This document shows positions 1 to 62,550 of a stretch of 62,550 nucleotides of DNA, piece by piece. Below the pieces are notes generated by a model. It made no database searches. It had not been told where the DNA came from and saw only the letters and a list, made by a program, of their open reading frames with translations. Source of the stretch: Prevotella sp. (GTDB taxonomy: Bacteria; Bacteroidota; Bacteroidia; Bacteroidales; Bacteroidaceae); assembly GCA_017475265.1 (NCBI GenBank), contig JAFVFY010000068.1, forward strand, positions 1 through 62,550. The letters are read 5' to 3'. Position 1 is the first letter of the stretch, and the number at the start of each line of letters is the position of its first letter. The position numbers and the translations under genes were made by a program.

Positions 1-95
1 ATTCGCCAAGTACAACATTGTCAAATGACCACCTTCCGACTGATTGCTCTTAAAATAGTTAATAACAATATTGTCGGGAATGTCAGTAGTCAAAT
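1..95. other. window edge, no gene assigned
   Basis: The minus strand has one frame open from about position 75 to the window edge (ending ...TMLYLAN), but no ATG start and no family I recognise. It may be the beginning of a gene cut by the window edge, or degraded sequence 3' of the ATPase gene. Confidence 0.2.
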
Positions 96-1448
96 TTACA
101 GTAGGGGGGTCATGTATAATGGAAGATACGTGACCCCCTCTTCCGTTTTCATATCTGATGTGTGTAAAATATAGGGAGTAGAGAGCATACTCACATATTT
201 CTTTCTGAACTTTTCAAGTGACGAGAGAGTGTAGTTCTTACCTGACTTAACATCAATGGGCGAAACATTATGGCGACTTGTTGTGATGGCTTTGCTAACC
301 AAGAAGTCTATCTCCATTCGTTTCTCAGCGTCATCTTTCGAATAGTTAGAGAAAAAATACAACTTATGTCCAGCAGCCCTAAGCATCTGTGCCACAATGT
401 TCTCCATCAGCATACCTTCGTTAAACTCAAGTTTGTCGAACATCAGTTTTTTATATAACTCTTCTTTTACAATGCCGTTTTCATCGAAAGAGTGGCTAAT
501 CAGCAGACCAGTATCAGCCATATAACACTTTAGGGTGTTGCCGTCCTTTGTCAGTTTGAACCCGATGTTTGGTTCCGTACTATTAAAACAGATGTTCACG
601 ACTTTGGCATCAGCCAACCACAGAAAAGCTGAATCATAATCGCGATAACGGGCATCCTTCTGCAAATCCGCCAGTCGGAACTTCTTCTCATGACGCTGCA
701 GTTGCGATGGTATCTCGTCGAAAATCTGCGTTACCTTTGTCTCCAGTCCCTCGGCATACTGCTGAATGTCGTTGCGGTAAAGATTCAGAATCAGACGCTT
801 CTGTCTGTCGACTTGATTGAAGTCCTTTGTTTCAGCATATTTGAGTACGGCCTGCGGCATACCACCTACTATCATATATTGCCGTAGCCAGGTCATGGCC
901 TTGCGGTGCATGTCCTGCCCCATCGGCTTGCCTGCCTCAAACTGCATTCTTATAAGTGTCATCAATGACTGTTCTCCCATTGCCCATAGGAATTCTTCGA
1001 AGTCCATAGGATTTAGTTCTATCGGCTCTTCTTCTGATGGAATCGTGATATTCTTCACATTCTTTTTGATGCTGACGAGAGAGCCAGTTTCAATATAGTC
1101 GTAACGATGATCTTTTACCAGATATTTTATTGCTGCACGTGCCGTAGGAAACCTCTGTACTTCGTCGAAGATGATAAGCGATCGACGCTGATGTAGTGTA
1201 GTGCCAGTATAAAGGCTCAAGTACATGAAGAACGTATCGAGGTCGTTCAGATAATTGACAAACAGATCACGCATCTGTTGTGTTGTATTATTGAAGTCAA
1301 TAAGAATATAACTGTCGTATTCTTTCTTGGCGAATTCTTCAACAATATAACTCTTTCCCACACGACGAGCACCTTCTATCATCAGCGCACTATCACCCTG
1401 AGACACCCTTTTCCACTGTAATAAACGGTCATAAATCTTACGTTTCAT
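96..1448 (-). CDS. AAA ATPase with DUF4143 (ATP-binding protein)
   Basis: The 450-residue protein has Walker A GARRVGKS at residues 26-33, Walker B LIIFDE around 91-96, the DUF4143 middle segment (YMADTGLL, then NEGMLMENIVAQ) and a C-terminal PD-(D/E)XK-like patch (EIDFLVSK then PIDVKSG). This is the usual build of the large archaeal/bacterial AAA_14 plus DUF4143 family, whose substrate is generally unknown and which is often mobile or toxin-like. I start at the ATG at 1448. A longer reading to 1508 would run through the promoter and operator-like repeats, and its first 20 residues do not look like family sequence. The gene is monocistronic, divergent from the Rpn gene, and likely controlled by the repeats at 1471-1557. 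Confidence 0.88.
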   Translation of the reverse strand: MKRKIYDRLLQWKRVSQGDSALMIEGARRVGKSYIVEEFAKKEYDSYILIDFNNTTQQMRDLFVNYLNDLDTFFMYLSLYTGTTLHQRRSLIIFDEVQRFPTARAAIKYLVKDHRYDYIETGSLVSIKKNVKNITIPSEEEPIELNPMDFEEFLWAMGEQSLMTLIRMQFEAGKPMGQDMHRKAMTWLRQYMIVGGMPQAVLKYAETKDFNQVDRQKRLILNLYRNDIQQYAEGLETKVTQIFDEIPSQLQRHEKKFRLADLQKDARYRDYDSAFLWLADAKVVNICFNSTEPNIGFKLTKDGNTLKCYMADTGLLISHSFDENGIVKEELYKKLMFDKLEFNEGMLMENIVAQMLRAAGHKLYFFSNYSKDDAEKRMEIDFLVSKAITTSRHNVSPIDVKSGKNYTLSSLEKFRKKYVSMLSTPYILHTSDMKTEEGVTYLPLYMTPLL

Positions 1449-1470
1449 ACGTTTCTTGTTATGCAATAAA

Positions 1471-1557
1471 ACACGTTTCCGCGATTTTTGGATGCTGCAA
1501 ATATACACATTTCCGCGATTTTCTCAATATCTTACGCTACACATTTCCGCGATTTTT
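1471..1557 (-). promoter_or_regulatory. three operator-like repeats, 34-bp period
   Basis: The 18-19-bp motif ACACRTTTCCGCGATTTT begins at 1471, 1505 and 1539, so the copies are exactly 34 bp apart; only one base differs within the core. The middle copy fills the space between the proposed -33 and -7 boxes of the ATPase promoter, and the lowest-coordinate copy lies at the predicted transcript start. This is the layout expected for binding sites of a repressor, perhaps the ATPase itself (inference). Confidence 0.7.
1498..1526 (-). promoter_or_regulatory. ATPase promoter
   Basis: On the minus strand TATATTTG (1505 down to 1498) fits the Bacteroidetes -7 box TAnnTTTG, with a weak TTG at 1526-1524, 18 bp upstream. 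The predicted start near 1491 leaves a leader of about 43 bases. Confidence 0.55.
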
Positions 1558-1712
1558 TAGATTTTATAACTATTTTTGTTTCCATTCGTACTATTTATGT
1601 GCTGAAAGTGCCACCTTCCGTTAAACTATAAACGCGATGGCGAGAACTGTTAAAATGCAATATTAAGTATCTCTTTTTTTGCAAATTATTAGGAAATATC
1701 GCATAATAGATG

Positions 1713-1720
1713 TATCTTTG
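1713..1720 (+). promoter_or_regulatory. -7 box for Rpn gene
   Basis: TATCTTTG matches TAnnTTTG, 27 bases ahead of the ATG at 1747. No clear -33 TTTG is seen at the usual distance. Confidence 0.5.
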
Positions 1721-1746
1721 TGCCGTAATTCTTAAACGACGCAACT

Positions 1747-2610
1747 ATGGGAAAGTATTTAGACCCGAGAGCCGACCTGACTTTCAAGAAAATATTCGGC
1801 GAGCATAAGCACCTCGTCATCAGTTTGCTTAATGCCTTGTTGCCCTTGAAGGACGATGAGCGCGTGGAGAGTATAGAGTATTGGCCTGCCGACCAAATTC
1901 CCGAGCGCACGGAGGCCGAGAAATACAGCATCGTGGAAGTGTGCTGCAAGGACAACAAGCAGCGTGAGTTCATCGTCGAGATGCAGATGACATGGACGGA
2001 ATCTTTCAAGAAGCGCGTCTTGCTGAATGCCTCGAAAGCCTACGTGGCCCAGACCAACAAGGGCATGAAATATAAGACCCTGCAGCCAGTCTATGCGCTG
2101 AACTTCGTCAATGCCTCATTTATGAAGGATGTGGATGACTACTATCACTATTACCACCTCGTCCACGACAAGTACACCGACAAGGTGATTGACGGCCTGC
2201 ACCTCATCTTTGTGGAACTTCCGAAGTTTAAGCCACAGACCATCAGCGAGCGCAAGATGCAGGTGCTGTGGCTCCGCTTCCTCACTGAGATCAATGACAG
2301 GACGCAGGAGGTTCCTGCTGAACTGTTGGAGAATGCCGAGGTGAGCGAAGCGCTCGAAATACTGGAGCGTGCAGCCTTCACCGATGCCGAAATGCGTGCC
2401 TACGACAAGTTCTGGGACAGTATCTCTTCGTGGAGAACCCTCGAGGGTGACTGGGAGGATAAGTTGGCAGAGGCAAAGGCAGAAGCAGAGGCCAAACTGA
2501 AGCAAGACAAGCTCGACACCGCTCGCAAACTTAAGGCTATGAACGTGATGACCACCGCGCAGATAGCCGATGCCACCGGCCTCACCGCCGAGGAAATTGA
2601 GGGACTGTAG
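1747..2610 (+). CDS. Rpn-family PD-(D/E)XK nuclease/putative transposase
   Basis: The 287-residue protein begins MGKYLDPRADLTFKKIFGE, the hallmark N-terminus of the Rpn (PF12784, 'transposase_31-like') family. The nuclease core is visible as REFIVEMQ near residues 78-85, giving the E-x-Q variant of the PD-(D/E)XK motif, followed by the KRVLLNASKAYVAQ helix. Family members (RpnA and relatives) promote recombination or act as nucleases in defence. The C-terminus is a charged coil (about 240-268) followed by a small helical motif MTTAQIADATGLTAEEIEGL, a common tail in Bacteroidales members. Length is normal and the frame is intact. It has its own promoter and terminator. Confidence 0.88.
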   Translation: MGKYLDPRADLTFKKIFGEHKHLVISLLNALLPLKDDERVESIEYWPADQIPERTEAEKYSIVEVCCKDNKQREFIVEMQMTWTESFKKRVLLNASKAYVAQTNKGMKYKTLQPVYALNFVNASFMKDVDDYYHYYHLVHDKYTDKVIDGLHLIFVELPKFKPQTISERKMQVLWLRFLTEINDRTQEVPAELLENAEVSEALEILERAAFTDAEMRAYDKFWDSISSWRTLEGDWEDKLAEAKAEAEAKLKQDKLDTARKLKAMNVMTTAQIADATGLTAEEIEGL

Positions 2611-2637
2611 GATGTAATCAAGGTAATCGCAACCAAT

Positions 2638-2674
2638 AGCGGATAGCCCGGCATTCGGCACTATCCGCTTTTTC
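2638..2674 (+). terminator. intrinsic terminator after Rpn gene
   Basis: AGCGGATAG at 2638-2646 pairs perfectly with CTATCCGCT at 2661-2669 and is followed by a T run. Confidence 0.8.
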
Positions 2675-2694
2675 AATAAAGCGACAGACTGACG

Positions 2695-3305
2695 ATGGAA
2701 CAGAAATTTAGCAATAACAGTATTGATCTTCAGGTGCTGCTGGAGTTCTGCGAGCGGGAGGGTGAGGCAGTGGCTTACCGCAAGGGTGACCAACTGGAGC
2801 GCGAGGGCGATCCGGCGCGGTGGTTCGCCTTCGTGGAGAGTGGATGCTTCAAGTATGTGAATCATGGTAACGAAAGGCTACGGGTAGGCGACTACAGGTC
2901 GAGAATTGACAAGGAACACATTACATGGTTTTCCTTTGCGGGCGAATTCGTGGTCGACTACCCGACGTTTCTCTACGGTCGACCGTCTCAGACCACTATC
3001 GAAGCTATGATGCCCAGCCGCGTGCTTAGGGTTACTGGCCAGCAATTGGAACAGTACTACGACCAAAGTAAGGAAACGATGAAGCTGCGTGCTATCATTG
3101 CAGAGCATATTCTTTTCCAGTTCCGTTCGCGCTATCTCGACCTCCACTGCTCCACACCCCGCGAGCGTTACGAGTCGCTACTAAGCGTTGCCCCGGCATC
3201 GTGCAGCACTTGTCGCTCAATGCCATCTCCTCGTTCCTCTCCATCACCCCGCAGATGCTCTCCAAAATCCGAAAAGACATTACTTTCAACGGTAAAAACG
3301 AATGA
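2695..3305 (+). pseudogene. Crp/Fnr-family regulator, frameshifted
   Basis: Residues 1 to about 164 read as a cyclic-nucleotide-binding-fold regulator (GDQLEREGDPARWFAFVESG, then a helix and TPRERYESLLS). At about 3185-3190 the frame breaks. In the next frame the sequence continues sensibly as CPGIVQHLSLNAISSFLSIT and then PQMLSKIRKDITF, the recognition-helix part of the DNA-binding domain, to a TGA at 3303-3305. The total length is one base short of a multiple of three, so a single-base deletion explains it. The intact form would be about 203 residues. Reading straight through the frameshift instead gives a nonsense serine/proline-rich tail to 3579. It could be a real pseudogene or a sequencing error. 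Confidence 0.75.
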
Positions 3306-3359
3306 AACGCTGACCATAGTAACAAAATCGACGTCAAAAAACAATTTCCCATCAAAAAG

Positions 3360-3391
3360 TTTGGTCGATTCAATAAAAAGCACTACCTTTG
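3360..3391 (+). promoter_or_regulatory. promoter of AbiF-like locus
   Basis: TTTG at 3360-3363, then 20 bp, then TACCTTTG at 3384-3391: a full Bacteroidetes promoter. The start would fall near 3397, directly before the structured leader. It lies downstream of the true stop of the Crp-like gene. Confidence 0.75.
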
Positions 3392-3395
3392 CACC

Positions 3396-3450
3396 CACGA
3401 GAACCCGCCAAGCCTCTTCACAATGCTTAAATCGGCGGGTCGTTTTATTT
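3396..3450 (+). ncRNA. structured leader RNA of AbiF-like gene
   Basis: ACCCGCC (3403-3409) pairs with GGCGGGT (3434-3440). Inside it AAGC (3410-3413) pairs with GCTT (3425-3428) around an 11-base loop, with an AAATC bulge. CGTTTTATTTT follows, so the hairpin could also end transcription just before the ATG at 3455. It sits immediately after a strong promoter. AbiF/AbiD-type HEPN proteins have been reported to pair with short upstream RNAs; that this is one is inference. Confidence 0.55.
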
Positions 3451-3454
3451 TCTT

Positions 3455-4348
3455 ATGACATATTATTCAAAGACCTACACATCGCCCGCCCAGTTGACGG
3501 CATTGCTACAGTCGCGCGGTCTACACGTCGAGAACGTCACACGGACGGAGAACTACCTCCGCCACATCGGCTACTATAGATTCAGTGCATATCTTTACCC
3601 CCTCTAGACTACACCGAAGGAAAATCATGTGTTCAAGCCCGGCGCCGCCTTCAATCAGGCTCTGGACATGTATCGTTTCGACAGGCATCTGCGACTGCTG
3701 ATGTTCAACGAGATAGAAAAGATAGAGGTTGCCGTGCGCAGTGCCATTGTCAATATCACGAGCCGTGAGACGAGCAATCCCTTCTGGATGACCGACCCGA
3801 CTTGTTTCTATGATGCCAACACCTTTGTCAAGACGAAACAACTCATAGATGCCGAACTCGCCAAGTCGCGCGAGGACTTCATAGAACATTTCCGCAACAC
3901 CTATTCCGACCCATATCCTCCATCATGGATGTTGGCAGAGATCCTGCCTTTGGGCGTACTGACCAGGATATACAACAACATCAAGAGCAACCAGATACGC
4001 AAGAAGATAGCCCAGGAGTTTTCGCTGGGCGTCCCTGTGTTCAACTCATGGATGACCATCATCACCGTTGCCCGCAACAACTGCGGCCACCATGCTCGCG
4101 TATGGAACCGCACATTTGCATTGCAAGTGCTGCCCCAGCGGCGCATGACCCGCCCTTGGATTACCATTCCCGTCAACCAGCGGAAAGTATATTTCAGCCT
4201 TTGCATCATCAAGTATTACCTCAACATCATTTCGCCCAACAACGATATGAAGGCGAAAGTCGATGCCCTGCTCGCCGCTTACCCGTCCATCGACGTCACC
4301 GCCATGGGCTTCCCTCGCGGATGGGAGAGTGAGCCGCTTTGGCAATAA
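3455..4348 (+). pseudogene. Abi_2 (AbiD/AbiF-like) HEPN protein with in-frame stop
   Basis: From the ATG at 3455 the reading gives MTYYSKTYTSPAQLTALLQS, then TENYLRHIGYYRFSAYLYPL, then TAG at 3605-3607 (codon 51), and then FKPGAAFNQALDMYRFDRHL and the rest of an Abi_2 domain in the same frame to 4348 (297 codons). The family's predicted RNase motif R-x4-H is present as RNNCGH at residues 207-212, followed by HARVWNR. Everything except the amber codon is intact, so the loss is recent, or the stop is read through, or translation restarts at GTG 3629. Abi_2 proteins act in abortive phage defence and share the HEPN fold with Cas13. Confidence 0.8.
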
Positions 4349-4476
4349 CACGCTATTTGAACCAAAGGCATTACTTTCGAGGCCCGATAGTAGCAAAACT
4401 CTGAAACTAGTTTCATATTTTCACCCTTGGCACCCGATTTCCGGGCTTGCCGAGCTTTTTTCCGTGCCGTTTTCCG

Positions 4477-4484
4477 TATCTTTG
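4477..4484 (+). promoter_or_regulatory. -7 box for TlpA-like gene
   Basis: TATCTTTG fits TAnnTTTG, with a T-rich tract about 20 bp upstream. It leaves a leader of roughly 110 bases before the ATG at 4602. The rest of the 4349-4601 gap shows nothing else I can name. Confidence 0.5.
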
Positions 4485-4601
4485 TGGCTCGGAATAATTC
4501 TCGGAGACGGTTACAGCATGAAAATAAATGCCTCGAACAAAATATTTTCGCGAAAACGTAGTATATATTATAAAAAGGTATAACAATAAAACAAAAAGAT
4601 T

Positions 4602-6374
4602 ATGAAGCAAACCATCATCACCATCCTGCTTGCCCTCGTCGCAATGACGGGGCAGGCAAAAAAGACAATTGTATGGGAAAACCCATCTGTTGCTTATTCC
4701 GCCATTCCGTATTTTCAAATCCAGAAGGTGGAAATGACGAAGGAAAAGACTGCCATGTATGTCAGGATGGCTCTTTTACCAGGTTATGGATTCCGAATCA
4801 GCGAAGACAGTTATCTGCAAACAAATGGGAAGCAGTATCGCATCATTGGAAGTGACAGCATACCATTGGGAGGAGATTTCATTATTCTGGACGATAGCGG
4901 AATGAAAGACTTCGTCCTCCATTTCAAACCTTTGCCTTTGGACACGAAGGAATTTGACTTCATGGAAGGTTTGGCGCAAGGCGACTACAAGGTGTTTGGC
5001 ATCCACGACAAGGACTACACGATGCCTCCCGCTTCAGTTCCAACTGAATACATGGCCGATGATGATGGGGAAGGATTGACGGAACTGAAGTTCGACGCTA
5101 CGCCAGCCACCATTCATTTCAAGTCGTTGAACTATCGTAAGGGAATGAACACGGAGATTCAAGTGCAATATGTAGATTTGAAGAATCCTGCAAAGCCTAT
5201 GGATGTCGAAGTGAATTTGAATGATGATGGTGAAGCCAGTCTTAGCCTCCCCATATGCCTGCCTCAAATTGTGTGGATCAATATCGTTAACATTCCATGG
5301 AGTTCAATGAGTTGTGTATATCTTTCACCAGGTAAGGAGGTGACCGTCCTTGTTGATATGCTGCACGATGACAGCAGGGCCAATAGCAAGATTGTAGGTG
5401 CCAAAGGCTATTACGCCAAGTTTGGCAAAGATTGGCTTCAGTCTGCTTTTGACGAGGAAACAGAAAATGGTCCTCAGAAACCTACCATTAAAAAGGAAGA
5501 CATTCACGATGTGCAGGCGTTGATAAGATATTGTGATGAAGAACGGGAGAACTACGACAAATGGGTAAAGAACTCAAACTATTGCAAGGCAATCAAAGAT
5601 TATTTGATACAATTCGCATACTCTCCGATTTTTATGTTTGATGGCGAACAAGATTCCCTGTCCAAAACAAAGGAGTTTACAGACTATGTGCTTCAGAATT
5701 ACTCAGAGAATCTATACAAGAGGAATATTGTCTTCAGCAATGAATTCCCAAGAGCCAGCAAATACTATGCAATGACTGATGCACGAGGTTTCAATGCCGA
5801 CCTTGCCCGCTATTGTTACTATTTGCCACAGGTACTTGACTCCAAACAATTGGAGAAACCGCTCATCGAGGACAAGAATCTTTCCGACCTGTACGACAAA
5901 TATGTAGCCGAATATCAAGCGACCGTTACAGCTAACAAACAAGGGCTTGCCGACAACATCCACTACCTCGACATGACAGACGTGGCTTCAGAAGACATCC
6001 TGCAAATTATCCTCGACAAACATAAAGGGAAGACAATTCTCATCGACATCTGGGCCACATGGTGCGGTCCATGTAAGCTCGGGCATGAGAAGATGAAACC
6101 GCTAAAAGAAGAACTGAGCGGCAAAGACATTGTGTACATCTATCTTACCTCGCCCACGTCAGATTACGACACGTGGAAGGATTACATCACAGACATCTCA
6201 GGCGAGCATTATTTCCTAACCCAAGAGCAATTGGAAGCTATTTTCAAGCAACTGCAAGCCCACGGTTATCCCACCTACGCCTTCTTCGCTCCGAATGGGG
6301 AACGGATCACCTCTTTCTCTGGTTTCAGCCTTGAGGCAATCAGAGAGGCTTTGGAGAAAGCACTCAACAAATAA
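4602..6374 (+). CDS. TlpA-like thioredoxin-fold protein, exported
   Basis: The 590-residue protein has a signal peptide (MKQTIITILLALVAMTGQA), a long N-terminal beta-rich region of the type seen in Bacteroidetes TlpA relatives, and a C-terminal thioredoxin domain with the redox motif WCGPC at residues 487-491 (context DIWATWCGPCKLGHEKM). Such proteins reduce or exchange disulfides in the periplasm or outer surface; the partner is unknown. The signal-peptide DNA is nearly the same as that of the next gene, although the mature proteins are unrelated. The two genes are 12 bases apart and probably co-transcribed. Confidence 0.85.
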   Translation: MKQTIITILLALVAMTGQAKKTIVWENPSVAYSAIPYFQIQKVEMTKEKTAMYVRMALLPGYGFRISEDSYLQTNGKQYRIIGSDSIPLGGDFIILDDSGMKDFVLHFKPLPLDTKEFDFMEGLAQGDYKVFGIHDKDYTMPPASVPTEYMADDDGEGLTELKFDATPATIHFKSLNYRKGMNTEIQVQYVDLKNPAKPMDVEVNLNDDGEASLSLPICLPQIVWINIVNIPWSSMSCVYLSPGKEVTVLVDMLHDDSRANSKIVGAKGYYAKFGKDWLQSAFDEETENGPQKPTIKKEDIHDVQALIRYCDEERENYDKWVKNSNYCKAIKDYLIQFAYSPIFMFDGEQDSLSKTKEFTDYVLQNYSENLYKRNIVFSNEFPRASKYYAMTDARGFNADLARYCYYLPQVLDSKQLEKPLIEDKNLSDLYDKYVAEYQATVTANKQGLADNIHYLDMTDVASEDILQIILDKHKGKTILIDIWATWCGPCKLGHEKMKPLKEELSGKDIVYIYLTSPTSDYDTWKDYITDISGEHYFLTQEQLEAIFKQLQAHGYPTYAFFAPNGERITSFSGFSLEAIREALEKALNK

Positions 6375-6386
6375 AACGAAAAGAGC

Positions 6387-6818
6387 ATGAACAAGCAAAC
6401 CATCATCATTATCCTGCTTGCCCTCGTCGCAATGGCGGGGCAGGCACAGGTTCCACTAGAAAGCGTAAGGGAACTTACGATGAAGTCAGAGTATTTCAAC
6501 CATGAGCGGCAAGTGCTCATATACACGCCTGGAGGCTATCAGCAGTTCGACCAGACCTACTACGATGTCATCTACGTGTTCGACGCGCAGTGCCGCGAGA
6601 TGTTCGACCTCGTACACTGCCTGCTCAACATGGCTTGTAAGCCAGACCCCGATGGTGGAAGGAGCACGAGTTTCATCATCGTCGGCATCTGTTCACCAAA
6701 CCTTTGGGACATCAAGGCCTGGCAGTCGATGCTGAGAGGGAACAGTGTAACAGATGGAACAGAGATTTTCTTAAACTTCTCGCGTACATACGCGCATACG
6801 TACGCGAGAAAAGTTTAA
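6387..6818 (+). pseudogene. truncated putative esterase (alpha/beta hydrolase)
   Basis: A signal peptide (to about residue 20) is followed by the N-terminal part of a PF00756-type esterase: ERQVLIYTPGGYQQFDQTYY, VIYVFDAQ and SFIIVGICSPNLWDI. The family runs about 250-380 residues and carries its catalytic Ser, Asp and His later; all are missing here. From about codon 118 the frame enters the 110-bp palindrome at 6739-6848, which supplies the last residues (GNSVTDGTEIF and on) and the stop. The gene was therefore cut at or by that element. Confidence 0.7.
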
Positions 6819-6848
6819 AAACGTCTGTTCCATCTGTTACCTGTTACC
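6739..6848. repeat. 110-bp imperfect palindrome
   Basis: The outer arms 6739-6763 and 6824-6848 match over about 24 bases (core GTAACAGATGGAACAGA) with one mismatch and one indel. The inner arms TTAAACTT/AAGTTTAA (6771-6778, 6811-6818) and CTCGCGTAC/GTACGCGAG (6779-6787, 6800-6808) are perfect. It resembles a small non-autonomous palindromic element sitting at the broken end of the esterase gene. Confidence 0.75.
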
Positions 6849-6851
6849 AAC

Positions 6852-6961
6852 AAGTATGGTGTTTATGCCTCGTAAGTATGGCACTTAGCCCTTGAAAGTA
6901 TGATACTTAGACATCGTAAACATTATACTTAGACATCGTAAACATTATACTTTTGAGTCTG
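6852..6961. repeat. 22-bp tandem array, dyad units (5 copies)
   Basis: Five degenerate 22-bp units start at 6852, 6874, 6896, 6918 and 6940. The third unit contains the dyad AAGTATGATACTT. It lies between the convergent esterase fragment and symporter gene. Confidence 0.8.
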
Positions 6962-6981
6962 AGCTGGCCAGACAAGTCGGC

Positions 6982-8508
6982 TTATTTGTAGCACTCGAAA
7001 ATCTGGTTTACCGTCTCTCGCTTCATCTTCGGCGAGAACAGGCTGACGAGCCATACGACGGGGAAGCCTCCGACCATAGCGATGGCACCACAGTTGATGG
7101 GGTTGATGGGATTGCCTAAAAGCATGTTGATGACCGTGAGTCCCACGCCCCAGATGAAGCATGCCCAGACAGAAGCCGTGGTGACGCTTCTGGAATAGAG
7201 ACCAAGCATGAAGGGAGCGAGGAAGGCACCGGCCAGCGCACCCCACGAGATACCCATCAGCTGGGCAATGAACGTCGGCGGGTTAAGAGCGATGAGCAGC
7301 GAGATGGCAATGAAGAACATGATGAGCACACGCATCACCACCACCTTACGGCGTTCCACCTTCTCGGCCACGACATCGTCAATTGTGCCTTCCTCCACCT
7401 CGCCGGGCAGCGACTTCTTGTCGCGGTAGATGAGGTCGAGGGTCATTGTTGATGAAGAGGTGAGCACCAGCGAGGCCAACGTAGACATCGAGGCGGAGAG
7501 TACGAGCAGCACTACGAGGGCGATGAGTACGTCGGGCAGGGTGATGAGCATGGCGGGCACGATTGAGTCGTAGGCTATCTTACCTGTTGCTTCGTTAATG
7601 ACGGGGTCGTAGAGACGTCCGAAACCTCCGAGGAAGTAACAGCCGCCAGCCACGATGAAGGCGAAGATGGTAGAGATGACGGTGCCGCGCTTGATGGCGC
7701 TCTCGTCGGTAATCGAATAGAACTTACCCACCATCTGTGGCAGGCCCATCGTGCCCAGCGAGGTCAGGATAATCACGCCGAGAAGACCCCACGGGTCGGG
7801 GCCGAACCATGTGGCGAACATGCCGCTGCCTGGTTCGGTGGCGCCATCGGCAGGAAGTTCGGAAAGCTTCTGCACAGCAGTCGTCAGTCCACCCTGGGCA
7901 TTGAGCACAGCGAGGATAACTGCTACGATACCGAAGAGCATGATGATGCCCTGGATGAAGTCGTTCATAGCCGTAGCCTTGTAGCCGCCAAGGATGACAT
8001 AGACGGCGGTAAGAATAGACATAATCACCACACAATACTCGTAGGGGATGTCGAAGCCCATCTCGAAGAGCCTTGAAATGCCGCTATAGACGCCGGCGGT
8101 ATAGGGAATGAGGAACACGAAGGCGATAATCGAGGCTGTCACGCGAAGTCCCTGACTCTGGAAACGGGTGCCGAAGAAGTCGGGCATGGTGCGGCTCTCT
8201 ATGTGTTGCGTCATGAGTTTTGTGCGCCGACCAAGGATGAGCCAGGCGAGGAGCGAACCGATGACGGCGTTGCCGATGCCTATCCAGGCCGACGACAGAC
8301 CGTATTTCCATCCGAACTGTCCGGCGTAGCCCACGAAGACCACAGCCGAGAAATAACTGGTGCCAAAAGCGAAGGCTGTGAGCCAAGGACCCACGGCACG
8401 ACCGCCGAGCACAAAACCGTCAACACTACTGGCCTGCTTACGTGAGTAAAGACCCACGCCAATCATCACGACCAGGAAAATGATTGTAAGAAGTACTTTT
8501 ATAATCAT
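6982..8508 (-). CDS. sodium:solute symporter (SSS family)
   Basis: The 508-residue inner-membrane protein has about 13 hydrophobic segments starting at residue 2 (IIKVLLTIIFLVVMIGVGLY). SSS-family signatures are seen: SVDGFVLGGRAVGPWLTAF near residue 28, GTSYFSAVVFVGYAG, and SMSTLASLVLTSSSTMTLD in the middle. The family moves sugars, amino acids or organic acids with sodium; the substrate cannot be told from sequence. A cytoplasmic loop near residues 360-385 is charged (PGEVEEGTIDDVVAEKVERR). It stands alone between repeat elements, in the same direction as the porin gene 143 bases upstream, with which it may work. Confidence 0.88.
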   Translation of the reverse strand: MIIKVLLTIIFLVVMIGVGLYSRKQASSVDGFVLGGRAVGPWLTAFAFGTSYFSAVVFVGYAGQFGWKYGLSSAWIGIGNAVIGSLLAWLILGRRTKLMTQHIESRTMPDFFGTRFQSQGLRVTASIIAFVFLIPYTAGVYSGISRLFEMGFDIPYEYCVVIMSILTAVYVILGGYKATAMNDFIQGIIMLFGIVAVILAVLNAQGGLTTAVQKLSELPADGATEPGSGMFATWFGPDPWGLLGVIILTSLGTMGLPQMVGKFYSITDESAIKRGTVISTIFAFIVAGGCYFLGGFGRLYDPVINEATGKIAYDSIVPAMLITLPDVLIALVVLLVLSASMSTLASLVLTSSSTMTLDLIYRDKKSLPGEVEEGTIDDVVAEKVERRKVVVMRVLIMFFIAISLLIALNPPTFIAQLMGISWGALAGAFLAPFMLGLYSRSVTTASVWACFIWGVGLTVINMLLGNPINPINCGAIAMVGGFPVVWLVSLFSPKMKRETVNQIFECYK

Positions 8509-8516
8509 GATTTCTT

Positions 8517-8650
8517 AGCCCCCTAAGTTAGGGGGTTGGGGGTCTGAACAAGCGAAACAATCAGACACCTTTTTTATATTTATGTTGGATTTCTAAAGGA
8601 AGTTGGAATCTGCGCCTGTTCAGACCCCCAACCCCCTAACTTAGGGGGCT
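8517..8650. repeat. paired inverted 34-bp arms around a 66-bp spacer
   Basis: The arms at 8517-8550 and 8617-8650 are reverse complements (core CCCCCTAACTTAGGGGGTT). Each arm also holds a near-palindrome, so a very stable stem is possible. A third, single copy is at 10954-10987. It lies between the symporter and porin genes. Confidence 0.85.
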
Positions 8651-8651
8651 T

Positions 8652-9722
8652 TCAAAACGCCACCTGCAGCTGAGCCTGCAGATTGTTATAGTCTTTCTGG
8701 TACTGGCTCCAGGTGCGGGTATACTGCAGCTGGAGGCGGCATTTCTTGTAGAACCAATACTGGAGGCCGAGGGTGGCCTGTGTCTGGTCGTATTCCATCT
8801 TCGTGTTACGGTCGAACCAGTCGGCCGAGGCAATCATGTCCAAGGCTCCTGCCACGGGCACACAGGCCGTGACGTAGGCACCCTGACTGTTCACCTCGCC
8901 ATCTTTACCCGTGAGATACTCTCCACGGATGCTCACCGGGCGTGCCTCCTTGTACTTGCTGGGGGCGAAAGCTCCAAACTTATACTCTGCACCACCGGTG
9001 ATACGGTCGCGGCGGTAGTCGTCGCCTTCGTGTATGTCGGGGTTCCAGGCCGCCGTGCCGATGGCGTGGCCGTAGCCTTTCTGTCCTGAGACCACGAGGC
9101 GCAGACCCTCTACGGGACGAATGTCGAGCTTTGCCAGCACGTCCTTCTTGTTGTTGCCGTCTTTTTTGTTGATGCCCTGGCCGCTCATCAGCGCCACCTC
9201 ATAGTGCAGGTGGTCGTTCAGCACGTCGCCGTAGGCCAAGAATCCCAGGTCACGGCCATAGTTAACGCCGTGCAACGGGTCGCTGCCGCAGCCCGTTAGG
9301 TAGGTGATACTCTGCGCGCACACGTCGATAAGCTCCAGTACGGTGGGCGACATCGGGTTCTCCAGCGAGAGGCTGTTCTTGAACTGACCAAGACGCAGCG
9401 TCAAAGCCTTGTCGTTGCTCACGCGGAAATCGCAGTAGTACTCCTGCACCACGCTCGAGAAGTCGTGCATGAAGAGGAACGACCAGCGGTCGGTGATGCG
9501 TGCCTTGGCCCACAGCAGCGTGCGCTTCAGGTTGTACTCGTTGGTCTGCTTGCCGTTAGCATCGTTCCACGAATAGCCCGCCTGGGCATATCCGTTAAGC
9601 TCGATGCGGCTGCGCAGGTCGCTTAACCAATCGGTGTCATCCTTCGTCTGGCCTTGCACAGGCAGACAGGCCATGACACTCCAAACAGAGGCCAATAGAC
9701 CAATGGTTAAAGTTTTTCTCAT
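8652..9722 (-). CDS. outer-membrane porin (OprO/P-like)
   Basis: The 356-residue protein begins at the ATG at 9722 with a signal peptide (MRKTLTIGLLASVWSVMACLPVQGQ). An upstream in-frame extension to 10193 runs over the promoter and the divergent gene and is not real. The mature part is beta-strand rich, begins SRIELNGYAQAGYSWND, contains LRLGQFKNSLSLENPMSP (the phosphate-selective porin O/P style) and ends in aromatic-terminated LQAQLQVAF, as outer-membrane barrels do. The likely role is a passive channel; the true substrate is unknown. A canonical promoter lies 70 bases upstream. Confidence 0.85.
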   Translation of the reverse strand: MRKTLTIGLLASVWSVMACLPVQGQTKDDTDWLSDLRSRIELNGYAQAGYSWNDANGKQTNEYNLKRTLLWAKARITDRWSFLFMHDFSSVVQEYYCDFRVSNDKALTLRLGQFKNSLSLENPMSPTVLELIDVCAQSITYLTGCGSDPLHGVNYGRDLGFLAYGDVLNDHLHYEVALMSGQGINKKDGNNKKDVLAKLDIRPVEGLRLVVSGQKGYGHAIGTAAWNPDIHEGDDYRRDRITGGAEYKFGAFAPSKYKEARPVSIRGEYLTGKDGEVNSQGAYVTACVPVAGALDMIASADWFDRNTKMEYDQTQATLGLQYWFYKKCRLQLQYTRTWSQYQKDYNNLQAQLQVAF

Positions 9723-9792
9723 GTGGTAAATTAAGTTTAGTTTGTAATAATAAAAATAAATTTGTGTAATAATTGCTTTCTCAAATCGGCTG

Positions 9793-9824
9793 CAAAGGTA
9801 CGGATTTTCTTCTTTAGCACCAAA
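9793..9824 (-). promoter_or_regulatory. porin promoter
   Basis: TTTG (9824-9821), 20 bp, TACCTTTG (9800-9793) on the minus strand. Confidence 0.8.
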
Positions 9825-9879
9825 TGTTTTCCTGATTTTTGTATACTGGTGCGTTAAATAGTAGGTTTTGTGCTTATTA

Positions 9880-9911
9880 TTTGGTAGTTTGTGGAAAATG
9901 TCGTACCTTTG
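9880..9911 (+). promoter_or_regulatory. promoter of DMP19-like gene
   Basis: TTTG (9880-9883), 20 bp, TACCTTTG (9904-9911). The start would fall near 9917, only about 5 bases before the ATG at 9922. Confidence 0.8.
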
Positions 9912-9921
9912 CGGCCGTATT

Positions 9922-10431
9922 ATGAAACAGGTTACCGTAAAAGACTCCGAACTTTCGCAGGCCGCACTTGCTGGCATGGGCGACTTCCTGCAAGTGTTTA
10001 TCAACGCCATTCGTGAGGTCATTGGTGGTGAGCCAACACCTGAGACGATGGCCGAACTGAACGCCGACCAGATGACGTTGCTCTGCTGGGACACACTTCG
10101 TGAGGAGGTGATGGTAGGTGGCTTTATCCAGTTGATACATAATGGATATGGCACGTTCATCTTCAAGAATCCCTTTGCCAAGGCCCTGAACAAAATGTGG
10201 CATATCCGAGACCTCTCGAAGATGCTCTATGAGGTGCACACCCTGTGGCTGGAGAACCGCGAGGCATTGGAGCGTGACTGCACGGACGAGGAGTTCATGG
10301 CGCTCTATGAGCAGTTCCCGCAGTTTGATGACTACGACGACGCGTTCATAGAGAACGAGCCGCAATGGACGGAAGAGATAGCACATTACGTTGACAACCA
10401 CATTGAGCAGTTCGCCACAGTAATCCCATGA
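9922..10431 (+). CDS. DMP19/DUF4375-like protein
   Basis: The 169-residue, acidic, helical protein starts MKQVTVKDSELSQAALAGMG at 9922, the first ATG after the promoter (an upstream in-frame ATG at 9868 lies before the promoter). Segments such as NGYGTFIFKNPFAKALNKMW and FDDYDDAFIENEPQW resemble the DMP19 (DNA-mimic-like) family common in Bacteroidales. The function in this group is not established. It precedes smpB by 41 bases and may share its transcript. Confidence 0.6.
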   Translation: MKQVTVKDSELSQAALAGMGDFLQVFINAIREVIGGEPTPETMAELNADQMTLLCWDTLREEVMVGGFIQLIHNGYGTFIFKNPFAKALNKMWHIRDLSKMLYEVHTLWLENREALERDCTDEEFMALYEQFPQFDDYDDAFIENEPQWTEEIAHYVDNHIEQFATVIP

Positions 10432-10469
10432 GGCCCATAAGCCCCATTAAGCCCATCAAGCCCTATTAA
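10432..10469. repeat. simple repeat, AAGCCCAT type
   Basis: About four drifting copies of AAGCCCATTA between the DMP19-like gene and smpB. Confidence 0.6.
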
Positions 10470-10472
10470 ACA

Positions 10473-10955
10473 ATGAACAAGCAGCAAGAGGAGATTCGGA
10501 AAAAGAGTCCCGTACAGATAAAGAACAAGAAAGCGGCCTTTGAATACTTCTTCATTGAGGAATTTACCGCAGGCTTGGTGCTTACCGGCACCGAGATAAA
10601 GTCTATCCGTGCAGGCAAGGCAAGTCTGGTTGACACCTATTGCACGATTATCACTGGTGAGATTTGGGTGAAGAGCATGAGCATCAGTCCCTATTTCTAT
10701 GGTTCCTACAATAACCATGAGCAGAAGCGTGACCGTAAGCTGTTGCTCACTAGGCGAGAGATTGCCCGACTGGAGAGTGCCACACGACAGACGGGCTATA
10801 CCATTGTGCCTACGTTGGTGTGGATTGACGAGAATGGACGTGCCAAGATGGACATCGCGCTCTGTAAGGGAAAGAAAGCCTACGACAAGCGGCAGACGAT
10901 GAAGGAAAAGGAAGACCGGCGGGAAATGGACCGTGCAATGAAAGATTTCCGTTAG
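10473..10955 (+). CDS. smpB: SsrA-binding protein SmpB
   Basis: The 160-residue RNA-binding protein joins tmRNA to stalled ribosomes in trans-translation. The sequence shows the OB-fold core [37 protein letters not shown], and the basic tail [20 protein letters not shown] that folds on the ribosome. Length is normal. Its TAG stop overlaps the start of a repeat copy at 10954. Confidence 0.95.
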
Positions 10956-10987
10956 CCCCCTAAGATAAGGGGGTTGGGGGGCTGAAC
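10954..10987. repeat. single CCCCCTAAG-type repeat arm
   Basis: One arm like those at 8517 and 8617 (AGCCCCCTAAGATAAGGGGG, then TTGGGGGGCTGAAC). It begins within the smpB stop codon and ends 7 bases before the next gene. Confidence 0.75.
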
Positions 10988-10994
10988 AAGACAA

Positions 10995-11618
10995 ATGGAT
11001 ATGATAAAGACTATTATATTTGACCTCGGTGGTGTCATCCTCACCATCGACCATGATGAAGCTGTTCGTCGCTTCACACAACTGGGGTTAAAGGATGCCA
11101 CCACTTGGCTCGACCCCTATACTCAGACTGGTATTTTCGGCGAACTGGAGAACGGATTAATCACGGCCGAGGACTTCCGCCGTGAGCTGAGCCTGATTAT
11201 TGGCCGCGAGGTGACGATGGCTGAGTGTGAGTATGCCTGGCAGGGCTATGCCAAGGAGGTGCCTCAGCGGAACCTTGACTTACTCTTACGTTTGAAGAAG
11301 GAGGGATACCGCGTGATTCTTCTCTCGAACACCAACCCATGTATGATGGCCTGGGCAATGTCGTCGGCTTTCGACGGTAAGGGCCATGCCTTGGATTACT
11401 ATTTCGATGCCTGCTACCTGAGCTATCAGTTGAAAGTGATGAAACCCGACGAGACATTCTTCCGTCGGGTGCTTATGGCCGAAAAGACACCACCAGGAGA
11501 ATGTCTCTTTGTGGATGATGGGCCACGAAACGTTGCTGCTGCCAGTCAGATAGGCATCAAAACCTTCTGCCCGCAGAACGGGGAGGACTGGACAGCGAAG
11601 ATTTACGATTATTTGTGA
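10995..11618 (+). CDS. HAD-family phosphatase (YihX-like)
   Basis: The 207-residue HAD hydrolase has motif I as IIFDLGGVILTID, motif II as VILLSNTNP, motif III Lys near KVMKPDETFF and motif IV as CLFVDDGPRNV. The DxGG form of motif I and the length fit the alpha-D-glucose-1-phosphatase-like (YihX) group. The exact substrate is unknown. The start could be MDMIKTI (10995) or the MIKTI Met two codons later. A repeat copy occupies its leader. Confidence 0.85.
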   Translation: MDMIKTIIFDLGGVILTIDHDEAVRRFTQLGLKDATTWLDPYTQTGIFGELENGLITAEDFRRELSLIIGREVTMAECEYAWQGYAKEVPQRNLDLLLRLKKEGYRVILLSNTNPCMMAWAMSSAFDGKGHALDYYFDACYLSYQLKVMKPDETFFRRVLMAEKTPPGECLFVDDGPRNVAAASQIGIKTFCPQNGEDWTAKIYDYL

Positions 11619-11631
11619 AGAAATGAAAGAT

Positions 11632-11649
11632 GGCGTGTCATGACACGCC
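11632..11649. terminator. perfect 18-bp palindrome between convergent genes
   Basis: GGCGTGTCA followed directly by TGACACGCC, between the ends of the HAD gene and pyrH. It could act in both directions, but no long T tract follows. Confidence 0.5.
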
Positions 11650-11671
11650 CTCCTTTCAATCCTATGGAATC

Positions 11672-12382
11672 CTATGGATGTACCAGCGTTCCGATTTCCT
11701 CGCCTTGCATGACGCGGAGCAGGTTTCCAGGAACGTCCATGTTGAAGACGTAGATGGGAAGGTTGTTGTCCTGGCACATGCAGATGGCGGTAAGGTCCAT
11801 GACCTTCAGACCACGGGCGAGAACTTCCTTGTAGCTGATGTCGTGGAACTTAGTAGCCGTTGGGTCTTTCTCTGGGTCGGCGGTATAGATGCCGTCAACA
11901 CGCGTACCCTTGAGCATGACGTCGGCTTCTATCTCTATGCCGCGAAGGGAAGAACCTGTGTCGGTGGTGAAATAGGGTGAGCCAGTTCCGGCAGAGAAGA
12001 TGCAGACTTCACCACGCTCCATGGCCTCGATGGCTCGCCACTTAGTGTAGAACTCGCCGATAGGCTCCATGCGGATAGCGGTCATCACGCGGTTTTTGAC
12101 GCCGACGGCACCGAGTGCAGAACTGAGGGCGAGGGAGTTGATAACTGTGGCGCACATGCCCATCTGGTCGCCTTTGACGCGGTCGAAGCCTTTCTGAGAG
12201 CCACTAAGGCCTCGGAAAATGTTGCCTCCACCGATGACAATGCCTATCTGCACGCCCATCTCATGGACGTCCTTTATCTGCTGTGCATACTGCGACAGCC
12301 TTTCAGGGTCTATGCCATAGCCCTGCTTTCCCATCAGGCTCTCGCCTGACAGCTTTAGAAGAATACGATTGAATCTTGCCAT
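11672..12382 (-). CDS. pyrH: UMP kinase
   Basis: The 236-residue enzyme phosphorylates UMP to UDP for pyrimidine and nucleotide-sugar supply. The amino-acid-kinase fold is clear: KLSGESLMGKQGYGID at the start, VIGGGNIFRGL for ATP/UMP binding, DQMGMCATVINSLAL, GTGSPYFTTDTGSSLRGIE and MDLTAICMCQDNNLPIYVFN. The length is that of bacterial PyrH hexamers. First of a line of minus-strand housekeeping genes with birA and dnaX upstream. Confidence 0.95.
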   Translation of the reverse strand: MARFNRILLKLSGESLMGKQGYGIDPERLSQYAQQIKDVHEMGVQIGIVIGGGNIFRGLSGSQKGFDRVKGDQMGMCATVINSLALSSALGAVGVKNRVMTAIRMEPIGEFYTKWRAIEAMERGEVCIFSAGTGSPYFTTDTGSSLRGIEIEADVMLKGTRVDGIYTADPEKDPTATKFHDISYKEVLARGLKVMDLTAICMCQDNNLPIYVFNMDVPGNLLRVMQGEEIGTLVHP

Positions 12383-12430
12383 AGTTTTTTGATTTTATCG
12401 GTATAACAAAAATAAAGTCATTATGTCTTT

Positions 12431-13162
12431 CTAGATGACGAACTGCACTTCCTTGAAGGCCAGACGATAGACTTCGCGGTTATCGTGTAGCAACTCCAGA
12501 TGCCCATCGTCAGATACATTTACTAGTTTACAGTCTTTCACGCTGCCATCGGCAAACCTGTAGGGCCAGGTCTCTTCCAAACGATACAGGTGATTGCGGT
12601 AAGAGGTGCGAATGGTCTCCCAACAGCCCGTCCTTACCATCTCCATATACTTTGCAAAGTTGCCCAGCACTTTCTGCAACACCTCGTTGCAATCTGTATC
12701 TTGTCCAAGAACCTGACGGAGTGACACGGGGTTTGGAGCATCGCTAAGGAACTTGTCTTGGTTTACGTTGATGCCCGTTCCGATGATACAATCCTTGAGA
12801 TACTGTCCCTTCAGGGTGGTCTCTATCAGCGTTCCACAAATCTTACTGTCTTTCCAGTAAATGTCATTTGGCCACTTTATCTTTACGTTGTCCACATAAC
12901 TGGCAATGGTTTCCCTGAGTGCTAGGGCATTGGCCATAGAGAGAATGAACTGTTCCGAAGCACGGATTTCCTTAGGACGGAACAGCATGGAGAACAGAAG
13001 GTTCTTTCCTCGCTCACTCTCCCAGGTATTGGTGCCGCAACCCCGTCCGGCAGTCTGGTGGTCAGTCCAGACAACGGTGAGTTCTTCTGAGGAGAAATCA
13101 TCGGCATGGTCACGTAGCCAACGGTTCGTGGAGTCAGTCTCAGGGAGGTGAATAATCGGCAT
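12431..13162 (-). CDS. birA: biotin--[acetyl-CoA-carboxylase] ligase
   Basis: The 243-residue enzyme attaches biotin to carrier proteins. Visible are the substrate motif DSTNRWLRDH, the biotin loop HQTAGRGCGTNTWESE, KWPNDIYWKDSKICG and GTGINVNQ. There is no N-terminal DNA-binding domain, so it is the monofunctional form, not a repressor. It starts 11 bases after the dnaX stop, so the two are likely co-transcribed. Confidence 0.93.
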   Translation of the reverse strand: MPIIHLPETDSTNRWLRDHADDFSSEELTVVWTDHQTAGRGCGTNTWESERGKNLLFSMLFRPKEIRASEQFILSMANALALRETIASYVDNVKIKWPNDIYWKDSKICGTLIETTLKGQYLKDCIIGTGINVNQDKFLSDAPNPVSLRQVLGQDTDCNEVLQKVLGNFAKYMEMVRTGCWETIRTSYRNHLYRLEETWPYRFADGSVKDCKLVNVSDDGHLELLHDNREVYRLAFKEVQFVI

Positions 13163-13173
13163 GGATTAACGTT

Positions 13174-14934
13174 CTACGCCAGTTCAAGGTCGAAGATTTC
13201 GCGGAGCTTTTCTATGGAGGGGTTCTGTGAGGTAAGCAGTTCGAACTGCTCGCGGCGGGTGAGAATCTTTTCTTTTTCCTCTTGCTCGGCAACGCGGAAA
13301 GTCAGGGATATAGCGGAATTGTGGAGATATAGCTTCAGCGTGGCGAGTATACTGCCGCGTATCTGCTCCACCTCGGTCTTGATAATCTCGTTGGGGACGA
13401 CAACCTCCACGTTAGGCACTTCGAGGATGGTGGGGTTCATGTTCTTCATGCGTGCCGCTATACCGCTGAGTCGCTGGGGCATACGGTTACACATGGCCAT
13501 CCATTGCAGTTCAAGGTCTTGCTGCGAGAACTGTTCTTGCTCGTCAGTCTTTTTGGTTTCCACTCCCTGTGTGCCAGGAAGTATTTGCATTTTCTTGTTC
13601 TGCTGGCGTAGGCTGTTCCACGATGAGCCAATGCTGGAAAGACGGAGCGTTGCTGGCCCTCCTGCGAGAGTTCCCTTTGCTACTGGGGGTGTCTGTTGAG
13701 GCTTCGGGGCTTCTTGTGTATTCGGTTTCTCAGCCGCGGCTACCTGCGGGGCCGACTGCTTGATGGGCTGAGCTTGCTGAATAAGTTGTTTGAACAGGGA
13801 TTTTAATCTTCTGGGCTTACGCCCACTACCAGGCGTGTCTTCTGGTTGCGTTATCTGTGCCACCTGGATGAGTGTCAGCTCTACAAGAAGACGCTTATTG
13901 GATGACGTGCGGTAGTTGATGTCGCAGTCGTTCATAATCTTCAACGCGGTGTAGAGGAAACGGGTATCTGCACGCTGTGCCTGTTCCTGATACCGTTGTC
14001 GCATCTGGTCGCTGACCTCCAGGAGTGGCAACGTCTGAGCATCTTTCGCCATAAGTACGTTGCGAGTATGCCTTGCCAGTCCTTGTACGAGCAGACCTGC
14101 ATCAAAGCCTTTGTTCAGTACGTCGTTAAGCAGCACCATGATGTCGGCCACCTTATTCTGTGTGGAGTAGTCGATGATGCGGAAGTAATATTCGGCATCG
14201 AGCACGTTGAGGTCTTCGATGACCTTCTGATACGTGATGTTCCCTTGGCAGAAAGATGCTGCCTGGTCGAAGATACTCAGCGCATCACGCATACCTCCGT
14301 CGGCCTTTTCGGCAATAACAGCCAGCGCCTCCTCCTCATATTGTATGCCTTCCTTCTCAGCCACATGCTTCAAGTGGTCGATGGTGTTCTTCACCGTCAT
14401 ACGCTCGAAGTCGTAAATCTGGCAACGGGAGAGGATAGTAGGAAGAATCTTGTGTTTCTCGGTCGTGGCGAGGATGAAGATGACATGAGCGGGTGGCTCC
14501 TCAAGTGTCTTGAGGAAAGCGTTGAAGGCTGCCGTAGAGAGCATGTGTACCTCGTCGATAATGAAGACCTTGTACTTGCCCACCTGCGGTGGTATGCGCG
14601 TCTGCTCCATGAGTGTCTTGATATGCTCCACGGAGTTGTTCGATGCAGCATCGAGCTCAAAGATATTCAGCGACCGCTGTTCATTGAACGATTGGCAGCT
14701 TTCACACTCGCCGCAAGCTTCTCCGTCTGCGGTAGGATTCTGGCAGTTGATGGCCTTGGCGAAGATACGTGCACAGGTGGTTTTTCCCACACCTCGAGGT
14801 CCGCAGAAGAGGTAGGCATGTGCCAGCTTGCCACTCTTCACGGCATTCTTCAGCGTAGTGGTCAGCGCGGACTGACCCACCACGGTGTCGAACGACATGG
14901 GACGGTATTTCCTTGCCGAAACTATATACTCCAT
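13174..14934 (-). CDS. dnaX: DNA polymerase III subunit gamma/tau
   Basis: The 586-residue clamp-loader ATPase has Walker A GPRGVGKT at 45-52, zinc cysteines C64, C74, C77 and C80, Walker B FIIDEVHML, sensor LATTEKHKILPTILSRC, and domain III to about residue 360. A low-complexity linker follows, then a C-terminal tau region ending FDLELA. The linker at about 414-427 (QTPPVAKGTLAGGPATL) is encoded by a simple-repeat copy (13653-13695) related to one in the DUF4450 gene. No slippery sequence for a gamma frameshift was evident. Confidence 0.95.
   Translation of the reverse strand: MEYIVSARKYRPMSFDTVVGQSALTTTLKNAVKSGKLAHAYLFCGPRGVGKTTCARIFAKAINCQNPTADGEACGECESCQSFNEQRSLNIFELDAASNNSVEHIKTLMEQTRIPPQVGKYKVFIIDEVHMLSTAAFNAFLKTLEEPPAHVIFILATTEKHKILPTILSRCQIYDFERMTVKNTIDHLKHVAEKEGIQYEEEALAVIAEKADGGMRDALSIFDQAASFCQGNITYQKVIEDLNVLDAEYYFRIIDYSTQNKVADIMVLLNDVLNKGFDAGLLVQGLARHTRNVLMAKDAQTLPLLEVSDQMRQRYQEQAQRADTRFLYTALKIMNDCDINYRTSSNKRLLVELTLIQVAQITQPEDTPGSGRKPRRLKSLFKQLIQQAQPIKQSAPQVAAAEKPNTQEAPKPQQTPPVAKGTLAGGPATLRLSSIGSSWNSLRQQNKKMQILPGTQGVETKKTDEQEQFSQQDLELQWMAMCNRMPQRLSGIAARMKNMNPTILEVPNVEVVVPNEIIKTEVEQIRGSILATLKLYLHNSAISLTFRVAEQEEKEKILTRREQFELLTSQNPSIEKLREIFDLELA
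13653..13695. repeat. repeat copy inside dnaX
   Basis: CCCCCAGTAGCAAAGGGAAC on the minus strand matches the CCCCCTGTAGCGAAGGGGGC unit in the DUF4450 gene (about 40049-40068). It lies in frame in the dnaX linker. Confidence 0.6.
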
Positions 14935-14940
14935 AACAGG

Positions 14941-17466
14941 TTATTTCAGCACGTTGACAATGGTGGCAATCATCGTGGCGATGCTAGCCGTTGACGTTCC
15001 GATAGCCAACAGCTCAGCCGTCGAGAGCTTGTGTCCGCGCTGCTTCGTCGGCACCACAATCTCACAACCCGGCATGGGCTTGTGCTTGCGGTCAGCCTTT
15101 GCCACAGTACCGTTCATATAAATAATGTACGTCTTTTTCTTCTTTGAGTTGTCGCTCCATCCACCAGCTTGGTTGATGTAGTACTCCAAGTCTTTACCCT
15201 CCACATAGCTCACGGTATTGGGGTACATCACTTCGCCGTTAATCTTCACCGTACCAGAATATTCAGGCACGACGATGCGGTCTCCTGCACGCAACACTAT
15301 ATCGGCATCACAACCTGGGTTAGCCAAAGCTTTGTTCAGTTCAATGCCCACGTCATACGTTGGTCCAAGGTCCAGGCTACTGATGTCTATAGAGTCCTTC
15401 GCGTTCTTGCTCGAGCGCTTGGCAGCCTCCAGAATAGCTTCCTTTCGTGCAAGCTCATCGGCGGTGCGCTTTCTTATGAGTCTTGCTCCTGGTGCGTAGG
15501 CAGTCTTGGTGAGACCACCAGCACGATTGATGACCTCGCTAAGGCGCTCACTCCTTTTCGAAAGGGTGTAGCCGCCTTCGAAGAGCACTTCACCTTCAAC
15601 CGTCACACCTCTCTGGTCCATGTAACCTGGACTGCGCCGCACGTATACACAGTCGAAAGGCTCCAGATGGAAGGCACTATTGCCCTCTCCGACGACAAAA
15701 CCGTCTTTGAGGTCGAAACTGTAGAGGTAGGCGATGGTGTCGCTCGACTGAGTGGCACTTGGGTTAACGATACGCCGTGCTACTTCTACCTTGGCAGTAG
15801 AGGCTGATTCGGTCAGTCCTCCTGCTTGCAGGATGAAGTCCTCAAGTGTTTCGTTGGCGGCATATTTGTAGATGCCTGGGGATTGCACCTCACCTGTGAT
15901 TGTTATCGTCTGGTTTTCAATATATTCCCTCTTGGTAGGTACGAAGAGCACGTCCTCGTTCTGCAGCACCACGTCGCTGACTCTGCCGTCGAGAATGCCA
16001 GCAAGGTCAACTGACAACACTTCAAGTGTGCGATCAGGCCTCATGCGATGCATGACAGCATGTGTGGTGAAGGCATCTTCGGTAACTCCCTGTGCACTCT
16101 CAATAAGTGAACGTACGGAAGTGATGTCGCCGCCAATGTTATATTTTCCCGGACGGAAAACGGCTCCTATTACCTCAGCCATATTCTGATAGCGGTTCAG
16201 GATGGAGTCTACGGTTACGCTGTCGCCGTCGGCCATTTGGAATGTTCCCATGTCGAATTCGCCCACAGTATGCACGGAGCGCAGGGCACCATTCTTGCGC
16301 AATACCCTGACACTACCACGATAGGCATCGCTGGCAAAGCCTCCAGAGTATTTGATAAGTGAGTTAAGGCTCTCACCCTGTTTCATCTCGTAGTACATGG
16401 GACGCTTCACTCGTCCGGTGATGCTCACCAGGCAGTCGTACGACTCGACGATAATCATGTCGTTGTCGGTCAGTTTCACGTTGCCCGTGGCCTTTCCGTT
16501 AAGGATGTAGTCATAGACATCGACAGTCGAGATGAGGCGATTGTTGCGATACACCTTAATATTTCTCAAGGTACCAAGGTCGCTGATGCCACCGGCCATG
16601 TAGAGTGCATTGAACACGGTGGAGAAAGCCGACATGGTATAGGTGCCCGGAGCGTTCACCTCACCGGCTATGTTCACCGTGATGGAACGTGTTTGACCCA
16701 CGCTGAGGCGTATCTGGCTACTGCTGTAGCGTGCGCCAAGTTGTGAGCGCAGATAGGATGAGGCCTGCGATACGCTCATACCCCCAATCTGGATGGGGCC
16801 GAAGCCCTGTATGGTGATGAAGCCGTCGGGTGAGACGGTCTCATGGAAACTCTCCTGCGAGGCTCCGTAGACATCGACGATGACGGCATCGCCAGGCCCC
16901 AGCACATAGTCCTTTGGGGTAGCGATGTTCATGTTGGGCTCAAAGGTCAGGTTCTCGTTGTTGAAGAGGTCGTGGCCGAAAATCTTGTTCTGGTTGGATT
17001 GCTCTGCCCTGAGGATTTCCCGAAGCATAGCAAGAGAGTCCGTAGGTAACAGGTCGCCTAGCTCATTTTGGTAAGCAATAAATTCGGGGTCATTAGGACT
17101 GTAATTCTTGCGCAACTGAATCTCTCCCCGTAGTTTGGTGTTGCTCGAAACACCATTGTCCTTCCTTTCCTGCCCGTTGTTTACCCTCATTCTGCTGGAG
17201 ACTTGTTCCATGCTCTCTTCAGCTACCATACCAAGTCCCGCATTTTTGATTTGCTGCTCGTATCTGCGCTTTACACGCTGTATCTGCTGAATGTCCACAC
17301 CACGCTGAATCAGCTTTGTGATGATTTCGTTTTGTGAGGAGCCTTTGTCGCGCTCCTGTAAGATGAAGGTAATCAACTGTTGGTCTGTCATCCCCGTCTG
17401 CGCCTGAATATGTGCCGGGGCCATCGAGAATAGCGCCAAGGCTAAAATAAAGAAGATTTTTCTCAT
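14941..17466 (-). CDS. polysaccharide export protein with SLBB domains
   Basis: The 841-residue outer-membrane-associated protein has a signal peptide (MRKIFFILALALFSMAPAHI), a helical lead-in, a poly_export domain (YVLGPGDAVIVDVYGASQES, about 185-260) and a run of SLBB-type beta-grasp domains (ITVNIAGEVNAPGTYTMSAF, ITITGEVQSPGIYKY, VTVEGEVLFEGGYTL, VKINGEVMYPNTVSYVEGKD). The C-terminus has a short hydrophobic segment. This is the Wza-like capsule or exopolysaccharide export family, enlarged as is usual in Bacteroidetes. It ends 6 bases before dnaX starts. Its likely partner Wzc lies 29 kb away. Confidence 0.88.
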   Translation of the reverse strand: MRKIFFILALALFSMAPAHIQAQTGMTDQQLITFILQERDKGSSQNEIITKLIQRGVDIQQIQRVKRRYEQQIKNAGLGMVAEESMEQVSSRMRVNNGQERKDNGVSSNTKLRGEIQLRKNYSPNDPEFIAYQNELGDLLPTDSLAMLREILRAEQSNQNKIFGHDLFNNENLTFEPNMNIATPKDYVLGPGDAVIVDVYGASQESFHETVSPDGFITIQGFGPIQIGGMSVSQASSYLRSQLGARYSSSQIRLSVGQTRSITVNIAGEVNAPGTYTMSAFSTVFNALYMAGGISDLGTLRNIKVYRNNRLISTVDVYDYILNGKATGNVKLTDNDMIIVESYDCLVSITGRVKRPMYYEMKQGESLNSLIKYSGGFASDAYRGSVRVLRKNGALRSVHTVGEFDMGTFQMADGDSVTVDSILNRYQNMAEVIGAVFRPGKYNIGGDITSVRSLIESAQGVTEDAFTTHAVMHRMRPDRTLEVLSVDLAGILDGRVSDVVLQNEDVLFVPTKREYIENQTITITGEVQSPGIYKYAANETLEDFILQAGGLTESASTAKVEVARRIVNPSATQSSDTIAYLYSFDLKDGFVVGEGNSAFHLEPFDCVYVRRSPGYMDQRGVTVEGEVLFEGGYTLSKRSERLSEVINRAGGLTKTAYAPGARLIRKRTADELARKEAILEAAKRSSKNAKDSIDISSLDLGPTYDVGIELNKALANPGCDADIVLRAGDRIVVPEYSGTVKINGEVMYPNTVSYVEGKDLEYYINQAGGWSDNSKKKKTYIIYMNGTVAKADRKHKPMPGCEIVVPTKQRGHKLSTAELLAIGTSTASIATMIATIVNVLK

Positions 17467-17589
17467 ATCTTTAGTTCGTTATTTCACATTATATAATAAA
17501 GAATAACTAGAAAAATAATAAAATATTGTTATAGAAGCTTTTTATTTGCAATCTTCACTCGTAATTCGTCATTCATCATTTGTATGTCA

Positions 17590-18660
17590 TCAGGGCACAT
17601 GGTCAAGAATCCGCTCTATATGGCACACCAGCAACCCTCCGTCGTCTTTGCGCAGGTGCATGCCGTTGCCCTCGCAGTAACGCCAGTATTTACACTTCGC
17701 GCATTTATCCTTTTTCATCCATGAGCGGTCGCGGTATTGCTGGTAGCGATTTTCCCATACGTCCAGGAAGTCATCCTGGTAGATGTTTCCCTGAGTGTAA
17801 TGCGAACGAATACTGGTACAAGCGCTGATGCTTCCGTCGATGAGCACGGACCCCACGGTGACGCCCGCAGCACAACGGAACATCCAGTCACGTACATCAC
17901 CTTCATAATCGCCTACGAAGCCCTCGCAACTGTAGTTAGCATGGATTTTCCCTTCCTGACGTGTCTGGCGGATGAACTGTAACAGCTGGCGGAACTGCTC
18001 GTTGCTCACTTGCAGCATGGGGTCATTGGCGGCACGGCCCATAGGGAAGATGGGGAAGAGGCGCCAGTCCTTCACTCCCTTGCCGATGAGGAAGTCGCGG
18101 ATTTCCGCCAACTGGTCGAAGTTTTTCTGGTTGACGCAGGTAACGGCATCGAACTTCACCTCTCCGTCAGCCACCAGCAAGTCCAGGGCCCGGCTGGCCA
18201 TTTTGAAGCTCTGCGGATGGCGGCGCAGCCAGTCGTGGCTGTCCTGAAGTCCGTCGAGGCTCACGGCTACGGAGCAAAGTCCTGCTGCACGCAGATTGCG
18301 AAAGCGTTCTGGAGTAAGGGCCAGGCCATTGGTGACCATGCCCCAGGGGAAACCACGCTCGTAGATGCCACGTCCGCAAAGCTCCAGGTCGTCGCGCATA
18401 AGTGGTTCGCCGCCGCTGATGATGACAAACACCTTATGAGGGTCTAGCTTCTTTGAAATGCTGTCGAGGACGCGGAAGAAATCTTCACGGGGCATATCGG
18501 GAGCAACGGCTGATGCACGACAATCGCTGCCGCAATGGCGACAGCTGACATTGCAGCGCAGCGTGCTTTCCCAGAACAACTGGCGCAATGGGTGCTCGCG
18601 CTTCAGGTTGTTGTTCATCATGCGGGCCAGCTCCAGCCCTATTCGCTTACGCAGTTCCAT
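17590..18660 (-). CDS. radical SAM/SPASM protein (TIGR04133-like)
   Basis: The 356-residue enzyme has the 4Fe-4S motif CNVSCRHC (C36, C40, C43), the SAM-binding GGEP (IISGGEPLMRDDL), and a C-terminal SPASM-like cysteine set: CAAGVTVGSVLIDGSISAC, then KDKCAKCKYWRYCEGNG. Overall it resembles the Bacteroidetes family TIGR04133, often found beside a lipoprotein (TIGR04134). No such partner lies next to it here, so the substrate is open. It has its own promoter. Confidence 0.8.
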   Translation of the reverse strand: MELRKRIGLELARMMNNNLKREHPLRQLFWESTLRCNVSCRHCGSDCRASAVAPDMPREDFFRVLDSISKKLDPHKVFVIISGGEPLMRDDLELCGRGIYERGFPWGMVTNGLALTPERFRNLRAAGLCSVAVSLDGLQDSHDWLRRHPQSFKMASRALDLLVADGEVKFDAVTCVNQKNFDQLAEIRDFLIGKGVKDWRLFPIFPMGRAANDPMLQVSNEQFRQLLQFIRQTRQEGKIHANYSCEGFVGDYEGDVRDWMFRCAAGVTVGSVLIDGSISACTSIRSHYTQGNIYQDDFLDVWENRYQQYRDRSWMKKDKCAKCKYWRYCEGNGMHLRKDDGGLLVCHIERILDHVP

Positions 18661-18676
18661 GTGAAATACTTGGGTG

Positions 18677-18684
18677 CAAAAGTA
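18677..18684 (-). promoter_or_regulatory. -7 box for radical SAM gene
   Basis: TACTTTTG on the minus strand fits TAnnTTTG and sits 17 bases before the ATG at 18660. The leader is very short. Confidence 0.6.
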
Positions 18685-18754
18685 CGAACTTTATTCGTAA
18701 CGGCCAAATCTTTTTCTCTTTTTTAGGGTTTATCTGCTTATGCCAAAACAATAG

Positions 18755-18864
18755 AACGGATTTCTCTCATAGAGAAAACGGCTTTCTCTCCTAGACAAAA
18801 CGGCTTTCTCTCCCAGAGAAAACGGCTTTCTCTACCAGAGAAAACGGCTTTCTCTCACAAAAAG
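18755..18864. repeat. 22-bp tandem array, AACGGCTTTCTCT family (5 copies)
   Basis: Units start at 18755, 18777, 18799, 18821 and 18843. Each carries the dyad TTTCTCT..AGAGAAA around 2-4 variable bases. The same family recurs at 35848-35942 and, diverged, at 62356-62421. Confidence 0.9.
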
Positions 18865-18896
18865 TTCCGGGCAATCTATGAGAAAGCCCGGAACTT
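18862..18896 (-). terminator. terminator of secreted-protein gene
   Basis: AAGTTCCGGGC (18896-18886) pairs with GCCCGGAACTT (18872-18862) on the minus strand and is followed by a T run that merges with the array. Confidence 0.8.
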
Positions 18897-18918
18897 GCTT
18901 TTGGTGTGATGCTAGTCG

Positions 18919-19989
18919 TTAGCGAACTATTTCTTTCTTCCCGTCACGTATGTAGACTCCCTTCTGAGGCTGGCTCTTGAGACGGCGGCCTTGCAGGTCG
19001 TAATAAGGAGCGTGGGAGCCTTCGACAGTCACTTGCTGCGGGTTGATACTGTTGATGATTGCCTTGTAGTCATTCTGGTCGTTTATAGGAATAGAGTATT
19101 CGGTATAATCTTCGGTAACCGTAATATCCCCTTCGTACAGGCAGACAGTTCTTTCGTTCTCGCTTCCAGCCATGACGGTATGGTTCAATCGAAGATGGTA
19201 AGGCTCATATAGTATATTGATAATGTCAAAGTTCAGATGAGCCACCCGTTTGCAGTCTTTGTCAGGGATTCCATCGGTCAACACATTGACCACCAGCGTA
19301 CCATCCTTGTCACGTCCTGCCTGAACGTCCAGGTAATTGTATTCACAAGGCAGGATGTAGTTTGTGAAATTGCAGGACAACCTATTTTCTCGGAAGGTGT
19401 AGATGTCCAGGCTCTGGCTAAAGTCATAGTCAGAATACCTGTCGAGGTAGTTAGTTATCTCGTATGGCCAGAAACCATCCGCCTTGACTGGATATTCAAA
19501 GCCTTCCTCGTATGCCTGTTCCAGCGTATTCAAGTCGATTATCACCACAGAGTGCTCTTTGAAGGATACCATACCAACATTGCGTCCCCTCACCTTCACT
19601 TGGTATTCATCTTTCATGGCATTGAAGATGGTGAAGTAGATGTTGATTTGGCAAATACAGTTGGCTAAATATTCGCCGGTGCCCTCATCAACGTTAATGG
19701 CAAGCTCCTGTCCGTCTTCTTGGCAATATACCTTGACATTGCCGTAAGCACAGTTCACCTCGTGGTTGATAAGCTCGCCATAGAATCCGCTTTCGTTGCG
19801 GGTGAGCTTGAGGGTAGGATGCCCCATGACACTTTCGCTTCTCGTCCTGGAGGAACACTCCGTGTTCGACACATCGCCCACCGTAATTCCTGAGTTGTCG
19901 TCTTGGGCAAAACACGACATTCCTTGTAATAATGCCAAGAGCATCGTGGCTCTGAACAGCATGTTCTTCTTTGTCTGATTCTTTTTCAT
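18919..19989 (-). CDS. secreted protein with type IX-style C-terminal tail
   Basis: The 356-residue protein has a signal peptide (about 1-28, ending CFA-Q) and no domain I recognise. The body is beta-rich, with acidic and cysteine-containing stretches. The C-terminus YYDLQGRRLKSQPQKGVYIR followed by DGKKEIVR is the short tail typical of Prevotella surface or secreted proteins, often considered a type IX sorting signal. Function unknown. It has its own promoter and terminator. Confidence 0.75.
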   Translation of the reverse strand: MKKNQTKKNMLFRATMLLALLQGMSCFAQDDNSGITVGDVSNTECSSRTRSESVMGHPTLKLTRNESGFYGELINHEVNCAYGNVKVYCQEDGQELAINVDEGTGEYLANCICQINIYFTIFNAMKDEYQVKVRGRNVGMVSFKEHSVVIIDLNTLEQAYEEGFEYPVKADGFWPYEITNYLDRYSDYDFSQSLDIYTFRENRLSCNFTNYILPCEYNYLDVQAGRDKDGTLVVNVLTDGIPDKDCKRVAHLNFDIINILYEPYHLRLNHTVMAGSENERTVCLYEGDITVTEDYTEYSIPINDQNDYKAIINSINPQQVTVEGSHAPYYDLQGRRLKSQPQKGVYIRDGKKEIVR

Positions 19990-20016
19990 AGCTAGTTTTA
20001 TTTGTTAAAATTTCTG

Positions 20017-20024
20017 CAAAGTTA
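20017..20024 (-). promoter_or_regulatory. -7 box for secreted-protein gene
   Basis: TAACTTTG on the minus strand, 28 bases before the ATG at 19989. Confidence 0.5.
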
Positions 20025-20114
20025 TTCATTTTCTAATAATATGATAGGAAAAAGAGAAAAAGACTGCACGGCATTAACATTATTTATTACAATTATATAA
20101 AAGAGGTTCACTTT

Positions 20115-20146
20115 TTTGGTCAGCTCACATAAAATGATTAATTTTG
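20115..20146 (+). promoter_or_regulatory. promoter of HAD-apbC-recF operon
   Basis: TTTG (20115-20118), 20 bp, TAATTTTG (20139-20146). The ATG follows at 20172. Confidence 0.75.
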
Positions 20147-20171
20147 CCGACGATTTGAACACGTATGACGT

Positions 20172-20933
20172 ATGGTTGATGAAATACGGAATTATCTCTC
20201 GCGTACAGGTTACGGTTCGCTAAGACCGAGGGCTGTGCTCTTCGACATGGATGGTGTGCTCTATGACTCTATGCCTCGTCATGCCGTGGCCTGGCAGCAG
20301 TCGATGGCTCATTTCGGACTGACGATGACGGCTGCCGATGCCTACGCTACGGAGGGAGCACGAGGTATAGACACGGTAAGAAATCTGGTGCGCAAGGAGC
20401 GTGGCGAGGATATCAGCCTGGAGGAGGCCCAGATGATGTATGACCTGAAGTCGGAAATCTTTCATGCTATGACGCCTCCTGCACCCATCATGCCCGGTAT
20501 CCCTGAGCTGATGGCACAGATACACGAGTGTGGTCTCAGCATTGGTATTGTCACGGGTAGCGGACAGCGTCCGCTGATTGCCCGTCTGATGAACGACTTC
20601 GGAGACTATCTCACGGAGAATCATATTGTTACGGCCTATGATGTGGAACACGGGAAACCTGCTCCAGACCCTTACCTCATGGGGCTGGAGAAGATGGGAG
20701 ACCTGAAGCCCTGGGAGGCTTTGGTGGTGGAGAATGCTCCGCTGGGTGTGGCTGCTGCCGTAGCGGCACGATGCTTCACCATTGCCGTCAACACAGGGCC
20801 CTTGCCAGACGAGGTGCTCCTCAGTCAGGGAGCCGACATCATCTTCCCGACAATGCCCGCTTTCAGCAATCGTTGGAATGAACTTTACAACAATATAAAA
20901 TCTCAACCCTCAAATCTCAACTCTCAACTCTAA
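20172..20933 (+). CDS. HAD hydrolase, beta-phosphoglucomutase-like
   Basis: The 253-residue protein has motif I AVLFDMDGVLYDSMP, a helical cap, motif II IGIVTGSGQ, Lys in HGKPAPDPYLMGL and motif IV ALVVENAPLGVAAA. These are the marks of the PGMB/phosphatase branch, which acts on sugar phosphates or similar. The last residues (NIKSQPSNLNSQL) come from a TCTCAA simple-repeat tract running into the stop, not from family sequence. First gene of a + strand operon with apbC (1 base after the stop) and recF. Confidence 0.85.
   Translation: MVDEIRNYLSRTGYGSLRPRAVLFDMDGVLYDSMPRHAVAWQQSMAHFGLTMTAADAYATEGARGIDTVRNLVRKERGEDISLEEAQMMYDLKSEIFHAMTPPAPIMPGIPELMAQIHECGLSIGIVTGSGQRPLIARLMNDFGDYLTENHIVTAYDVEHGKPAPDPYLMGLEKMGDLKPWEALVVENAPLGVAAAVAARCFTIAVNTGPLPDEVLLSQGADIIFPTMPAFSNRWNELYNNIKSQPSNLNSQL
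20900..20931. repeat. simple repeat, TCTCAACCC type
   Basis: Drifting TCTCAAcCCTCAAa units that extend the HAD reading frame by about 13 residues. Confidence 0.7.
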
Positions 20934-20934
20934 T

Positions 20935-22083
20935 ATGTCCCTCTATCCGAAAATGATCGTCGATGCGCTGGCCACCGTTACCTATGCCGGCACGAAGAAG
21001 AACCTTGTGGAGAGCGAAATGCTTGCCGACACCCCTGTTGTTGCTGCTCCTCAGAACGACGGAGAACCGTGGCAGGTGAAGGTGGTGCTGCTCTTCCCCC
21101 GCGAAACCGACCCGTTCCTGAAGTCTACCGTAAAGGCTGCCGAGGCCGCCATCCGATACCATTGTGCTACAGCACTCGGCGGTTCGCCCGCCGAGGTTCC
21201 TCTTGAGGTGGCCATAGAGACGGAGTTCAAGTCGAAGCCCCGTCCGGAGGTGGAAAAGCTTCTGCCAGGCGTGAAGAACATCATCGCCGTGAGCAGCGGA
21301 AAGGGTGGGGTAGGTAAGAGCACCGTCGCTGCCAACCTCGCTATTGCCCTGGCTCGTTTGGGCTATAGCGTGGGCCTGCTCGATACCGATATCTTCGGCC
21401 CTTCCGTGCCCAAGATGTTCAACGTCGAGGATGCCCGCCCTTACGCCGTGAAGGTAGATGGCCGAGACCTCATAGAACCTATCGAGCAGTATGGCGTAAA
21501 GCTGCTGTCCATCGGTTTCTTCGTATCACCCACTACGGCGACGCTCTGGCGCGGCGGCATGGCTACAAGTGCTCTGAAGCAGCTCATTGCCGATGCCGAC
21601 TGGGGCGAGCTTGACTACTTCATCCTCGACACCCCACCGGGTACAAGTGACATTCACCTCACTCTCCTGCAGACGCTCGCCATCACCGGTGCCGTCATCG
21701 TCTCTACGCCCCAACAGGTGGCGCTGGCCGATGCACGCAAGGGAATAGACATGTATCGCAACGAGAAGGTGAACGTCCCCATCCTCGGCTTGGTAGAGAA
21801 CATGGCGTGGTTCACTCCCGCCGAACTGCCCAATAACCGTTACTACATCTTTGGCCGTGAGGGTTGTAAGCAGCTGGCCGAGGAGATGAAGCTCCCCCTG
21901 CTGGCACAAATTCCGCTTGTGCAGGGCATCTGCGATAGTGGTGACAAGGGACAACCCGTTGCTACCAAGGTAGACACCATGACGGGACAGGCGTTTCTGA
22001 ACCTCGCACAGGCCGTGGTCACCGTCGTGAACCGCCGCAACAAGGAAATGCCAAAGACGAAAATCGTAAAAGTAGAGAAATAA
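20935..22083 (+). CDS. apbC: Mrp/NBP35-type Fe-S cluster carrier ATPase
   Basis: The 382-residue protein binds and passes on Fe-S clusters. An N-terminal MIP18/DUF59 domain (1 to about 100) is followed by the deviant Walker A KGGVGKS at 123-129, Walker B-like FILDTPPGTSDIHLTLLQ, and the C-terminal core. It ends with a basic tail. The stop is followed by a TCTCAA-type repeat and then recF. Confidence 0.93.
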   Translation: MSLYPKMIVDALATVTYAGTKKNLVESEMLADTPVVAAPQNDGEPWQVKVVLLFPRETDPFLKSTVKAAEAAIRYHCATALGGSPAEVPLEVAIETEFKSKPRPEVEKLLPGVKNIIAVSSGKGGVGKSTVAANLAIALARLGYSVGLLDTDIFGPSVPKMFNVEDARPYAVKVDGRDLIEPIEQYGVKLLSIGFFVSPTTATLWRGGMATSALKQLIADADWGELDYFILDTPPGTSDIHLTLLQTLAITGAVIVSTPQQVALADARKGIDMYRNEKVNVPILGLVENMAWFTPAELPNNRYYIFGREGCKQLAEEMKLPLLAQIPLVQGICDSGDKGQPVATKVDTMTGQAFLNLAQAVVTVVNRRNKEMPKTKIVKVEK

Positions 22084-22120
22084 AAACTCAACCTTCAAAT
22101 CTCAACCCTCAAATCATAAG
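22084..22120. repeat. simple repeat, TCTCAA type
   Basis: AACTCAACCTTCAAATCTCA and following units fill the gap between apbC and recF. Confidence 0.7.
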
Positions 22121-22124
22121 TGAT

Positions 22125-23276
22125 GTGATTCTCAACCGTCTGTCAATCCTCAACTACAAGAACATTGGAGAGGCCAGCCTTGACTTCTCTCCAAACATCA
22201 ACTGCTTCATCGGACAGAACGGGGCGGGCAAGACCAATGTGCTCGATGCCATCTACTTCCTGTCGTTCTGTCACTCCGCCCATACCACCCAGGACTCAGT
22301 AGTCCTCCGTCACGGCGAGGAGTTCATGGTGCTGGAGGGCGATTATGCTGACGGGGATTTGCAATCCCCGCCTTTACATATATATTGTGGTATGAAGCGG
22401 GGCATGAAGAAACACTTCAAGCGCGATAAGAAGGAGTACAAGCGGTTGAGCGAGCACATCGGCTTGATACCCATTGTGAACGTCTCACCCGGCGACACCC
22501 AGCTCATAGAGGGAAGTAGCGAGGAACGACGGCGGTTGATGGATGTGGTAATTGCCCAGATGGACAGAACGTACATTGCCACCCTTAACCGCTATAACAA
22601 AGCCCTTCAGCAACGTAATGCCATGCTGAAGCAGGATAGTCAGGAATCAATAGAAGGCAACAAGACTATCGACCTCGACCTGCTGGGTCTTTGGGAGGAG
22701 CAGATGGCTCATGAGGGTGAGATTATCTTTCAGAAGCGGCAGGAGTTCATTACTCACCTCATGCCTCACTTCGAACAGTTCTACTCTCGCATTTCAGGCA
22801 GCCGGGAACAGGTGTCACTTAGCTATGTGTCTCATTGCCAGCGTGGTCCATTGCTTGATGTCATTCGTCGTGACCGTCATAAAGACCTTGCCGTTGGCTA
22901 CTCCCTCCACGGTATTCATCGAGACGACCTGGAGATGCTTCTCGACGGCCATCCAATGCGCCGTGAGGGTAGTCAGGGACAGATGAAAACTTACGTCGTG
23001 GCGCTGAAGCTGGCGCAGTTCGACTATATGGCCTCCCCTCAACGGGGGAGGTTGGAAGGGCCTCCCACCACGCCCATCTTACTCCTTGATGATATTTTCG
23101 ACAAACTCGATGCCAGCCGTGTGGAGCAGATTATCTCCCTCGTCTCAGGCGAGCAGTTCGGACAGATATTTATTACCGACACCAATCGCGACCACCTCGA
23201 CCAAATCCTCCGTCACGGAGACTTCGACTACCGCCTCTTCCACGTAACCGACGGACAGGTCAACGTAGATTCGTAA
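22125..23276 (+). CDS. recF: DNA replication/repair protein RecF
   Basis: The 383-residue SMC-like ATPase loads RecA at gaps. Walker A is GQNGAGKT at 30-37, the signature region is HRDDLEMLL then GSQGQMKTYVVALKLAQFD, and Walker B is ILLLDDIFDKLD. GTG at 22125 is the start that matches the family N-terminus (MILNRLSILNYKN). Two in-frame insertions come from repeat DNA: DGDLQSPPLH (about 76-83, hairpin GGGGATTTGCAATCCCC) and ASPQRGRLEGPP (about 302-314) just before Walker B. Both fall in loops. Confidence 0.95.
   Translation: MILNRLSILNYKNIGEASLDFSPNINCFIGQNGAGKTNVLDAIYFLSFCHSAHTTQDSVVLRHGEEFMVLEGDYADGDLQSPPLHIYCGMKRGMKKHFKRDKKEYKRLSEHIGLIPIVNVSPGDTQLIEGSSEERRRLMDVVIAQMDRTYIATLNRYNKALQQRNAMLKQDSQESIEGNKTIDLDLLGLWEEQMAHEGEIIFQKRQEFITHLMPHFEQFYSRISGSREQVSLSYVSHCQRGPLLDVIRRDRHKDLAVGYSLHGIHRDDLEMLLDGHPMRREGSQGQMKTYVVALKLAQFDYMASPQRGRLEGPPTTPILLLDDIFDKLDASRVEQIISLVSGEQFGQIFITDTNRDHLDQILRHGDFDYRLFHVTDGQVNVDS
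22352..22370. repeat. hairpin repeat inside recF
   Basis: CGGGGATTTGCAATCCCCG is a near-perfect palindrome coding for GDLQSP in a surface loop position. Confidence 0.65.
23031..23067. repeat. GC-rich repeat inside recF
   Basis: CCTCCCCTCAACGGGGGAGG with a following TTGGAAGGG unit, in frame between the coiled-coil return and Walker B. Confidence 0.65.
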
Positions 23277-23278
23277 CG

Positions 23279-23338
23279 TCCCTTTCACTCCCCTTTCACT
23301 TCTCTTTCACTCCCCCTTACTCCTCTTTCACTCCCATG
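23279..23338. repeat. simple repeat, CTTTCACTCCCC type
   Basis: About five 12-bp-like units of CTTTCACTCCCC between recF and DUF721. Similar runs are at 42021-42065 (coding) and 57735-57780. Confidence 0.8.
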
Positions 23339-23626
23339 TTCAAACGCGACGTCCATCAAATCAGCCAGCTCATCATGCGTAACCTGCGTGTGCAGGGCTT
23401 GGAGACCCCGCTGCTACAGAAACGCCTTGTGGAGTCGTGGTCTCTGATTGCCGGATCGGCCATCGACCGCTACACCACCGATGTCAGTATCCGCAACCAG
23501 ACACTCTTCGTCCGTCTCTCCGTCCCCGCCCTTCGTGCCGACTTGAGCATGCGCCGCCAGGAGTTCGTCAAGCTCCTCAATGACTACGTTGGCGCCCAGG
23601 TGATAGCCGACATCAAGTTCTGCTGA
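23336..23626 (+). CDS. DUF721 protein (DciA-like)
   Basis: The 96-residue small protein begins MFKRDVHQISQLIMRNLRVQ and contains LVESWSLIAGSAIDRYTTDV and LRADLSMRRQEFVKLLND, typical of the DUF721/DciA group that is usually found beside recF. Some members help load the replicative helicase; for this short Bacteroidetes form that is inference. Last gene of the operon. The ATG overlaps the end of the CTTTCACTCC repeat. Confidence 0.85.
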   Translation: MFKRDVHQISQLIMRNLRVQGLETPLLQKRLVESWSLIAGSAIDRYTTDVSIRNQTLFVRLSVPALRADLSMRRQEFVKLLNDYVGAQVIADIKFC

Positions 23627-23662
23627 AAACCTCCATCTTGTTTCCTCAGTTTTTGTTACTAG

Positions 23663-25600
23663 TTAGCGTGTCATATTTGCCATCCTGGTGATGATAGAAG
23701 AAATATCTGCCACATCCACTGCGCCGTCTCTATTCACGTCACAGACATCGCCACTGCAGCCGATATTGAACACCCTGGTGGCCACGTTGCTATTCTCCCA
23801 CCCCTCTTTCATGGCGTAGACGCTGACCTTATAGACGCAGTCGAGCTTCACTTTGTCGCTATAGTACTTCTTGGCATCGGCAACGGTCACCTCCAACACA
23901 TACTCCACACCTTCCGTCTCGCAACCGAATGTCAGTTCGCCGTCGAGGAAATCGATGGTTGGAGTGGCACATTTATGCGTGTCGGGAGAGACAGGCATGT
24001 CCTCACCATTCAGAGCAACAATTTCCTTGAAGTCCATCCAAGGTTTTGCAACACTGTAAGCCTCCACCGAAGCCTCAGGCACGTGGAGTGTGGCATATTC
24101 TATGTAAGAGTCCTGGAAAAGATCAACAATTTGTCCTTGATAAGAAGGTGCCATCACGGGTACTTTCTCTGCCAGACAAAAGACATCTGTCAGTTCGGGG
24201 CATTTGGCGAACGCCATGTGATATAATTGCCTGGTTGAACAGCCGATGGTGACTGATTTCAGGCTGCTACAGCCTTCAAAAGCCTGCTCCCTTATGCTTG
24301 TTACCCTGTTGGGGATGGTCACTGAGGTCAGACCGCTGCAATTTTGGAAAGCATGGCCTCCTATGCTCGTAACGTTTTCGCCAATCGTGACGGAGGTCAG
24401 ACCCGTGCAACCCTCGAAAACATACCATCCTATTTTCGTCACGCTGTTTGGAATCGTGACGGATGTCAGGCTGTTGCAGCCTCTAAAAGACGAGGGCTCT
24501 AAACTTGTCACGCTGTTAGGTATTGTTATAGAGGTGAGACCCCTGCAACCATAGAAAGCCATTTCCCCTATGGTCGTCACGCTGTTTGGTATCGTGACGG
24601 AGGTCAGGGCGCTACATTTCCAGAAAGTGCCGGTTCCTATATTTGTCACACTGTTGGGAATGGTGACCGAGGCTAGGCTTTCGCACCCGGAAAAAGCTCC
24701 ATAATAGAATCCCCCTTCATTATAGCCATCCTTTATGCTCGTCACGCTGTTGGGAATGGTGACCGAGGCCAGGCTTATGCAATAAGAAAAAGTGCCAGCT
24801 TCTATGCTCGTCAGGCTGCTTGGCATGGTGATGGCAGACAGGTTGCGGCAACCTTGGAATGCATCCTTTCCTATGCTCGTCACGCTGTTGGGAATCGTGG
24901 CCGTGGTCAGACTGCTGCAGTAACTGAAAGCGGATTCCCCAATCGTTGTGACACCGTTTTGAATCGTAACGGAGGCCAGTTTGCTACAGTTCCAGAATGC
25001 CTTGTATTCTATCGTCGTCACGTTGCTGGGTATCGTTACTGAGGACAGACCGCTGAAAGCGAAAGCAAACCGTGCTATACTCGTCACGCTGCTAGGTATA
25101 ACTAAGTCATTTATCTCCTTACTACCAACTCTCAGATGTTGCCCATAATGTAGAGGATTGGCGTATTCGTCACTAAATTCAATTTCACACCATGCAGCTA
25201 AATCGGATATTTGTACTGAATTCAGTGCATTGCAGCCAAAGAAAGCGTGGCTGCCAATGCTCGTCACGCTGTTGGGAATCGTTATGGAGTTCAGGCCGCT
25301 GCAGTCAGAGAAAGCAGAACCTCCTATGATCGTCACGCTGTTGGGAATCGTGATGGAGGTCAGGCCGCTACAACCATAGAAAGCCAAGTCTTTTACGCTC
25401 GTCACACTGTAGTCCTCACCTTTGTATATGACAGAGGAGGGTATGTTTACGCTACCTGTGTATTTGATGGGATTACTTGTAACCTTAGCTACTTTTCCTT
25501 TCGGCACCACCTCATAGTAGACACCGTCAATTTCCACTACTTCCGCGCCCGCCATAATCGGCAGGAGCATCATCATGACAAATACCAGTCGTTTTTCCAT
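23663..25600 (-). CDS. BspA-like LRR_5 surface protein with dockerin-like end
   Basis: The 645-residue protein starts at the ATG at 25600 (an in-frame ATG five codons upstream is possible). A signal peptide (MEKRLVFVMMMLLPIMAGA) is followed by a beta-rich start (VEIDGVYYEVVP) and about fifteen 23-residue LRR_5 repeats with the pattern SVTIPNSVTSIGxxAFxGC to about residue 455. Next come a linker region and a C-terminal dockerin-like EF-hand (DVNRDGAVDVADISSIITRM). Such proteins bind host or microbial surfaces. Paired with a second LRR protein at 59680. Confidence 0.88.
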   Translation of the reverse strand: MEKRLVFVMMMLLPIMAGAEVVEIDGVYYEVVPKGKVAKVTSNPIKYTGSVNIPSSVIYKGEDYSVTSVKDLAFYGCSGLTSITIPNSVTIIGGSAFSDCSGLNSITIPNSVTSIGSHAFFGCNALNSVQISDLAAWCEIEFSDEYANPLHYGQHLRVGSKEINDLVIPSSVTSIARFAFAFSGLSSVTIPSNVTTIEYKAFWNCSKLASVTIQNGVTTIGESAFSYCSSLTTATIPNSVTSIGKDAFQGCRNLSAITMPSSLTSIEAGTFSYCISLASVTIPNSVTSIKDGYNEGGFYYGAFSGCESLASVTIPNSVTNIGTGTFWKCSALTSVTIPNSVTTIGEMAFYGCRGLTSITIPNSVTSLEPSSFRGCNSLTSVTIPNSVTKIGWYVFEGCTGLTSVTIGENVTSIGGHAFQNCSGLTSVTIPNRVTSIREQAFEGCSSLKSVTIGCSTRQLYHMAFAKCPELTDVFCLAEKVPVMAPSYQGQIVDLFQDSYIEYATLHVPEASVEAYSVAKPWMDFKEIVALNGEDMPVSPDTHKCATPTIDFLDGELTFGCETEGVEYVLEVTVADAKKYYSDKVKLDCVYKVSVYAMKEGWENSNVATRVFNIGCSGDVCDVNRDGAVDVADISSIITRMANMTR

Positions 25601-25807
25601 AATACTGATACTCATAATAAAAAAGTTTTAATGGTTAGACACATAGTTCGTTTCGCAATTCGAGTGCAAAATTACAATATTTTTTTATACTGGTAACTAT
25701 TTCTTCAGAAAAGAATTAATAAAATATCTCCTATCACACAGTTTCTACCCTAGTTCCTTGCTGCTGCCATTTTAGTCCCACAACTGGCGGGATAGTCCGG
25801 AGCAAGA

Positions 25808-25894
25808 GTTAATTCGCCGTCGATGAACGTTAATTCGCCGACGGTGAACGTTGAATCGTCGACGGTGAACGTTAATTCACCGTCTGCGAATTAA
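25808..25894. repeat. 21-bp tandem array, dyad units (4 copies)
   Basis: Units start at 25808, 25829, 25850 and 25871. The pattern GTTAATTCGCCGACGGTGAA has dyad symmetry (GTT...AAC). The array runs into the end of a broken lipoprotein gene. Confidence 0.85.
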
Positions 25895-26201
25895 CTTTTT
25901 TCTTCCACCAACACAAAATCTCGTAAAACCTTTTCTTGAACATCCAGTTCTGAAGTGGACAGATGCTGAGAATGATACAACTCAGCCATCTGTCCACAGA
26001 TACTCATCAGAAGTTCATAGCTGCTATCATCTGCATCTGCATAGCTGACGGAATTCTGATAGCATTGCAAGGCTTTAGGAGCCTCGCCCATGTCACGGTA
26101 AAAAAGTAATCAGCCACCTCCTTCATACGCTCATGGCGGCCGGGGTCGCAGGCGGTGAGCAGCAGGATAGGGATGGCAAATCCTAGCAAAGTTTTTTTCA
26201 C
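25891..26201 (-). pseudogene. TPR-type lipoprotein remnant
   Basis: The 5' part reads MKKTLLGFAIPILLLTACDP, a lipoprotein signal with the Cys, then RHERMKEVADYFF. In another frame follow RDMGEAPKALQCYQNSV and then YELLMSICGQMAELYHSQHL, a TPR-like stretch of a family I know as larger (about 400-550 residues) lipoproteins in Bacteroidales. The join lacks the segment normally between them and shifts frame. The 3' end stops at the tandem array, so most of the gene is gone. Confidence 0.65.
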
Positions 26202-26208
26202 TTTTTTG

Positions 26209-27018
26209 TTACCTTGGCAGGTTGAAGGCCCTTGTCATCTCGGCCATCTGCTCATCGCTCATGCCTTCGGGCTCGAAGCCCATACAACGGGCGTTGATGT
26301 AAATCTTGGCACTCTTTGAAAGCACGTCTATCTGGTCAAAAGCATCCATCACGTCCTTGCCCTTGGCAAAGACACCGTGCTTCTCCCACATCACCACGTC
26401 GTAGTTCTCCAGTTCCTTCAGCGTACCCTCGGCCAGCTCGTTGCTGCCGGGCAGGGTGTAAGGCACGATGCCCAGTCCCAGCGGACAGAAGGCCTTCGTC
26501 TCGGGAATCATGCTCCACAGGATGCGGGTGAGCACGTCCTTTCCGAGGAATTCACGATGATGGCTCATAGCCACTAGCTCGATGGGGTGGGTGTGTACCG
26601 TAGCCTTATATCCGCTTCCCGTCTCTATTTGGCGTGCATGGACGATGAGGTGGCTGGGCAGTTCGCTGGTGGGCATCACGGGATTGTCGGCGATGATGAC
26701 ATACGAGGCGCAGTCGTCCAGAATACGGATGACGCTGCCGTTGTCCATGGGCCACCGAGCCAAGTCACGCATGCGCTTGCCCGTTCCCTTGCAGTAGAAA
26801 TAGCAACCCTTCAGCGCCGGCAAGGCAATGCCAATCTGCTTCACGTCGCTGATGGCCAGCAGCTGGCGAATCTCGTCGTCCACAAGGTCTGTCACGTTGA
26901 CGGTAATGTTGCCGCCGTTGCGCTCTGCCCATCCGTTCTGCCACAGGTAACCAGCCACTTCAGCTATCTTCTCCACCTCCGCACGCAGGGCGGGGCGGCC
27001 TTCAAGAATACTTTTCAT
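26209..27018 (-). CDS. rhaD: rhamnulose-1-phosphate aldolase
   Basis: The 269-residue class II aldolase splits rhamnulose-1-phosphate into DHAP and lactaldehyde. Visible are NGWAERNGGNITV, the catalytic Glu segment PTSELPSHLIVH, zinc histidines in HTHPIELVAMSHH, and WEKHGVFAKG. I start at MKSILEG (27018); the 14 upstream in-frame residues are not family sequence. No other rhamnose genes are adjacent, but a divergent pectin-type esterase lies next to it, so both may serve rhamnogalacturonan use (inference). Confidence 0.9.
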   Translation of the reverse strand: MKSILEGRPALRAEVEKIAEVAGYLWQNGWAERNGGNITVNVTDLVDDEIRQLLAISDVKQIGIALPALKGCYFYCKGTGKRMRDLARWPMDNGSVIRILDDCASYVIIADNPVMPTSELPSHLIVHARQIETGSGYKATVHTHPIELVAMSHHREFLGKDVLTRILWSMIPETKAFCPLGLGIVPYTLPGSNELAEGTLKELENYDVVMWEKHGVFAKGKDVMDAFDQIDVLSKSAKIYINARCMGFEPEGMSDEQMAEMTRAFNLPR

Positions 27019-27152
27019 AAGTTTTAGTGTTATTTCGGTTAATACAATAATATTATACACAATAACGTCTGAACCAAATAGTTATTGCATGTGATAAAGT
27101 TTAATTTCGGTTATTTTTTGCAAACTACTTTTCGTATGTCAGCCTTTTTGTA

Positions 27153-27160
27153 TACCTTTG
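27153..27160 (+). promoter_or_regulatory. -7 box for esterase gene
   Basis: TACCTTTG, 20 bases before the ATG at 27181. Confidence 0.6.
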
Positions 27161-27180
27161 TCCCGAAATATTGACTCTAA

Positions 27181-28188
27181 ATGAAAAGACTCTTATTTAC
27201 GGTGGCTATTCCTGCCCTAATGATGATGCTCATGGCAGCAACGGCATCTCGACCGACGACCATCTTCATTATCGGCGATTCCACCGCTGCTAACAAGGAT
27301 ATTTCGGGTGGTAAGCAGGAACGGGGATGGGGCATGGCCTTGCAGTGCTTCTTTGATGATAACATCCTGATAGACAACCATGCAGTGAATGGTCGTTCAT
27401 CGCTTAGTTTCATCAACGAGGGGCGCTGGGAAAAGGTGCTGGAGAAGCTTCGTCCTGGTGACTATGTCATCATCCAGTTTGGCCACAACGACGAGAAACC
27501 CAAGGCCGACCGTCATACCGACCCTGGCTCGACCTTCGACTATAATTTGGCGAAATATGTCCGTGAGACCCGTGAGAAAGGTGGCATCCCCGTGCTGATG
27601 AACTGTGTCGTGCGCCGTAATTTCTTCGTCCAAGCACCAGAAAACGATGATGACGAGAAGCTGCGTACTACGACCTTCAAGGACGGTGTGAAGATGGTGG
27701 AGGGTGACAGCCTTATCGACACCCACGGCCTCTACCGAGTGGCTCCCCGTGACGTGGCACAGCGTATGAACTGCCATTTCATCGACGCAAATGCCATCAC
27801 CCACCAACTGGAGCAGGGGCTTGGACGTGAGGCCTCGAAGAAGCTCCACATGTGGTTCCTGCCCGGTGAGGAGCCCAGTGTACCAGATGGCCGGCAAGAC
27901 AATACCCATTATAATATATATGGTGCTCACGTCGTGGCCAGTCTGTTGGCTGATGCCCTCTGCGAGGAGATTCCCCTGCTTAGTAAGTACCGCACCAAGG
28001 CCGACATCACCGTCGACAAGAATGGTCGTGGAGACTTCCTTACACTAACTGATGCTCTGGAACACATAGACCAATCCAAGCCCACCACTATCCAAATCCT
28101 TGGTGGTGAATGGGCGAAGCCCGTGCTCGACAAGAAATCAAAGGTTCAGTTTGCACTTCGTATGGGAGCCATGTGGAAAGAACCTTAA
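27181..28188 (+). CDS. rhamnogalacturonan acetylesterase (CE12-like), with CE8-like stub
   Basis: The 335-residue secreted SGNH hydrolase has a signal peptide to about residue 22, block I IIGDSTAANKD, block III FGHNDEKP and block V DNTHYNIYGA (Asp and His). After about residue 275 it continues as ADITVDKNGRGDFLTLTDAL, the opening of a pectin methylesterase (CE8) beta-helix, but only about 55 residues remain, so the second enzyme is missing. The stop codon sits exactly at the edge of the repeat array that encloses the next gene, which suggests truncation by that insertion. Confidence 0.82.
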   Translation: MKRLLFTVAIPALMMMLMAATASRPTTIFIIGDSTAANKDISGGKQERGWGMALQCFFDDNILIDNHAVNGRSSLSFINEGRWEKVLEKLRPGDYVIIQFGHNDEKPKADRHTDPGSTFDYNLAKYVRETREKGGIPVLMNCVVRRNFFVQAPENDDDEKLRTTTFKDGVKMVEGDSLIDTHGLYRVAPRDVAQRMNCHFIDANAITHQLEQGLGREASKKLHMWFLPGEEPSVPDGRQDNTHYNIYGAHVVASLLADALCEEIPLLSKYRTKADITVDKNGRGDFLTLTDALEHIDQSKPTTIQILGGEWAKPVLDKKSKVQFALRMGAMWKEP

Positions 28189-28274
28189 CACTAATTGGGA
28201 TAAATGCTTTACACAAATTGGGATAAATATATTGATAAATTGAGATAAATATTGACAATTTTGATAAATTGAAG
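28188..28274. repeat. left arm array bracketing GxxExxY gene
   Basis: Units of about 20-24 bp with core AATTGGGATAAAT (first ACACTAATTGGGATAAAT), decaying toward the gene. Its inverted counterpart is at 28710-28802. Confidence 0.8.
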
Positions 28275-28706
28275 ATGACGAGACAAGAGTATATGGATAT
28301 GTATGAAGCCGTTGGAGTGGCAATGGATGTTCATAGTATACTTGGCAGAGGACTGGCCGAGCCGATATACCAAGAAGCCTACGCAATTGAGATGAAACTT
28401 CGCGGTTTGGGGGTTGAGCGGGAAAAGCAACTGAGACTTTACTATAAGGATACGTTGCTGGAAAAAACGTATTATGCAGACTTTTACTACAAAGGTATTG
28501 TCATGGAGTTCAAGTCTGTAGAAGAACTTAGTGCCGAGCATAGGGCACAGTTGTTGAACTATTTGTGCATTGCCAAGCAAGACAGAGGAATCCTTTTCAA
28601 TTTCGGCGAGACAAACCTCCATACCGAGCGCTACCTCTATCTTCCTGCCGAAGACCGTTTTGTCCTGCTTACTCACGACAATTACAAACTCTACGTCTCA
28701 GACTAA
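28275..28706 (+). CDS. GxxExxY protein (PD-(D/E)XK nuclease-like)
   Basis: The 143-residue protein has the name motif as GLAEPIY (within GRGLAEPIYQEAY), then the nuclease-like core YYADFYYKGIVMEFKSVEEL (Asp, then E-x-K). The function of the family is unknown; a nuclease role is inferred from the fold. I choose ATG 28275 (MTRQEYM) over TTG 28269. Both flanks are inverted copies of the same repeat, so the gene looks like cargo in a repeat-bounded cassette. Confidence 0.85.
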   Translation: MTRQEYMDMYEAVGVAMDVHSILGRGLAEPIYQEAYAIEMKLRGLGVEREKQLRLYYKDTLLEKTYYADFYYKGIVMEFKSVEELSAEHRAQLLNYLCIAKQDRGILFNFGETNLHTERYLYLPAEDRFVLLTHDNYKLYVSD

Positions 28707-28709
28707 TCC

Positions 28710-28802
28710 ATTTCTCCCAATTTGTGCATAATTATTTCTCCCAATTAGCGTAAAATATTTATCCCAATTAGTGAAAGTATTTCTCCAAATTAGTGTAAAA
28801 GT
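28710..28802. repeat. right arm array bracketing GxxExxY gene
   Basis: Four units with core ATTTCTCCCAATTAGTGTAA, the inverse of the left arm. Confidence 0.8.
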
Positions 28803-28822
28803 AAAACCTTATAATTATATTT

Positions 28823-30445
28823 ATGTCACAACAAGCAATTCAAAAGACTTTGCGCGACTCCGCTGGGATGCGGTGGACGGCGCTGCTGCTCTTGGCTCTC
28901 GCCATGTTCTGCAGCTACATTTTCATGGACATCCTCTCACCTATTAAAGACCTGATGCAGGAAACCCGAGGCTGGGACTCCACGGCTTTCGGTACGATGC
29001 AGGGCTCAGAGGTGTTCCTCAACGTTTTTGCGTTCTTCCTCATCTTTGCTGGTATCATCCTCGACAAGATGGGCGTCCGCTTCACCGCCGTGCTCTCTGC
29101 CGTGGTGATGCTCGTTGGAGCCGTCATCAAGTGGTACGCTGTCTCTGAGGCATTTACGGGCAGTGGCTTAGAGCAGTGGTTCACCGACAATCTCAACTAC
29201 ATCCCGCTCTTCGACGAGTTGGGTGTCAGCCCCTTCTACGAGGGCATGCCCGCCTCGGCGAAGTTCGCCGCCAGCGGCTTTATGATCTTCGGCTGCGGCT
29301 GTGAGATGGCTGGTATTACCGTCAGCCGAGGTATCGTGAAGTGGTTCAAGGGCCGTGAGATGGCCTTGGCTATGGGTTCCGAGATGGCCCTCGCCCGCCT
29401 GGGTGTTGCCACGTGTATGATTTTCTCGCCCTTCTTCGCCCGTCTGGGTGGCCATGTCAGCGTTACCCGCTCGGTAGCCTTTGGTGTGGTACTGATGTGT
29501 ATCGCCCTGATTATGACCATTGTCTATTTCTTCATGGACCGCAAGCTTGACGCACAGACTGGTGAGGCAGAGGAGAAGGACGACCCGTTCAAGGTCAGCG
29601 ACATTGGGAAGATTCTCAGCGACGGCGGTTTCTGGCTCGTCGCTCTGCTCTGCGTGCTCTATTACTCAGCTATCTTCCCCTTCCAGAAGTACGCCGTGAA
29701 TATGCTGCAATGTAACCTCACCCTGACGCTCCCCGAGGAAGGCTCGTTCTGGGCTTCCAGCACCGTCACCCTTGTGCAGTATGTCATCATGCTCATTGTG
29801 GCCGCCGCTGGCTTTGCCTCCAACTTCCAGAAAAAGACCGGGGTGAAGTACGGTCTGTTGGCCGTGAGTATTGCCGCCCTCATCACCTACTGCTATATGG
29901 GCTTTATGCGTCAGTCAGCAGAATCTATCTTTGCCGTATTCCCCTTGCTGGCCGTGCTCATCACACCTATCCTCGGCAGCTATGTAGACCATAAGGGCAA
30001 GGCTGCTTCGATGCTCGTCCTCGGCTCGCTGCTGCTCATCGCCTGCCACCTCACGTTTGCCTTCATCCTGCCCATGTTCAAGGGTTCGGCTGTGGGTGGC
30101 ATCGCCATTGCCTACATCACCATCCTGGTGCTCGGCTCGTCGTTCTCGCTGGTTCCTGCATCACTTTGGCCTTCCGTACCTAAGTTGGTTGATGCCAAGG
30201 TGATAGGTTCTGCCTACGCACTTATTTTCTGGATTCAGAACATTGGCCTTTGGCTTTTCCCGTTGCTTATCGGTAAGGTGCTCGACGCCACCAACCCTGG
30301 CGTCACCGACCCCACGCAGTTCGACTATACCGCCCCGCTGGTGATGCTCGCCTGTCTGGGTGTGGCTGCCCTCATCCTTGGCCTCGTGCTGAAGGTTGTC
30401 GACCGCAAGCGTGGCCTCGGTCTGGAGGAACCCAACATCAAGTGA
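28823..30445 (+). CDS. MFS transporter
   Basis: The 540-residue inner-membrane protein has about 12 hydrophobic segments. It starts MSQQAIQKTLRDSAGMRWTA with the first membrane span at about 18-38. Loop motifs DKMGVRF and WFKGREMALAMGSEMALARL fit the major facilitator fold; an extended loop is near residues 105-140. The substrate cannot be predicted. It leads an operon with a TPR protein and a wecB-like epimerase. Confidence 0.85.
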   Translation: MSQQAIQKTLRDSAGMRWTALLLLALAMFCSYIFMDILSPIKDLMQETRGWDSTAFGTMQGSEVFLNVFAFFLIFAGIILDKMGVRFTAVLSAVVMLVGAVIKWYAVSEAFTGSGLEQWFTDNLNYIPLFDELGVSPFYEGMPASAKFAASGFMIFGCGCEMAGITVSRGIVKWFKGREMALAMGSEMALARLGVATCMIFSPFFARLGGHVSVTRSVAFGVVLMCIALIMTIVYFFMDRKLDAQTGEAEEKDDPFKVSDIGKILSDGGFWLVALLCVLYYSAIFPFQKYAVNMLQCNLTLTLPEEGSFWASSTVTLVQYVIMLIVAAAGFASNFQKKTGVKYGLLAVSIAALITYCYMGFMRQSAESIFAVFPLLAVLITPILGSYVDHKGKAASMLVLGSLLLIACHLTFAFILPMFKGSAVGGIAIAYITILVLGSSFSLVPASLWPSVPKLVDAKVIGSAYALIFWIQNIGLWLFPLLIGKVLDATNPGVTDPTQFDYTAPLVMLACLGVAALILGLVLKVVDRKRGLGLEEPNIK

Positions 30446-30460
30446 GGATTGAGAGTTGAG

Positions 30461-30577
30461 AATTGAGAAATATGATTACCTTTGGATTCAGTATTATGAC
30501 AAAGAAGTGTGAAGGCAATGTATGGTTGCCGATGGTAATCATATTTCTCATTTTTCATTTCTTGTTTCTCACTTCTA
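30461..30577. repeat. inverted arms at the start of the TPR gene
   Basis: GAGAAATATGATTACC (about 30465-30480) is matched by GGTAATCATATTTCTC (30534-30549), with flanking TTGAGA and TTTCTCATTTTTCATTTC simple repeats. The right arm codes for the signal-peptide core of the TPR protein. Confidence 0.75.
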
Positions 30578-31683
30578 GTACTGCAATTGCCCAGCGTAAG
30601 GAGCTTAGCCAGGCACGTACCTTCATCAAGAACAAGAAGTTTGACGATGCAGAGAAGCTGATAGCCCCCTTGCTGAAGGACTCTGCCAACCGTAAGAACA
30701 GCCGGTTGTGGGAAGCTCTCTACGACATCGTCCACGGCAAATATGCCCAGGCCAACGAGCGTCTCTACCTGAAACAGAAGCAGGACACCGCTGCTTTCTT
30801 CGCCCTAGCCCGCCGTATGGTGAGTGTTGCCGAGACCCTCGACAGCCTTACTGACCATGACCGCAAGAGTAACTCTTCGGAGCAGCATGTTCATCGTGTG
30901 AACCTCTTCAACGGCGGCATCTATTTTGTCCGCAAGGCCAAGTGGAAGGAGGCCTACGACTACATGGAGTCCTACATTGACTGTGCCCGCCAGCCCCTTT
31001 TCGAGGCCTACCACTACGACTCCCTCGACCAACGTATGCCCCAAGCAGGCTACTGGGCCACCTACAGCGGCTACAGGCTCCACGACCCTGTGCTTACCTT
31101 GCGTCATCGTGAACTGGCGTTGCGCGACTCGTCCAAAGCTGACTTCACACTTCAGTTCATTGCTGAGGCCAGACTATGGCTGAAAGACAATGAGTTATAC
31201 CTCCAGACGCTGCAAGAAGGATTCCGCCGCTACCCCCTCTTCCCCTATTTCTTCCCCCGTCTCTTCGATGTCTACACTAGTCGAGGTGAGTACGACCGTG
31301 CCCTTGCCGTAGCCGACAGCGCCCTTGCCGTTAGCGACTCCTCGCAACTCTTCCTTTTCGCCAAAAGCACCACCTTGTTGGCTATGGGACGTTATGCTGA
31401 GAGCATCAAGATAGGCGAGAAGATTATTGAACTAAATGATAGTATGCCAGAGCCATACTTCAACGTTGGAACGGCCTATATCAACATCGCCGACCGCCTC
31501 GATACCCGCAGGGAGCGCAAGCTTGTCAAGCAGGCCTACCAAAAGGCCCAACCCTTCATGGAGCATTACCGCGCCCTCCGACCAGACGAGAAACAGAAGT
31601 GGGGACCGGCTCTCTACCGCATATACCTCAACCTCAATATGGGTAAGCAATTCGATGAAATCGACCGATTACTGAAACAATAA
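30496..31683 (+). CDS. exported tetratricopeptide-repeat protein
   Basis: The 395-residue protein starts, as I choose it, MTKKCEGNVW, giving a basic n-region before the hydrophobic core VIIFLIFHFLFLTSSTAIA; TTG 30463, ATG 30472 and ATG 30532 are alternatives. The mature part is alpha-helical TPR-like: REKEL-type helices near ARTFIKNKKFDDAEKLIAPL, EYDRALAVADSALAVSDSSQ, GRYAESIKIGEKIIELND and EPYFNVGTAYINIADRL. Function unknown. It follows the MFS gene and is followed 2 bases later by wecB. Confidence 0.75.
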   Translation: MTKKCEGNVWLPMVIIFLIFHFLFLTSSTAIAQRKELSQARTFIKNKKFDDAEKLIAPLLKDSANRKNSRLWEALYDIVHGKYAQANERLYLKQKQDTAAFFALARRMVSVAETLDSLTDHDRKSNSSEQHVHRVNLFNGGIYFVRKAKWKEAYDYMESYIDCARQPLFEAYHYDSLDQRMPQAGYWATYSGYRLHDPVLTLRHRELALRDSSKADFTLQFIAEARLWLKDNELYLQTLQEGFRRYPLFPYFFPRLFDVYTSRGEYDRALAVADSALAVSDSSQLFLFAKSTTLLAMGRYAESIKIGEKIIELNDSMPEPYFNVGTAYINIADRLDTRRERKLVKQAYQKAQPFMEHYRALRPDEKQKWGPALYRIYLNLNMGKQFDEIDRLLKQ

Positions 31684-31685
31684 AT

Positions 31686-32798
31686 ATGAAGAATATTTGT
31701 GTTGTAGTGGGCGCACGCCCCAACTTCGTGAAAGTGGCTCCGCTGATACGTGCCATAGAGCACAGCGAGCAAGGAGTCTATACGCTGGTATATGCCGGTT
31801 GTGACGATGATCCCACGCTGGAGTCCACGCTCTTCGAAGACCTTCAGATGCCCCGCCCTGACGTGTTTCTGGGTGTCGGTAGCAGCAGTCTGAACGAAAT
31901 CACCAGTCAGGTGATGGCACGCTTCGACGCCTTTCTCGACGAGCACCCCGTCGACGTGGTCATCGTTGTCGATGACCTTGCCTCTACTATGGCCGCTGCT
32001 ATCGTGGCCAAGAAGCGCGGCCTCACGCTGGCACACCTTGTGGCCGGCACGCGCTCCTTCGACATGAAGATGCCCAAAGAGGTCAACCGCCTCGTCATCG
32101 ATGCTCTCTCCGACATCCTTTTCACCGCAGGTGTACGTAGCAACAGCGTCGCCACCCGCGAGCAGGCCGAGGGTTCCACCACCTACATGGTGGGCAACAT
32201 CCTCATGGACTCCCTGCGCTTCTGCCAGCCACGGCTCCGCAAGCCAGACATCGACGTTGAGGAAGGGAAATATCTGGTGTTCACCATCAATCGCCGAGCC
32301 TTGCTTTCCGACCCCGAGAAACTCTCCCAGTTGTTGCAAGCCATTGTCACTTCAGCTGGCGACACGCCTATCATCGCACCGTTGCGCGACGAAGCCCGTC
32401 AGGCCATTGAACATTCACTATTGACCATTGACCATTACACTGCCAATAAAGTTCAATGCTCAATAGTCAATGGTCAACGGTCATTGGTCAATATTCAATC
32501 TCCGCTCTCTTACCTCGAGTTTGGCTGGCTCACCGCCCATGCCCGTGGCATCATCACTGACAGCGGCAACGTTGCTGAAGAGGCCACCTTCAATGGCGTG
32601 CCCTGCATTACCCTCAACAGCTATACCGAGCATCAGGAGACCGTCACCCAAGGCACCAACGTTCTCGTAGGCGAAGATTCTGAACGCCTCGCACAGGCTG
32701 TCAGTCAGATGGTGGGTGGACAATGGAAATCCGGCTCCCTGCCAGACCGTTGGGACGGACGCACGGCAGAGCGCATCGTTAAAATATTGATTGACTAA
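31686..32798 (+). CDS. wecB: UDP-N-acetylglucosamine 2-epimerase
   Basis: The 370-residue enzyme interconverts UDP-GlcNAc and UDP-ManNAc for surface polysaccharide. It starts VVVGARPNFVKVAPLIRAIE. The C-terminal binding motif is ITDSGNVAEEATFNGVPCIT, then TEHQETVTQGTN. Residues about 241-275 (EHSLLTIDHYTANKVQ and on) are encoded by an inverted TTGACCATTGACC repeat pair in frame between the two Rossmann domains; the sequence on each side is normal family sequence. Confidence 0.9.
   Translation: MKNICVVVGARPNFVKVAPLIRAIEHSEQGVYTLVYAGCDDDPTLESTLFEDLQMPRPDVFLGVGSSSLNEITSQVMARFDAFLDEHPVDVVIVVDDLASTMAAAIVAKKRGLTLAHLVAGTRSFDMKMPKEVNRLVIDALSDILFTAGVRSNSVATREQAEGSTTYMVGNILMDSLRFCQPRLRKPDIDVEEGKYLVFTINRRALLSDPEKLSQLLQAIVTSAGDTPIIAPLRDEARQAIEHSLLTIDHYTANKVQCSIVNGQRSLVNIQSPLSYLEFGWLTAHARGIITDSGNVAEEATFNGVPCITLNSYTEHQETVTQGTNVLVGEDSERLAQAVSQMVGGQWKSGSLPDRWDGRTAERIVKILID
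32407..32500. repeat. inverted TTGACCATTGACC arms inside wecB
   Basis: Left arm ATTGACCATTGACCATT, a spacer of about 30-35 bases, then right arm TCAATGGTCAACGGTCATTG and GTCAA. All in frame. Confidence 0.85.
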
Positions 32799-32813
32799 GA
32801 GTGTTACGATATT

Positions 32814-32841
32814 ACATCCCAGTATTGATCTGGGTGTAAGA
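32814..32841. terminator. hairpin between convergent genes
   Basis: TTACATCCCAG (32814-32824) pairs with CTGGGTGTAA (32832-32841) with one bulge. It is the likely end signal for wecB and perhaps the Crp gene. Confidence 0.45.
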
Positions 32842-32861
32842 ACTTCTTCCCCCGCTAAGTA

Positions 32862-33461
32862 TTATCCGTTCAAAAGAACGGCGGTACGGACACGACTGAG
32901 GGTCTCAGGTGTCATCTGCAGGTAGCTTGCGATGTAGACGAGTGGTGCACGGAGGACGAGCTGGGGCGTGCTCTTCACGAGCTTCTGGTAGCGGTCTTGG
33001 GCACTCTCGAAGCGTAGCATGTCGGCACGCTGCTGACTGATGATGAGCGACTCCTCGAGTATTTTGCGGTAGAGCATCTGTATGTTCACGCTCTTGATGG
33101 CTGCCGCCTCCAGTTCGCGCATGGGTATCTCAAAGAGAATGGTAGGCTCGAGTGCCTGGATAATCTGGTGGGAGGGCGTCTCGTGAAACAGGCTCTCGAT
33201 GCTCATGCAGATGGTGTTCTCCGTAGCCATGTACTCGGTGAGCTCTTTTTTGTTCTTGAAATAGAACTGACGCACGAGGCCCTTCACTATCCAGTAGATG
33301 CTCTGGCACACCTCTCCCTCGTCAAGGATGCGTGCACCCTTGGGATATTTCCTGGGCACAAGGATTTCCTCGAGGATGTCGAGCTCCTCGTGGGTCATCG
33401 TACTGTATCTGCGGGCCAGTTCGCGGGCCACGTCGCGGGTAGTTAAACTTAGGTTAGCCAT
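32862..33461 (-). CDS. Crp/Fnr-family transcription regulator
   Basis: The 199-residue protein has an N-terminal cyclic-nucleotide-binding fold (YPKGARILDEGEVCQSIYWI, then VKGLVRQFYFKNKKELTEYM) and a C-terminal helix-turn-helix (APLVYIASYLQMTPETLSRV). There is no cysteine cluster, so it is not an Fnr-type iron-sulfur sensor. The ligand is unknown. The ATG lies 5 bases from the repeat arm at 33466. Confidence 0.85.
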   Translation of the reverse strand: MANLSLTTRDVARELARRYSTMTHEELDILEEILVPRKYPKGARILDEGEVCQSIYWIVKGLVRQFYFKNKKELTEYMATENTICMSIESLFHETPSHQIIQALEPTILFEIPMRELEAAAIKSVNIQMLYRKILEESLIISQQRADMLRFESAQDRYQKLVKSTPQLVLRAPLVYIASYLQMTPETLSRVRTAVLLNG

Positions 33462-33465
33462 TGGT

Positions 33466-33499
33466 ACAATAAACGTTAAACAATAACCAATAACCGTTA
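33466..33499. repeat. left arm bracketing four-helix-bundle gene
   Basis: ACAATAAAC..AACAATAACCAATAACC simple repeat. It contains the stop codon of the small gene. The inverse arm is at 33871-33903. Confidence 0.75.
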
Positions 33500-33856
33500 T
33501 TTCTCCGATTCCTTGGCTTTTTTGATTATATTAATTAATGTTGCAGATATTTTACTGTTGTCATTATAAATAGAATTGAATGCTCCCTCGTCGATATATC
33601 CTGTCTCATACAATAACTCTAACCAATACTCCGTTTCACTCGATTCCTTGAGGGCAATGCACATTTTGCTAATAAAGTCGGCTTTACTCTGAGCGTAGAT
33701 GCTCTCGCGAATATTTGCTCCAATACTGGTTCCGCTTCGCATGACTTGCTTCGCCATCGTGAACTCATGTTTTTCTGTGGCAAGAAATTGATAGAGTTTA
33801 ACAATGCGTTTTGCGAAGTCCTTTGATAATTGTGCTGTCGGATTGTTCTTGTCCAT
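33497..33856 (-). CDS. four-helix-bundle protein (S23/TIGR02436 type)
   Basis: The 119-residue, all-helical protein has family motifs LSKDFAKRIVKLYQFL, QVMRSGTSIGANIRES and SKADFISKMCIALKESSETE, then YWLELLYETGYI. These proteins were first seen in intervening sequences of 23S rRNA genes and share a fold with the Avd partner of retroelement reverse transcriptases; their job is unknown. Here the gene lies between a Crp gene and lepA and is enclosed by inverted AATAACCAATAA-type repeat arms. Confidence 0.88.
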   Translation of the reverse strand: MDKNNPTAQLSKDFAKRIVKLYQFLATEKHEFTMAKQVMRSGTSIGANIRESIYAQSKADFISKMCIALKESSETEYWLELLYETGYIDEGAFNSIYNDNSKISATLINIIKKAKESEK

Positions 33857-33870
33857 TGCTACGCGCAGCC

Positions 33871-33903
33871 AACGTTTATTGTTTATTGGTTATTGTTTAT
33901 TGT
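33871..33903. repeat. right arm bracketing four-helix-bundle gene
   Basis: AACGTTTATTGTTTATTGGT and following TATTGTTTATTGT, the inverse of the left arm; it ends 3 bases before lepA's stop. Confidence 0.75.
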
Positions 33904-33906
33904 AAA

Positions 33907-35709
33907 TCAGTCTAGTTTCAGAACTGCGAGGAAGGCTTTTTGCGGCACTTCCACGTTGCCTATCTGCTTCATGCGTTTCTTTCCGCGCTTCTGCTTCTCC
34001 AGCAGTTTGCGCTTTCGGGTGACATCGCCGCCGTAGCACTTGGCAAGCACATCCTTGCGCACCTGTTTCACCGTCTCACGGGCGATGATTTTTGCTCCGA
34101 TGGCAGCTTGGATGGCAATGTCGAACTGCTGACGAGGAATGAGTTCCTTAAGCTTCTCACACATGCGGCGTCCGAAGGTGACGGCATTGTCAGCGTGGGT
34201 CAGCGTGGAGAGGGCATCGACAGGCTCGCCGTTGAGCAAGATGTCGAGCTTGACGAGTTTCGACGGCCGGAAGCTGTCCACGTGGTAGTCGAAGGAGGCA
34301 TAGCCCTTGGAGATGCTCTTCAGCTTGTCGTAGAAGTCGATGACGATTTCTCCCAGCGGGAGCATGAAGTGCAGCTCCATGCGGTTGCCCGAGACGTACT
34401 GCTGGTCAATGAGCTCTCCGCGCTTGTCGAGGCAGAGGGTCATGATAGGGCCGATGTAGGCCGAAGCTGTGATGATGCTTGCCCGTATGTATGGCTCCTC
34501 GATGTGGTCTATGAGTGTCTGGTCGGGTAGACCTGAGGGGTTGTGCACCTCCTTCACCTCGCCCTGCTTGGTATAGCACATATAACTGACATTGGGGACG
34601 GTGGTGATTACATCCATATCGAACTCTCGGTCGAGTCGCTCCTGCACAATCTCCATGTGGAGCAGTCCTAGGAAGCCGCAGCGGAAACCGAAGCCCAGGG
34701 CTACGGAGCTCTCAGGCTGGAAGGTCAGCGAGGCATCATTCAGCTGAAGCTTCTCCAGCGAGGCACGCAGGTTCTCATAGTCGGTGGGGTCGATGGGATA
34801 GACGCCGGCAAAGACCATGGGCTTCACCTCCTGGAATCCCTCGATGGCCTTGTCGCAGGGACGTGCCACGTGGGTGATGGTGTCGCCTACCTTCACTTCG
34901 CGCGAGTTCTTTATACCACTTATTATATAGCCCACGTCGCCAGTGCGCAGCTCCGGACGGGGTATCATGTCCATCTTCAGCACGCCTACCTCGTCAGCCT
35001 CGTACTCTTGCCCCGTGTTGAAGAACTTCACCTTGTCGCCCTTGTGGATGACGCCGTTGATAATCTTGAAGTAGGCGATGATGCCTCGGAAGGAGTTGAA
35101 AACGGAGTCAAAGATAAGCGCCTGCAGCGGAGCATCCTCGTCGCCGATGGGGTGGGGGATGCGCTCTACCACGGCACGCAGTATCTCGTCGACACCCTCG
35201 CCGGTCTTTCCCGAAGCTCGGATGATGTCCTTTCGGTCGCAGCCTATGAGGTCGATGATTTCGTCCTCCACCTCGTCGGGCATGGCCGAGGGCATGTCAA
35301 TCTTGTTGATGACGGGAATGATTTCCAGGTTGTTGTCGATGGCCATGTAGAGGTTGGAGATGGTCTGCGCCTGTACGCCCTGCGTGGCATCGACTACCAG
35401 CAAAGCACCCTCACAGGCAGCAATCGAGCGCGACACTTCATAGGAGAAATCCACATGACCCGGAGTGTCGATGAGGTTCAGGATATACTTATCCCCACCC
35501 CCGTTGGAGGGGTTGGGGCTGTATTCATACTCCATCTGAATGGCGTGGCTCTTGATAGTAATGCCGCGTTCACGCTCCAAATCCATGTCATCGAGCATCT
35601 GACCCTCGGTGACTTGTATGGTTTTTGTGCGCTCCAGCAGACGATCGGCCAGGGTGGACTTACCGTGGTCAATATGAGCTATGATACAGAAATTACGTAT
35701 GTTCTTCAC
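33907..35709 (-). CDS. lepA: elongation factor 4 (LepA)
   Basis: The 600-residue translational GTPase acts on stalled or back-translocating ribosomes. G1 is AHIDHGKST (11-19), G2/switch [12 protein letters not shown]3 DTPGHVD, G4 NKID and the LepA-specific C-terminal domain starts near residue 490. Residues about 63-73 ([11 protein letters not shown]) are extra compared with the short loop usual here and are encoded by a CCCCAACCCCTCC-type repeat in frame between switch I and G3. Confidence 0.96.
35490..35522. repeat. GC-rich repeat inside lepA
   Basis: CCCCACCCCCGTTGGAGGGG followed by TTGGGGCT, in frame, coding for SPNPSNGGG on the minus strand. Confidence 0.7.
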
Positions 35710-35847
35710 CTTTGAAATTTCGATTTACGGATTCTCGATGTACGAATTAAAATGCAAAAGTACATAAAAAAACAGAAAACCGTTGCTTTTTTATATTTTT
35801 TTAGTAACTCTTTCTTCAAAAAAACACTAGATGGGTCTTTGAGAGAA

Positions 35848-35942
35848 AACGGCTTTCTCTGGTAGACAAAACGGCTTTCTCTGGTAGAGAAAACGGCTTT
35901 CTCTAATAGAGAAAACGGCTTTCTCTGATAGAGAAAACGGCT
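35848..35942. repeat. 22-bp tandem array, AACGGCTTTCTCT family (4 copies plus part)
   Basis: Units start at 35848, 35870, 35892 and 35914, and a partial one at 35936. Same family as 18755-18864; the variable bases are at the same unit positions. Confidence 0.9.
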
Positions 35943-35966
35943 CAGATTATAAAAAACGGCGAAAAG

Positions 35967-35998
35967 TTTGCAGTTCTGAATATAAATCTGTACCTTTG
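35967..35998 (+). promoter_or_regulatory. amylase-family gene promoter
   Basis: TTTG (35967-35970), 20 bp, TACCTTTG (35991-35998). Confidence 0.85.
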
Positions 35999-36012
35999 CC
36001 GAGTCAAATTCA

Positions 36013-36039
36013 ATTGGGAGCGCGGACCTCCCTGTCCGC
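36013..36039. repeat. leader hairpin repeat ATTGGGAGCGCGGAC
   Basis: GCGGAC ctccct GTCCGC hairpin preceded by ATTGGGAGC, in the leader 10 bases before the ATG. A second copy is at 40856-40882. Confidence 0.7.
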
Positions 36040-36049
36040 TTGTCAGCAA

Positions 36050-37699
36050 ATGGAAAAGATGATTATATATCAGGTTCTGCCCCGTCTCTTTGGGAACAAG
36101 AACCATACGAAGAAGCCCGGCGGTACCATCGAGGAGAACGGCTGTGGCAAGTTTAATAACTTTACCCCTTCGGTACTGAAGGGCCTCCGTGAGACCGGTT
36201 ATTCTCACGTGTGGTACACGGGAGTCATCCGACACGCCACGATGACCGACTACTCGGCCTACGGCATCCCGCGCCAGCACCCGGCTGTGGTGAAGGGTCA
36301 GGCCGGCTCTCCCTACGCCATCGCTGACTACTACGACGTAGACCCCGACCTGGCCGTGAGCGTGGAGAAACGCATGGAGGAGTTTGAGAAGCTCGTCGGC
36401 AGGACGCATCGCGCCGGGCTGAAGATGATTATCGACTTCGTGCCCAACCACGTGGCACGTCAGTATAAGAGCATCTGCAAGCCAGAGGGCTTGCGCGACT
36501 TGGGTGAGGACGACGACACTACGAAGGGCTTTGAGCCGGAGAAGAACAATTTCTACTATTGTCCTGGACAAGCCTTCACGCCATACTTCGACCTCTACCA
36601 CGGCGAGTCGGAGCCTTACACGGAGTTTCCGGCCAAGGCCACGGGCAACGACCATTTCGATAATGCGCCGGGCAGGAATGACTGGTACGAGACGGTGAAG
36701 CTGAACTATGGCGTGGACTACTACGCTGGTGGTAAGGGTCATTTTTCGCCTATACCGTCGACGTGGCAGAAGATGCTCGACATCCTGCTCTTCTGGGCGG
36801 GTAAGGGCATCGACGGCTTCCGCTGCGACATGGCCGAGATGGTTCCGGCAGAGTTCTGGACGTGGGCCACGGCGCGAGTGCGGGAGAAGTTCCCACATAT
36901 TATATTTATAGGCGAGGTGTACAACCCTGGACTCTACCGCCGCTATCTGCAGTCGGGCTTTGACTACCTGTACGACAAGGTGGGCATGTACGACGCGATG
37001 CGCGACGTCATCTGCCACCGCCGTACTACCGAGGCCATTACCTGGGCTTGGCAGCAGACCGACGACATCCGCCAGCACATGCTCTACTTCCTGGAGAACC
37101 ACGACGAGCAGCGCATTGCCAGCGACTTCTTTGCCGCAAGTGCTGAGAAGGCCGTGCCAGCTTTGGTGGTGAATGTGCTGATGCAGCAGAATCCCTTCAT
37201 GGTCTACTGCGGGCAGGAGTGGGGCGAGCGTGGTATGGACCAGGAGGGATTCAGTGGGCACGACGGAAGGACGACCATCTTCGACTACTGGGCACTCATT
37301 CCAGGAGTTGGGGAGTTGAGAAGTTGGGGAGGTAATGCAGGTGTCACCCTTGCTGACCTCTACAGCCGTGTGCTCAACATCGCCCGTACGGAAAAGGCTG
37401 TCAGCAATGGTCAGATGTTCGACGTGATGTACGTGAACCGCCAGTATGAGCGGCAGTATGCCTTCCTGCGTAAGGCGGGAAAAGAGATGTTGCTTGTGGT
37501 GGCCAACTTCGATGACCAGCCTGTAAGCATGAAGCTCACCTTGCCCGACCATGCCTTCAGCTTTCTGGAAATACGCGAGAAGGTGTACAAGGCCGAAGAG
37601 CTTCTAAGCGGCACCACAGCCAAACTGGTGCTTATGCGCGACCATCAAGTGGATGTTAACCTGCCTGAGCGCGGCGCCGTGGTGTATAAAATAAAATAA
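36050..37699 (+). CDS. alpha-amylase-family glycoside hydrolase (GH13-like)
   Basis: The 549-residue cytoplasmic enzyme (no signal peptide) starts MEKMIIYQVLPRLFGNKN at 36050 (MIIYQV at 36059 is possible). GH13 blocks are MIIDFVPNHVA (block I), GIDGFRCDMAEMVP with the nucleophile Asp (II), FIGEVYNPGL with the acid Glu (III) and ENHDEQRI (IV). It acts on alpha-glucans or oligosaccharides. Residues about 417-431 (PGVGELRSWGGNAG) include a TTGGGGAGTTGAGAAG repeat in frame. It is followed by the DUF4450 gene. Confidence 0.9.
   Translation: MEKMIIYQVLPRLFGNKNHTKKPGGTIEENGCGKFNNFTPSVLKGLRETGYSHVWYTGVIRHATMTDYSAYGIPRQHPAVVKGQAGSPYAIADYYDVDPDLAVSVEKRMEEFEKLVGRTHRAGLKMIIDFVPNHVARQYKSICKPEGLRDLGEDDDTTKGFEPEKNNFYYCPGQAFTPYFDLYHGESEPYTEFPAKATGNDHFDNAPGRNDWYETVKLNYGVDYYAGGKGHFSPIPSTWQKMLDILLFWAGKGIDGFRCDMAEMVPAEFWTWATARVREKFPHIIFIGEVYNPGLYRRYLQSGFDYLYDKVGMYDAMRDVICHRRTTEAITWAWQQTDDIRQHMLYFLENHDEQRIASDFFAASAEKAVPALVVNVLMQQNPFMVYCGQEWGERGMDQEGFSGHDGRTTIFDYWALIPGVGELRSWGGNAGVTLADLYSRVLNIARTEKAVSNGQMFDVMYVNRQYERQYAFLRKAGKEMLLVVANFDDQPVSMKLTLPDHAFSFLEIREKVYKAEELLSGTTAKLVLMRDHQVDVNLPERGAVVYKIK
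37300..37341. repeat. repeat inside amylase gene
   Basis: GGAGTTGGGGAGTTGAGAAG and TTGGGGAGG units in frame in a loop beyond block IV. Confidence 0.6.
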
Positions 37700-37735
37700 C
37701 TCTCAATTCTCAAATCTCAAATTTCAAATCTCAAA
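37700..37735. repeat. simple repeat, TCTCAAA type
   Basis: TCTCAATTCTCAAATCTCAA and more; it fills the gap up to the GTG of the next gene. Confidence 0.75.
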
Positions 37736-40700
37736 GTGAACTGGAAGTTTATTATCAGCTGGACGGTGAAGTTCGTCCTGTGTGTGATTGTCTGGGACAT
37801 TGCCGTGTGGATTACGAATAGTATGGGACTGGCCTTCTTCATGGCCTTGGGTTTCCTTATCCTCTTTGCCATTGTCGAGAGTTATGTGATAGACTGGTGG
37901 GAGAAGAGACGTGAAGCGAAACAATTTGTCAAGGCATTGTTGTTGATTCTTGCCTTGCATTGTCTGCCCCTCGCTTCCTCTGCAAAGTACATCCCGGAGA
38001 ACCGTGGCTTTGTCTGCGAGAATGGTAAGAACCGCTTTACCCGTGCACTCTACGGCGGCCATAGTGACTATCGCATTGAGACAAGCGACAAGCCCATCTT
38101 TGCCATCGTGAAGAAGGATCACCATCGTAGCCTTACCTTCGAGGTAGAGGGCGTGAGGCTCGATTCGGCACAGTATGCCTGGTGCAGCTACGAGCATGGC
38201 ACGCGTACATATACCTTATGGGACTCCCGCTGGGAGAAGTTCGGCGATGGTGTCATCCGTTTGAAGGTGGTGGCGCTGCTGGACGAGGAAGGTGCTGCCT
38301 TCGAGATTATCGGCGACAAATGGCAAGGCCCCTTCCGCATCAAATACCGTCTGAGTAACATCGCCGGAAAGAAGATGAACCGCAACGGCGACCTAGGCGT
38401 AGACGACCCAGGAACGTTTGACCCGTCACCCGACGGCGAGGGCATGGAGGAAGGACTATGTGCCAGCTTCCGGAACTTCGGCCACCTGGTGATACACCTC
38501 GACAAGGTGGCTCCCATAGGCGACATCTCGTCTACGGAACTGTTCAACAGTACCGTTGCGCAGTACAAGAAGATGGCCGACCGCGTGGTGTTCAACACCC
38601 CCGACCCCTATATCAACACCCTGGGATGGGCGCTCGTCATGGCTGCCGACGGCGACTGGGACGGCAAGACCTGGCTGCACGGCTGCATAGGCTGGCGTAC
38701 TCCGCTGCCCGGATGGCGTGCTGCCTATATGGGTGACGTGCTGGGATGGGACGACCGCGCCGTGACGCACTTCAACGCCTACGCCAAGAGCCAGGTAACG
38801 CAGGTGCCGCCCACCATCAAGCATCCCTCGCAAGACCCGGAGCAGAACATGGCACGGGCCAAGAAGGAGTGGGGCACGCAGATGTATAGCAACGGATATA
38901 TCTGCCGTTCGCCGGAGCGCAACGACCAGATGCACCACTACGACATGAACCTTTGCTACATCGACGAGCTGCTCTGGCACTTCCAGTACAATGCCGACAA
39001 GGCTTACATGCGCAAGATGTGGCCCGTCATCAAAAGCCATCTGGAGTGGGAGAAGCGTAACTTCGACCCCGACGGCGACCACCTCTACGATGCCTACTGC
39101 TGCATCTGGGCCAGCGACGCCCTTTATTATAGTGGTGGGGCTGTGACCCACTCCTCGGCCTATAACTACCGTGCCAACAAACTGGCGGCACGTATCGCCG
39201 AGCTGATAGGCGAGAATCCTGCTCCCTACCGTGAGGAGGCAGAAGCCATTCTGAAGGCCATGAACGAATGGCTTTGGACTTCCTCAAATCTCAATTCTCA
39301 AAACTCAACTCTCAAATCATTTGGCCATTGGGCTGAGTATCAAGATGCTATGGGCCTGAAACGGCTGCACGAGAGCGCTGCCGTGTGGAGCATTTACACG
39401 CCTATTGACTGTGGTGCCGGAACGCCTGAGCAGTTCTATCAGGCCACGCAGTACGTAGACAGCGAGATTCCCCATGTCGACGTGGAAGGAACAGAACTAA
39501 AGACTATCGCCACGAGCAACTGGATGCCCTACGCCTGGAGCATCAACAATGTGGCTCCGGCAGAGGTGATGCATACCGCGCTGGCCTATTTCCAGGCAGG
39601 ACGTACCGATGAGGGATATAACCTGCTGAAGGCCAACATCATGGACAACATGTACAACGGTCAGTCACCCGCTAACTTTGGACAGCTGAGCCAGTACGAT
39701 GCTGCACGAGGCGAGTGCTACCGTGACTTCGGCGATGTCATAGGCATCAGCAGTCGCACGCTTATACAGGGACTCTTTGGCGTCGTTCCCAACGCGCTCT
39801 ACGGCGAGTGCATTATCCGTCCGGGATTCCCCTCGAAGTGGGACAAGGCACAGATACGCACGCCCTATCTGGAGTATAAGTACACGCGGACGAATGGTAA
39901 AGTACGCATAGAGGTGTGGCAGAACTTTGCCAAAACGCTGAAGATTGTCATCCGCCAGAACGAGGCAGGAGGCCGTTACCACGACATTGAGGGAACTGCC
40001 GAGCAGCATCAGGTGATAGAGTATGAGGCACAGCAGACTCCCTCCCAGCCCCCTGTAGCGAAGGGGGCAGAGACCTCGGATGCCGAGAATATCATCGCCC
40101 AATGTAACCATTTCTCTCCCTCGCAAGGCACTAAGGGAGGTTCTCTTAAATTCAAGAAGGTGTTTTTTGAACCTAGCTTTAACGCCAAGGTGACTGACAT
40201 CTTCAATAACAAGTACACGTCGCCGCGCCCACAGACCACCACGCTACAGATTCCCTTGCAAGGGGTAGGGGAGTGGTGTCATCCGAAATACTTGCCTACT
40301 ATCGATGACTCAGGCCTCCGTAACATGGTTCGCAAGGGCGAGGTCAGCCTGCAGGGCGTGCCCTTCCGCACGCCGAAGGATGGCAACAACATCATGTTCG
40401 TGAGCCTTTGGGACAACTATCCCAATGAGGGACTCGTTCCGCTGGAAGGCAAGGCCTCCACGGCCTATCTGCTTATGGCCGGTACAACGAACCCCATGCA
40501 GAGCCGGATAGACAACGGTGTAATCGTTGTCAGATACGCTGACGGCACGAGCACGCAGTTGCCCCTGCGCAATCCTGATAACTGGTGCCCCATAGAACAG
40601 GACTACTACGTAGACGGCAAGGCATTCTCCGCTATCACGCCGCGTCCTTACCGCGTTAGCCTTGCAACAGGAGAAGTGAGCCGAGACCTAGGAGGAAAAC

Positions 40701-40855
40701 TTGGCTTCAAGGGTGCCGATGGGCGTGAGATTCCCGGAGGAGCAGCACAGTTGCTGGCCATGCCCCTCGACCCGAAGAAGGAATTGTCAAGCCTCACCGT
40801 ACAGGCACTTTCCAATGACGTAGTTATCGGTCTGATGGCGGTGACGCTGCAATAA
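37736..40855 (+). CDS. DUF4450 protein, six-hairpin glycosidase-like
   Basis: The 1039-residue exported protein has a DUF4450 N-terminal half (YIPENRGFVCENGKNRFTRA, with GGHSDYRIETSDKPIF) and a central (alpha/alpha)6 barrel-like region (CIGWRTPLPGWRAAYMGDVL, with SHLEWEKRNFDPDGDHLYDA and CCIWASDALYYSGGAVTHSS), as in GH78/GH95-like enzymes. Before the apparent signal peptide (ALLLILALHCLPLASSA, about 65-82) is a 60-residue two-span membrane segment from a GTG start, looking like a small membrane protein fused in frame. Repeats are inserted at about 516-528 and 765-803. Confidence 0.75.
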   Translation: MNWKFIISWTVKFVLCVIVWDIAVWITNSMGLAFFMALGFLILFAIVESYVIDWWEKRREAKQFVKALLLILALHCLPLASSAKYIPENRGFVCENGKNRFTRALYGGHSDYRIETSDKPIFAIVKKDHHRSLTFEVEGVRLDSAQYAWCSYEHGTRTYTLWDSRWEKFGDGVIRLKVVALLDEEGAAFEIIGDKWQGPFRIKYRLSNIAGKKMNRNGDLGVDDPGTFDPSPDGEGMEEGLCASFRNFGHLVIHLDKVAPIGDISSTELFNSTVAQYKKMADRVVFNTPDPYINTLGWALVMAADGDWDGKTWLHGCIGWRTPLPGWRAAYMGDVLGWDDRAVTHFNAYAKSQVTQVPPTIKHPSQDPEQNMARAKKEWGTQMYSNGYICRSPERNDQMHHYDMNLCYIDELLWHFQYNADKAYMRKMWPVIKSHLEWEKRNFDPDGDHLYDAYCCIWASDALYYSGGAVTHSSAYNYRANKLAARIAELIGENPAPYREEAEAILKAMNEWLWTSSNLNSQNSTLKSFGHWAEYQDAMGLKRLHESAAVWSIYTPIDCGAGTPEQFYQATQYVDSEIPHVDVEGTELKTIATSNWMPYAWSINNVAPAEVMHTALAYFQAGRTDEGYNLLKANIMDNMYNGQSPANFGQLSQYDAARGECYRDFGDVIGISSRTLIQGLFGVVPNALYGECIIRPGFPSKWDKAQIRTPYLEYKYTRTNGKVRIEVWQNFAKTLKIVIRQNEAGGRYHDIEGTAEQHQVIEYEAQQTPSQPPVAKGAETSDAENIIAQCNHFSPSQGTKGGSLKFKKVFFEPSFNAKVTDIFNNKYTSPRPQTTTLQIPLQGVGEWCHPKYLPTIDDSGLRNMVRKGEVSLQGVPFRTPKDGNNIMFVSLWDNYPNEGLVPLEGKASTAYLLMAGTTNPMQSRIDNGVIVVRYADGTSTQLPLRNPDNWCPIEQDYYVDGKAFSAITPRPYRVSLATGEVSRDLGGKLGFKGADGREIPGGAAQLLAMPLDPKKELSSLTVQALSNDVVIGLMAVTLQ
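39281..39317. repeat. TCTCAA repeat inside DUF4450 gene
   Basis: CCTCAAATCTCAATTCTCAA and AACTCAACTCTCAAATC code for SSNLNSQNSTLKS in frame, interrupting LWTS and FGHW. Confidence 0.8.
40030..40141. repeat. GC-rich paired repeats inside DUF4450 gene
   Basis: CCCCCTGTAGCGAAGGGGGC (about 40049-40068) and CTCCCTCGCAAGGCACTAAG (about 40117-40136) with GGGAGG, in frame. The first resembles the dnaX insert. Confidence 0.65.
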
Positions 40856-40882
40856 ATTGGGAGCGCGGACGTCCTCGTCCGC
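40856..40882. repeat. leader hairpin repeat ATTGGGAGCGCGGAC, copy 2
   Basis: GCGGAC gtcctc GTCCGC hairpin preceded by ATTGGGAGC, directly after the DUF4450 stop and 3 bases before the next ATG. Confidence 0.75.
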
Positions 40883-40885
40883 ATT

Positions 40886-42478
40886 ATGAGCATTTCCTTT
40901 ATGATGGAAGGTCTGATTAAACTATATAAGGAGTGGCACGGGGATGCACCTGTAGATTGTTCTCGATTGCCAGGCGCTGGCAGCAACAGGGCCTACTATC
41001 GCCTTACTGATGCAGATGGTTGCACGGTGATAGGATGCGTGGGTACGAGCCGTGAGGAGAATGAGGCATTCATTTATCTCTCGCGTCATTTCGCCAGCAA
41101 GCAACTGCCTGTTCCCGAAGTGCTGGCAGCGAGCAATGACAACCTGTGCTACCTGCAGACGGACTTAGGCGCTACCTCGCTCTTCGATGCCATACGGGCA
41201 GGGCGTGAGGCCGGTGGGAAATACAATGAGCAGGAGCGTGAACTGCTGCGCCGCACCATACAGGAACTGCCGCGCCTGCAGTTTGTTGGCCACGAGGGGC
41301 TCGACTATTCTCATTGCTACCCGCAGCCTCAGTTCGACCAAGAGGGCATTTTCTTCGACCTCAACTATTTCAAGTATTGCTTTCTGAAAGCTACTGACAT
41401 TGACTTCCACGAGGTACGCTTGGAGGCAGACTTCCATGCCTTAGCCCGTGACCTCCTTGCCGAACCGTCGGCGTCATTCCTCTATCGCGACTTCCAGGCA
41501 CGTAATGTAATGATTATTGACCATTCACCATTGACCATTGACCATTCTACTTCACCAGAAGATGCACCAGCAAATAATGGTCAATGGTCAATGGTCAATG
41601 GTCAATGCTATATCATCGACTTCCAGGGCGGACGCCGTGGTCCCTACTACTACGACCTCGCCTCCTTCCTCTGGCAAGCCTCTGCCCGCTATCCCGACAG
41701 TCTGCGCCGCGAGCTGATAAACGAGTATTATACCGGTGCCCGGCAATACACCACGTTGCCCCCACGCTCGGAGTTCGACCGCCGTCTGCGCCTCTTCGTA
41801 CTCTTCCGTACGCTTCAGGTGCTCGGTGCCTACGGCTTCCGTGGCTATTTCGAGCGCAAGCAGCACTTCATCGACTCCATACCGCCGGCCATTCAGAATC
41901 TGAGGGAATTGTTAGACAGTCAGACAGACGAAGAGAGCAGTTCCTGCGATTATCCCTATCTTTCGGAGGTGTTACGCCGTTTGACCACTCATTTCTCGAC
42001 TCATAAAGGTAACGTCACTTTCATTCCCCCTTCACTCCCCCTTCACTCCCCTTTCACTCCCCAACAACTTGTTGTCCGCATCTTCAGCTTTTCTTACAAG
42101 AAAGGCATCCCCGAGGACGAGAGTGGCAATGGAGGCGGCTATGTCTTCGACTGCCGTTCCACGCACAATCCCGGTCGCTATGAGAAGTACAAACAGATGA
42201 CCGGCCTTGACGAACCTGTCATCCGCTTCTTGGAGGAAGACGGTGAGATACTTACTTTTCTAGAAAGTGTATACCGCCTTGCCGATGCTCATGTGGAACG
42301 TTACTTGGAGCGTGGTTTCACCTCACTCATGTTTTCTTTCGGCTGCACAGGTGGACAACACCGTTCCGTTTACTCCGCACAGCACTTGGCAGAGCACCTC
42401 AACAAGAAATATGGCATTGAGGTGCACCTCTGCCATCGAGAGCGTGGCATCAGCCAGACCTTTGGTGCTTCTCAATGA
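40886..42478 (+). CDS. APH/AmgK-like kinase fused to RapZ C-terminal domain
   Basis: The 530-residue cytoplasmic protein has, at about 1-350, an aminoglycoside-phosphotransferase-like kinase: GSNRAYYRL, a catalytic loop FLYRDFQARNVMI, and IDFQGGRRGPYYYDLASFLW. From about 395 it matches the RapZ C-terminal domain (VRIFSFSYKKGIPEDESGNG, then CTGGQHRSVYSAQHLAEHL). Residues 210-241 are an inverted TTGACCA repeat set within the catalytic loop, and residues 376-393 (IPPSLPLHSPFTPQ) are a TTCACTCCCC repeat serving as the domain linker. The start could also be 40901 or 40904, since 40886 has its leader covered by a hairpin. The substrate is probably a sugar, unproven. Confidence 0.82.
   Translation: MSISFMMEGLIKLYKEWHGDAPVDCSRLPGAGSNRAYYRLTDADGCTVIGCVGTSREENEAFIYLSRHFASKQLPVPEVLAASNDNLCYLQTDLGATSLFDAIRAGREAGGKYNEQERELLRRTIQELPRLQFVGHEGLDYSHCYPQPQFDQEGIFFDLNYFKYCFLKATDIDFHEVRLEADFHALARDLLAEPSASFLYRDFQARNVMIIDHSPLTIDHSTSPEDAPANNGQWSMVNGQCYIIDFQGGRRGPYYYDLASFLWQASARYPDSLRRELINEYYTGARQYTTLPPRSEFDRRLRLFVLFRTLQVLGAYGFRGYFERKQHFIDSIPPAIQNLRELLDSQTDEESSSCDYPYLSEVLRRLTTHFSTHKGNVTFIPPSLPLHSPFTPQQLVVRIFSFSYKKGIPEDESGNGGGYVFDCRSTHNPGRYEKYKQMTGLDEPVIRFLEEDGEILTFLESVYRLADAHVERYLERGFTSLMFSFGCTGGQHRSVYSAQHLAEHLNKKYGIEVHLCHRERGISQTFGASQ
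41515..41607. repeat. inverted TTGACCATTGACC arms inside kinase gene
   Basis: Arm ATTGACCATTCACCATTGAC and further units, a spacer of about 28 bases, then AATGGTCAATGGTCAATGGT and more. In frame between NVMI and YIIDFQGG. Confidence 0.88.
42021..42065. repeat. TTCACTCCCCC repeat as domain linker
   Basis: Four units of about 11-12 bp in frame between kinase and RapZ-like domains. The same repeat is intergenic at 23279 and 57735. Confidence 0.85.
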
Positions 42479-42508
42479 ACCAACAAGAAAAGTCCCCAGG
42501 ATTGATTC

Positions 42509-45505
<2,997 letters not shown>

Positions 45506-45549
45506 TTACTGAAAGAATTCATGGAGAAACAATCAGAATGAGAAAAAGA

Positions 45550-45578
45550 AAAGAGGGTGTTTTTTGTACACCCTCTTT
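45550..45578 (-). terminator. terminator of small HAD gene
   Basis: On the minus strand AAAGAGGGTGT (45578-45568) pairs with ACACCCTCTTT (45560-45550), followed by TTCTTTTTC. Confidence 0.85.
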
Positions 45579-45583
45579 AGACA

Positions 45584-46024
45584 TTATAATTTCCACCACG
45601 GTTTTTTCTTCTTGGTGTCCTCGTGGGGTGTCAGGGATGCGTTGCGCAGCTCCTCATTGATAAGATCGTACCATGTCCTTTTGTGAGATACCATGCGGTA
45701 AATGGTTCCCCAGTCGGGAAGTCCGCCGATGTTACGGTCATCGATGAAATAGTCGATAGTGTTGAGCTTGCGGCTGTAATGCGGATTGTTTTCCCGCTTC
45801 TCCTCGGGATAGTCCTTGTTGGTGGCATAGAACTCCACCCCACGCTGACGACACCACTCAACAGCCTCGTCAAGCAGTTTACCCGTGCGTACCGTCCACA
45901 AGATGAGCTTGTGGCGGTCCTTAATGAGCATTTTCAGTGTGTCTATGGCAAAGGGAATTTCCTCTCCTATTTCCGGATAGCGGTGTTCCACAATGGTGCC
46001 ATCGAAGTCTACGGCTATAGTCAT
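45584..46024 (-). CDS. small HAD-fold hydrolase (BT0820-like)
   Basis: The 146-residue protein has motif I AVDFDGTIVEHRYP, motif II LILWTVRTGKLLDE and motif IV-like DYFIDDRNIGG. It lacks a cap domain. The family is common in Bacteroidales, with unknown substrate. It ends the rfbA-wzc transcript and carries the terminator, so a link to capsule synthesis is possible but unproven. Confidence 0.8.
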   Translation of the reverse strand: MTIAVDFDGTIVEHRYPEIGEEIPFAIDTLKMLIKDRHKLILWTVRTGKLLDEAVEWCRQRGVEFYATNKDYPEEKRENNPHYSRKLNTIDYFIDDRNIGGLPDWGTIYRMVSHKRTWYDLINEELRNASLTPHEDTKKKKPWWKL

Positions 46025-46058
46025 TGATGTTCAGAAGTAAATAGGTTATACTTGAAGA

Positions 46059-48599
46059 CTAGTGCTTGATGGAGTTGTCTTCCTTCTTGCCGTAGTGGCT
46101 GCTGGCATAGTTGCCGTAGCTGCCATAGTTGCCGTAGGTACTGGCGTAGCGTCCATATCCGTAGCGTCCATACTTACCGTACTTACCGTAGCCGTAGTAG
46201 TAACCGTACTTCTTCTTCGACATGTCAATACCATTGATGATCACGCAAATATTTTTCAGCTTCTTGTCGGCGTGGAGCGAGTTGACGATGCTGAAGCTGG
46301 CCTTCGGGGTGTAGTCGGAGCGGCAAACGAAGCAAGTGACATCGGCATACTTGCCAATCTGCAGCGTATCGGTAACGAGTCCCACAGGAGCGGTATCGAG
46401 GATGATGTAGTCGTACTCCTGCTTTAGGAGCTCAAATATCTCGCCGAGGTTATGACGCGCGAGCAACTCAGTGGGGTTGGGTGGCACGGGACCGGCAAGG
46501 AGCAGGTCGAGGTTAGCGTTGACACCCGACGGACGAATCTGTGACCTTAGATCAGCTTCGGTAACGTGTTCTTTGGTGAGCAGGGTGGTAACACCCGCCT
46601 GCCTGTCGGTGATATTGAACAGACGGCCTAGGGCAGGCTTACGGATGTCAAGACCAAGCAGTATGACCTTCTTGCCCAACAGTGCGAAGCTCACGCCGAG
46701 GTTAGCGGCGTTGAACGTCTTACCCTCACCCGAAGTAGCAGAGGTAAATAGTATGACTTTCTGCTCCTCAGCCATCATGAACTGGATGTTCGTTCGCATG
46801 GAGCGGAATATTTCGTCTATCTGGTTGTTCTGATTCTCACGGACAACGATTCCAGAAGCATCCTTTACAGCGTCGCTGGCCACTGCAACATCTGCAACGA
46901 TTGGCAGAGGAGTGAGCTTGGCTACATCCTCATGACCCTCAATCTTGTATCGGAGCAGCTGAATGACATAGGCAATAAGCAGCGGGAGAGCAAATCCGAG
47001 CACGATGGAGGCCAGCATGATAATGGCGCTCTTTGGACTGACCTTCCCACCAAAGGCAGGTTCGTCGATGAGCTTACCCTTGTCAGCCGTGGCTGCCAGT
47101 GAGATACTGTTCTCCTCACGTTTCTGCAACAGCATGAGGTAAAGGCCCGATTTTACTTCCTGCTGACGGCCAATCTGAGTGAGTATGCGCTCCTGCTCAG
47201 GCGTGTTGGAGATACGTGACTGGAACTCGCTGTACTGACGCTGAATACTCTGTTGCTGGATGTCAGCGGTGCGACGAGCCTGGCGAAGAGCCTCCTTGAT
47301 ACTAACCTCCAGCTGGTCGAGGGTGGTTGTCTGTGCCATCACGATGGGAGAGCTCTCTGAGGCAGCGGCTAGCAAACGGTTGCGGTCGAGCACGGTTTTG
47401 TTGTACTGTGATATGAGTGCTGAAGAGGCACCGTCGCTAAGACCAATGTTCGAAGGAATAATCTGGTAGCGGTTAGCGGGGTTCTCTACGTGCCGGCGCA
47501 GTTCATCGAGGATTTGAAGCTGTGTGTTGGCCTCCATGAGCTGTCCGTAGTAGGTGTTGGCCTGCGTCATGGTCTGCGTGGCATCGATGCGCATCTGTAC
47601 TAGGTTGTTGCTGCGCTTGTACGACTCAAGCTCACTTTCGGTGGCTCCCAGTTCGGCGTTAATCTTTTCCAGACGGGAGTTAATGAACTCCTCGGTTTTG
47701 TAAGCAATCTCGTTCTTGTCGGCATTAGCCTGGCGGTTGTAGCAAATCGCCAGTTGCTTCAGATAGTCGTGTGCACGCTCGGGATGCTGGTCCTTCAGGG
47801 TGAGCAGGGCTATTGACGTGACTTTTGACGTGGGTTCAATGCTAATACCGGCTGCATACTTTGAAGCAACGGCGATGGGAGACGTGATGGTGATGAAATA
47901 CGTTCCATTCAGGTCGTCTTTCATCTCACTTGACTCTTCCTCAGGCAGTCCCAGCCTCACTTCGGCCAATGCCTGTTCGTATGCCATGTTCTTGGTGAAG
48001 GTGAGAGTTCCGTATGGGGTCTTTAGTGCTGCGGGGAGCGTCTTGAACGAACCTTGGAAATCAGGACCTTCCACTTGATAGTTCTCACCATTCTTGAACA
48101 ACTTGAACTGGATTGAAGTGAGCTTTTTGTCGAGGGCTTTGAGATGCTCGGCATCAAGGTCTACGCTGATGGGCTGGTATTTGTAGACAAGCGACTTTTT
48201 AATCTTTCCTTTAGAACGATACTCCACGTAGAGTTTCAGATCCCTGACAGCCTCCAGTGCTAGTATGCGAGACTTAAGTATCTCAATCTCATTGTCAATA
48301 CCCGTTGAGTTTGTCATGAATCCCAAGTCCTGCATGTTGGCGAGCATCTGCCCGGTTCTACCACGGTTCGACTGCTCTTCCTTAATTAGCATCTTCGCCG
48401 ACACCTGATAGACGGGGTTAGCGTAGCGCAGGTAGATGAGCGAACCACACACGAAAATGAACATTGACAGGAGGAACCACTGCCAATTGAGCACCACAAG
48501 GGTGAAGATGGTTTTGATGTCGAATGATGCCTCTTCTTCTTTCTGGTTTCTTAACTCCAGCTCTTCTTGTTGGGCATCGAACTTTTTGTTTTCTTCCAT
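46059..48599 (-). CDS. capsule chain-length/tyrosine autokinase (Wzc-like)
   Basis: The 846-residue inner-membrane protein has a first span at about 33-52 (LVVLNWQWFLLSMFIFVCGS), a Wzz domain, a coiled-coil/GNVR region to about residue 500, a second span (ALPLLIAYVIQLL) and a BY-kinase with Walker A SATSGEGKTF, Walker A' LGLDIRKPAL and Walker B YIILDTAP. The tail is unusually rich in tyrosine and glycine (GYYYGYGKYGKYGRYGYGRY and on), the autophosphorylation cluster. It works with the SLBB export protein at 14941. It follows rfbA by 41 bases. Confidence 0.92.
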   Translation of the reverse strand: MEENKKFDAQQEELELRNQKEEEASFDIKTIFTLVVLNWQWFLLSMFIFVCGSLIYLRYANPVYQVSAKMLIKEEQSNRGRTGQMLANMQDLGFMTNSTGIDNEIEILKSRILALEAVRDLKLYVEYRSKGKIKKSLVYKYQPISVDLDAEHLKALDKKLTSIQFKLFKNGENYQVEGPDFQGSFKTLPAALKTPYGTLTFTKNMAYEQALAEVRLGLPEEESSEMKDDLNGTYFITITSPIAVASKYAAGISIEPTSKVTSIALLTLKDQHPERAHDYLKQLAICYNRQANADKNEIAYKTEEFINSRLEKINAELGATESELESYKRSNNLVQMRIDATQTMTQANTYYGQLMEANTQLQILDELRRHVENPANRYQIIPSNIGLSDGASSALISQYNKTVLDRNRLLAAASESSPIVMAQTTTLDQLEVSIKEALRQARRTADIQQQSIQRQYSEFQSRISNTPEQERILTQIGRQQEVKSGLYLMLLQKREENSISLAATADKGKLIDEPAFGGKVSPKSAIIMLASIVLGFALPLLIAYVIQLLRYKIEGHEDVAKLTPLPIVADVAVASDAVKDASGIVVRENQNNQIDEIFRSMRTNIQFMMAEEQKVILFTSATSGEGKTFNAANLGVSFALLGKKVILLGLDIRKPALGRLFNITDRQAGVTTLLTKEHVTEADLRSQIRPSGVNANLDLLLAGPVPPNPTELLARHNLGEIFELLKQEYDYIILDTAPVGLVTDTLQIGKYADVTCFVCRSDYTPKASFSIVNSLHADKKLKNICVIINGIDMSKKKYGYYYGYGKYGKYGRYGYGRYASTYGNYGSYGNYASSHYGKKEDNSIKH

Positions 48600-48640
48600 T
48601 TTATTGATTATTGATTATTTTCGATTAAATTGATATATCC

Positions 48641-49516
48641 TTAATTTTCAGCCAACTGTATGAGGTATTTCCCATAGTCGTTTTTCCTCATGGGTTCAGC
48701 CAGTTGTAGTAATTGCTCCTTGTTTATCCATCCTTTCTTGAATGCAATCTCCTCCAAGCAGGCTACCTTCAGTCCCTGGCGCTTCTCTATTACCTCAATG
48801 AAAGTCGATGCCTCGGCCAGCGAGTCGTGAGTGCCGGTGTCGAGCCATGCGAAGCCACGCTGCAGGGTCTGCACCTTCAGCTTCTTCTGAGCCAAATACT
48901 CCTGGTTCACTGTAGTTATCTCTAGCTCACCACGTGCACTGGGCTTGATATTCTTGGCAATCTCCACTACGCTGTTGGGGTAGAAATAGAGTCCCACTAC
49001 GGCATAGTTCGATTTCGGGTTTTCGGGTTTCTCCTCAATGCTGAGGCAGTTGCCCTCGCTGTCGAACTCCGCCACACCATAGCGCTCAGGGTCGTTTACA
49101 TAATAGCCAAATACAGTAGCAAGCCCGTGTTTCTCAGCATTTTCCACACTTTGCTTCAATAATCCAGTGAAGCCAGAACCATAGAAAATATTGTCGCCCA
49201 AAACAAGACAGGCGCAATCGTCGCCAATAAACTTTTCGCCAATGATGAACGCCTGAGCCAGTCCGTCGGGTGACGGCTGCTCGGCATACTCAAAGTGTAC
49301 CCCTAGCTCTGAACCGTCGCCTAGCAATCGACGAAATCCCGGAAGGTCGTAAGGCGTTGAGATAATCAAAATCTCCCTTATTCCAGCCAGCATGAGAGCC
49401 GAAATGGGGTAGTAAATCATTGGCTTGTCGAAAATGGGAATAAGCTGTTTACTCACTCCCTTGGTAATCGGATAGAGGCGTGTTCCGCTCCCACCGGCCA
49501 AAACAATTCCTTTCAT
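48641..49516 (-). CDS. rfbA: glucose-1-phosphate thymidylyltransferase
   Basis: The 291-residue enzyme makes dTDP-glucose, the first step to dTDP-rhamnose. Signatures are [46 protein letters not shown] and [20 protein letters not shown]. Length is that of RmlA. No rfbB/C/D lies next to it. It leads the wzc transcript from its own promoter. Confidence 0.95.
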
Positions 49517-49545
49517 AAATGATTTATAACGTTATAATCGGGTGC

Positions 49546-49553
49546 AAAGGTAG
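49546..49553 (-). promoter_or_regulatory. -7 box for rfbA-wzc operon
   Basis: TACCTTTG on the minus strand, 30 bases before the rfbA ATG. Confidence 0.6.
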
Positions 49554-49609
49554 TAATAAGTGGCGTAAATACCAAATTATTTAATTTTTTTTGATAGTTT
49601 CAAAACAAA

Positions 49610-49640
49610 ATCGGCTTGGCGTATATGTTGCCAAGCCGAT
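49610..49640 (-). terminator. clpC terminator
   Basis: ATCGGCTTGGC (49640-49630) pairs with GCCAAGCCGAT (49620-49610) on the minus strand, followed by TTTTG. Confidence 0.85.
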
Positions 49641-49648
49641 GTTCTTTT

Positions 49649-52255
49649 TTACGATTTACTGTATGTTAGTTCTTCTTTCTCGGGATGCTTGTCAATGTGG
49701 ATAACGGAACCAAGCTTCAGATCCTCGCCGAGGATGAGCTCGCAGACACCGTCCTCAATATAGTTCTGCAGGGCACGTTTTAGCGGACGGGCACCGAATT
49801 GCACATCGTAGCCTTTCGTGGCGATGAACTCCTTGGCAGCATCGGTAAGTGTCACCTCATAACCCAAGTCCCTGATGCGTTTCATTAGCGGACGAAGTTC
49901 AACATCGACGATTCGTTTGATAGCTTCTAGGTCGAGCTGGTCGAAGGTGATAATCTCGTCCAGACGGTTGAGAAACTCTGGCGAGAACTGCTTTGACAGG
50001 GCTTTCTGCACGATGCTGCGGGCATGCTCACGGTCTTTCTCGTCCATGTTGGCACCGAAGGTCGTAGCATTGAAGCCCACACCACGACCAAAGTCCTTCA
50101 GCTGGCGTGTTCCCGCGTTGCTGGTCATGATGATGACGGTGTTGCGGAAATCCACAAAACGACCGTTGCCATCGGTGAGGCGACCCTCGTCGAGTACTTG
50201 CAACAGGAGGTTAAAGACGTTGCCGTGGGCTTTCTCTATTTCGTCGAGGAGTACAATGCTGTAAGGTTTGCGGCGTACGCGCTCGGTAAGCTGTCCGCCC
50301 TCCTCATAGCCTACGTAGCCCGGAGGCGCTCCAATAAGGCGAGAAACGTTGAACGATTCGGTATATTCACTCATGTCGATACGGATAAGTGCATCGGCAG
50401 AGCCGAACATCTGCTCGGCAAGCTTCTTGGCTAGGTATGTCTTTCCCACACCTGTTGGACCTAGGAACATGAAGGCTCCAATGGGGTGGTTGGGGTCTTT
50501 CAATCCGACACGGTTGCGCTGTATGGCCTTTACCATCTTGTCGATAGCCTTGTCCTGTGCGATGACGCAATCCTTCAATGCTGGTCCCATGTTCTTCAGC
50601 CTCATGCCCTCGTTCTCGGCCATTCGTTGCACAGGAATTCCAGTCATCATGGAGACAACATCGCTCACCTCGGATTCGGTTACCATCTGGCTGTCATCAA
50701 GTCCTCCTGCCTGCCATTCCTCCTGCATCTGTTTCAGTTCCTGTTCCAGCTCTGCCTGACGGTCACGATAGCTGGCAGCAAGTTCAAAGTTCTGATTGCT
50801 GACGGCACGCCCCTTCTTCTCCTTCACCTGGCTCAGTTCCTTCTCCTTCTCAGCAATCTCTGGCGGAATCTGTGCAGTTTTTAAATGTACGCGCGAACCT
50901 GTTTCGTCCATAGCGTCAATAGCCTTGTCAGGCTGGCTGCGGTCGGTGACATATCGTTCTGTCAATTTGACACACGCCAAGATGGCATCATCGGTATAAC
51001 GCACGTGATGATGATGCTCATAGCGATCTTTGATATTCTGGAGTATTTGAATGGTCTCATCGATGGTGGTGGGGTCGATGATGACCTTTTGGAAACGGCG
51101 TTCTAGTGCGCCGTCTTTCTCTATGGAGTTGCGGTATTCGTCGAGCGTGGTAGCTCCGATACACTGTATGGTTCCCCTTGCCAATGCGGGTTTCATGATA
51201 TTGGCAGCATCCATGGAGCCTGCAGTGCCTCCTGCGCCTATCATGGTGTGAATCTCATCGATGAATACAATGATGTCGGGTGTTGACTCTATCTCCTTGA
51301 GCAGCGCCTTGATGCGTTCCTCAAACTGTCCACGGTATTTCGTTCCGGCCACAAGACCCGTCATATCGAGGTTGACAATGCGCTTGCCCAAAAACATAGG
51401 CGAGCACTTGCGCTGAGCGATAAGCTGAGCCAGCCCTTCTACAATTGCACTCTTACCAACGCCGGGTTCTCCGATGAGTATGGGGTTGTTTTTCTTACGT
51501 CGTCCTAGAATCTCCATCACACGCTGAATCTCCCGTTCACGGCCAACCACAGTGTCGAGTTTACCCTCCGTAGCGGCCTTCGTAAGGTCAGTGGAGAAAT
51601 TGTCGAGCACAGGAGTCTTCGACTTCTCCTTCTGTCCTTCTCCTTTTTTATCAGTAGTGTTGGTGGTTGTGCCTTGTTCGTCATCCTCCTCGTCCTCATC
51701 GGGAAGATTGAGGGCATCCTGGGGATTGAGATTTCTTGCTCCGACAGGCTCAATAAGTGTCCCGTTGGGTCGGGCGGAGGTTTGAGATTTGAGATTTTGT
51801 TGTTCGCCACCCTTGAGCAGGGTCAGCAGGTCATCATAGTTCATGTTATTTGTCTCGAGAATTTGTTTGGCTCCGTTGTTCACCTGGTCGTGCAGGATAG
51901 CCAGCAACAGATGTTCCTCCTCTACGGGCTGCTTATGTTGTATGCGAGCCTCAAGCACAGCGAGCTTTAAGATATTCGATGCACTCTCGTTGAGGACAAT
52001 ATCTCTTTGAGGAGTTGAGGAGTCGTGTAGTTGTGTAGCTGTAGAGTCGTTGCGTAGCTTCTGCTCCAATGACTGCTTGATGAAAGGAGTATTAAGTTGT
52101 AGGCGTCGGAAAACGCTGTTTGCTGCCCCGTCTTTCATGCGCATCATACCCAGTAGAAGATGTTCGGGGCCAACGCTGGTGCTCGACAGACGGGCTGCCT
52201 CCTCACGAGAGAAGGCTAATATTTCAGATACCTTTGAAGAAAATTGACTTGTCAT
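49649..52255 (-). CDS. clpC: ATP-dependent Clp protease ATPase subunit (ClpC-type)
   Basis: The 868-residue AAA+ unfoldase has a Clp_N repeat domain ([20 protein letters not shown]), first Walker A GEPGVGKS, a middle UVR-like segment ([20 protein letters not shown]), and second Walker A GPTGVGKT, with Walker [12 protein letters not shown]. It feeds proteins to ClpP. Within the N-terminal region two repeat-derived inserts occur: [15 protein letters not shown] (about 68-83) and [10 protein letters not shown] (about 152-160), both in loops or the linker before D1. An acidic linker [12 protein letters not shown]-like run also precedes D1. Confidence 0.93.
51777..51800. repeat. TTTGAGATTTGAGATT repeat inside clpC
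   Basis: Two to three TTTGAGA units in frame in the linker before D1 (minus-strand reading TCTCAAATCTCAAA, the same as the intergenic type). Confidence 0.75.
52009..52055. repeat. simple repeat inside Clp_N of clpC
   Basis: GAGGAGTTGAGGAGTCGTGT and AGTTGTGTAGCTGTAGAGTC units in frame between the two Clp_N halves. Confidence 0.65.
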
Positions 52256-52297
52256 GTAATGTATGTCTGCAAAAGGTGTGCCAAACTGGTTGAGAGT

Positions 52298-54805
52298 TTA
52301 AAACTCATAGCCTACAGAGGCAAGGAACCATAGTCCGCGCTGGGGCACTAGACCAGTATCCATGCCGCTCTGATTGTATTTTTTGTTAAAGAGGTTGTGG
52401 ATATTTAATCCAAAAGAGAGCTTTCCTAATCGGTATTCGGCACCAAGGTCGAACACGATGCGTGGGTTGATGTCCTGACTCGACACCAATTTGTTGTCTA
52501 ACAGATCAATCATCAACTTTGTCAATTCCTGCCGGTATTGTTCGTCATCGACAGCATCCGTAATTAATAGTTCAGCTATTCCATATATCTGCGACAGCGT
52601 TGTAACGGAAACGTTGTATGTACTTTGTTCCCCTTGGAAAGAGGCCTTGGCAAAGACTCTCAGATTCTTCGTCGCCTGCCATCCCGTCACTAGGTTGGCC
52701 ATGATGGAGGGTATACTGTTGTTGTGGTTGATGTCATAGTGGAAGAGTTCTGATATTTTGACACTCGACTTGAGTGTGCGAATCCACGTGGCGTTCAAGT
52801 TTGCCGTCAGCCTTCCTTTCTTGTATCCTGCCATCATTTCAACCCCGATGGTTTTGTCCATTCCACCGTTCCCGTATCCAAGAATATGTGAGAATATCAG
52901 TTCTTCCGCCCTGTTGTAGAAGGCATTCAGCTCAAAGTCGAGTCCTTTCAGCCACTGAGTGCCAGAGAAAGTGAGCTGGTAGGAGTGCAGCGTCTCCGGG
53001 TGTAGATGCTCATAGTTCTGCAGGGCATTTTTATCTTCGGTTTCATATTGCAGAAGAGACATGAACTGGTTAATCTTCTGGTAGAGGTATGGTGCGTCAA
53101 CAAACGACTTGGAGTAGCTCAGTTTGACGTTCCACTTTGGCCTTAGATAGATGAGTGCCAGTCGTGGCGACAGCTCATTGACCCGTGAGTTGTCGAAACG
53201 CGCCTTATGGTCATAGCGCAGTCCGGCATTCAGAATGAGTGACTTCCAACTATGCTTCAGCTGTGCAAAGGCATTGTAGCTGTTCTCGTGGCCTTTGCCC
53301 ACTTGAGCGAGCATAGCATTCTCAGGCGTGGACTTGATGAAGTCATAGCCTATGGTATAGCGCACATCGTCGAGTTGGAAGTGTGAGTATTCCACCCCGA
53401 AGGTGAGGTAGCCGCTATGGTCGGCAGTGGCCATGTACTTATAGTCGCCTTTCAGTTGCATACCGTAGCTTTGCTCTTGGCCATTGATGTAACGCGATGT
53501 TCCACCGTGTTCTTTGAAGATCACACCAAGGGTGTCTGCAAGACTCAGGAGGTCTGCAATCCGTGGCACTGTATCGTCGCTGATGACCTGATAGTGCGTC
53601 AGGTCTGCTTTGTCGTAGCTCAGTGTCCCGTCGAATGTTAGCTTACCAAACTGTCGCTCGTATTTCAGACTGGCATGGTGCGAACCGGTGGCAAAGCCCG
53701 GATGCAAACCGTTGTATGTGCGGTAGCGCTCATAGTCGTAGGCAGATGCAGAGGTGCTGACGGTATAGGGCGAGCGCACCTGTGAGAAACGTGTGTCGTA
53801 CATGAACTGGACATCCTTCCACCTAAGCGTGGCACCCATGTCGTAGGACGGTTTTTTACCGATGCCTCCCACGGTAACCTTGCCGTCGGAATATCCCAAG
53901 TCCCATATATCAGGAACGTCGCGCAACTCACCACTGGTCCTATACACACTTCCCCATATCAGAATATCGAGGTCATAGTATCGCTTTCCAAAGAGCACGT
54001 CTGCCTTTACCTGTCCATGGTTGCCATAGCCAGCCTTAACCTTGATTCCGTCCACGTCAGCACCTTGCTTCGTGATGAGGTTCACTACGGCTGTCAGGGC
54101 CACACCGCCATAGAGCGACGATGCCGGGCCACGCAGTACCTCTATCTGCTTCAGCTTCTCCAGGTTGATGCTGAAGTCAGGGGCAGCGATGTTTGTGCAA
54201 TAGCTGTTCAGACGGTGGCCGTCGAGCATGATAAGGATTTTCTCCTGGCTGTTGCTGAAGATGCCGCGCATGGCGATGTTGATATCGTCGTTGCAATCGA
54301 CGATACTCATACCTGGCACGTAGGTTGCCAGCACCTCCTGCAGATTGCGGGCTCCGCTATCGCGAATCATCTGCTCGGTGATGAGCGTCGTGGGTACAGG
54401 CACTTCGCTCAGCCTTTCCTCATGGCTCGATGCCGTGGTAATGGTATTCTCCGAACGCCCGCTGATGCGTTCCACCATGTCAGTGAACCTCTGAGGGTCA
54501 TCGATTGTCGTACTGTAGTAAGGGTTCTCCTTCAGCAGCTTGTGTACGTATTCCTCTGCCTCTGACTCGTTGTCCAAGCCCAGCGCGCACAGTGACAGCA
54601 GACGGTAGGCACTCTGACGAATACTGCCAGAGAAATTCTTCACGTTGCTGCTCAGTAGCTTCTGCGCTTCCTCTATGCGCCCGATGTTGTAGTTTGTTTC
54701 CGCAGCTTCGTAGATGCTACGATCCTGCTCGTCGGTGTTCTGAGCTGTCAGCGAAAGTGCGTTGAAGGAAAGCCAAAGAAGGAATAATGCTTTTATCTTC
54801 ATCAT
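52298..54805 (-). CDS. TonB-dependent outer-membrane receptor
   Basis: The 835-residue protein has a signal peptide (MMKIKALFLLWLSFNALSLT), a TPR-like N-terminal region of about 100 residues (YNIGRIEEAQKLLSSNVKNF), a plug (TTASSHEERLSEVPVPTTLI, with ILIMLDGHRLNSY and IEVLRGPASSLYGGVALTAV) and a 22-strand barrel ending FLASVGYEF. The substrate is unknown. There is no SusD partner, so it is more likely for iron complexes, vitamins or peptides than for glycans (inference). Confidence 0.9.
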   Translation of the reverse strand: MMKIKALFLLWLSFNALSLTAQNTDEQDRSIYEAAETNYNIGRIEEAQKLLSSNVKNFSGSIRQSAYRLLSLCALGLDNESEAEEYVHKLLKENPYYSTTIDDPQRFTDMVERISGRSENTITTASSHEERLSEVPVPTTLITEQMIRDSGARNLQEVLATYVPGMSIVDCNDDINIAMRGIFSNSQEKILIMLDGHRLNSYCTNIAAPDFSINLEKLKQIEVLRGPASSLYGGVALTAVVNLITKQGADVDGIKVKAGYGNHGQVKADVLFGKRYYDLDILIWGSVYRTSGELRDVPDIWDLGYSDGKVTVGGIGKKPSYDMGATLRWKDVQFMYDTRFSQVRSPYTVSTSASAYDYERYRTYNGLHPGFATGSHHASLKYERQFGKLTFDGTLSYDKADLTHYQVISDDTVPRIADLLSLADTLGVIFKEHGGTSRYINGQEQSYGMQLKGDYKYMATADHSGYLTFGVEYSHFQLDDVRYTIGYDFIKSTPENAMLAQVGKGHENSYNAFAQLKHSWKSLILNAGLRYDHKARFDNSRVNELSPRLALIYLRPKWNVKLSYSKSFVDAPYLYQKINQFMSLLQYETEDKNALQNYEHLHPETLHSYQLTFSGTQWLKGLDFELNAFYNRAEELIFSHILGYGNGGMDKTIGVEMMAGYKKGRLTANLNATWIRTLKSSVKISELFHYDINHNNSIPSIMANLVTGWQATKNLRVFAKASFQGEQSTYNVSVTTLSQIYGIAELLITDAVDDEQYRQELTKLMIDLLDNKLVSSQDINPRIVFDLGAEYRLGKLSFGLNIHNLFNKKYNQSGMDTGLVPQRGLWFLASVGYEF

Positions 54806-54844
54806 TTCAATCTGAAAGTGCGAATTATAAATAATGTGGAAAAG

Positions 54845-55453
54845 TCAGCGTATGACTTTTACCTCCCCTCCTGGTCCAAGCTTGATGATGGCTGAGGGCT
54901 GATGGGGCTTGTGTTCCTGTCGGCGGCTCCAGCAGACATAGTCCACTTGCTCAATAATACGTGGGTCTATGTCGCGGTAGTTCTGGGCGGCTGGTTCTCC
55001 GCTGATGTTGGCCGAGGTTGAGACGATGGCCTTCTGGAAACGGTAGCACAGTTCTCGGGAGAAGGATTCCTGGGTGATACGTATGCCGACAGAGCCATCG
55101 GCAGCGATAAGATTGGGTGCCAGATTGACGGCTCCGTCGAGGATGAGGGTGGTAGGTCGGATAGCTTCGGCCTTTGACTTTTGACCTTCGGCCTTTGACT
55201 CCATCAGGCAGTCGATGAGCTGCCAGGCCACATCGGGCACGTTGCGCACATAGCGTTGCAGACGAGCATCGCTGTCTACCAGACATATAAGTGACTTGGA
55301 GTCATCGCGCTGCTTTATCTCATATACACGCCGTACTGCATCCTCGTTGGTGGCATCACAGCCAATTCCCCAAATGGTGTCCGTGGGGTATAGGATGATG
55401 CCACCCCGGCGCAGCACCTCCACGGCGTTCTTAATATCCTGTTCTTGTGTCAT
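54845..55453 (-). CDS. threonylcarbamoyl-AMP synthase (Sua5/YrdC)
   Basis: The 202-residue enzyme makes the intermediate for the t6A37 modification of tRNA, together with TsaD (57774). Visible are GGIILYPTDTIWGIGCDATN, VYEIKQRDDSKSLICLV, and STSANISGEPAAQNY. I start at MTQEQD (55453), since the first seven codons of the longer reading lie over the promoter. Residues about 84-97 (ESKAEGQKSKAEAI) come from a simple repeat GGCCTTTGACTTTTGACC in frame. Confidence 0.9.
   Translation of the reverse strand: MTQEQDIKNAVEVLRRGGIILYPTDTIWGIGCDATNEDAVRRVYEIKQRDDSKSLICLVDSDARLQRYVRNVPDVAWQLIDCLMESKAEGQKSKAEAIRPTTLILDGAVNLAPNLIAADGSVGIRITQESFSRELCYRFQKAIVSTSANISGEPAAQNYRDIDPRIIEQVDYVCWSRRQEHKPHQPSAIIKLGPGGEVKVIR
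55164..55203. repeat. simple repeat inside sua5
   Basis: TCGGCCTTTGACTTTTGACC then TTCGGCCTTTGACTCC, a near-duplicate coding for KAEGQKSKAE. Confidence 0.75.
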
Positions 55454-55460
55454 AACGGTG

Positions 55461-55468
55461 CAAAGGTA
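55461..55468 (-). promoter_or_regulatory. -7 box for sua5, near-leaderless
   Basis: TACCTTTG on the minus strand ends 7 bases before the ATG at 55453, so the transcript starts at or next to the start codon. Confidence 0.6.
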
Positions 55469-55565
55469 CGGCAAAATGTGCAGACGGCCAAGAAATCATT
55501 CCCTTTTGTAATGTGACTTGTGGTTAAAAATATAAAAAATAATCATGGCTTCAGATTTAAATGTG

Positions 55566-55573
55566 TAATTTTG
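55566..55573 (+). promoter_or_regulatory. -7 box for mltG, near-leaderless
   Basis: TAATTTTG ends 7 bases before the ATG at 55581. Confidence 0.55.
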
Positions 55574-55580
55574 CAGCTCA

Positions 55581-56576
55581 ATGAAGAACAAAACTATATA
55601 TTTTCTGATTCCAGCGCTGCTCTGTCTGATTGGCTTGGCAGCAATGGCATATTATTGTCTATGCACGTTTTTCAGCACTTCGAGTGAGACACATTATTTA
55701 TATATAGACGCCGACGATACGGTGGACTCCGTACTGACGAAGTTGAAGCCTATGTCCTCGGAGCACGCTCTTGCTGGCCTGTCCACAATGATGCGACATA
55801 CAAGTTATGCCGACCATGTGCGTACAGGCCGCTACGCCATAGAGCCGGGCATGAAAACCTACGACGTGCTGCAACGCCTGAAGAACGGCCACCAAGAACC
55901 CATCATGCTCACTATCCCTGAGGTGCGCACGATGGAGCAGCTGGCAGGACGACTAGGTCGCAAGCTGATGATAGACAGCGCGGACATAGCACCGCTTATC
56001 GTTGGCGACACGTTGGCACCCTGCCTCTTTGTGCCAGACACCTACGAGGTCTACTGGAATATCTCTGCCAATGCACTTATGGAACGTATGCAGCGCGAGC
56101 ACGACAGGTTCTGGAATAGTGAGAACCGTCGACAGCTGGCAGCCGATCTGGGACTCACACCTGAAGAGGTGTGTACCCTGGCTAGCATCATAGATGAAGA
56201 AACGGCCAACACCGGAGAGAAACCCGACATCGCTGGTATGTACCTCAACCGTCTGCACTGTGGTATGCCCCTTCAGGCTGACCCCACGGTGAAGTTTGCC
56301 CTGCAAGACTTTACCCTGCGTCGTATCTACAACGCCCACTTGGAGGTGGAGAGTCCCTACAATACCTATCGGAACGCTGGACTTCCCCCCGGCCCTATCA
56401 AGATAGCCAGCCAGCAGGGCATCGATGCCGTGCTCCATGCTTCGCAAAACCCCTTCCTCTATATGTGTGCCAAGGAGGACTTTTCTGGCACTCATAACTT
56501 TGCCGTCACATATAGTGAGCACCAAAGAAATGCTGCCCGCTATGCCAGAGCATTGAACCAAAGGGGAATCAGATGA
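55581..56576 (+). CDS. mltG: endolytic murein transglycosylase
   Basis: The 331-residue inner-membrane enzyme cuts nascent peptidoglycan. The membrane span is at about 7-30 (YFLIPALLCLIGLAAMAYYC), followed by a LysM-like subdomain, and the catalytic YceG domain with the active-site segment LASIIDEETANTGEKPDIAG, MYLNRLHCGMPLQADPTVKF and NTYRNAGLPPGPI. Length is normal. It is divergent from sua5 and followed by purN. Confidence 0.93.
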   Translation: MKNKTIYFLIPALLCLIGLAAMAYYCLCTFFSTSSETHYLYIDADDTVDSVLTKLKPMSSEHALAGLSTMMRHTSYADHVRTGRYAIEPGMKTYDVLQRLKNGHQEPIMLTIPEVRTMEQLAGRLGRKLMIDSADIAPLIVGDTLAPCLFVPDTYEVYWNISANALMERMQREHDRFWNSENRRQLAADLGLTPEEVCTLASIIDEETANTGEKPDIAGMYLNRLHCGMPLQADPTVKFALQDFTLRRIYNAHLEVESPYNTYRNAGLPPGPIKIASQQGIDAVLHASQNPFLYMCAKEDFSGTHNFAVTYSEHQRNAARYARALNQRGIR

Positions 56577-56615
56577 TTTTCGAATTTACGTTTTTCAATT
56601 GTCGATTGACGGATT

Positions 56616-57200
56616 ATGGAAAAGATTAACATAGCAATCTTTGTATCGGGTGGCGGTACTAACTGCGAGAACCTCATCCGCTATTTCAACGGACATGAAC
56701 GTGTAAACTGCGCTCTCGTAATCAGTAACCGTGCCGATGCGTTTGCCCTTACGCGGGCAGAGCGGCTTGGTGTTCCCACTGCTGTTGTAACGAAAAAAGA
56801 ACTTCAGGAACCTGCCAACGTGCTCCCTCTTTTGAAAGAATACGGCATTAGTTTCATTGTTTTGGCAGGCTTCTTGCCGCTCATTCCCAACTATCTCATT
56901 GATGCTTTCCCTCGTCGGATCATCAATCTTCACCCAGCACTCCTGCCACGTCATGGCGGCAAGGGCATGTGGGGCCATCATGTGCATGAGGCTGTCAAGG
57001 CTGACGGAGACACAGAGACGGGCATGACCGTACATTACGTCACGCCCGTCTGTGATGGTGGTGAGATTATTGCCCAGTTTAGCGTTCCGTTACTGCCCAC
57101 AGATACGGTGGACAGCATCGCTGAAAAAGAGCACCAGCTGGAGATGGATCATTTCCCGCAGGTGGTGGAGCAGGTTCTTTCTACGATTGCTCTTCCTTGA
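56616..57200 (+). CDS. purN: phosphoribosylglycinamide formyltransferase
   Basis: The 194-residue enzyme adds formyl to GAR in purine synthesis. The sequence shows IAIFVSGGGTNCENLIRYF, FIVLAGFLPLIPNYLIDAFP, IINLHPALLPRHGGKGMWG (Asn and His) and ETGMTVHYVTPVCDGGEIIA (Asp). It overlaps the convergent cinA by 20 bases. Confidence 0.95.
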   Translation: MEKINIAIFVSGGGTNCENLIRYFNGHERVNCALVISNRADAFALTRAERLGVPTAVVTKKELQEPANVLPLLKEYGISFIVLAGFLPLIPNYLIDAFPRRIINLHPALLPRHGGKGMWGHHVHEAVKADGDTETGMTVHYVTPVCDGGEIIAQFSVPLLPTDTVDSIAEKEHQLEMDHFPQVVEQVLSTIALP

Positions 57201-57678
57201 GGAAATCGCAGAAGAGCTGCATGGCATGATTGGTGGCGATGGCAAGGTTGATGTCGCGTCCATGGTCTTCCTGAACCATCGTGGTGACAACCTTCTCCGA
57301 ACTACCACAGGCCAGCCAGATGGTTCCCACGGGAATCTCTTTGGTGCCACCTGCCGGACCGGCGATGCCCGTAGCAGCAATGGCATAGTCAGTTTGTAGG
57401 GTGCGACAAGCACCCTTTACCATTTCTATGGCAACCTCCTCGCATACGGCGGTCTTCTCTTCCAGCAGTTGGTGGGAAACGCCGAGAAGGTTCTCCTTCA
57501 CTTCGTTAACATAGCAGATGATGCCGCCCTTGAAATATTTCGAGGCACCAGGCACAGCAATGATGGCCTCGGCAATGCGGCCGCCCGTGCAACTCTCGGC
57601 AGTTGCAACAGTCTTTTCCTTTTCCCAGAGCAGTGAGCTAATCTCACGGCTTATCATTTTTCCTTCAAAATCCATCAA
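57181..57678 (-). CDS. CinA-type nicotinamide-nucleotide amidohydrolase domain protein
   Basis: The 165-residue single-domain protein matches the C-terminal CinA/PncC amidase: TVATAESCTGGRIAEAIIAV, GGIICYVNEVKENLLGV and AATGIAGPAGGTKEIPVGTI. It recycles NMN to NaMN. The start could also be MISREI (57657). Its 3' end overlaps purN. Confidence 0.9.
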   Translation of the reverse strand: MMDFEGKMISREISSLLWEKEKTVATAESCTGGRIAEAIIAVPGASKYFKGGIICYVNEVKENLLGVSHQLLEEKTAVCEEVAIEMVKGACRTLQTDYAIAATGIAGPAGGTKEIPVGTIWLACGSSEKVVTTMVQEDHGRDINLAIATNHAMQLFCDFLKEEQS

Positions 57679-57679
57679 A

Positions 57680-57720
57680 TTTATTTGACTATTTCACTAT
57701 TTACTATTTACGAATTGTCA
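57680..57720. repeat. simple repeat, TTTGACTATTT type
   Basis: TTTGACTATTTCACTATTTA and following units. Related to the beta-galactosidase insert. Confidence 0.65.
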
Positions 57721-57734
57721 CTAATAAGGTATCG

Positions 57735-57780
57735 TCCCTTTCACTCCCCTTTCACTCCCCTTTCACTCCTCTTTCACTCC
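57735..57780. repeat. simple repeat, CCTTTCACTCC type
   Basis: Four CCTTTCACTCCC units at the 3' end of tsaD. Confidence 0.8.
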
Positions 57781-58847
57781 AAAGTAACTTTCGAGAACGC
57801 TGGAGCATCAATGTCACAGAACTCATGGTCGAGGTACTTGTAATAGCCCGTGACGGCAATCATGGCGGCGTTGTCGGTGGTGTAGCTGAATTTGGGGATG
57901 TACACCGTCCATCTGTATCGGCGCGCATGGTCGTGGAAGGCATTGCGTAGTCCTGTGTTGGCACTTACGCCACCTGCAACAGCCACATGCTTGATGCCAG
58001 TATCTTTGACGGCCTTGCGCAGCTTGCGCATCAGAATGTCTACAATAGTCCACTCCAGCGATGCTGCCAGGTCTTCCTTATGGTGCTCAATGAACTGCGG
58101 GTCGTCCTCCAGCCATTTCCTCAGGTTGTAGAGGAACGAAGTCTTGAGTCCTGAGAAGCTGTAGTCGTAGCCTGGTATCTGTGGTTCGGCAAATTGCAAC
58201 GCGTGCGGGTCGCCCTGTCGTGCCAGCTTGTCGATGATAGGACCTCCGGGATAGCCCAGGCCCATCACCTTCGAGCACTTGTCGATGGCCTCGCCCGCAG
58301 CATCGTCGATAGTCTGTCCCAGGATAGTCATCTTGTTGTAGGCATCTACCCGCACTATCTGCGAGTTGCCACCACTGACAAGGAGGCAAAGGAAGGGAAA
58401 GGGTGGCCTCCCCAACCCCTCCAAAGGAGGGGCTTCAGACTCCCCTCCTGTGAGGGTAGGGTGCAGGTTGGGGGAGGTTATAAAATGTGCCATGACATGT
58501 CCTTGCAGATGGTTCACATCGATGAGGGGAATGCCCAGCGAGCGTGCAAAGCCCTTGGCGAAGTTTACTCCCACGAGGAGCGAACCCATGAGGCCCGGTC
58601 CACGAGTAAAGGCAATGGCAGAGAGTTGCTCCTTGTTGATGCCCGCCCGTTTGATGGCCTCGCTAACCACGGGTACTACGTTCTGCTGGTGAGCACGACT
58701 GGCCAGTTCAGGCACCACGCCACCGTAGGCTTCGTGAACGGACTGTGAGGCGGTGACATTGGAAAGCAACTCGTCATTACGAAGAACAGCTGCCGACGTG
58801 TCGTCGCAGCTGGACTCTATTCCCAATATGTAAACGTTATTGTTCAA
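57774..58847 (-). CDS. tsaD: tRNA t6A threonylcarbamoyltransferase
   Basis: The 357-residue Kae1-fold ATPase transfers the threonylcarbamoyl group to A37 of tRNA, using the product of Sua5. It shows YILGIESSCDDTSAAVL, FTRGPGLMGSLLVGVNFAKG, metal-binding HLQGHVMAH, LCLLVSGGNSQIV and AVAGGVSANTGLR. Residues about 123-148 (TSPNLHPTLTGGESEAPP and on) are absent from typical members and are encoded by inverted CCTCCCCAACC/GGTTGGGGGAGG arms just after the metal-binding histidines. The reading frame and both flanks are normal. Confidence 0.95.
   Translation of the reverse strand: MNNNVYILGIESSCDDTSAAVLRNDELLSNVTASQSVHEAYGGVVPELASRAHQQNVVPVVSEAIKRAGINKEQLSAIAFTRGPGLMGSLLVGVNFAKGFARSLGIPLIDVNHLQGHVMAHFITSPNLHPTLTGGESEAPPLEGLGRPPFPFLCLLVSGGNSQIVRVDAYNKMTILGQTIDDAAGEAIDKCSKVMGLGYPGGPIIDKLARQGDPHALQFAEPQIPGYDYSFSGLKTSFLYNLRKWLEDDPQFIEHHKEDLAASLEWTIVDILMRKLRKAVKDTGIKHVAVAGGVSANTGLRNAFHDHARRYRWTVYIPKFSYTTDNAAMIAVTGYYKYLDHEFCDIDAPAFSKVTLE
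58402..58481. repeat. inverted GC-rich arms inside tsaD
   Basis: CCTCCCCAACCCCTCC at one side, about 45 bases of related GC-rich units, then AGGTTGGGGGAGG. In frame. Confidence 0.85.
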
Positions 58848-58878
58848 TTGTCAATTATCAATTTTCAATTGTCAATTG
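58841..58878. repeat. simple repeat, TTCAATTGTCAATT type
   Basis: Drifting CAATTGTCAATTATCAATTT units between tsaD's start and tRNA-Gln. Confidence 0.75.
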
Positions 58879-58949
58879 TTGGACGACTCGGATTCGAACC
58901 GGGAATGACAGAACCAAAACCTGTAGTGTTACCATTACACCATCGTCCA
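58879..58949 (-). tRNA. tRNA-Gln (anticodon TTG)
   Basis: 71-base tRNA: acceptor TGGACGA/TCGTCCA, anticodon loop TTTTGGT within CAGGTTTTGGTTCTG, T arm CCCGGTTCGAATCCGAG-like, discriminator A. The CCA end is not encoded. Confidence 0.93.
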
Positions 58950-58988
58950 ATCATTAAGAAAAAATAGTTGATTCCTCGAAATCGGCTG

Positions 58989-59020
58989 CAAAGGTACTGC
59001 TTTTTTGTGACACCACCAAA
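58989..59020 (-). promoter_or_regulatory. tRNA-Gln promoter
   Basis: TTTG (59020-59017), 20 bp, TACCTTTG (58996-58989) on the minus strand. Confidence 0.8.
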
Positions 59021-59159
59021 CAATTCACAAAAAAAATTTGTCGCGTGCCATCGACATATCTTAATTTGCCGACTCAATCTCCCGCGCCCTGCTTTCTCTC
59101 ACTTGCTTCCATCACGTCGAAGATTCCCGCCATGTTGATTTCCGGAAAATTGAGCTGAT

Positions 59160-59564
59160 TTATTTGGATGCAATCAATCTTTCAATTTCTTTAAGCAAGG
59201 TCTCTACTTTTTCAAAATAAGGCATTACTTCCTCTTCCGTTGCGTCAAACATAGCACAATACCTTCATGTTCAACGTTTTCCTTAAACGCAGGACTTCCC
59301 TTTCTTTCCCATTCTTCATTGGTATAAACAGCAGGATGTATCATGGCATCAATAATCCATCCCAGCTCCCCAAAAAGGATATGAATACAAGTCATGGTCA
59401 TCAGGCATCAATTTCTTTTTGTCTATCAGAATCAGTAAGTCCCAGTCTGAGCCTTTCCTTGCATCGCCTCGTGCCTGAGAGCCATAAAGAATGACTCTGG
59501 CACCCTTAGGAATACCATTGTTGGCTACCTCTTTTATTGCCGTCAGCACACTTTCTTTATTCAT
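59160..59564 (-). pseudogene. MNT nucleotidyltransferase + HEPN tail, broken
   Basis: The start MNKESVLTAIKEVANNGIPK, then GSQARGDARKGSDWDLLI (Gly28-Ser29, Asp40, Asp42) is a minimal nucleotidyltransferase. A four-base C run at 59368-59371 shifts the frame; with one base fewer it continues WELGWIIDAMIHPAVYTNEE and so on to about 59250. From ATG 59252 follows MFDATEEEVMPYFEKVETLL, the usual C-terminal tail of the HEPN partner; the rest of HEPN is deleted. The pair forms a toxin-antitoxin system (MNT AMPylates HEPN) in other bacteria. Here it is a remnant. Confidence 0.75.
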
Positions 59565-59643
59565 ACTTTGGTATGTTTAATGCAATTCGTTGGCAAAATT
59601 ACGTAAAATCGGGCGGACTGCCAAACAATCCGCCCGATTTTTT

Positions 59644-59693
59644 TTCAATCTTCAATTTTCAATCTTCATTTTTCAATCTTCAATCTTCAATAT
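59644..59693. repeat. simple repeat, CAATCTTCAATTTT type
   Basis: Five to six CAATCTTCAATTTT-like units. The end of the LRR gene (DIED and stop) is encoded in it. Confidence 0.8.
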
Positions 59694-61881
59694 CCTGCTG
59701 CCTTGCCTGTGCCGCCATCTCGTCGATGATTTCTGCGATGTCTGCCACGTCCACCGTGCCGTCGCCGTTCACGTCGGCCGCTGCGTCGTTGGTGCCCGCG
59801 GCCATCACGTCGATGACGCTGGCAATGTCAGCCACGTCGACGGTCTGGTCGCCGTTTACGTCGCCCTTAGGTTGGTCGCTGTCCTCAATCTCCTCGATAG
59901 TCATGAATTGATTCCATGCTGAAGTGGTTTTATATTTATCTTTTGTATCCTTTGGAACATATAGGGTCGCAGTACTGAACATCTGCTGCGTTCTATTGTT
60001 GTTTTGGACGTTTTTATGGAATACATCGTTAGATATTTCAAAAGGATCTTGAATATGCGATATGACTTGCTCTAAGTCTACACAGTTGAAGAAAGCTTCA
60101 CTACCTATTTTAGTTACACTGGATGGCAACGTGATGCTTTTCATGATACTACAACCGTAGAAAGCATTGTTTCCGATGCCAGTTAAACCATCTGGTATGG
60201 TAATACTTGTCAGGGCACTACTCCGGCAAGCACTGCCAGCTATTATCTTTGTACCCTCTCTGATTTCTATTTCTCCACTTGGTCTATTACCTTTATAGCC
60301 AAATAAAATATTATCAATATAAAAGAGACCATCAGGAGCACTCTCAAAATGGGATTGATACCAAGGCGTATTAGAGAAAGGATAGGTGCCAATATATGAT
60401 ACCGTTGATGGTATTTTAATATTGTTAAGGCTTTTACACATGAAAAAAGCATAGTCTCCAATTGAAGTGACGGAATTAGGAATGGATACTGAGCTTAAAT
60501 TGGAGCAGCCAAAGAATGAATTATCTTCTATGCTCCTCACACCAGAAGGGATTGTCACACTGGTCAGGGCAGTGCAGTTTTCAAATGCAGAACTGCCAAG
60601 AAAGTCCATTGTCGATGGTAAAGTAATTGATTCAAGCCTCTCACAATTAGAGAAAGCGGAGTTTCCTATACTGACCACAGATGAAGGAATGTTTACAGTA
60701 GTAAGATTTTTACATTTTTTGAATGCTTCGTCACTAATGCCTATCACACCTTCAGGAATTGTAACACCAGTAATAGATGTACCTTCGAATACTCCAGACG
60801 CAATCAGTCGAGTACCATATCTAATGTTAATTTGTCCTTCAGGTCTGGTCATTTCGGTAATGATATTACTTTCGCTTTTCCAACCAAATAAAATGTTATC
60901 TACATAAAAAAGGCCTTCTTCAGCCAGGTCGTAGTTCTCTTGAAGCCATGGTGTTCCGCTAAAAGCACCTACTCCAATATTATTCACGCTTAAAGGAATA
61001 GACACATCGCTCAAGCCAGTACCACAAAAGGCACTGGAGCCGATATTCGTTAAGCTTGTTGGAAAAGAAACATTGGTAAGTTTATTACAGTTAAAGAAAG
61101 CAGCGCTGCCAATACTTATTACACCTTCAGGAATTGTGACATTCATCAGGCTGGTACAGCTATTAAAAGCTCCATTGCTAATACTTATTACACCTTCAGG
61201 AATTGTGACATTCATCAGGCTGGTACAGCTATTAAAAGCTCCATTGCTAATACTAGTCAAACTCGATGGTATGGAAATACTTGTAAGGCTACTACAACCA
61301 GAAAAAGTATGAGCCCCAATACTATTCACACTTGAAGGAATAATAATATTTTCAAGTCCGTTACATCCATAGAAAGCTGCCATTCCAATGCTTGTAACAC
61401 TTGATGGTATAATAATATTGGTAAGGCCACTACAATCACGAAAAGCGTTGTTGCCGATACTGGTTACCCCCTCTGGAATGACAATTTCAGTAAGGCTACT
61501 ACAGCCATTGAAAACATAGTAGCCGATGTTGAGCAAACCTGAAGGCAAGTTGACCCTTGTAAGTCCAGTACAGCCCTCAAATGCCGAATAGCCTATGCTG
61601 GTCACAGTTGATGGTATGCTGACACTGGTTAAACCTGTGCAACCTTGGAATGCAGTAGAGGCAATGCCAGTCACTGTGTAATCATTTCCTTGGACTGTAA
61701 AGGATGGTAGAATAGTGATATCGCCTGTTACACTTCTGGAGGCCGTCACTTTTGCATCACCTTTACCAACGGTATAATAGTAGTTCACCTTTGTCTCCGG
61801 GTCTTGCCATGTATTTGCTGATGCAGTAATGGGTAGTAAACAGGCCAGTAGTAAGAAACTAAGAAGTCGTTTTGTCTTCAT
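59680..61881 (-). CDS. BspA-like LRR_5 surface protein with dockerin-like end
   Basis: The 733-residue protein has a signal peptide (MKTKRLLSFLLLACLLPITA), a beta-rich start (YYYTVGKGDAKVTASRSVTG), about twenty 23-residue LRR_5 repeats (pattern SVTIPSSVTSIGxxAFxGC) and a linker, then two EF-hand-like dockerin repeats (DVNGDQTVDVADIASVID and DVNGDGTVDVADIAEIID). The last residues come from a simple repeat. It may bind host or microbial partners at the surface. Two adjacent LRR units are exact 69-bp duplicates (61111-61248). Confidence 0.9.
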   Translation of the reverse strand: MKTKRLLSFLLLACLLPITASANTWQDPETKVNYYYTVGKGDAKVTASRSVTGDITILPSFTVQGNDYTVTGIASTAFQGCTGLTSVSIPSTVTSIGYSAFEGCTGLTRVNLPSGLLNIGYYVFNGCSSLTEIVIPEGVTSIGNNAFRDCSGLTNIIIPSSVTSIGMAAFYGCNGLENIIIPSSVNSIGAHTFSGCSSLTSISIPSSLTSISNGAFNSCTSLMNVTIPEGVISISNGAFNSCTSLMNVTIPEGVISIGSAAFFNCNKLTNVSFPTSLTNIGSSAFCGTGLSDVSIPLSVNNIGVGAFSGTPWLQENYDLAEEGLFYVDNILFGWKSESNIITEMTRPEGQINIRYGTRLIASGVFEGTSITGVTIPEGVIGISDEAFKKCKNLTTVNIPSSVVSIGNSAFSNCERLESITLPSTMDFLGSSAFENCTALTSVTIPSGVRSIEDNSFFGCSNLSSVSIPNSVTSIGDYAFFMCKSLNNIKIPSTVSYIGTYPFSNTPWYQSHFESAPDGLFYIDNILFGYKGNRPSGEIEIREGTKIIAGSACRSSALTSITIPDGLTGIGNNAFYGCSIMKSITLPSSVTKIGSEAFFNCVDLEQVISHIQDPFEISNDVFHKNVQNNNRTQQMFSTATLYVPKDTKDKYKTTSAWNQFMTIEEIEDSDQPKGDVNGDQTVDVADIASVIDVMAAGTNDAAADVNGDGTVDVADIAEIIDEMAAQARQQDIED
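61111..61248 (-). repeat. exact 69-bp tandem duplication inside LRR gene
   Basis: The units 61111-61179 and 61180-61248 are identical and code for one 23-residue LRR (SISNGAFNSCTSLMNVTI and on) twice. Adjacent LRRs are diverged, so this is recent. Confidence 0.9.
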
Positions 61882-61896
61882 CTTTGATTTGGATTT

Positions 61897-61975
61897 AAGT
61901 TAATAATGATGTGAATTGAAATGATAATCATACGGACATAAAGAATGCGTGGACGGATTGCACCATTATTAACTT
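61897..61975. repeat. 12-bp inverted repeat in LRR leader
   Basis: AAGTTAATAATG (61897-61908) and CATTATTAACTT (61964-61975) are perfect inverse copies. The right arm overlaps the closing stem of the rod RNA, so the two foldings exclude each other. Confidence 0.7.
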
Positions 61976-62150
61976 GAGGCCATGGAAATTGCCTTAACCA
62001 CATAATGAAGCAATAGCCCACGCCTCTGGGTATAATTATCCTATCAAGGATGAAGGAGAATAATACACCTACAGCGTGAACGTTATTGCATATCATCCGT
62101 GGTTTGAAGTTTTCCAGGTTTCAAGTTAGGACAACTACGCGCTAAACGCT
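61945..62150 (-). ncRNA. rod-shaped structured RNA, possibly 6S-like
   Basis: On one strand a series of nested, co-axial stems exists: TAACTTGA/TCAAGTTA (61970-61977 with 62121-62128), TGGAAA/TTTCCA (61983-61988 with 62111-62116), AACCAC/GTGGTT (61996-62001 with 62099-62104), a large internal bubble of 8-9 bases each side, GCAATA/TATTGC (62010-62015 with 62084-62089), CACGC/GCGTG (62019-62023 with 62074-62078), and a terminal hairpin at about 62030-62070. A long rod with a central bubble is the plan of 6S RNA; the Bacteroidales-1 motif has been suggested to be 6S. Orientation minus is inferred from the promoter at 62278-62309. It could instead be the leader of the LRR gene. Confidence 0.45.
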
Positions 62151-62195
62151 CATCTTTAGTAATGTATGTGGAGACCAAACGGCACGCCGCTCCCG

Positions 62196-62250
62196 GCAGT
62201 GCTTTCGGGCTGGCACGGGGCCTGCCCCTACATTGGCGGGGAGGCACGCC
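62196..62250. repeat. GC-rich repeat, TAGGGGCAGGCCCC type
   Basis: GGGCTGGCACGGGGCCTGCC and CCTACATTGGCGGGG form overlapping hairpins. The type is common as dispersed repeats in other genomes. It lies between the promoter and the rod RNA. Confidence 0.6.
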
Positions 62251-62277
62251 GGCATGGCCCTAAAGGAAACCACGGTG

Positions 62278-62309
62278 CAAAAATACGAACAAAAAACGGA
62301 ATGGCCAAA
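62278..62309 (-). promoter_or_regulatory. promoter driving the leader/RNA region
   Basis: TTTG (62309-62306), 20 bp, TATTTTTG (62285-62278) on the minus strand. The predicted start near 62272 would give a 390-base leader before the LRR gene, containing the rod RNA. In the rest of the 61882-62433 gap I see only the repeats listed. Confidence 0.7.
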
Positions 62310-62355
62310 TGTTTTCGGGAAAAGTTTTGGAGGAATGGCGAGACACGTTCCGTTT

Positions 62356-62421
62356 GAGCGGCTTTCTCTTTTAGAAAGAACGGCTTATTCGAATCGAAAG
62401 AACGGCTTATTCCTGTTTTCC
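62356..62421. repeat. 22-bp tandem array, diverged ACGGCTT family (3 copies)
   Basis: Units start at 62356, 62378 and 62400 and share GAACGGCTTATTC/GAGCGGCTTTCTC. Related to the arrays at 18755 and 35848. Confidence 0.75.
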
Positions 62422-62433
62422 GCGTTGGGTCAC

Positions 62434-62550
62434 TCATGTGTTTTGCCCCCATCCCGGCACCGCCAGCCTGCATAGCTCCGACTGTTCCTCGTCCATGCCG
62501 AGGTACGCCCTTTTGACCTGTTTGGAGCGTGGCAGCGCGTAGGTGATGGC
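62434..62550 (-). CDS. C-terminal end of an unknown gene
   Basis: 38 codons plus a stop (TGA at 62436-62434) open to the window edge, reading AITYALPRSKQVKRAYLGMD and then EEQSELCRLAVPGWGQNT. I do not recognise the family. The reading frame is continuous with codon-like base use, so it is probably real. Confidence 0.4.
   Translation of the reverse strand, partial: AITYALPRSKQVKRAYLGMDEEQSELCRLAVPGWGQNT

Follow-up and report, generated by a model that had tools for sequence, protein, structure and literature searches.

The window, the whole 62,550-nucleotide stretch of Prevotella DNA analyzed here, carries tandem arrays at the places named by a first-pass annotation, with units of 7 and also of 8, 11, and 22 bases. 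An Rfam scan of the window returned an abiF RNA and a tRNA only. The features are as follows.

20898..20931, plus strand: end of HAD gene, just 5' of Mrp-type gene; CTCAACT/CTCAAAT array
22083..22115, plus strand: between Mrp-type gene and recF; array
23037..23054, plus strand: recF; insert at aa 305–310, C-rich hairpin
30443..30576, plus strand: MFS gene stop codon to past the next start; stop-bearing array from the stop codon, complementary open array after the start
32404..32499, plus strand: wecB; in-frame inverted pair of TTGACCA-type heptamer arrays, DNA fold z -3.8
33477..33903, minus strand: flanks of a 119-aa gene; complementary array pair, one on each side, with palindrome CGCGCAGCC at 33862
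35487..35518, minus strand: lepA; C-rich hairpin encoding PNPSNGGG
37698..37735, plus strand: upstream of DUF4450 start; CTCAAAT array
39283..39318, plus strand: DUF4450 gene; in-frame CTCAAAT array
40028..40057, plus strand: DUF4450 gene, second insert; C-rich hairpin encoding PPVAKG
41511..41617, plus strand: kinase/RapZ-C gene; in-frame inverted pair (ATTGACC)4 / (AATGGTC)4, DNA fold z -10.7
42020..42062, plus strand: same kinase gene, site 2; in-frame 11-base array (TTCACTCCCCC)
43707..43797, minus strand: beta-galactosidase; inverted pair of 8-base units between WDWVDQG and YGGDFGD, DNA fold z -5.6
51731..51796, minus strand: clpC; insert at aa 154–175, AAATCTC array
52007..52042, minus strand: clpC; insert site near aa 73–77
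55171..55199, minus strand: sua5; weak CCTTTGA array, 29 nt, TRF score 37
58392..58463, minus strand: tsaD; C-rich hairpin insert, aa 126–145, DNA fold z only -1.0
58844..58879, minus strand: beside tRNA gene and tsaD start; TCAATTG array

Comparison with orthologues confirms the annotated inserts in wecB, the first kinase site, clpC (aa 73–77 and 154–175), DUF4450 (aa 515–525 and 765–774; one orthologue only), recF (aa 172–178 and 305–310; two orthologues, with only the second insert a visible simple repeat), and tsaD (aa 126–134 and 140–145; 14 orthologues, a C-rich hairpin with no heptamer). The wecB insert sits in a loop predicted with low confidence (ten-residue mean pLDDT of 39 and 59). 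At the first kinase site, the left arm has a TGA-to-TCA stop escape and the loop contains the CAGCAAATAATGG motif. The second kinase site fared less well: the array occupies the place of ~50 residues present in 12 of 15 relatives, and so it is no clean insertion. The lepA hairpin and the beta-galactosidase pair were seen in the window sequence alone, as were the weak cases of dnaX (a short C-rich hairpin in a linker rich in Pro and Gln) and the amylase gene (Pfam amylase; 8-base array, TRF score 42); sua5 is also weak. Many of the annotated in-gene cases (recF, lepA, and tsaD) are C-rich hairpins, which form a separate family. One unit has been replaced by another at the same site: the nearest relative has AAATCGT at the HAD/Mrp-type gene border, and AAAAATG at the MFS gene border. 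Near aa 73–77 of clpC, the nearest relative has a different, longer expansion.

Confinement of the repeats to the window had been named as evidence against a spreading process; arrays were instead found genome-wide. The rumen Prevotella-like genome to which the window belongs has 213 arrays of a seven-base unit in the 1.24 Mb covered. In an 858-kb subset, a lag-7 detector (score ≥12) finds 122 arrays compared to 0 simulated, and TRF gives 159 period-7 rows in 858,550 bp versus one in an order-3 Markov simulation; array density in the window's own genome is 119/Mb (simulated, 0). As in the heptamer class of long simple sequence repeats, tandem units of 5–11 bp occur beyond chance. Arrays lie inside 63 genes of the 1.24 Mb (gene calls are from a crude purpose-made caller), among them the core genes for MurG, PurB, RimO, RibD, and LigA, and for the genome the annotation's figure of at least a dozen conserved genes is too low. 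Exactly one strand of the unit bears a stop in 202 of 234 arrays, while letter-shuffled units give 62%; by distinct unit, counted per genome (68/89), the excess over 62% is only mild. On the closed strand, mismatches are fewer in the first unit than in the last one (p ~0.02, in both of two contexts), a hint on growth direction that is a lead only.

Reading frame is preserved. Length differences from orthologues are divisible by three in 53 of 53 interior and 13 of 41 intergenic cases, a count that omits one self-match and two gene-edge clusters whose differences are not multiples of three. Since such differences must hold between two intact genes, they mark real coding inserts and leave the mechanism uninformed; in-gene array lengths themselves have no multiple-of-three rhythm. 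The sites are mostly free of seeds: at 21 of 23 array-free orthologous sites (those with segments ≤120 nt; clusters 43 and 69 excluded) the best unit match is no better than in random DNA, sites 7 and 196 being the exceptions. These orthologues are only 71%–93% identical, so a local seed could have decayed. Orthologues in distant relatives sharing the same extra residues with unrelated codons were to count against recent spread; when the nearest orthologue was scanned at 23 interior sites, the detector found the array's own unit at 0 of them. It overlooked two intergenic arrays (clusters 43 and 69; flank identity 93%–94%) that look conserved by eye, and hence not every array is new. That the process is active or recent can be said at the species level only.

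Common units and loops are dispersed through the genome. Among 206 thinned arrays from four genomes, the chance that two arrays share a unit is 0.056 within a genome and 0.020 between genomes, a result that 0 of 300 label permutations reach. The added own-genome contigs were chosen for TTGACCA matches (that list also holds all first contigs except C98); they were kept out of this test and included when pairs, orientations, and stop escapes were counted. The loop motif CAGC[AC]AATAATG occurs three times in 1.24 Mb, always in the loop of an in-gene TTGACCA pair, and the three genes (kinase, RimO, and NuoB) are unrelated. An embedded hairpin, CTCGGCC..GGACGCTTGC, has 53 copies here and is present in 48 of 200 genus genomes, with no match to the reversed control. 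Eight of the 11 places with CTCCGCTCGGCC are ≤40 bp from arrays, a neighborhood that makes up 2.2% of the DNA.

The stop-bearing in-gene arms of the TTGACCA family have one common escape, TGA-to-TCA, in eight genes. The change is seen in nine of 34 heptamers in eight in-gene closed arms versus 0 of 132 in 25 in-gene open arrays and 0 of 20 in three intergenic arrays (p 9e-8). Genome-wide, the middle codon of 69 matches is TCA in 16 (12 loci), TGA in 46, and otherwise changed in seven, and TCA is again the commonest change in other genus genomes among the matches listed. At arm ends, TCT, TCC, and TCG, which also encode serine, stand at the TCA position. This recurrence suggests gene-to-gene descent; the escape may also mark an old subfamily or reflect a preference for the amino acid.

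A process spreading repeats across the chromosome, as first proposed, thus gains support from unit sharing, seedless sites, the recurrent loop, and the stop escape. The reading we favor, and to which we would give about an even chance, is that arrays and hairpins have been copied to new places, filtered by selection, and then reshaped by local slippage. The genome would be host to a population of short elements, arrays of roughly four heptamers that stand alone or form inverted pairs with a loop between them. In some, a GC-rich hairpin of ~30 bases, a small dispersed repeat, would be embedded. A new copy would arise when an existing array or hairpin is copied into another place, perhaps by ordinary template switching in replication or repair with no dedicated transposase, whereby a stalled 3' end is extended on a single-stranded array or hairpin at another place. 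Selection would retain intergenic copies as well as in-gene copies that are in frame, stop-free, and in a tolerant loop, and local slippage may afterwards lengthen, shorten, or change the arrays. We place copying above local slippage alone because 21 of the 23 array-free sites are seedless and units are commoner within genomes than between them; within-genome sharing is modest (5.6%), and so much local turnover must also occur. Against copying, no target-site duplication of the kind that marks a MITE was seen by eye and no clean junction was found at the compared sites, where junctions are blurred by divergence, and the second kinase site resembles a replacement. Neither the seven-base unit nor the strong handedness of the inverted pairs follows from template switching.

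That handedness is 24 to 1, the purine-rich, stop-bearing strand running 5'–3' toward the middle, as if both 3' ends of a break had been extended by units; with only 13 different left-arm units, the pairs are not 24 independent events. It would fit a dedicated enzyme (a reverse transcriptase, telomerase-like polymerase, or HUH transposase) that lays or moves units, each genome's template setting its units and the machine's direction the handedness, an alternative we find rather unlikely. The array sizes also favor it: four full units are seen in 137 of 337 arrays, a count in which arrays of two or three are underrepresented owing to the detection threshold. So do the GGGNATC heptamers of Xanthomonas and Nostoc, which prefer four units and co-directional gaps and whose G-rich strand is the sense strand where they follow a stop codon and the antisense strand where they precede a start (Rehm et al. 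2015, PMC4692102). The seven-base unit, four-unit preference, co-directional gaps, and polarity recur in our data, although here arrays are common inside genes. Unlike GGGNATC, the units here contain GGG on either strand in only 11 of 337 arrays; quadruplexes, which take four G-tracts of at least three bases, therefore cannot be the cause here. This casts doubt on quadruplexes as the reason for the same mode and polarity in the Xanthomonas and Nostoc heptamers. An enzyme-family search of 18 genomes covered Y1_Tnp (PF01797) and RVT_1 (PF00078), and neither tracks load, contrary to what is expected of REP/REPIN elements with their RAYT or of a RAYT-type transposase or reverse transcriptase as common machine. 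PF01797 exceeds its cut-off in 11 of the 18, the window's own genome included, and in neither G208 nor G278. G208, with its 15 embedded hairpins, lacks both families, and an array-dense yak genome has no RVT_1 and one sub-cut-off Y1_Tnp (each genome 87%–89% complete); several of the 18 are incomplete, making this weak evidence. The arms in wecB are ~5 codons apart, and its spacer codons, like the kinase spacer, resemble host residues rather than junction filler.

Replication slippage might instead have acted at every place independently, with frame and loops under selection and shared units reflecting mutational preference; as an account of the whole, we find this quite improbable. Heptamers are the most abundant 5–11 nt class in most genomes (Mrazek 2007, cited in PMC4679880), relatives differ in unit at the same site as expected from local turnover, and a 21-nt superperiod confined to in-gene closed arms (0.947 at lag 21 versus 0.865 at lag 7) shows in-frame slippage. 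Yet the seed test together with unit sharing makes slippage from local seeds unlikely as the only cause, and it does not lead one to expect shared loops and embedded hairpins, or one stop escape common to eight genes.

We think it very improbable that the arrays are selected RNA or DNA signals at gene borders (hairpins for mRNA stability or termination) with in-gene copies as spill-over. Density is 521/Mb in intergenic compared to 100/Mb in coding DNA, and in co-directional gaps >70 bp stop-bearing arrays are on the stop side in 39 of 48 cases and open arrays on the start side in 16 of 23 (Fisher 5e-5). A stop-bearing array near a gene end necessarily ends the gene, however, which alone can place stops there, and intergenic inverted repeats without arrays are also purine-left (167:55, 20 equal), so that the polarity is in part a general one. 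Units are not conserved in sequence, two single arrays showed no structure when folded, and all eight pairs inside one gene keep the handedness.

A bolder and equally improbable extension is a unit-agnostic heptad-laying activity common to Bacteroidales, Xanthomonas, and cyanobacteria, which would extend DNA 3' ends by about four seven-base units. Its polarity would be telomere-like, with the purine-rich strand outwards, and breaks would retain inverted heptamer arms after repair. Its stop-free, coding-adapted line in Prevotella would have passed from gene to gene, lengthening core-enzyme loops.

In filamentous cyanobacteria, Elhai et al. reportedly described in 2008 small dispersed repeats (SDRs), hairpins of 20–40 nt embedded in tandem heptamers (STRRs), which have no known enzyme. 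Dispersed short hairpins embedded in heptamer arrays are found here as well, in another phylum and alike by description; the many in-frame core-gene copies, pair handedness, and common stop escape are features found here. Rickettsia palindromic elements, first proposed as the nearest parallel, are a reasonable choice, but the cyanobacterial heptamers with embedded SDRs are closer: the Rickettsia elements of Ogata et al. are said to be longer palindromes without tandem heptamers. They lie in frame within genes for functional proteins (PMC3733652), as do the palindromic inserts in otherwise normal genes here. PARCEL elements share with ours being palindromic, coding, and dispersed; they encode a 25-residue amphipathic motif, often in membrane proteins (PMC2996958), whereas here heptamers lie in enzymes. 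The TAACTGA heptamer arrays of Beggiatoaceae, Cyanobacteria, and some Bacteroidetes have one strand with stops in all frames, mostly found before start codons, and an open strand tolerated in ORFs; the ORF copies are mostly in hypothetical proteins or protein ends (MacGregor 2015, PMC4679880). One unit was studied there, compared to many units here, in loops of conserved enzymes.

Short simple repeats in this common rumen lineage behave like mobile, protein-remodelling elements, supplying in-frame insertions by which core-enzyme loops gain stretches of residues, and protein models and gene calls of such species will contain these inserts. Any proposed mechanism has to account for the handedness rule, four-unit mode, and shared stop escape, figures that help separate slippage from copying.

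A viral or plasmid vehicle was considered and set aside: the embedded-hairpin core and the TCA 20-mer have no match in viral contigs, and one 155-base stretch of contig C76 has none in plasmids. Plain 20-mers do occur in viral DNA, that of TTGACC in eight viral stretches and that of AACTCTC in 58.

The first-pass annotation held that the same simple units occur both between genes and, in frame, within some dozen genes; TRF confirms arrays at those places in the window, with units of 7, 8, 11, and 22 bases and several forming inverted pairs. Several of its in-gene cases are not heptamers and are explained by a different family, C-rich hairpins CCTCCCCCAACCCCTCC..GGAGGGGTTGGGGGAGG, which occur in frame within recF, lepA, tsaD, and other genes. 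The window forms one of the 135 contigs of a 4.75-Mb genome; rumen Prevotella records are its closest named relatives, for example yak Prevotella sp. RGIG9954 (WecB 87% identical); Xylanibacter ruminicola is a more distant named relative. Period 7 accounts for 159 of 682 TRF rows in 858,550 bp of this genome vs 1 of 39 rows when the sequence is simulated with an order-3 Markov model. A lag-7 detector run at score 14 (a single simulation per set, 0 arrays each) gave 119 arrays/Mb in this genome; the yak and red-deer relatives have 157 and 95, G278 has 40, and the densities are 30 for 21 named Prevotella loci and 52 across 13 loci of Bacteroides and kin. Genome G278, in two contigs, still carries 10 arrays inside genes over 400 kb, which excludes fragmented assembly as their source. 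At score 12, density in the window's genome is 521/Mb in intergenic and 100/Mb in coding sequence.

Interior arrays were found in 63 genes in 1.24 Mb of this genome. Thirty of these genes were searched against NCBIfam: 14 scored above the curated cut-off (RimO, MurG, GcvPA, GcvPB, CobJ, CbiE/CbiT, CbiF, CbiB, CobQ, PrmA, UxuA, PurB, QueA, and RibD), 9 scored below it, and 7 had no match at 1e-15. By Pfam (seven proteins), array hosts include the NADH-dehydrogenase 20-kDa subunit (NuoB) and NAD-dependent DNA ligase, whose gene carries two stop-bearing arrays, both rendered readable. Across four genomes, the sense strand of interior arrays is open (stop-free) in 92 cases, stop-bearing in 21, and undefined in 15. 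One 3142-aa gene (contig C42:2617-12045) contains five interior heptamer arrays, and at window 30543-30576 an open heptamer array encodes IIFLIFHFLFLTSS, a hydrophobic segment with which a TPR protein begins and which may be its signal peptide.

Orthologous sites could be located for 37 of 290 array clusters. With two gene-edge clusters and one self-match omitted, length differences are multiples of three in 53 of 53 interior comparisons vs 13 of 41 intergenic ones. Such multiples are expected between intact genes and show the inserts to be real coding sequence. The predicted structure of WecB places its insert between the helix at 235-247 and the strand at 268-271, with 10-residue mean pLDDT values of 39 and 59 (whole model, 84), and 4neq, the best solved match, has an 11-residue gap at this position. 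In the nearest orthologue, arrays were undetected at 21 of 23 interior sites and made of another unit at 2. At the wecB site, the TTGACCA pair of the window's genome corresponds to CACTCTT units in the yak relative and to CTCAACT units in the deer one; at the RimO site, deer has a C-rich inverted repeat of equal length, unrelated to the array here. At C32:89232, flanks 92% identical to deer enclose ATTTACG units vs ATTCTTA units of nearly equal length. Two arrays are conserved, both intergenic; these excepted, array sites stay in place as their sequences change.

The annotation had also inferred a process that spreads repeats, and copying, in preference to growth on the spot as the sole cause, is backed by unit sharing, seedless sites, a common loop motif, and an embedded hairpin. 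Two arrays share a unit with a probability of 0.056 within a genome and 0.020 across genomes, the within-genome level being reached by 0 of 300 permutations. Among 23 array-free orthologous sites, 21 match the unit no better than random DNA and 2 match it better. The motif CAGC[AC]AATAATG has three copies in 1.24 Mb, all of them loops of in-gene TTGACCA pairs (kinase, RimO, and NuoB). A GC-rich hairpin of ~30 bases, CGCTCGGCC..GGACGCTTGC..GCAAG, sits embedded in arrays, including arrays inside genes, with 53 copies in this genome and representatives in 48 of 200 genus genomes; because heptamers flank it at only two of eight loci of other genomes (L295 and L299, by eye), it is a separate element. 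The mechanism we favour, at roughly even odds, is that arrays are copied elsewhere through template switching during replication or repair, with selection and slippage then acting on the new arrays.

In-gene stop-bearing arms of the TTGACCA family read ATT GAC CAT TCA CCA TTG ACC, TCA replacing an in-frame TGA. This TCA is present in 9 of the 34 heptamers of eight such arms in eight genes (WecB, kinase, RimO, QueA, RluA-type, NuoB, and two unnamed), vs none of 132 heptamers in open arrays inside genes (25 arrays) and none of 20 in intergenic arrays (three arrays only). Eight single changes of TGA yield a sense codon; arm ends have TCT, TCC, TCG, and once CGA at the TGA position. The simplest reading is that these arms descend from an ancestor already adapted to coding, which was copied between genes. 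Against such descent, TCA again leads the changes in other genomes of the genus, among the matches listed, and it may instead mark an old subfamily or a serine preference. The middle codon genome-wide (69 matches) is TGA in 46, TCA in 16, TGG in 4, TGT in 2, and GAA in 1; the non-TCA changes may lie on open arms, and hence not be escapes there. A 21-nt superperiod marks the in-gene stop-bearing arms as well (0.947 at lag 21 vs 0.865 at lag 7; lag 21 better in 10 of 13 arrays, worse in 2) and is absent in open and intergenic arrays, a sign of growth by frame-keeping steps. For TTGACCATNNNCCATTGACC, the true pattern has no match in genome G008 and its reversed control has three, among the matches listed.

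Inverted pairs up to 150 bp apart in four genomes have the stop-bearing arm on the left in 24 cases and the reverse in 1 (p 1.5e-6 if pairs are independent). The left arms of the 24 are mostly purine-rich and comprise 13 different units, arm units differ by 0-1 bases in 19 of 24 pairs, and eight pairs lie inside a single gene, with one additional pair across two genes. As an inverted pair is identical on both strands, coding or replication direction cannot cause this handedness, which must come from sequence or machine. Inverted repeats other than arrays (this genome plus those of yak and deer; loops up to 100) are purine-left in 167 and purine-right in 55 intergenic cases vs 26 and 32 in genes, a mild general bias confined to intergenic inverted repeats. 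In co-directional gaps >70 bp, stop-bearing arrays lie beside the stop codon in 39 of 48 cases and open arrays beside the next start in 16 of 23. Four full units is the mode (137 of 337 arrays, the detection threshold thinning shorter ones). Template switching does not account for a unit of seven bases, a mode of four units, or the handedness. A dedicated enzyme that makes or moves the arrays is a less likely possibility; the two obvious gene families, Y1_Tnp (PF01797) and RVT_1 (PF00078), do not follow array load in 18 genomes. Rehm et al. (PMC4692102) report this polarity and a four-unit mode for GGGNATC heptamers as well; GGG is present in only 11 of 337 arrays here, which rules out quadruplexes as a general cause. 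A search of mostly open-access literature found no earlier account of such heptamers or dispersed palindromes in Prevotella or Bacteroidetes.

Other repeat families share the window. Long, closely similar intergenic inverted repeats, TAGGGGGTTGGGGGTCTGAAC..GTTCAGACCCCCAACCCCCTA, are MITE-like, with these copies:
Window 8529-8638, TAGGGGGTTGGGGGTCTGAAC..GTTCAGACCCCCAACCCCCTA copy
Contig C103:69106, copy in the same genome
Contig C67:7637, copy in the same genome
Contig C67:13651, second copy on that contig
A 22-base unit that contains the palindrome AGAGAAA-ACGGC-TTTCTCT forms two intergenic arrays 17 kb apart, at 18755-18856 and 35842-35942, and period-22 TRF rows number 44 in 858 kb vs 1 simulated. 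Eleven-base arrays TTTCACTCCCC, with CGTCC just before, occupy 23280-23335 and 57736-57780 and elsewhere form intergenic hairpins with GGGGAGTGAAAGGGACG. Repeats of 69 bases (24324-24469, 25259-25410, and 61107-61290) perhaps belong to repeat-protein genes. An abiF RNA (Rfam, 58 bits) at 3404-3440, with small ORFs nearby, is a possible abortive-infection locus. In viral contigs (L314-L379), plain TTGACC 20-mers occur in 8 stretches and AACTCTC 20-mers in 58.
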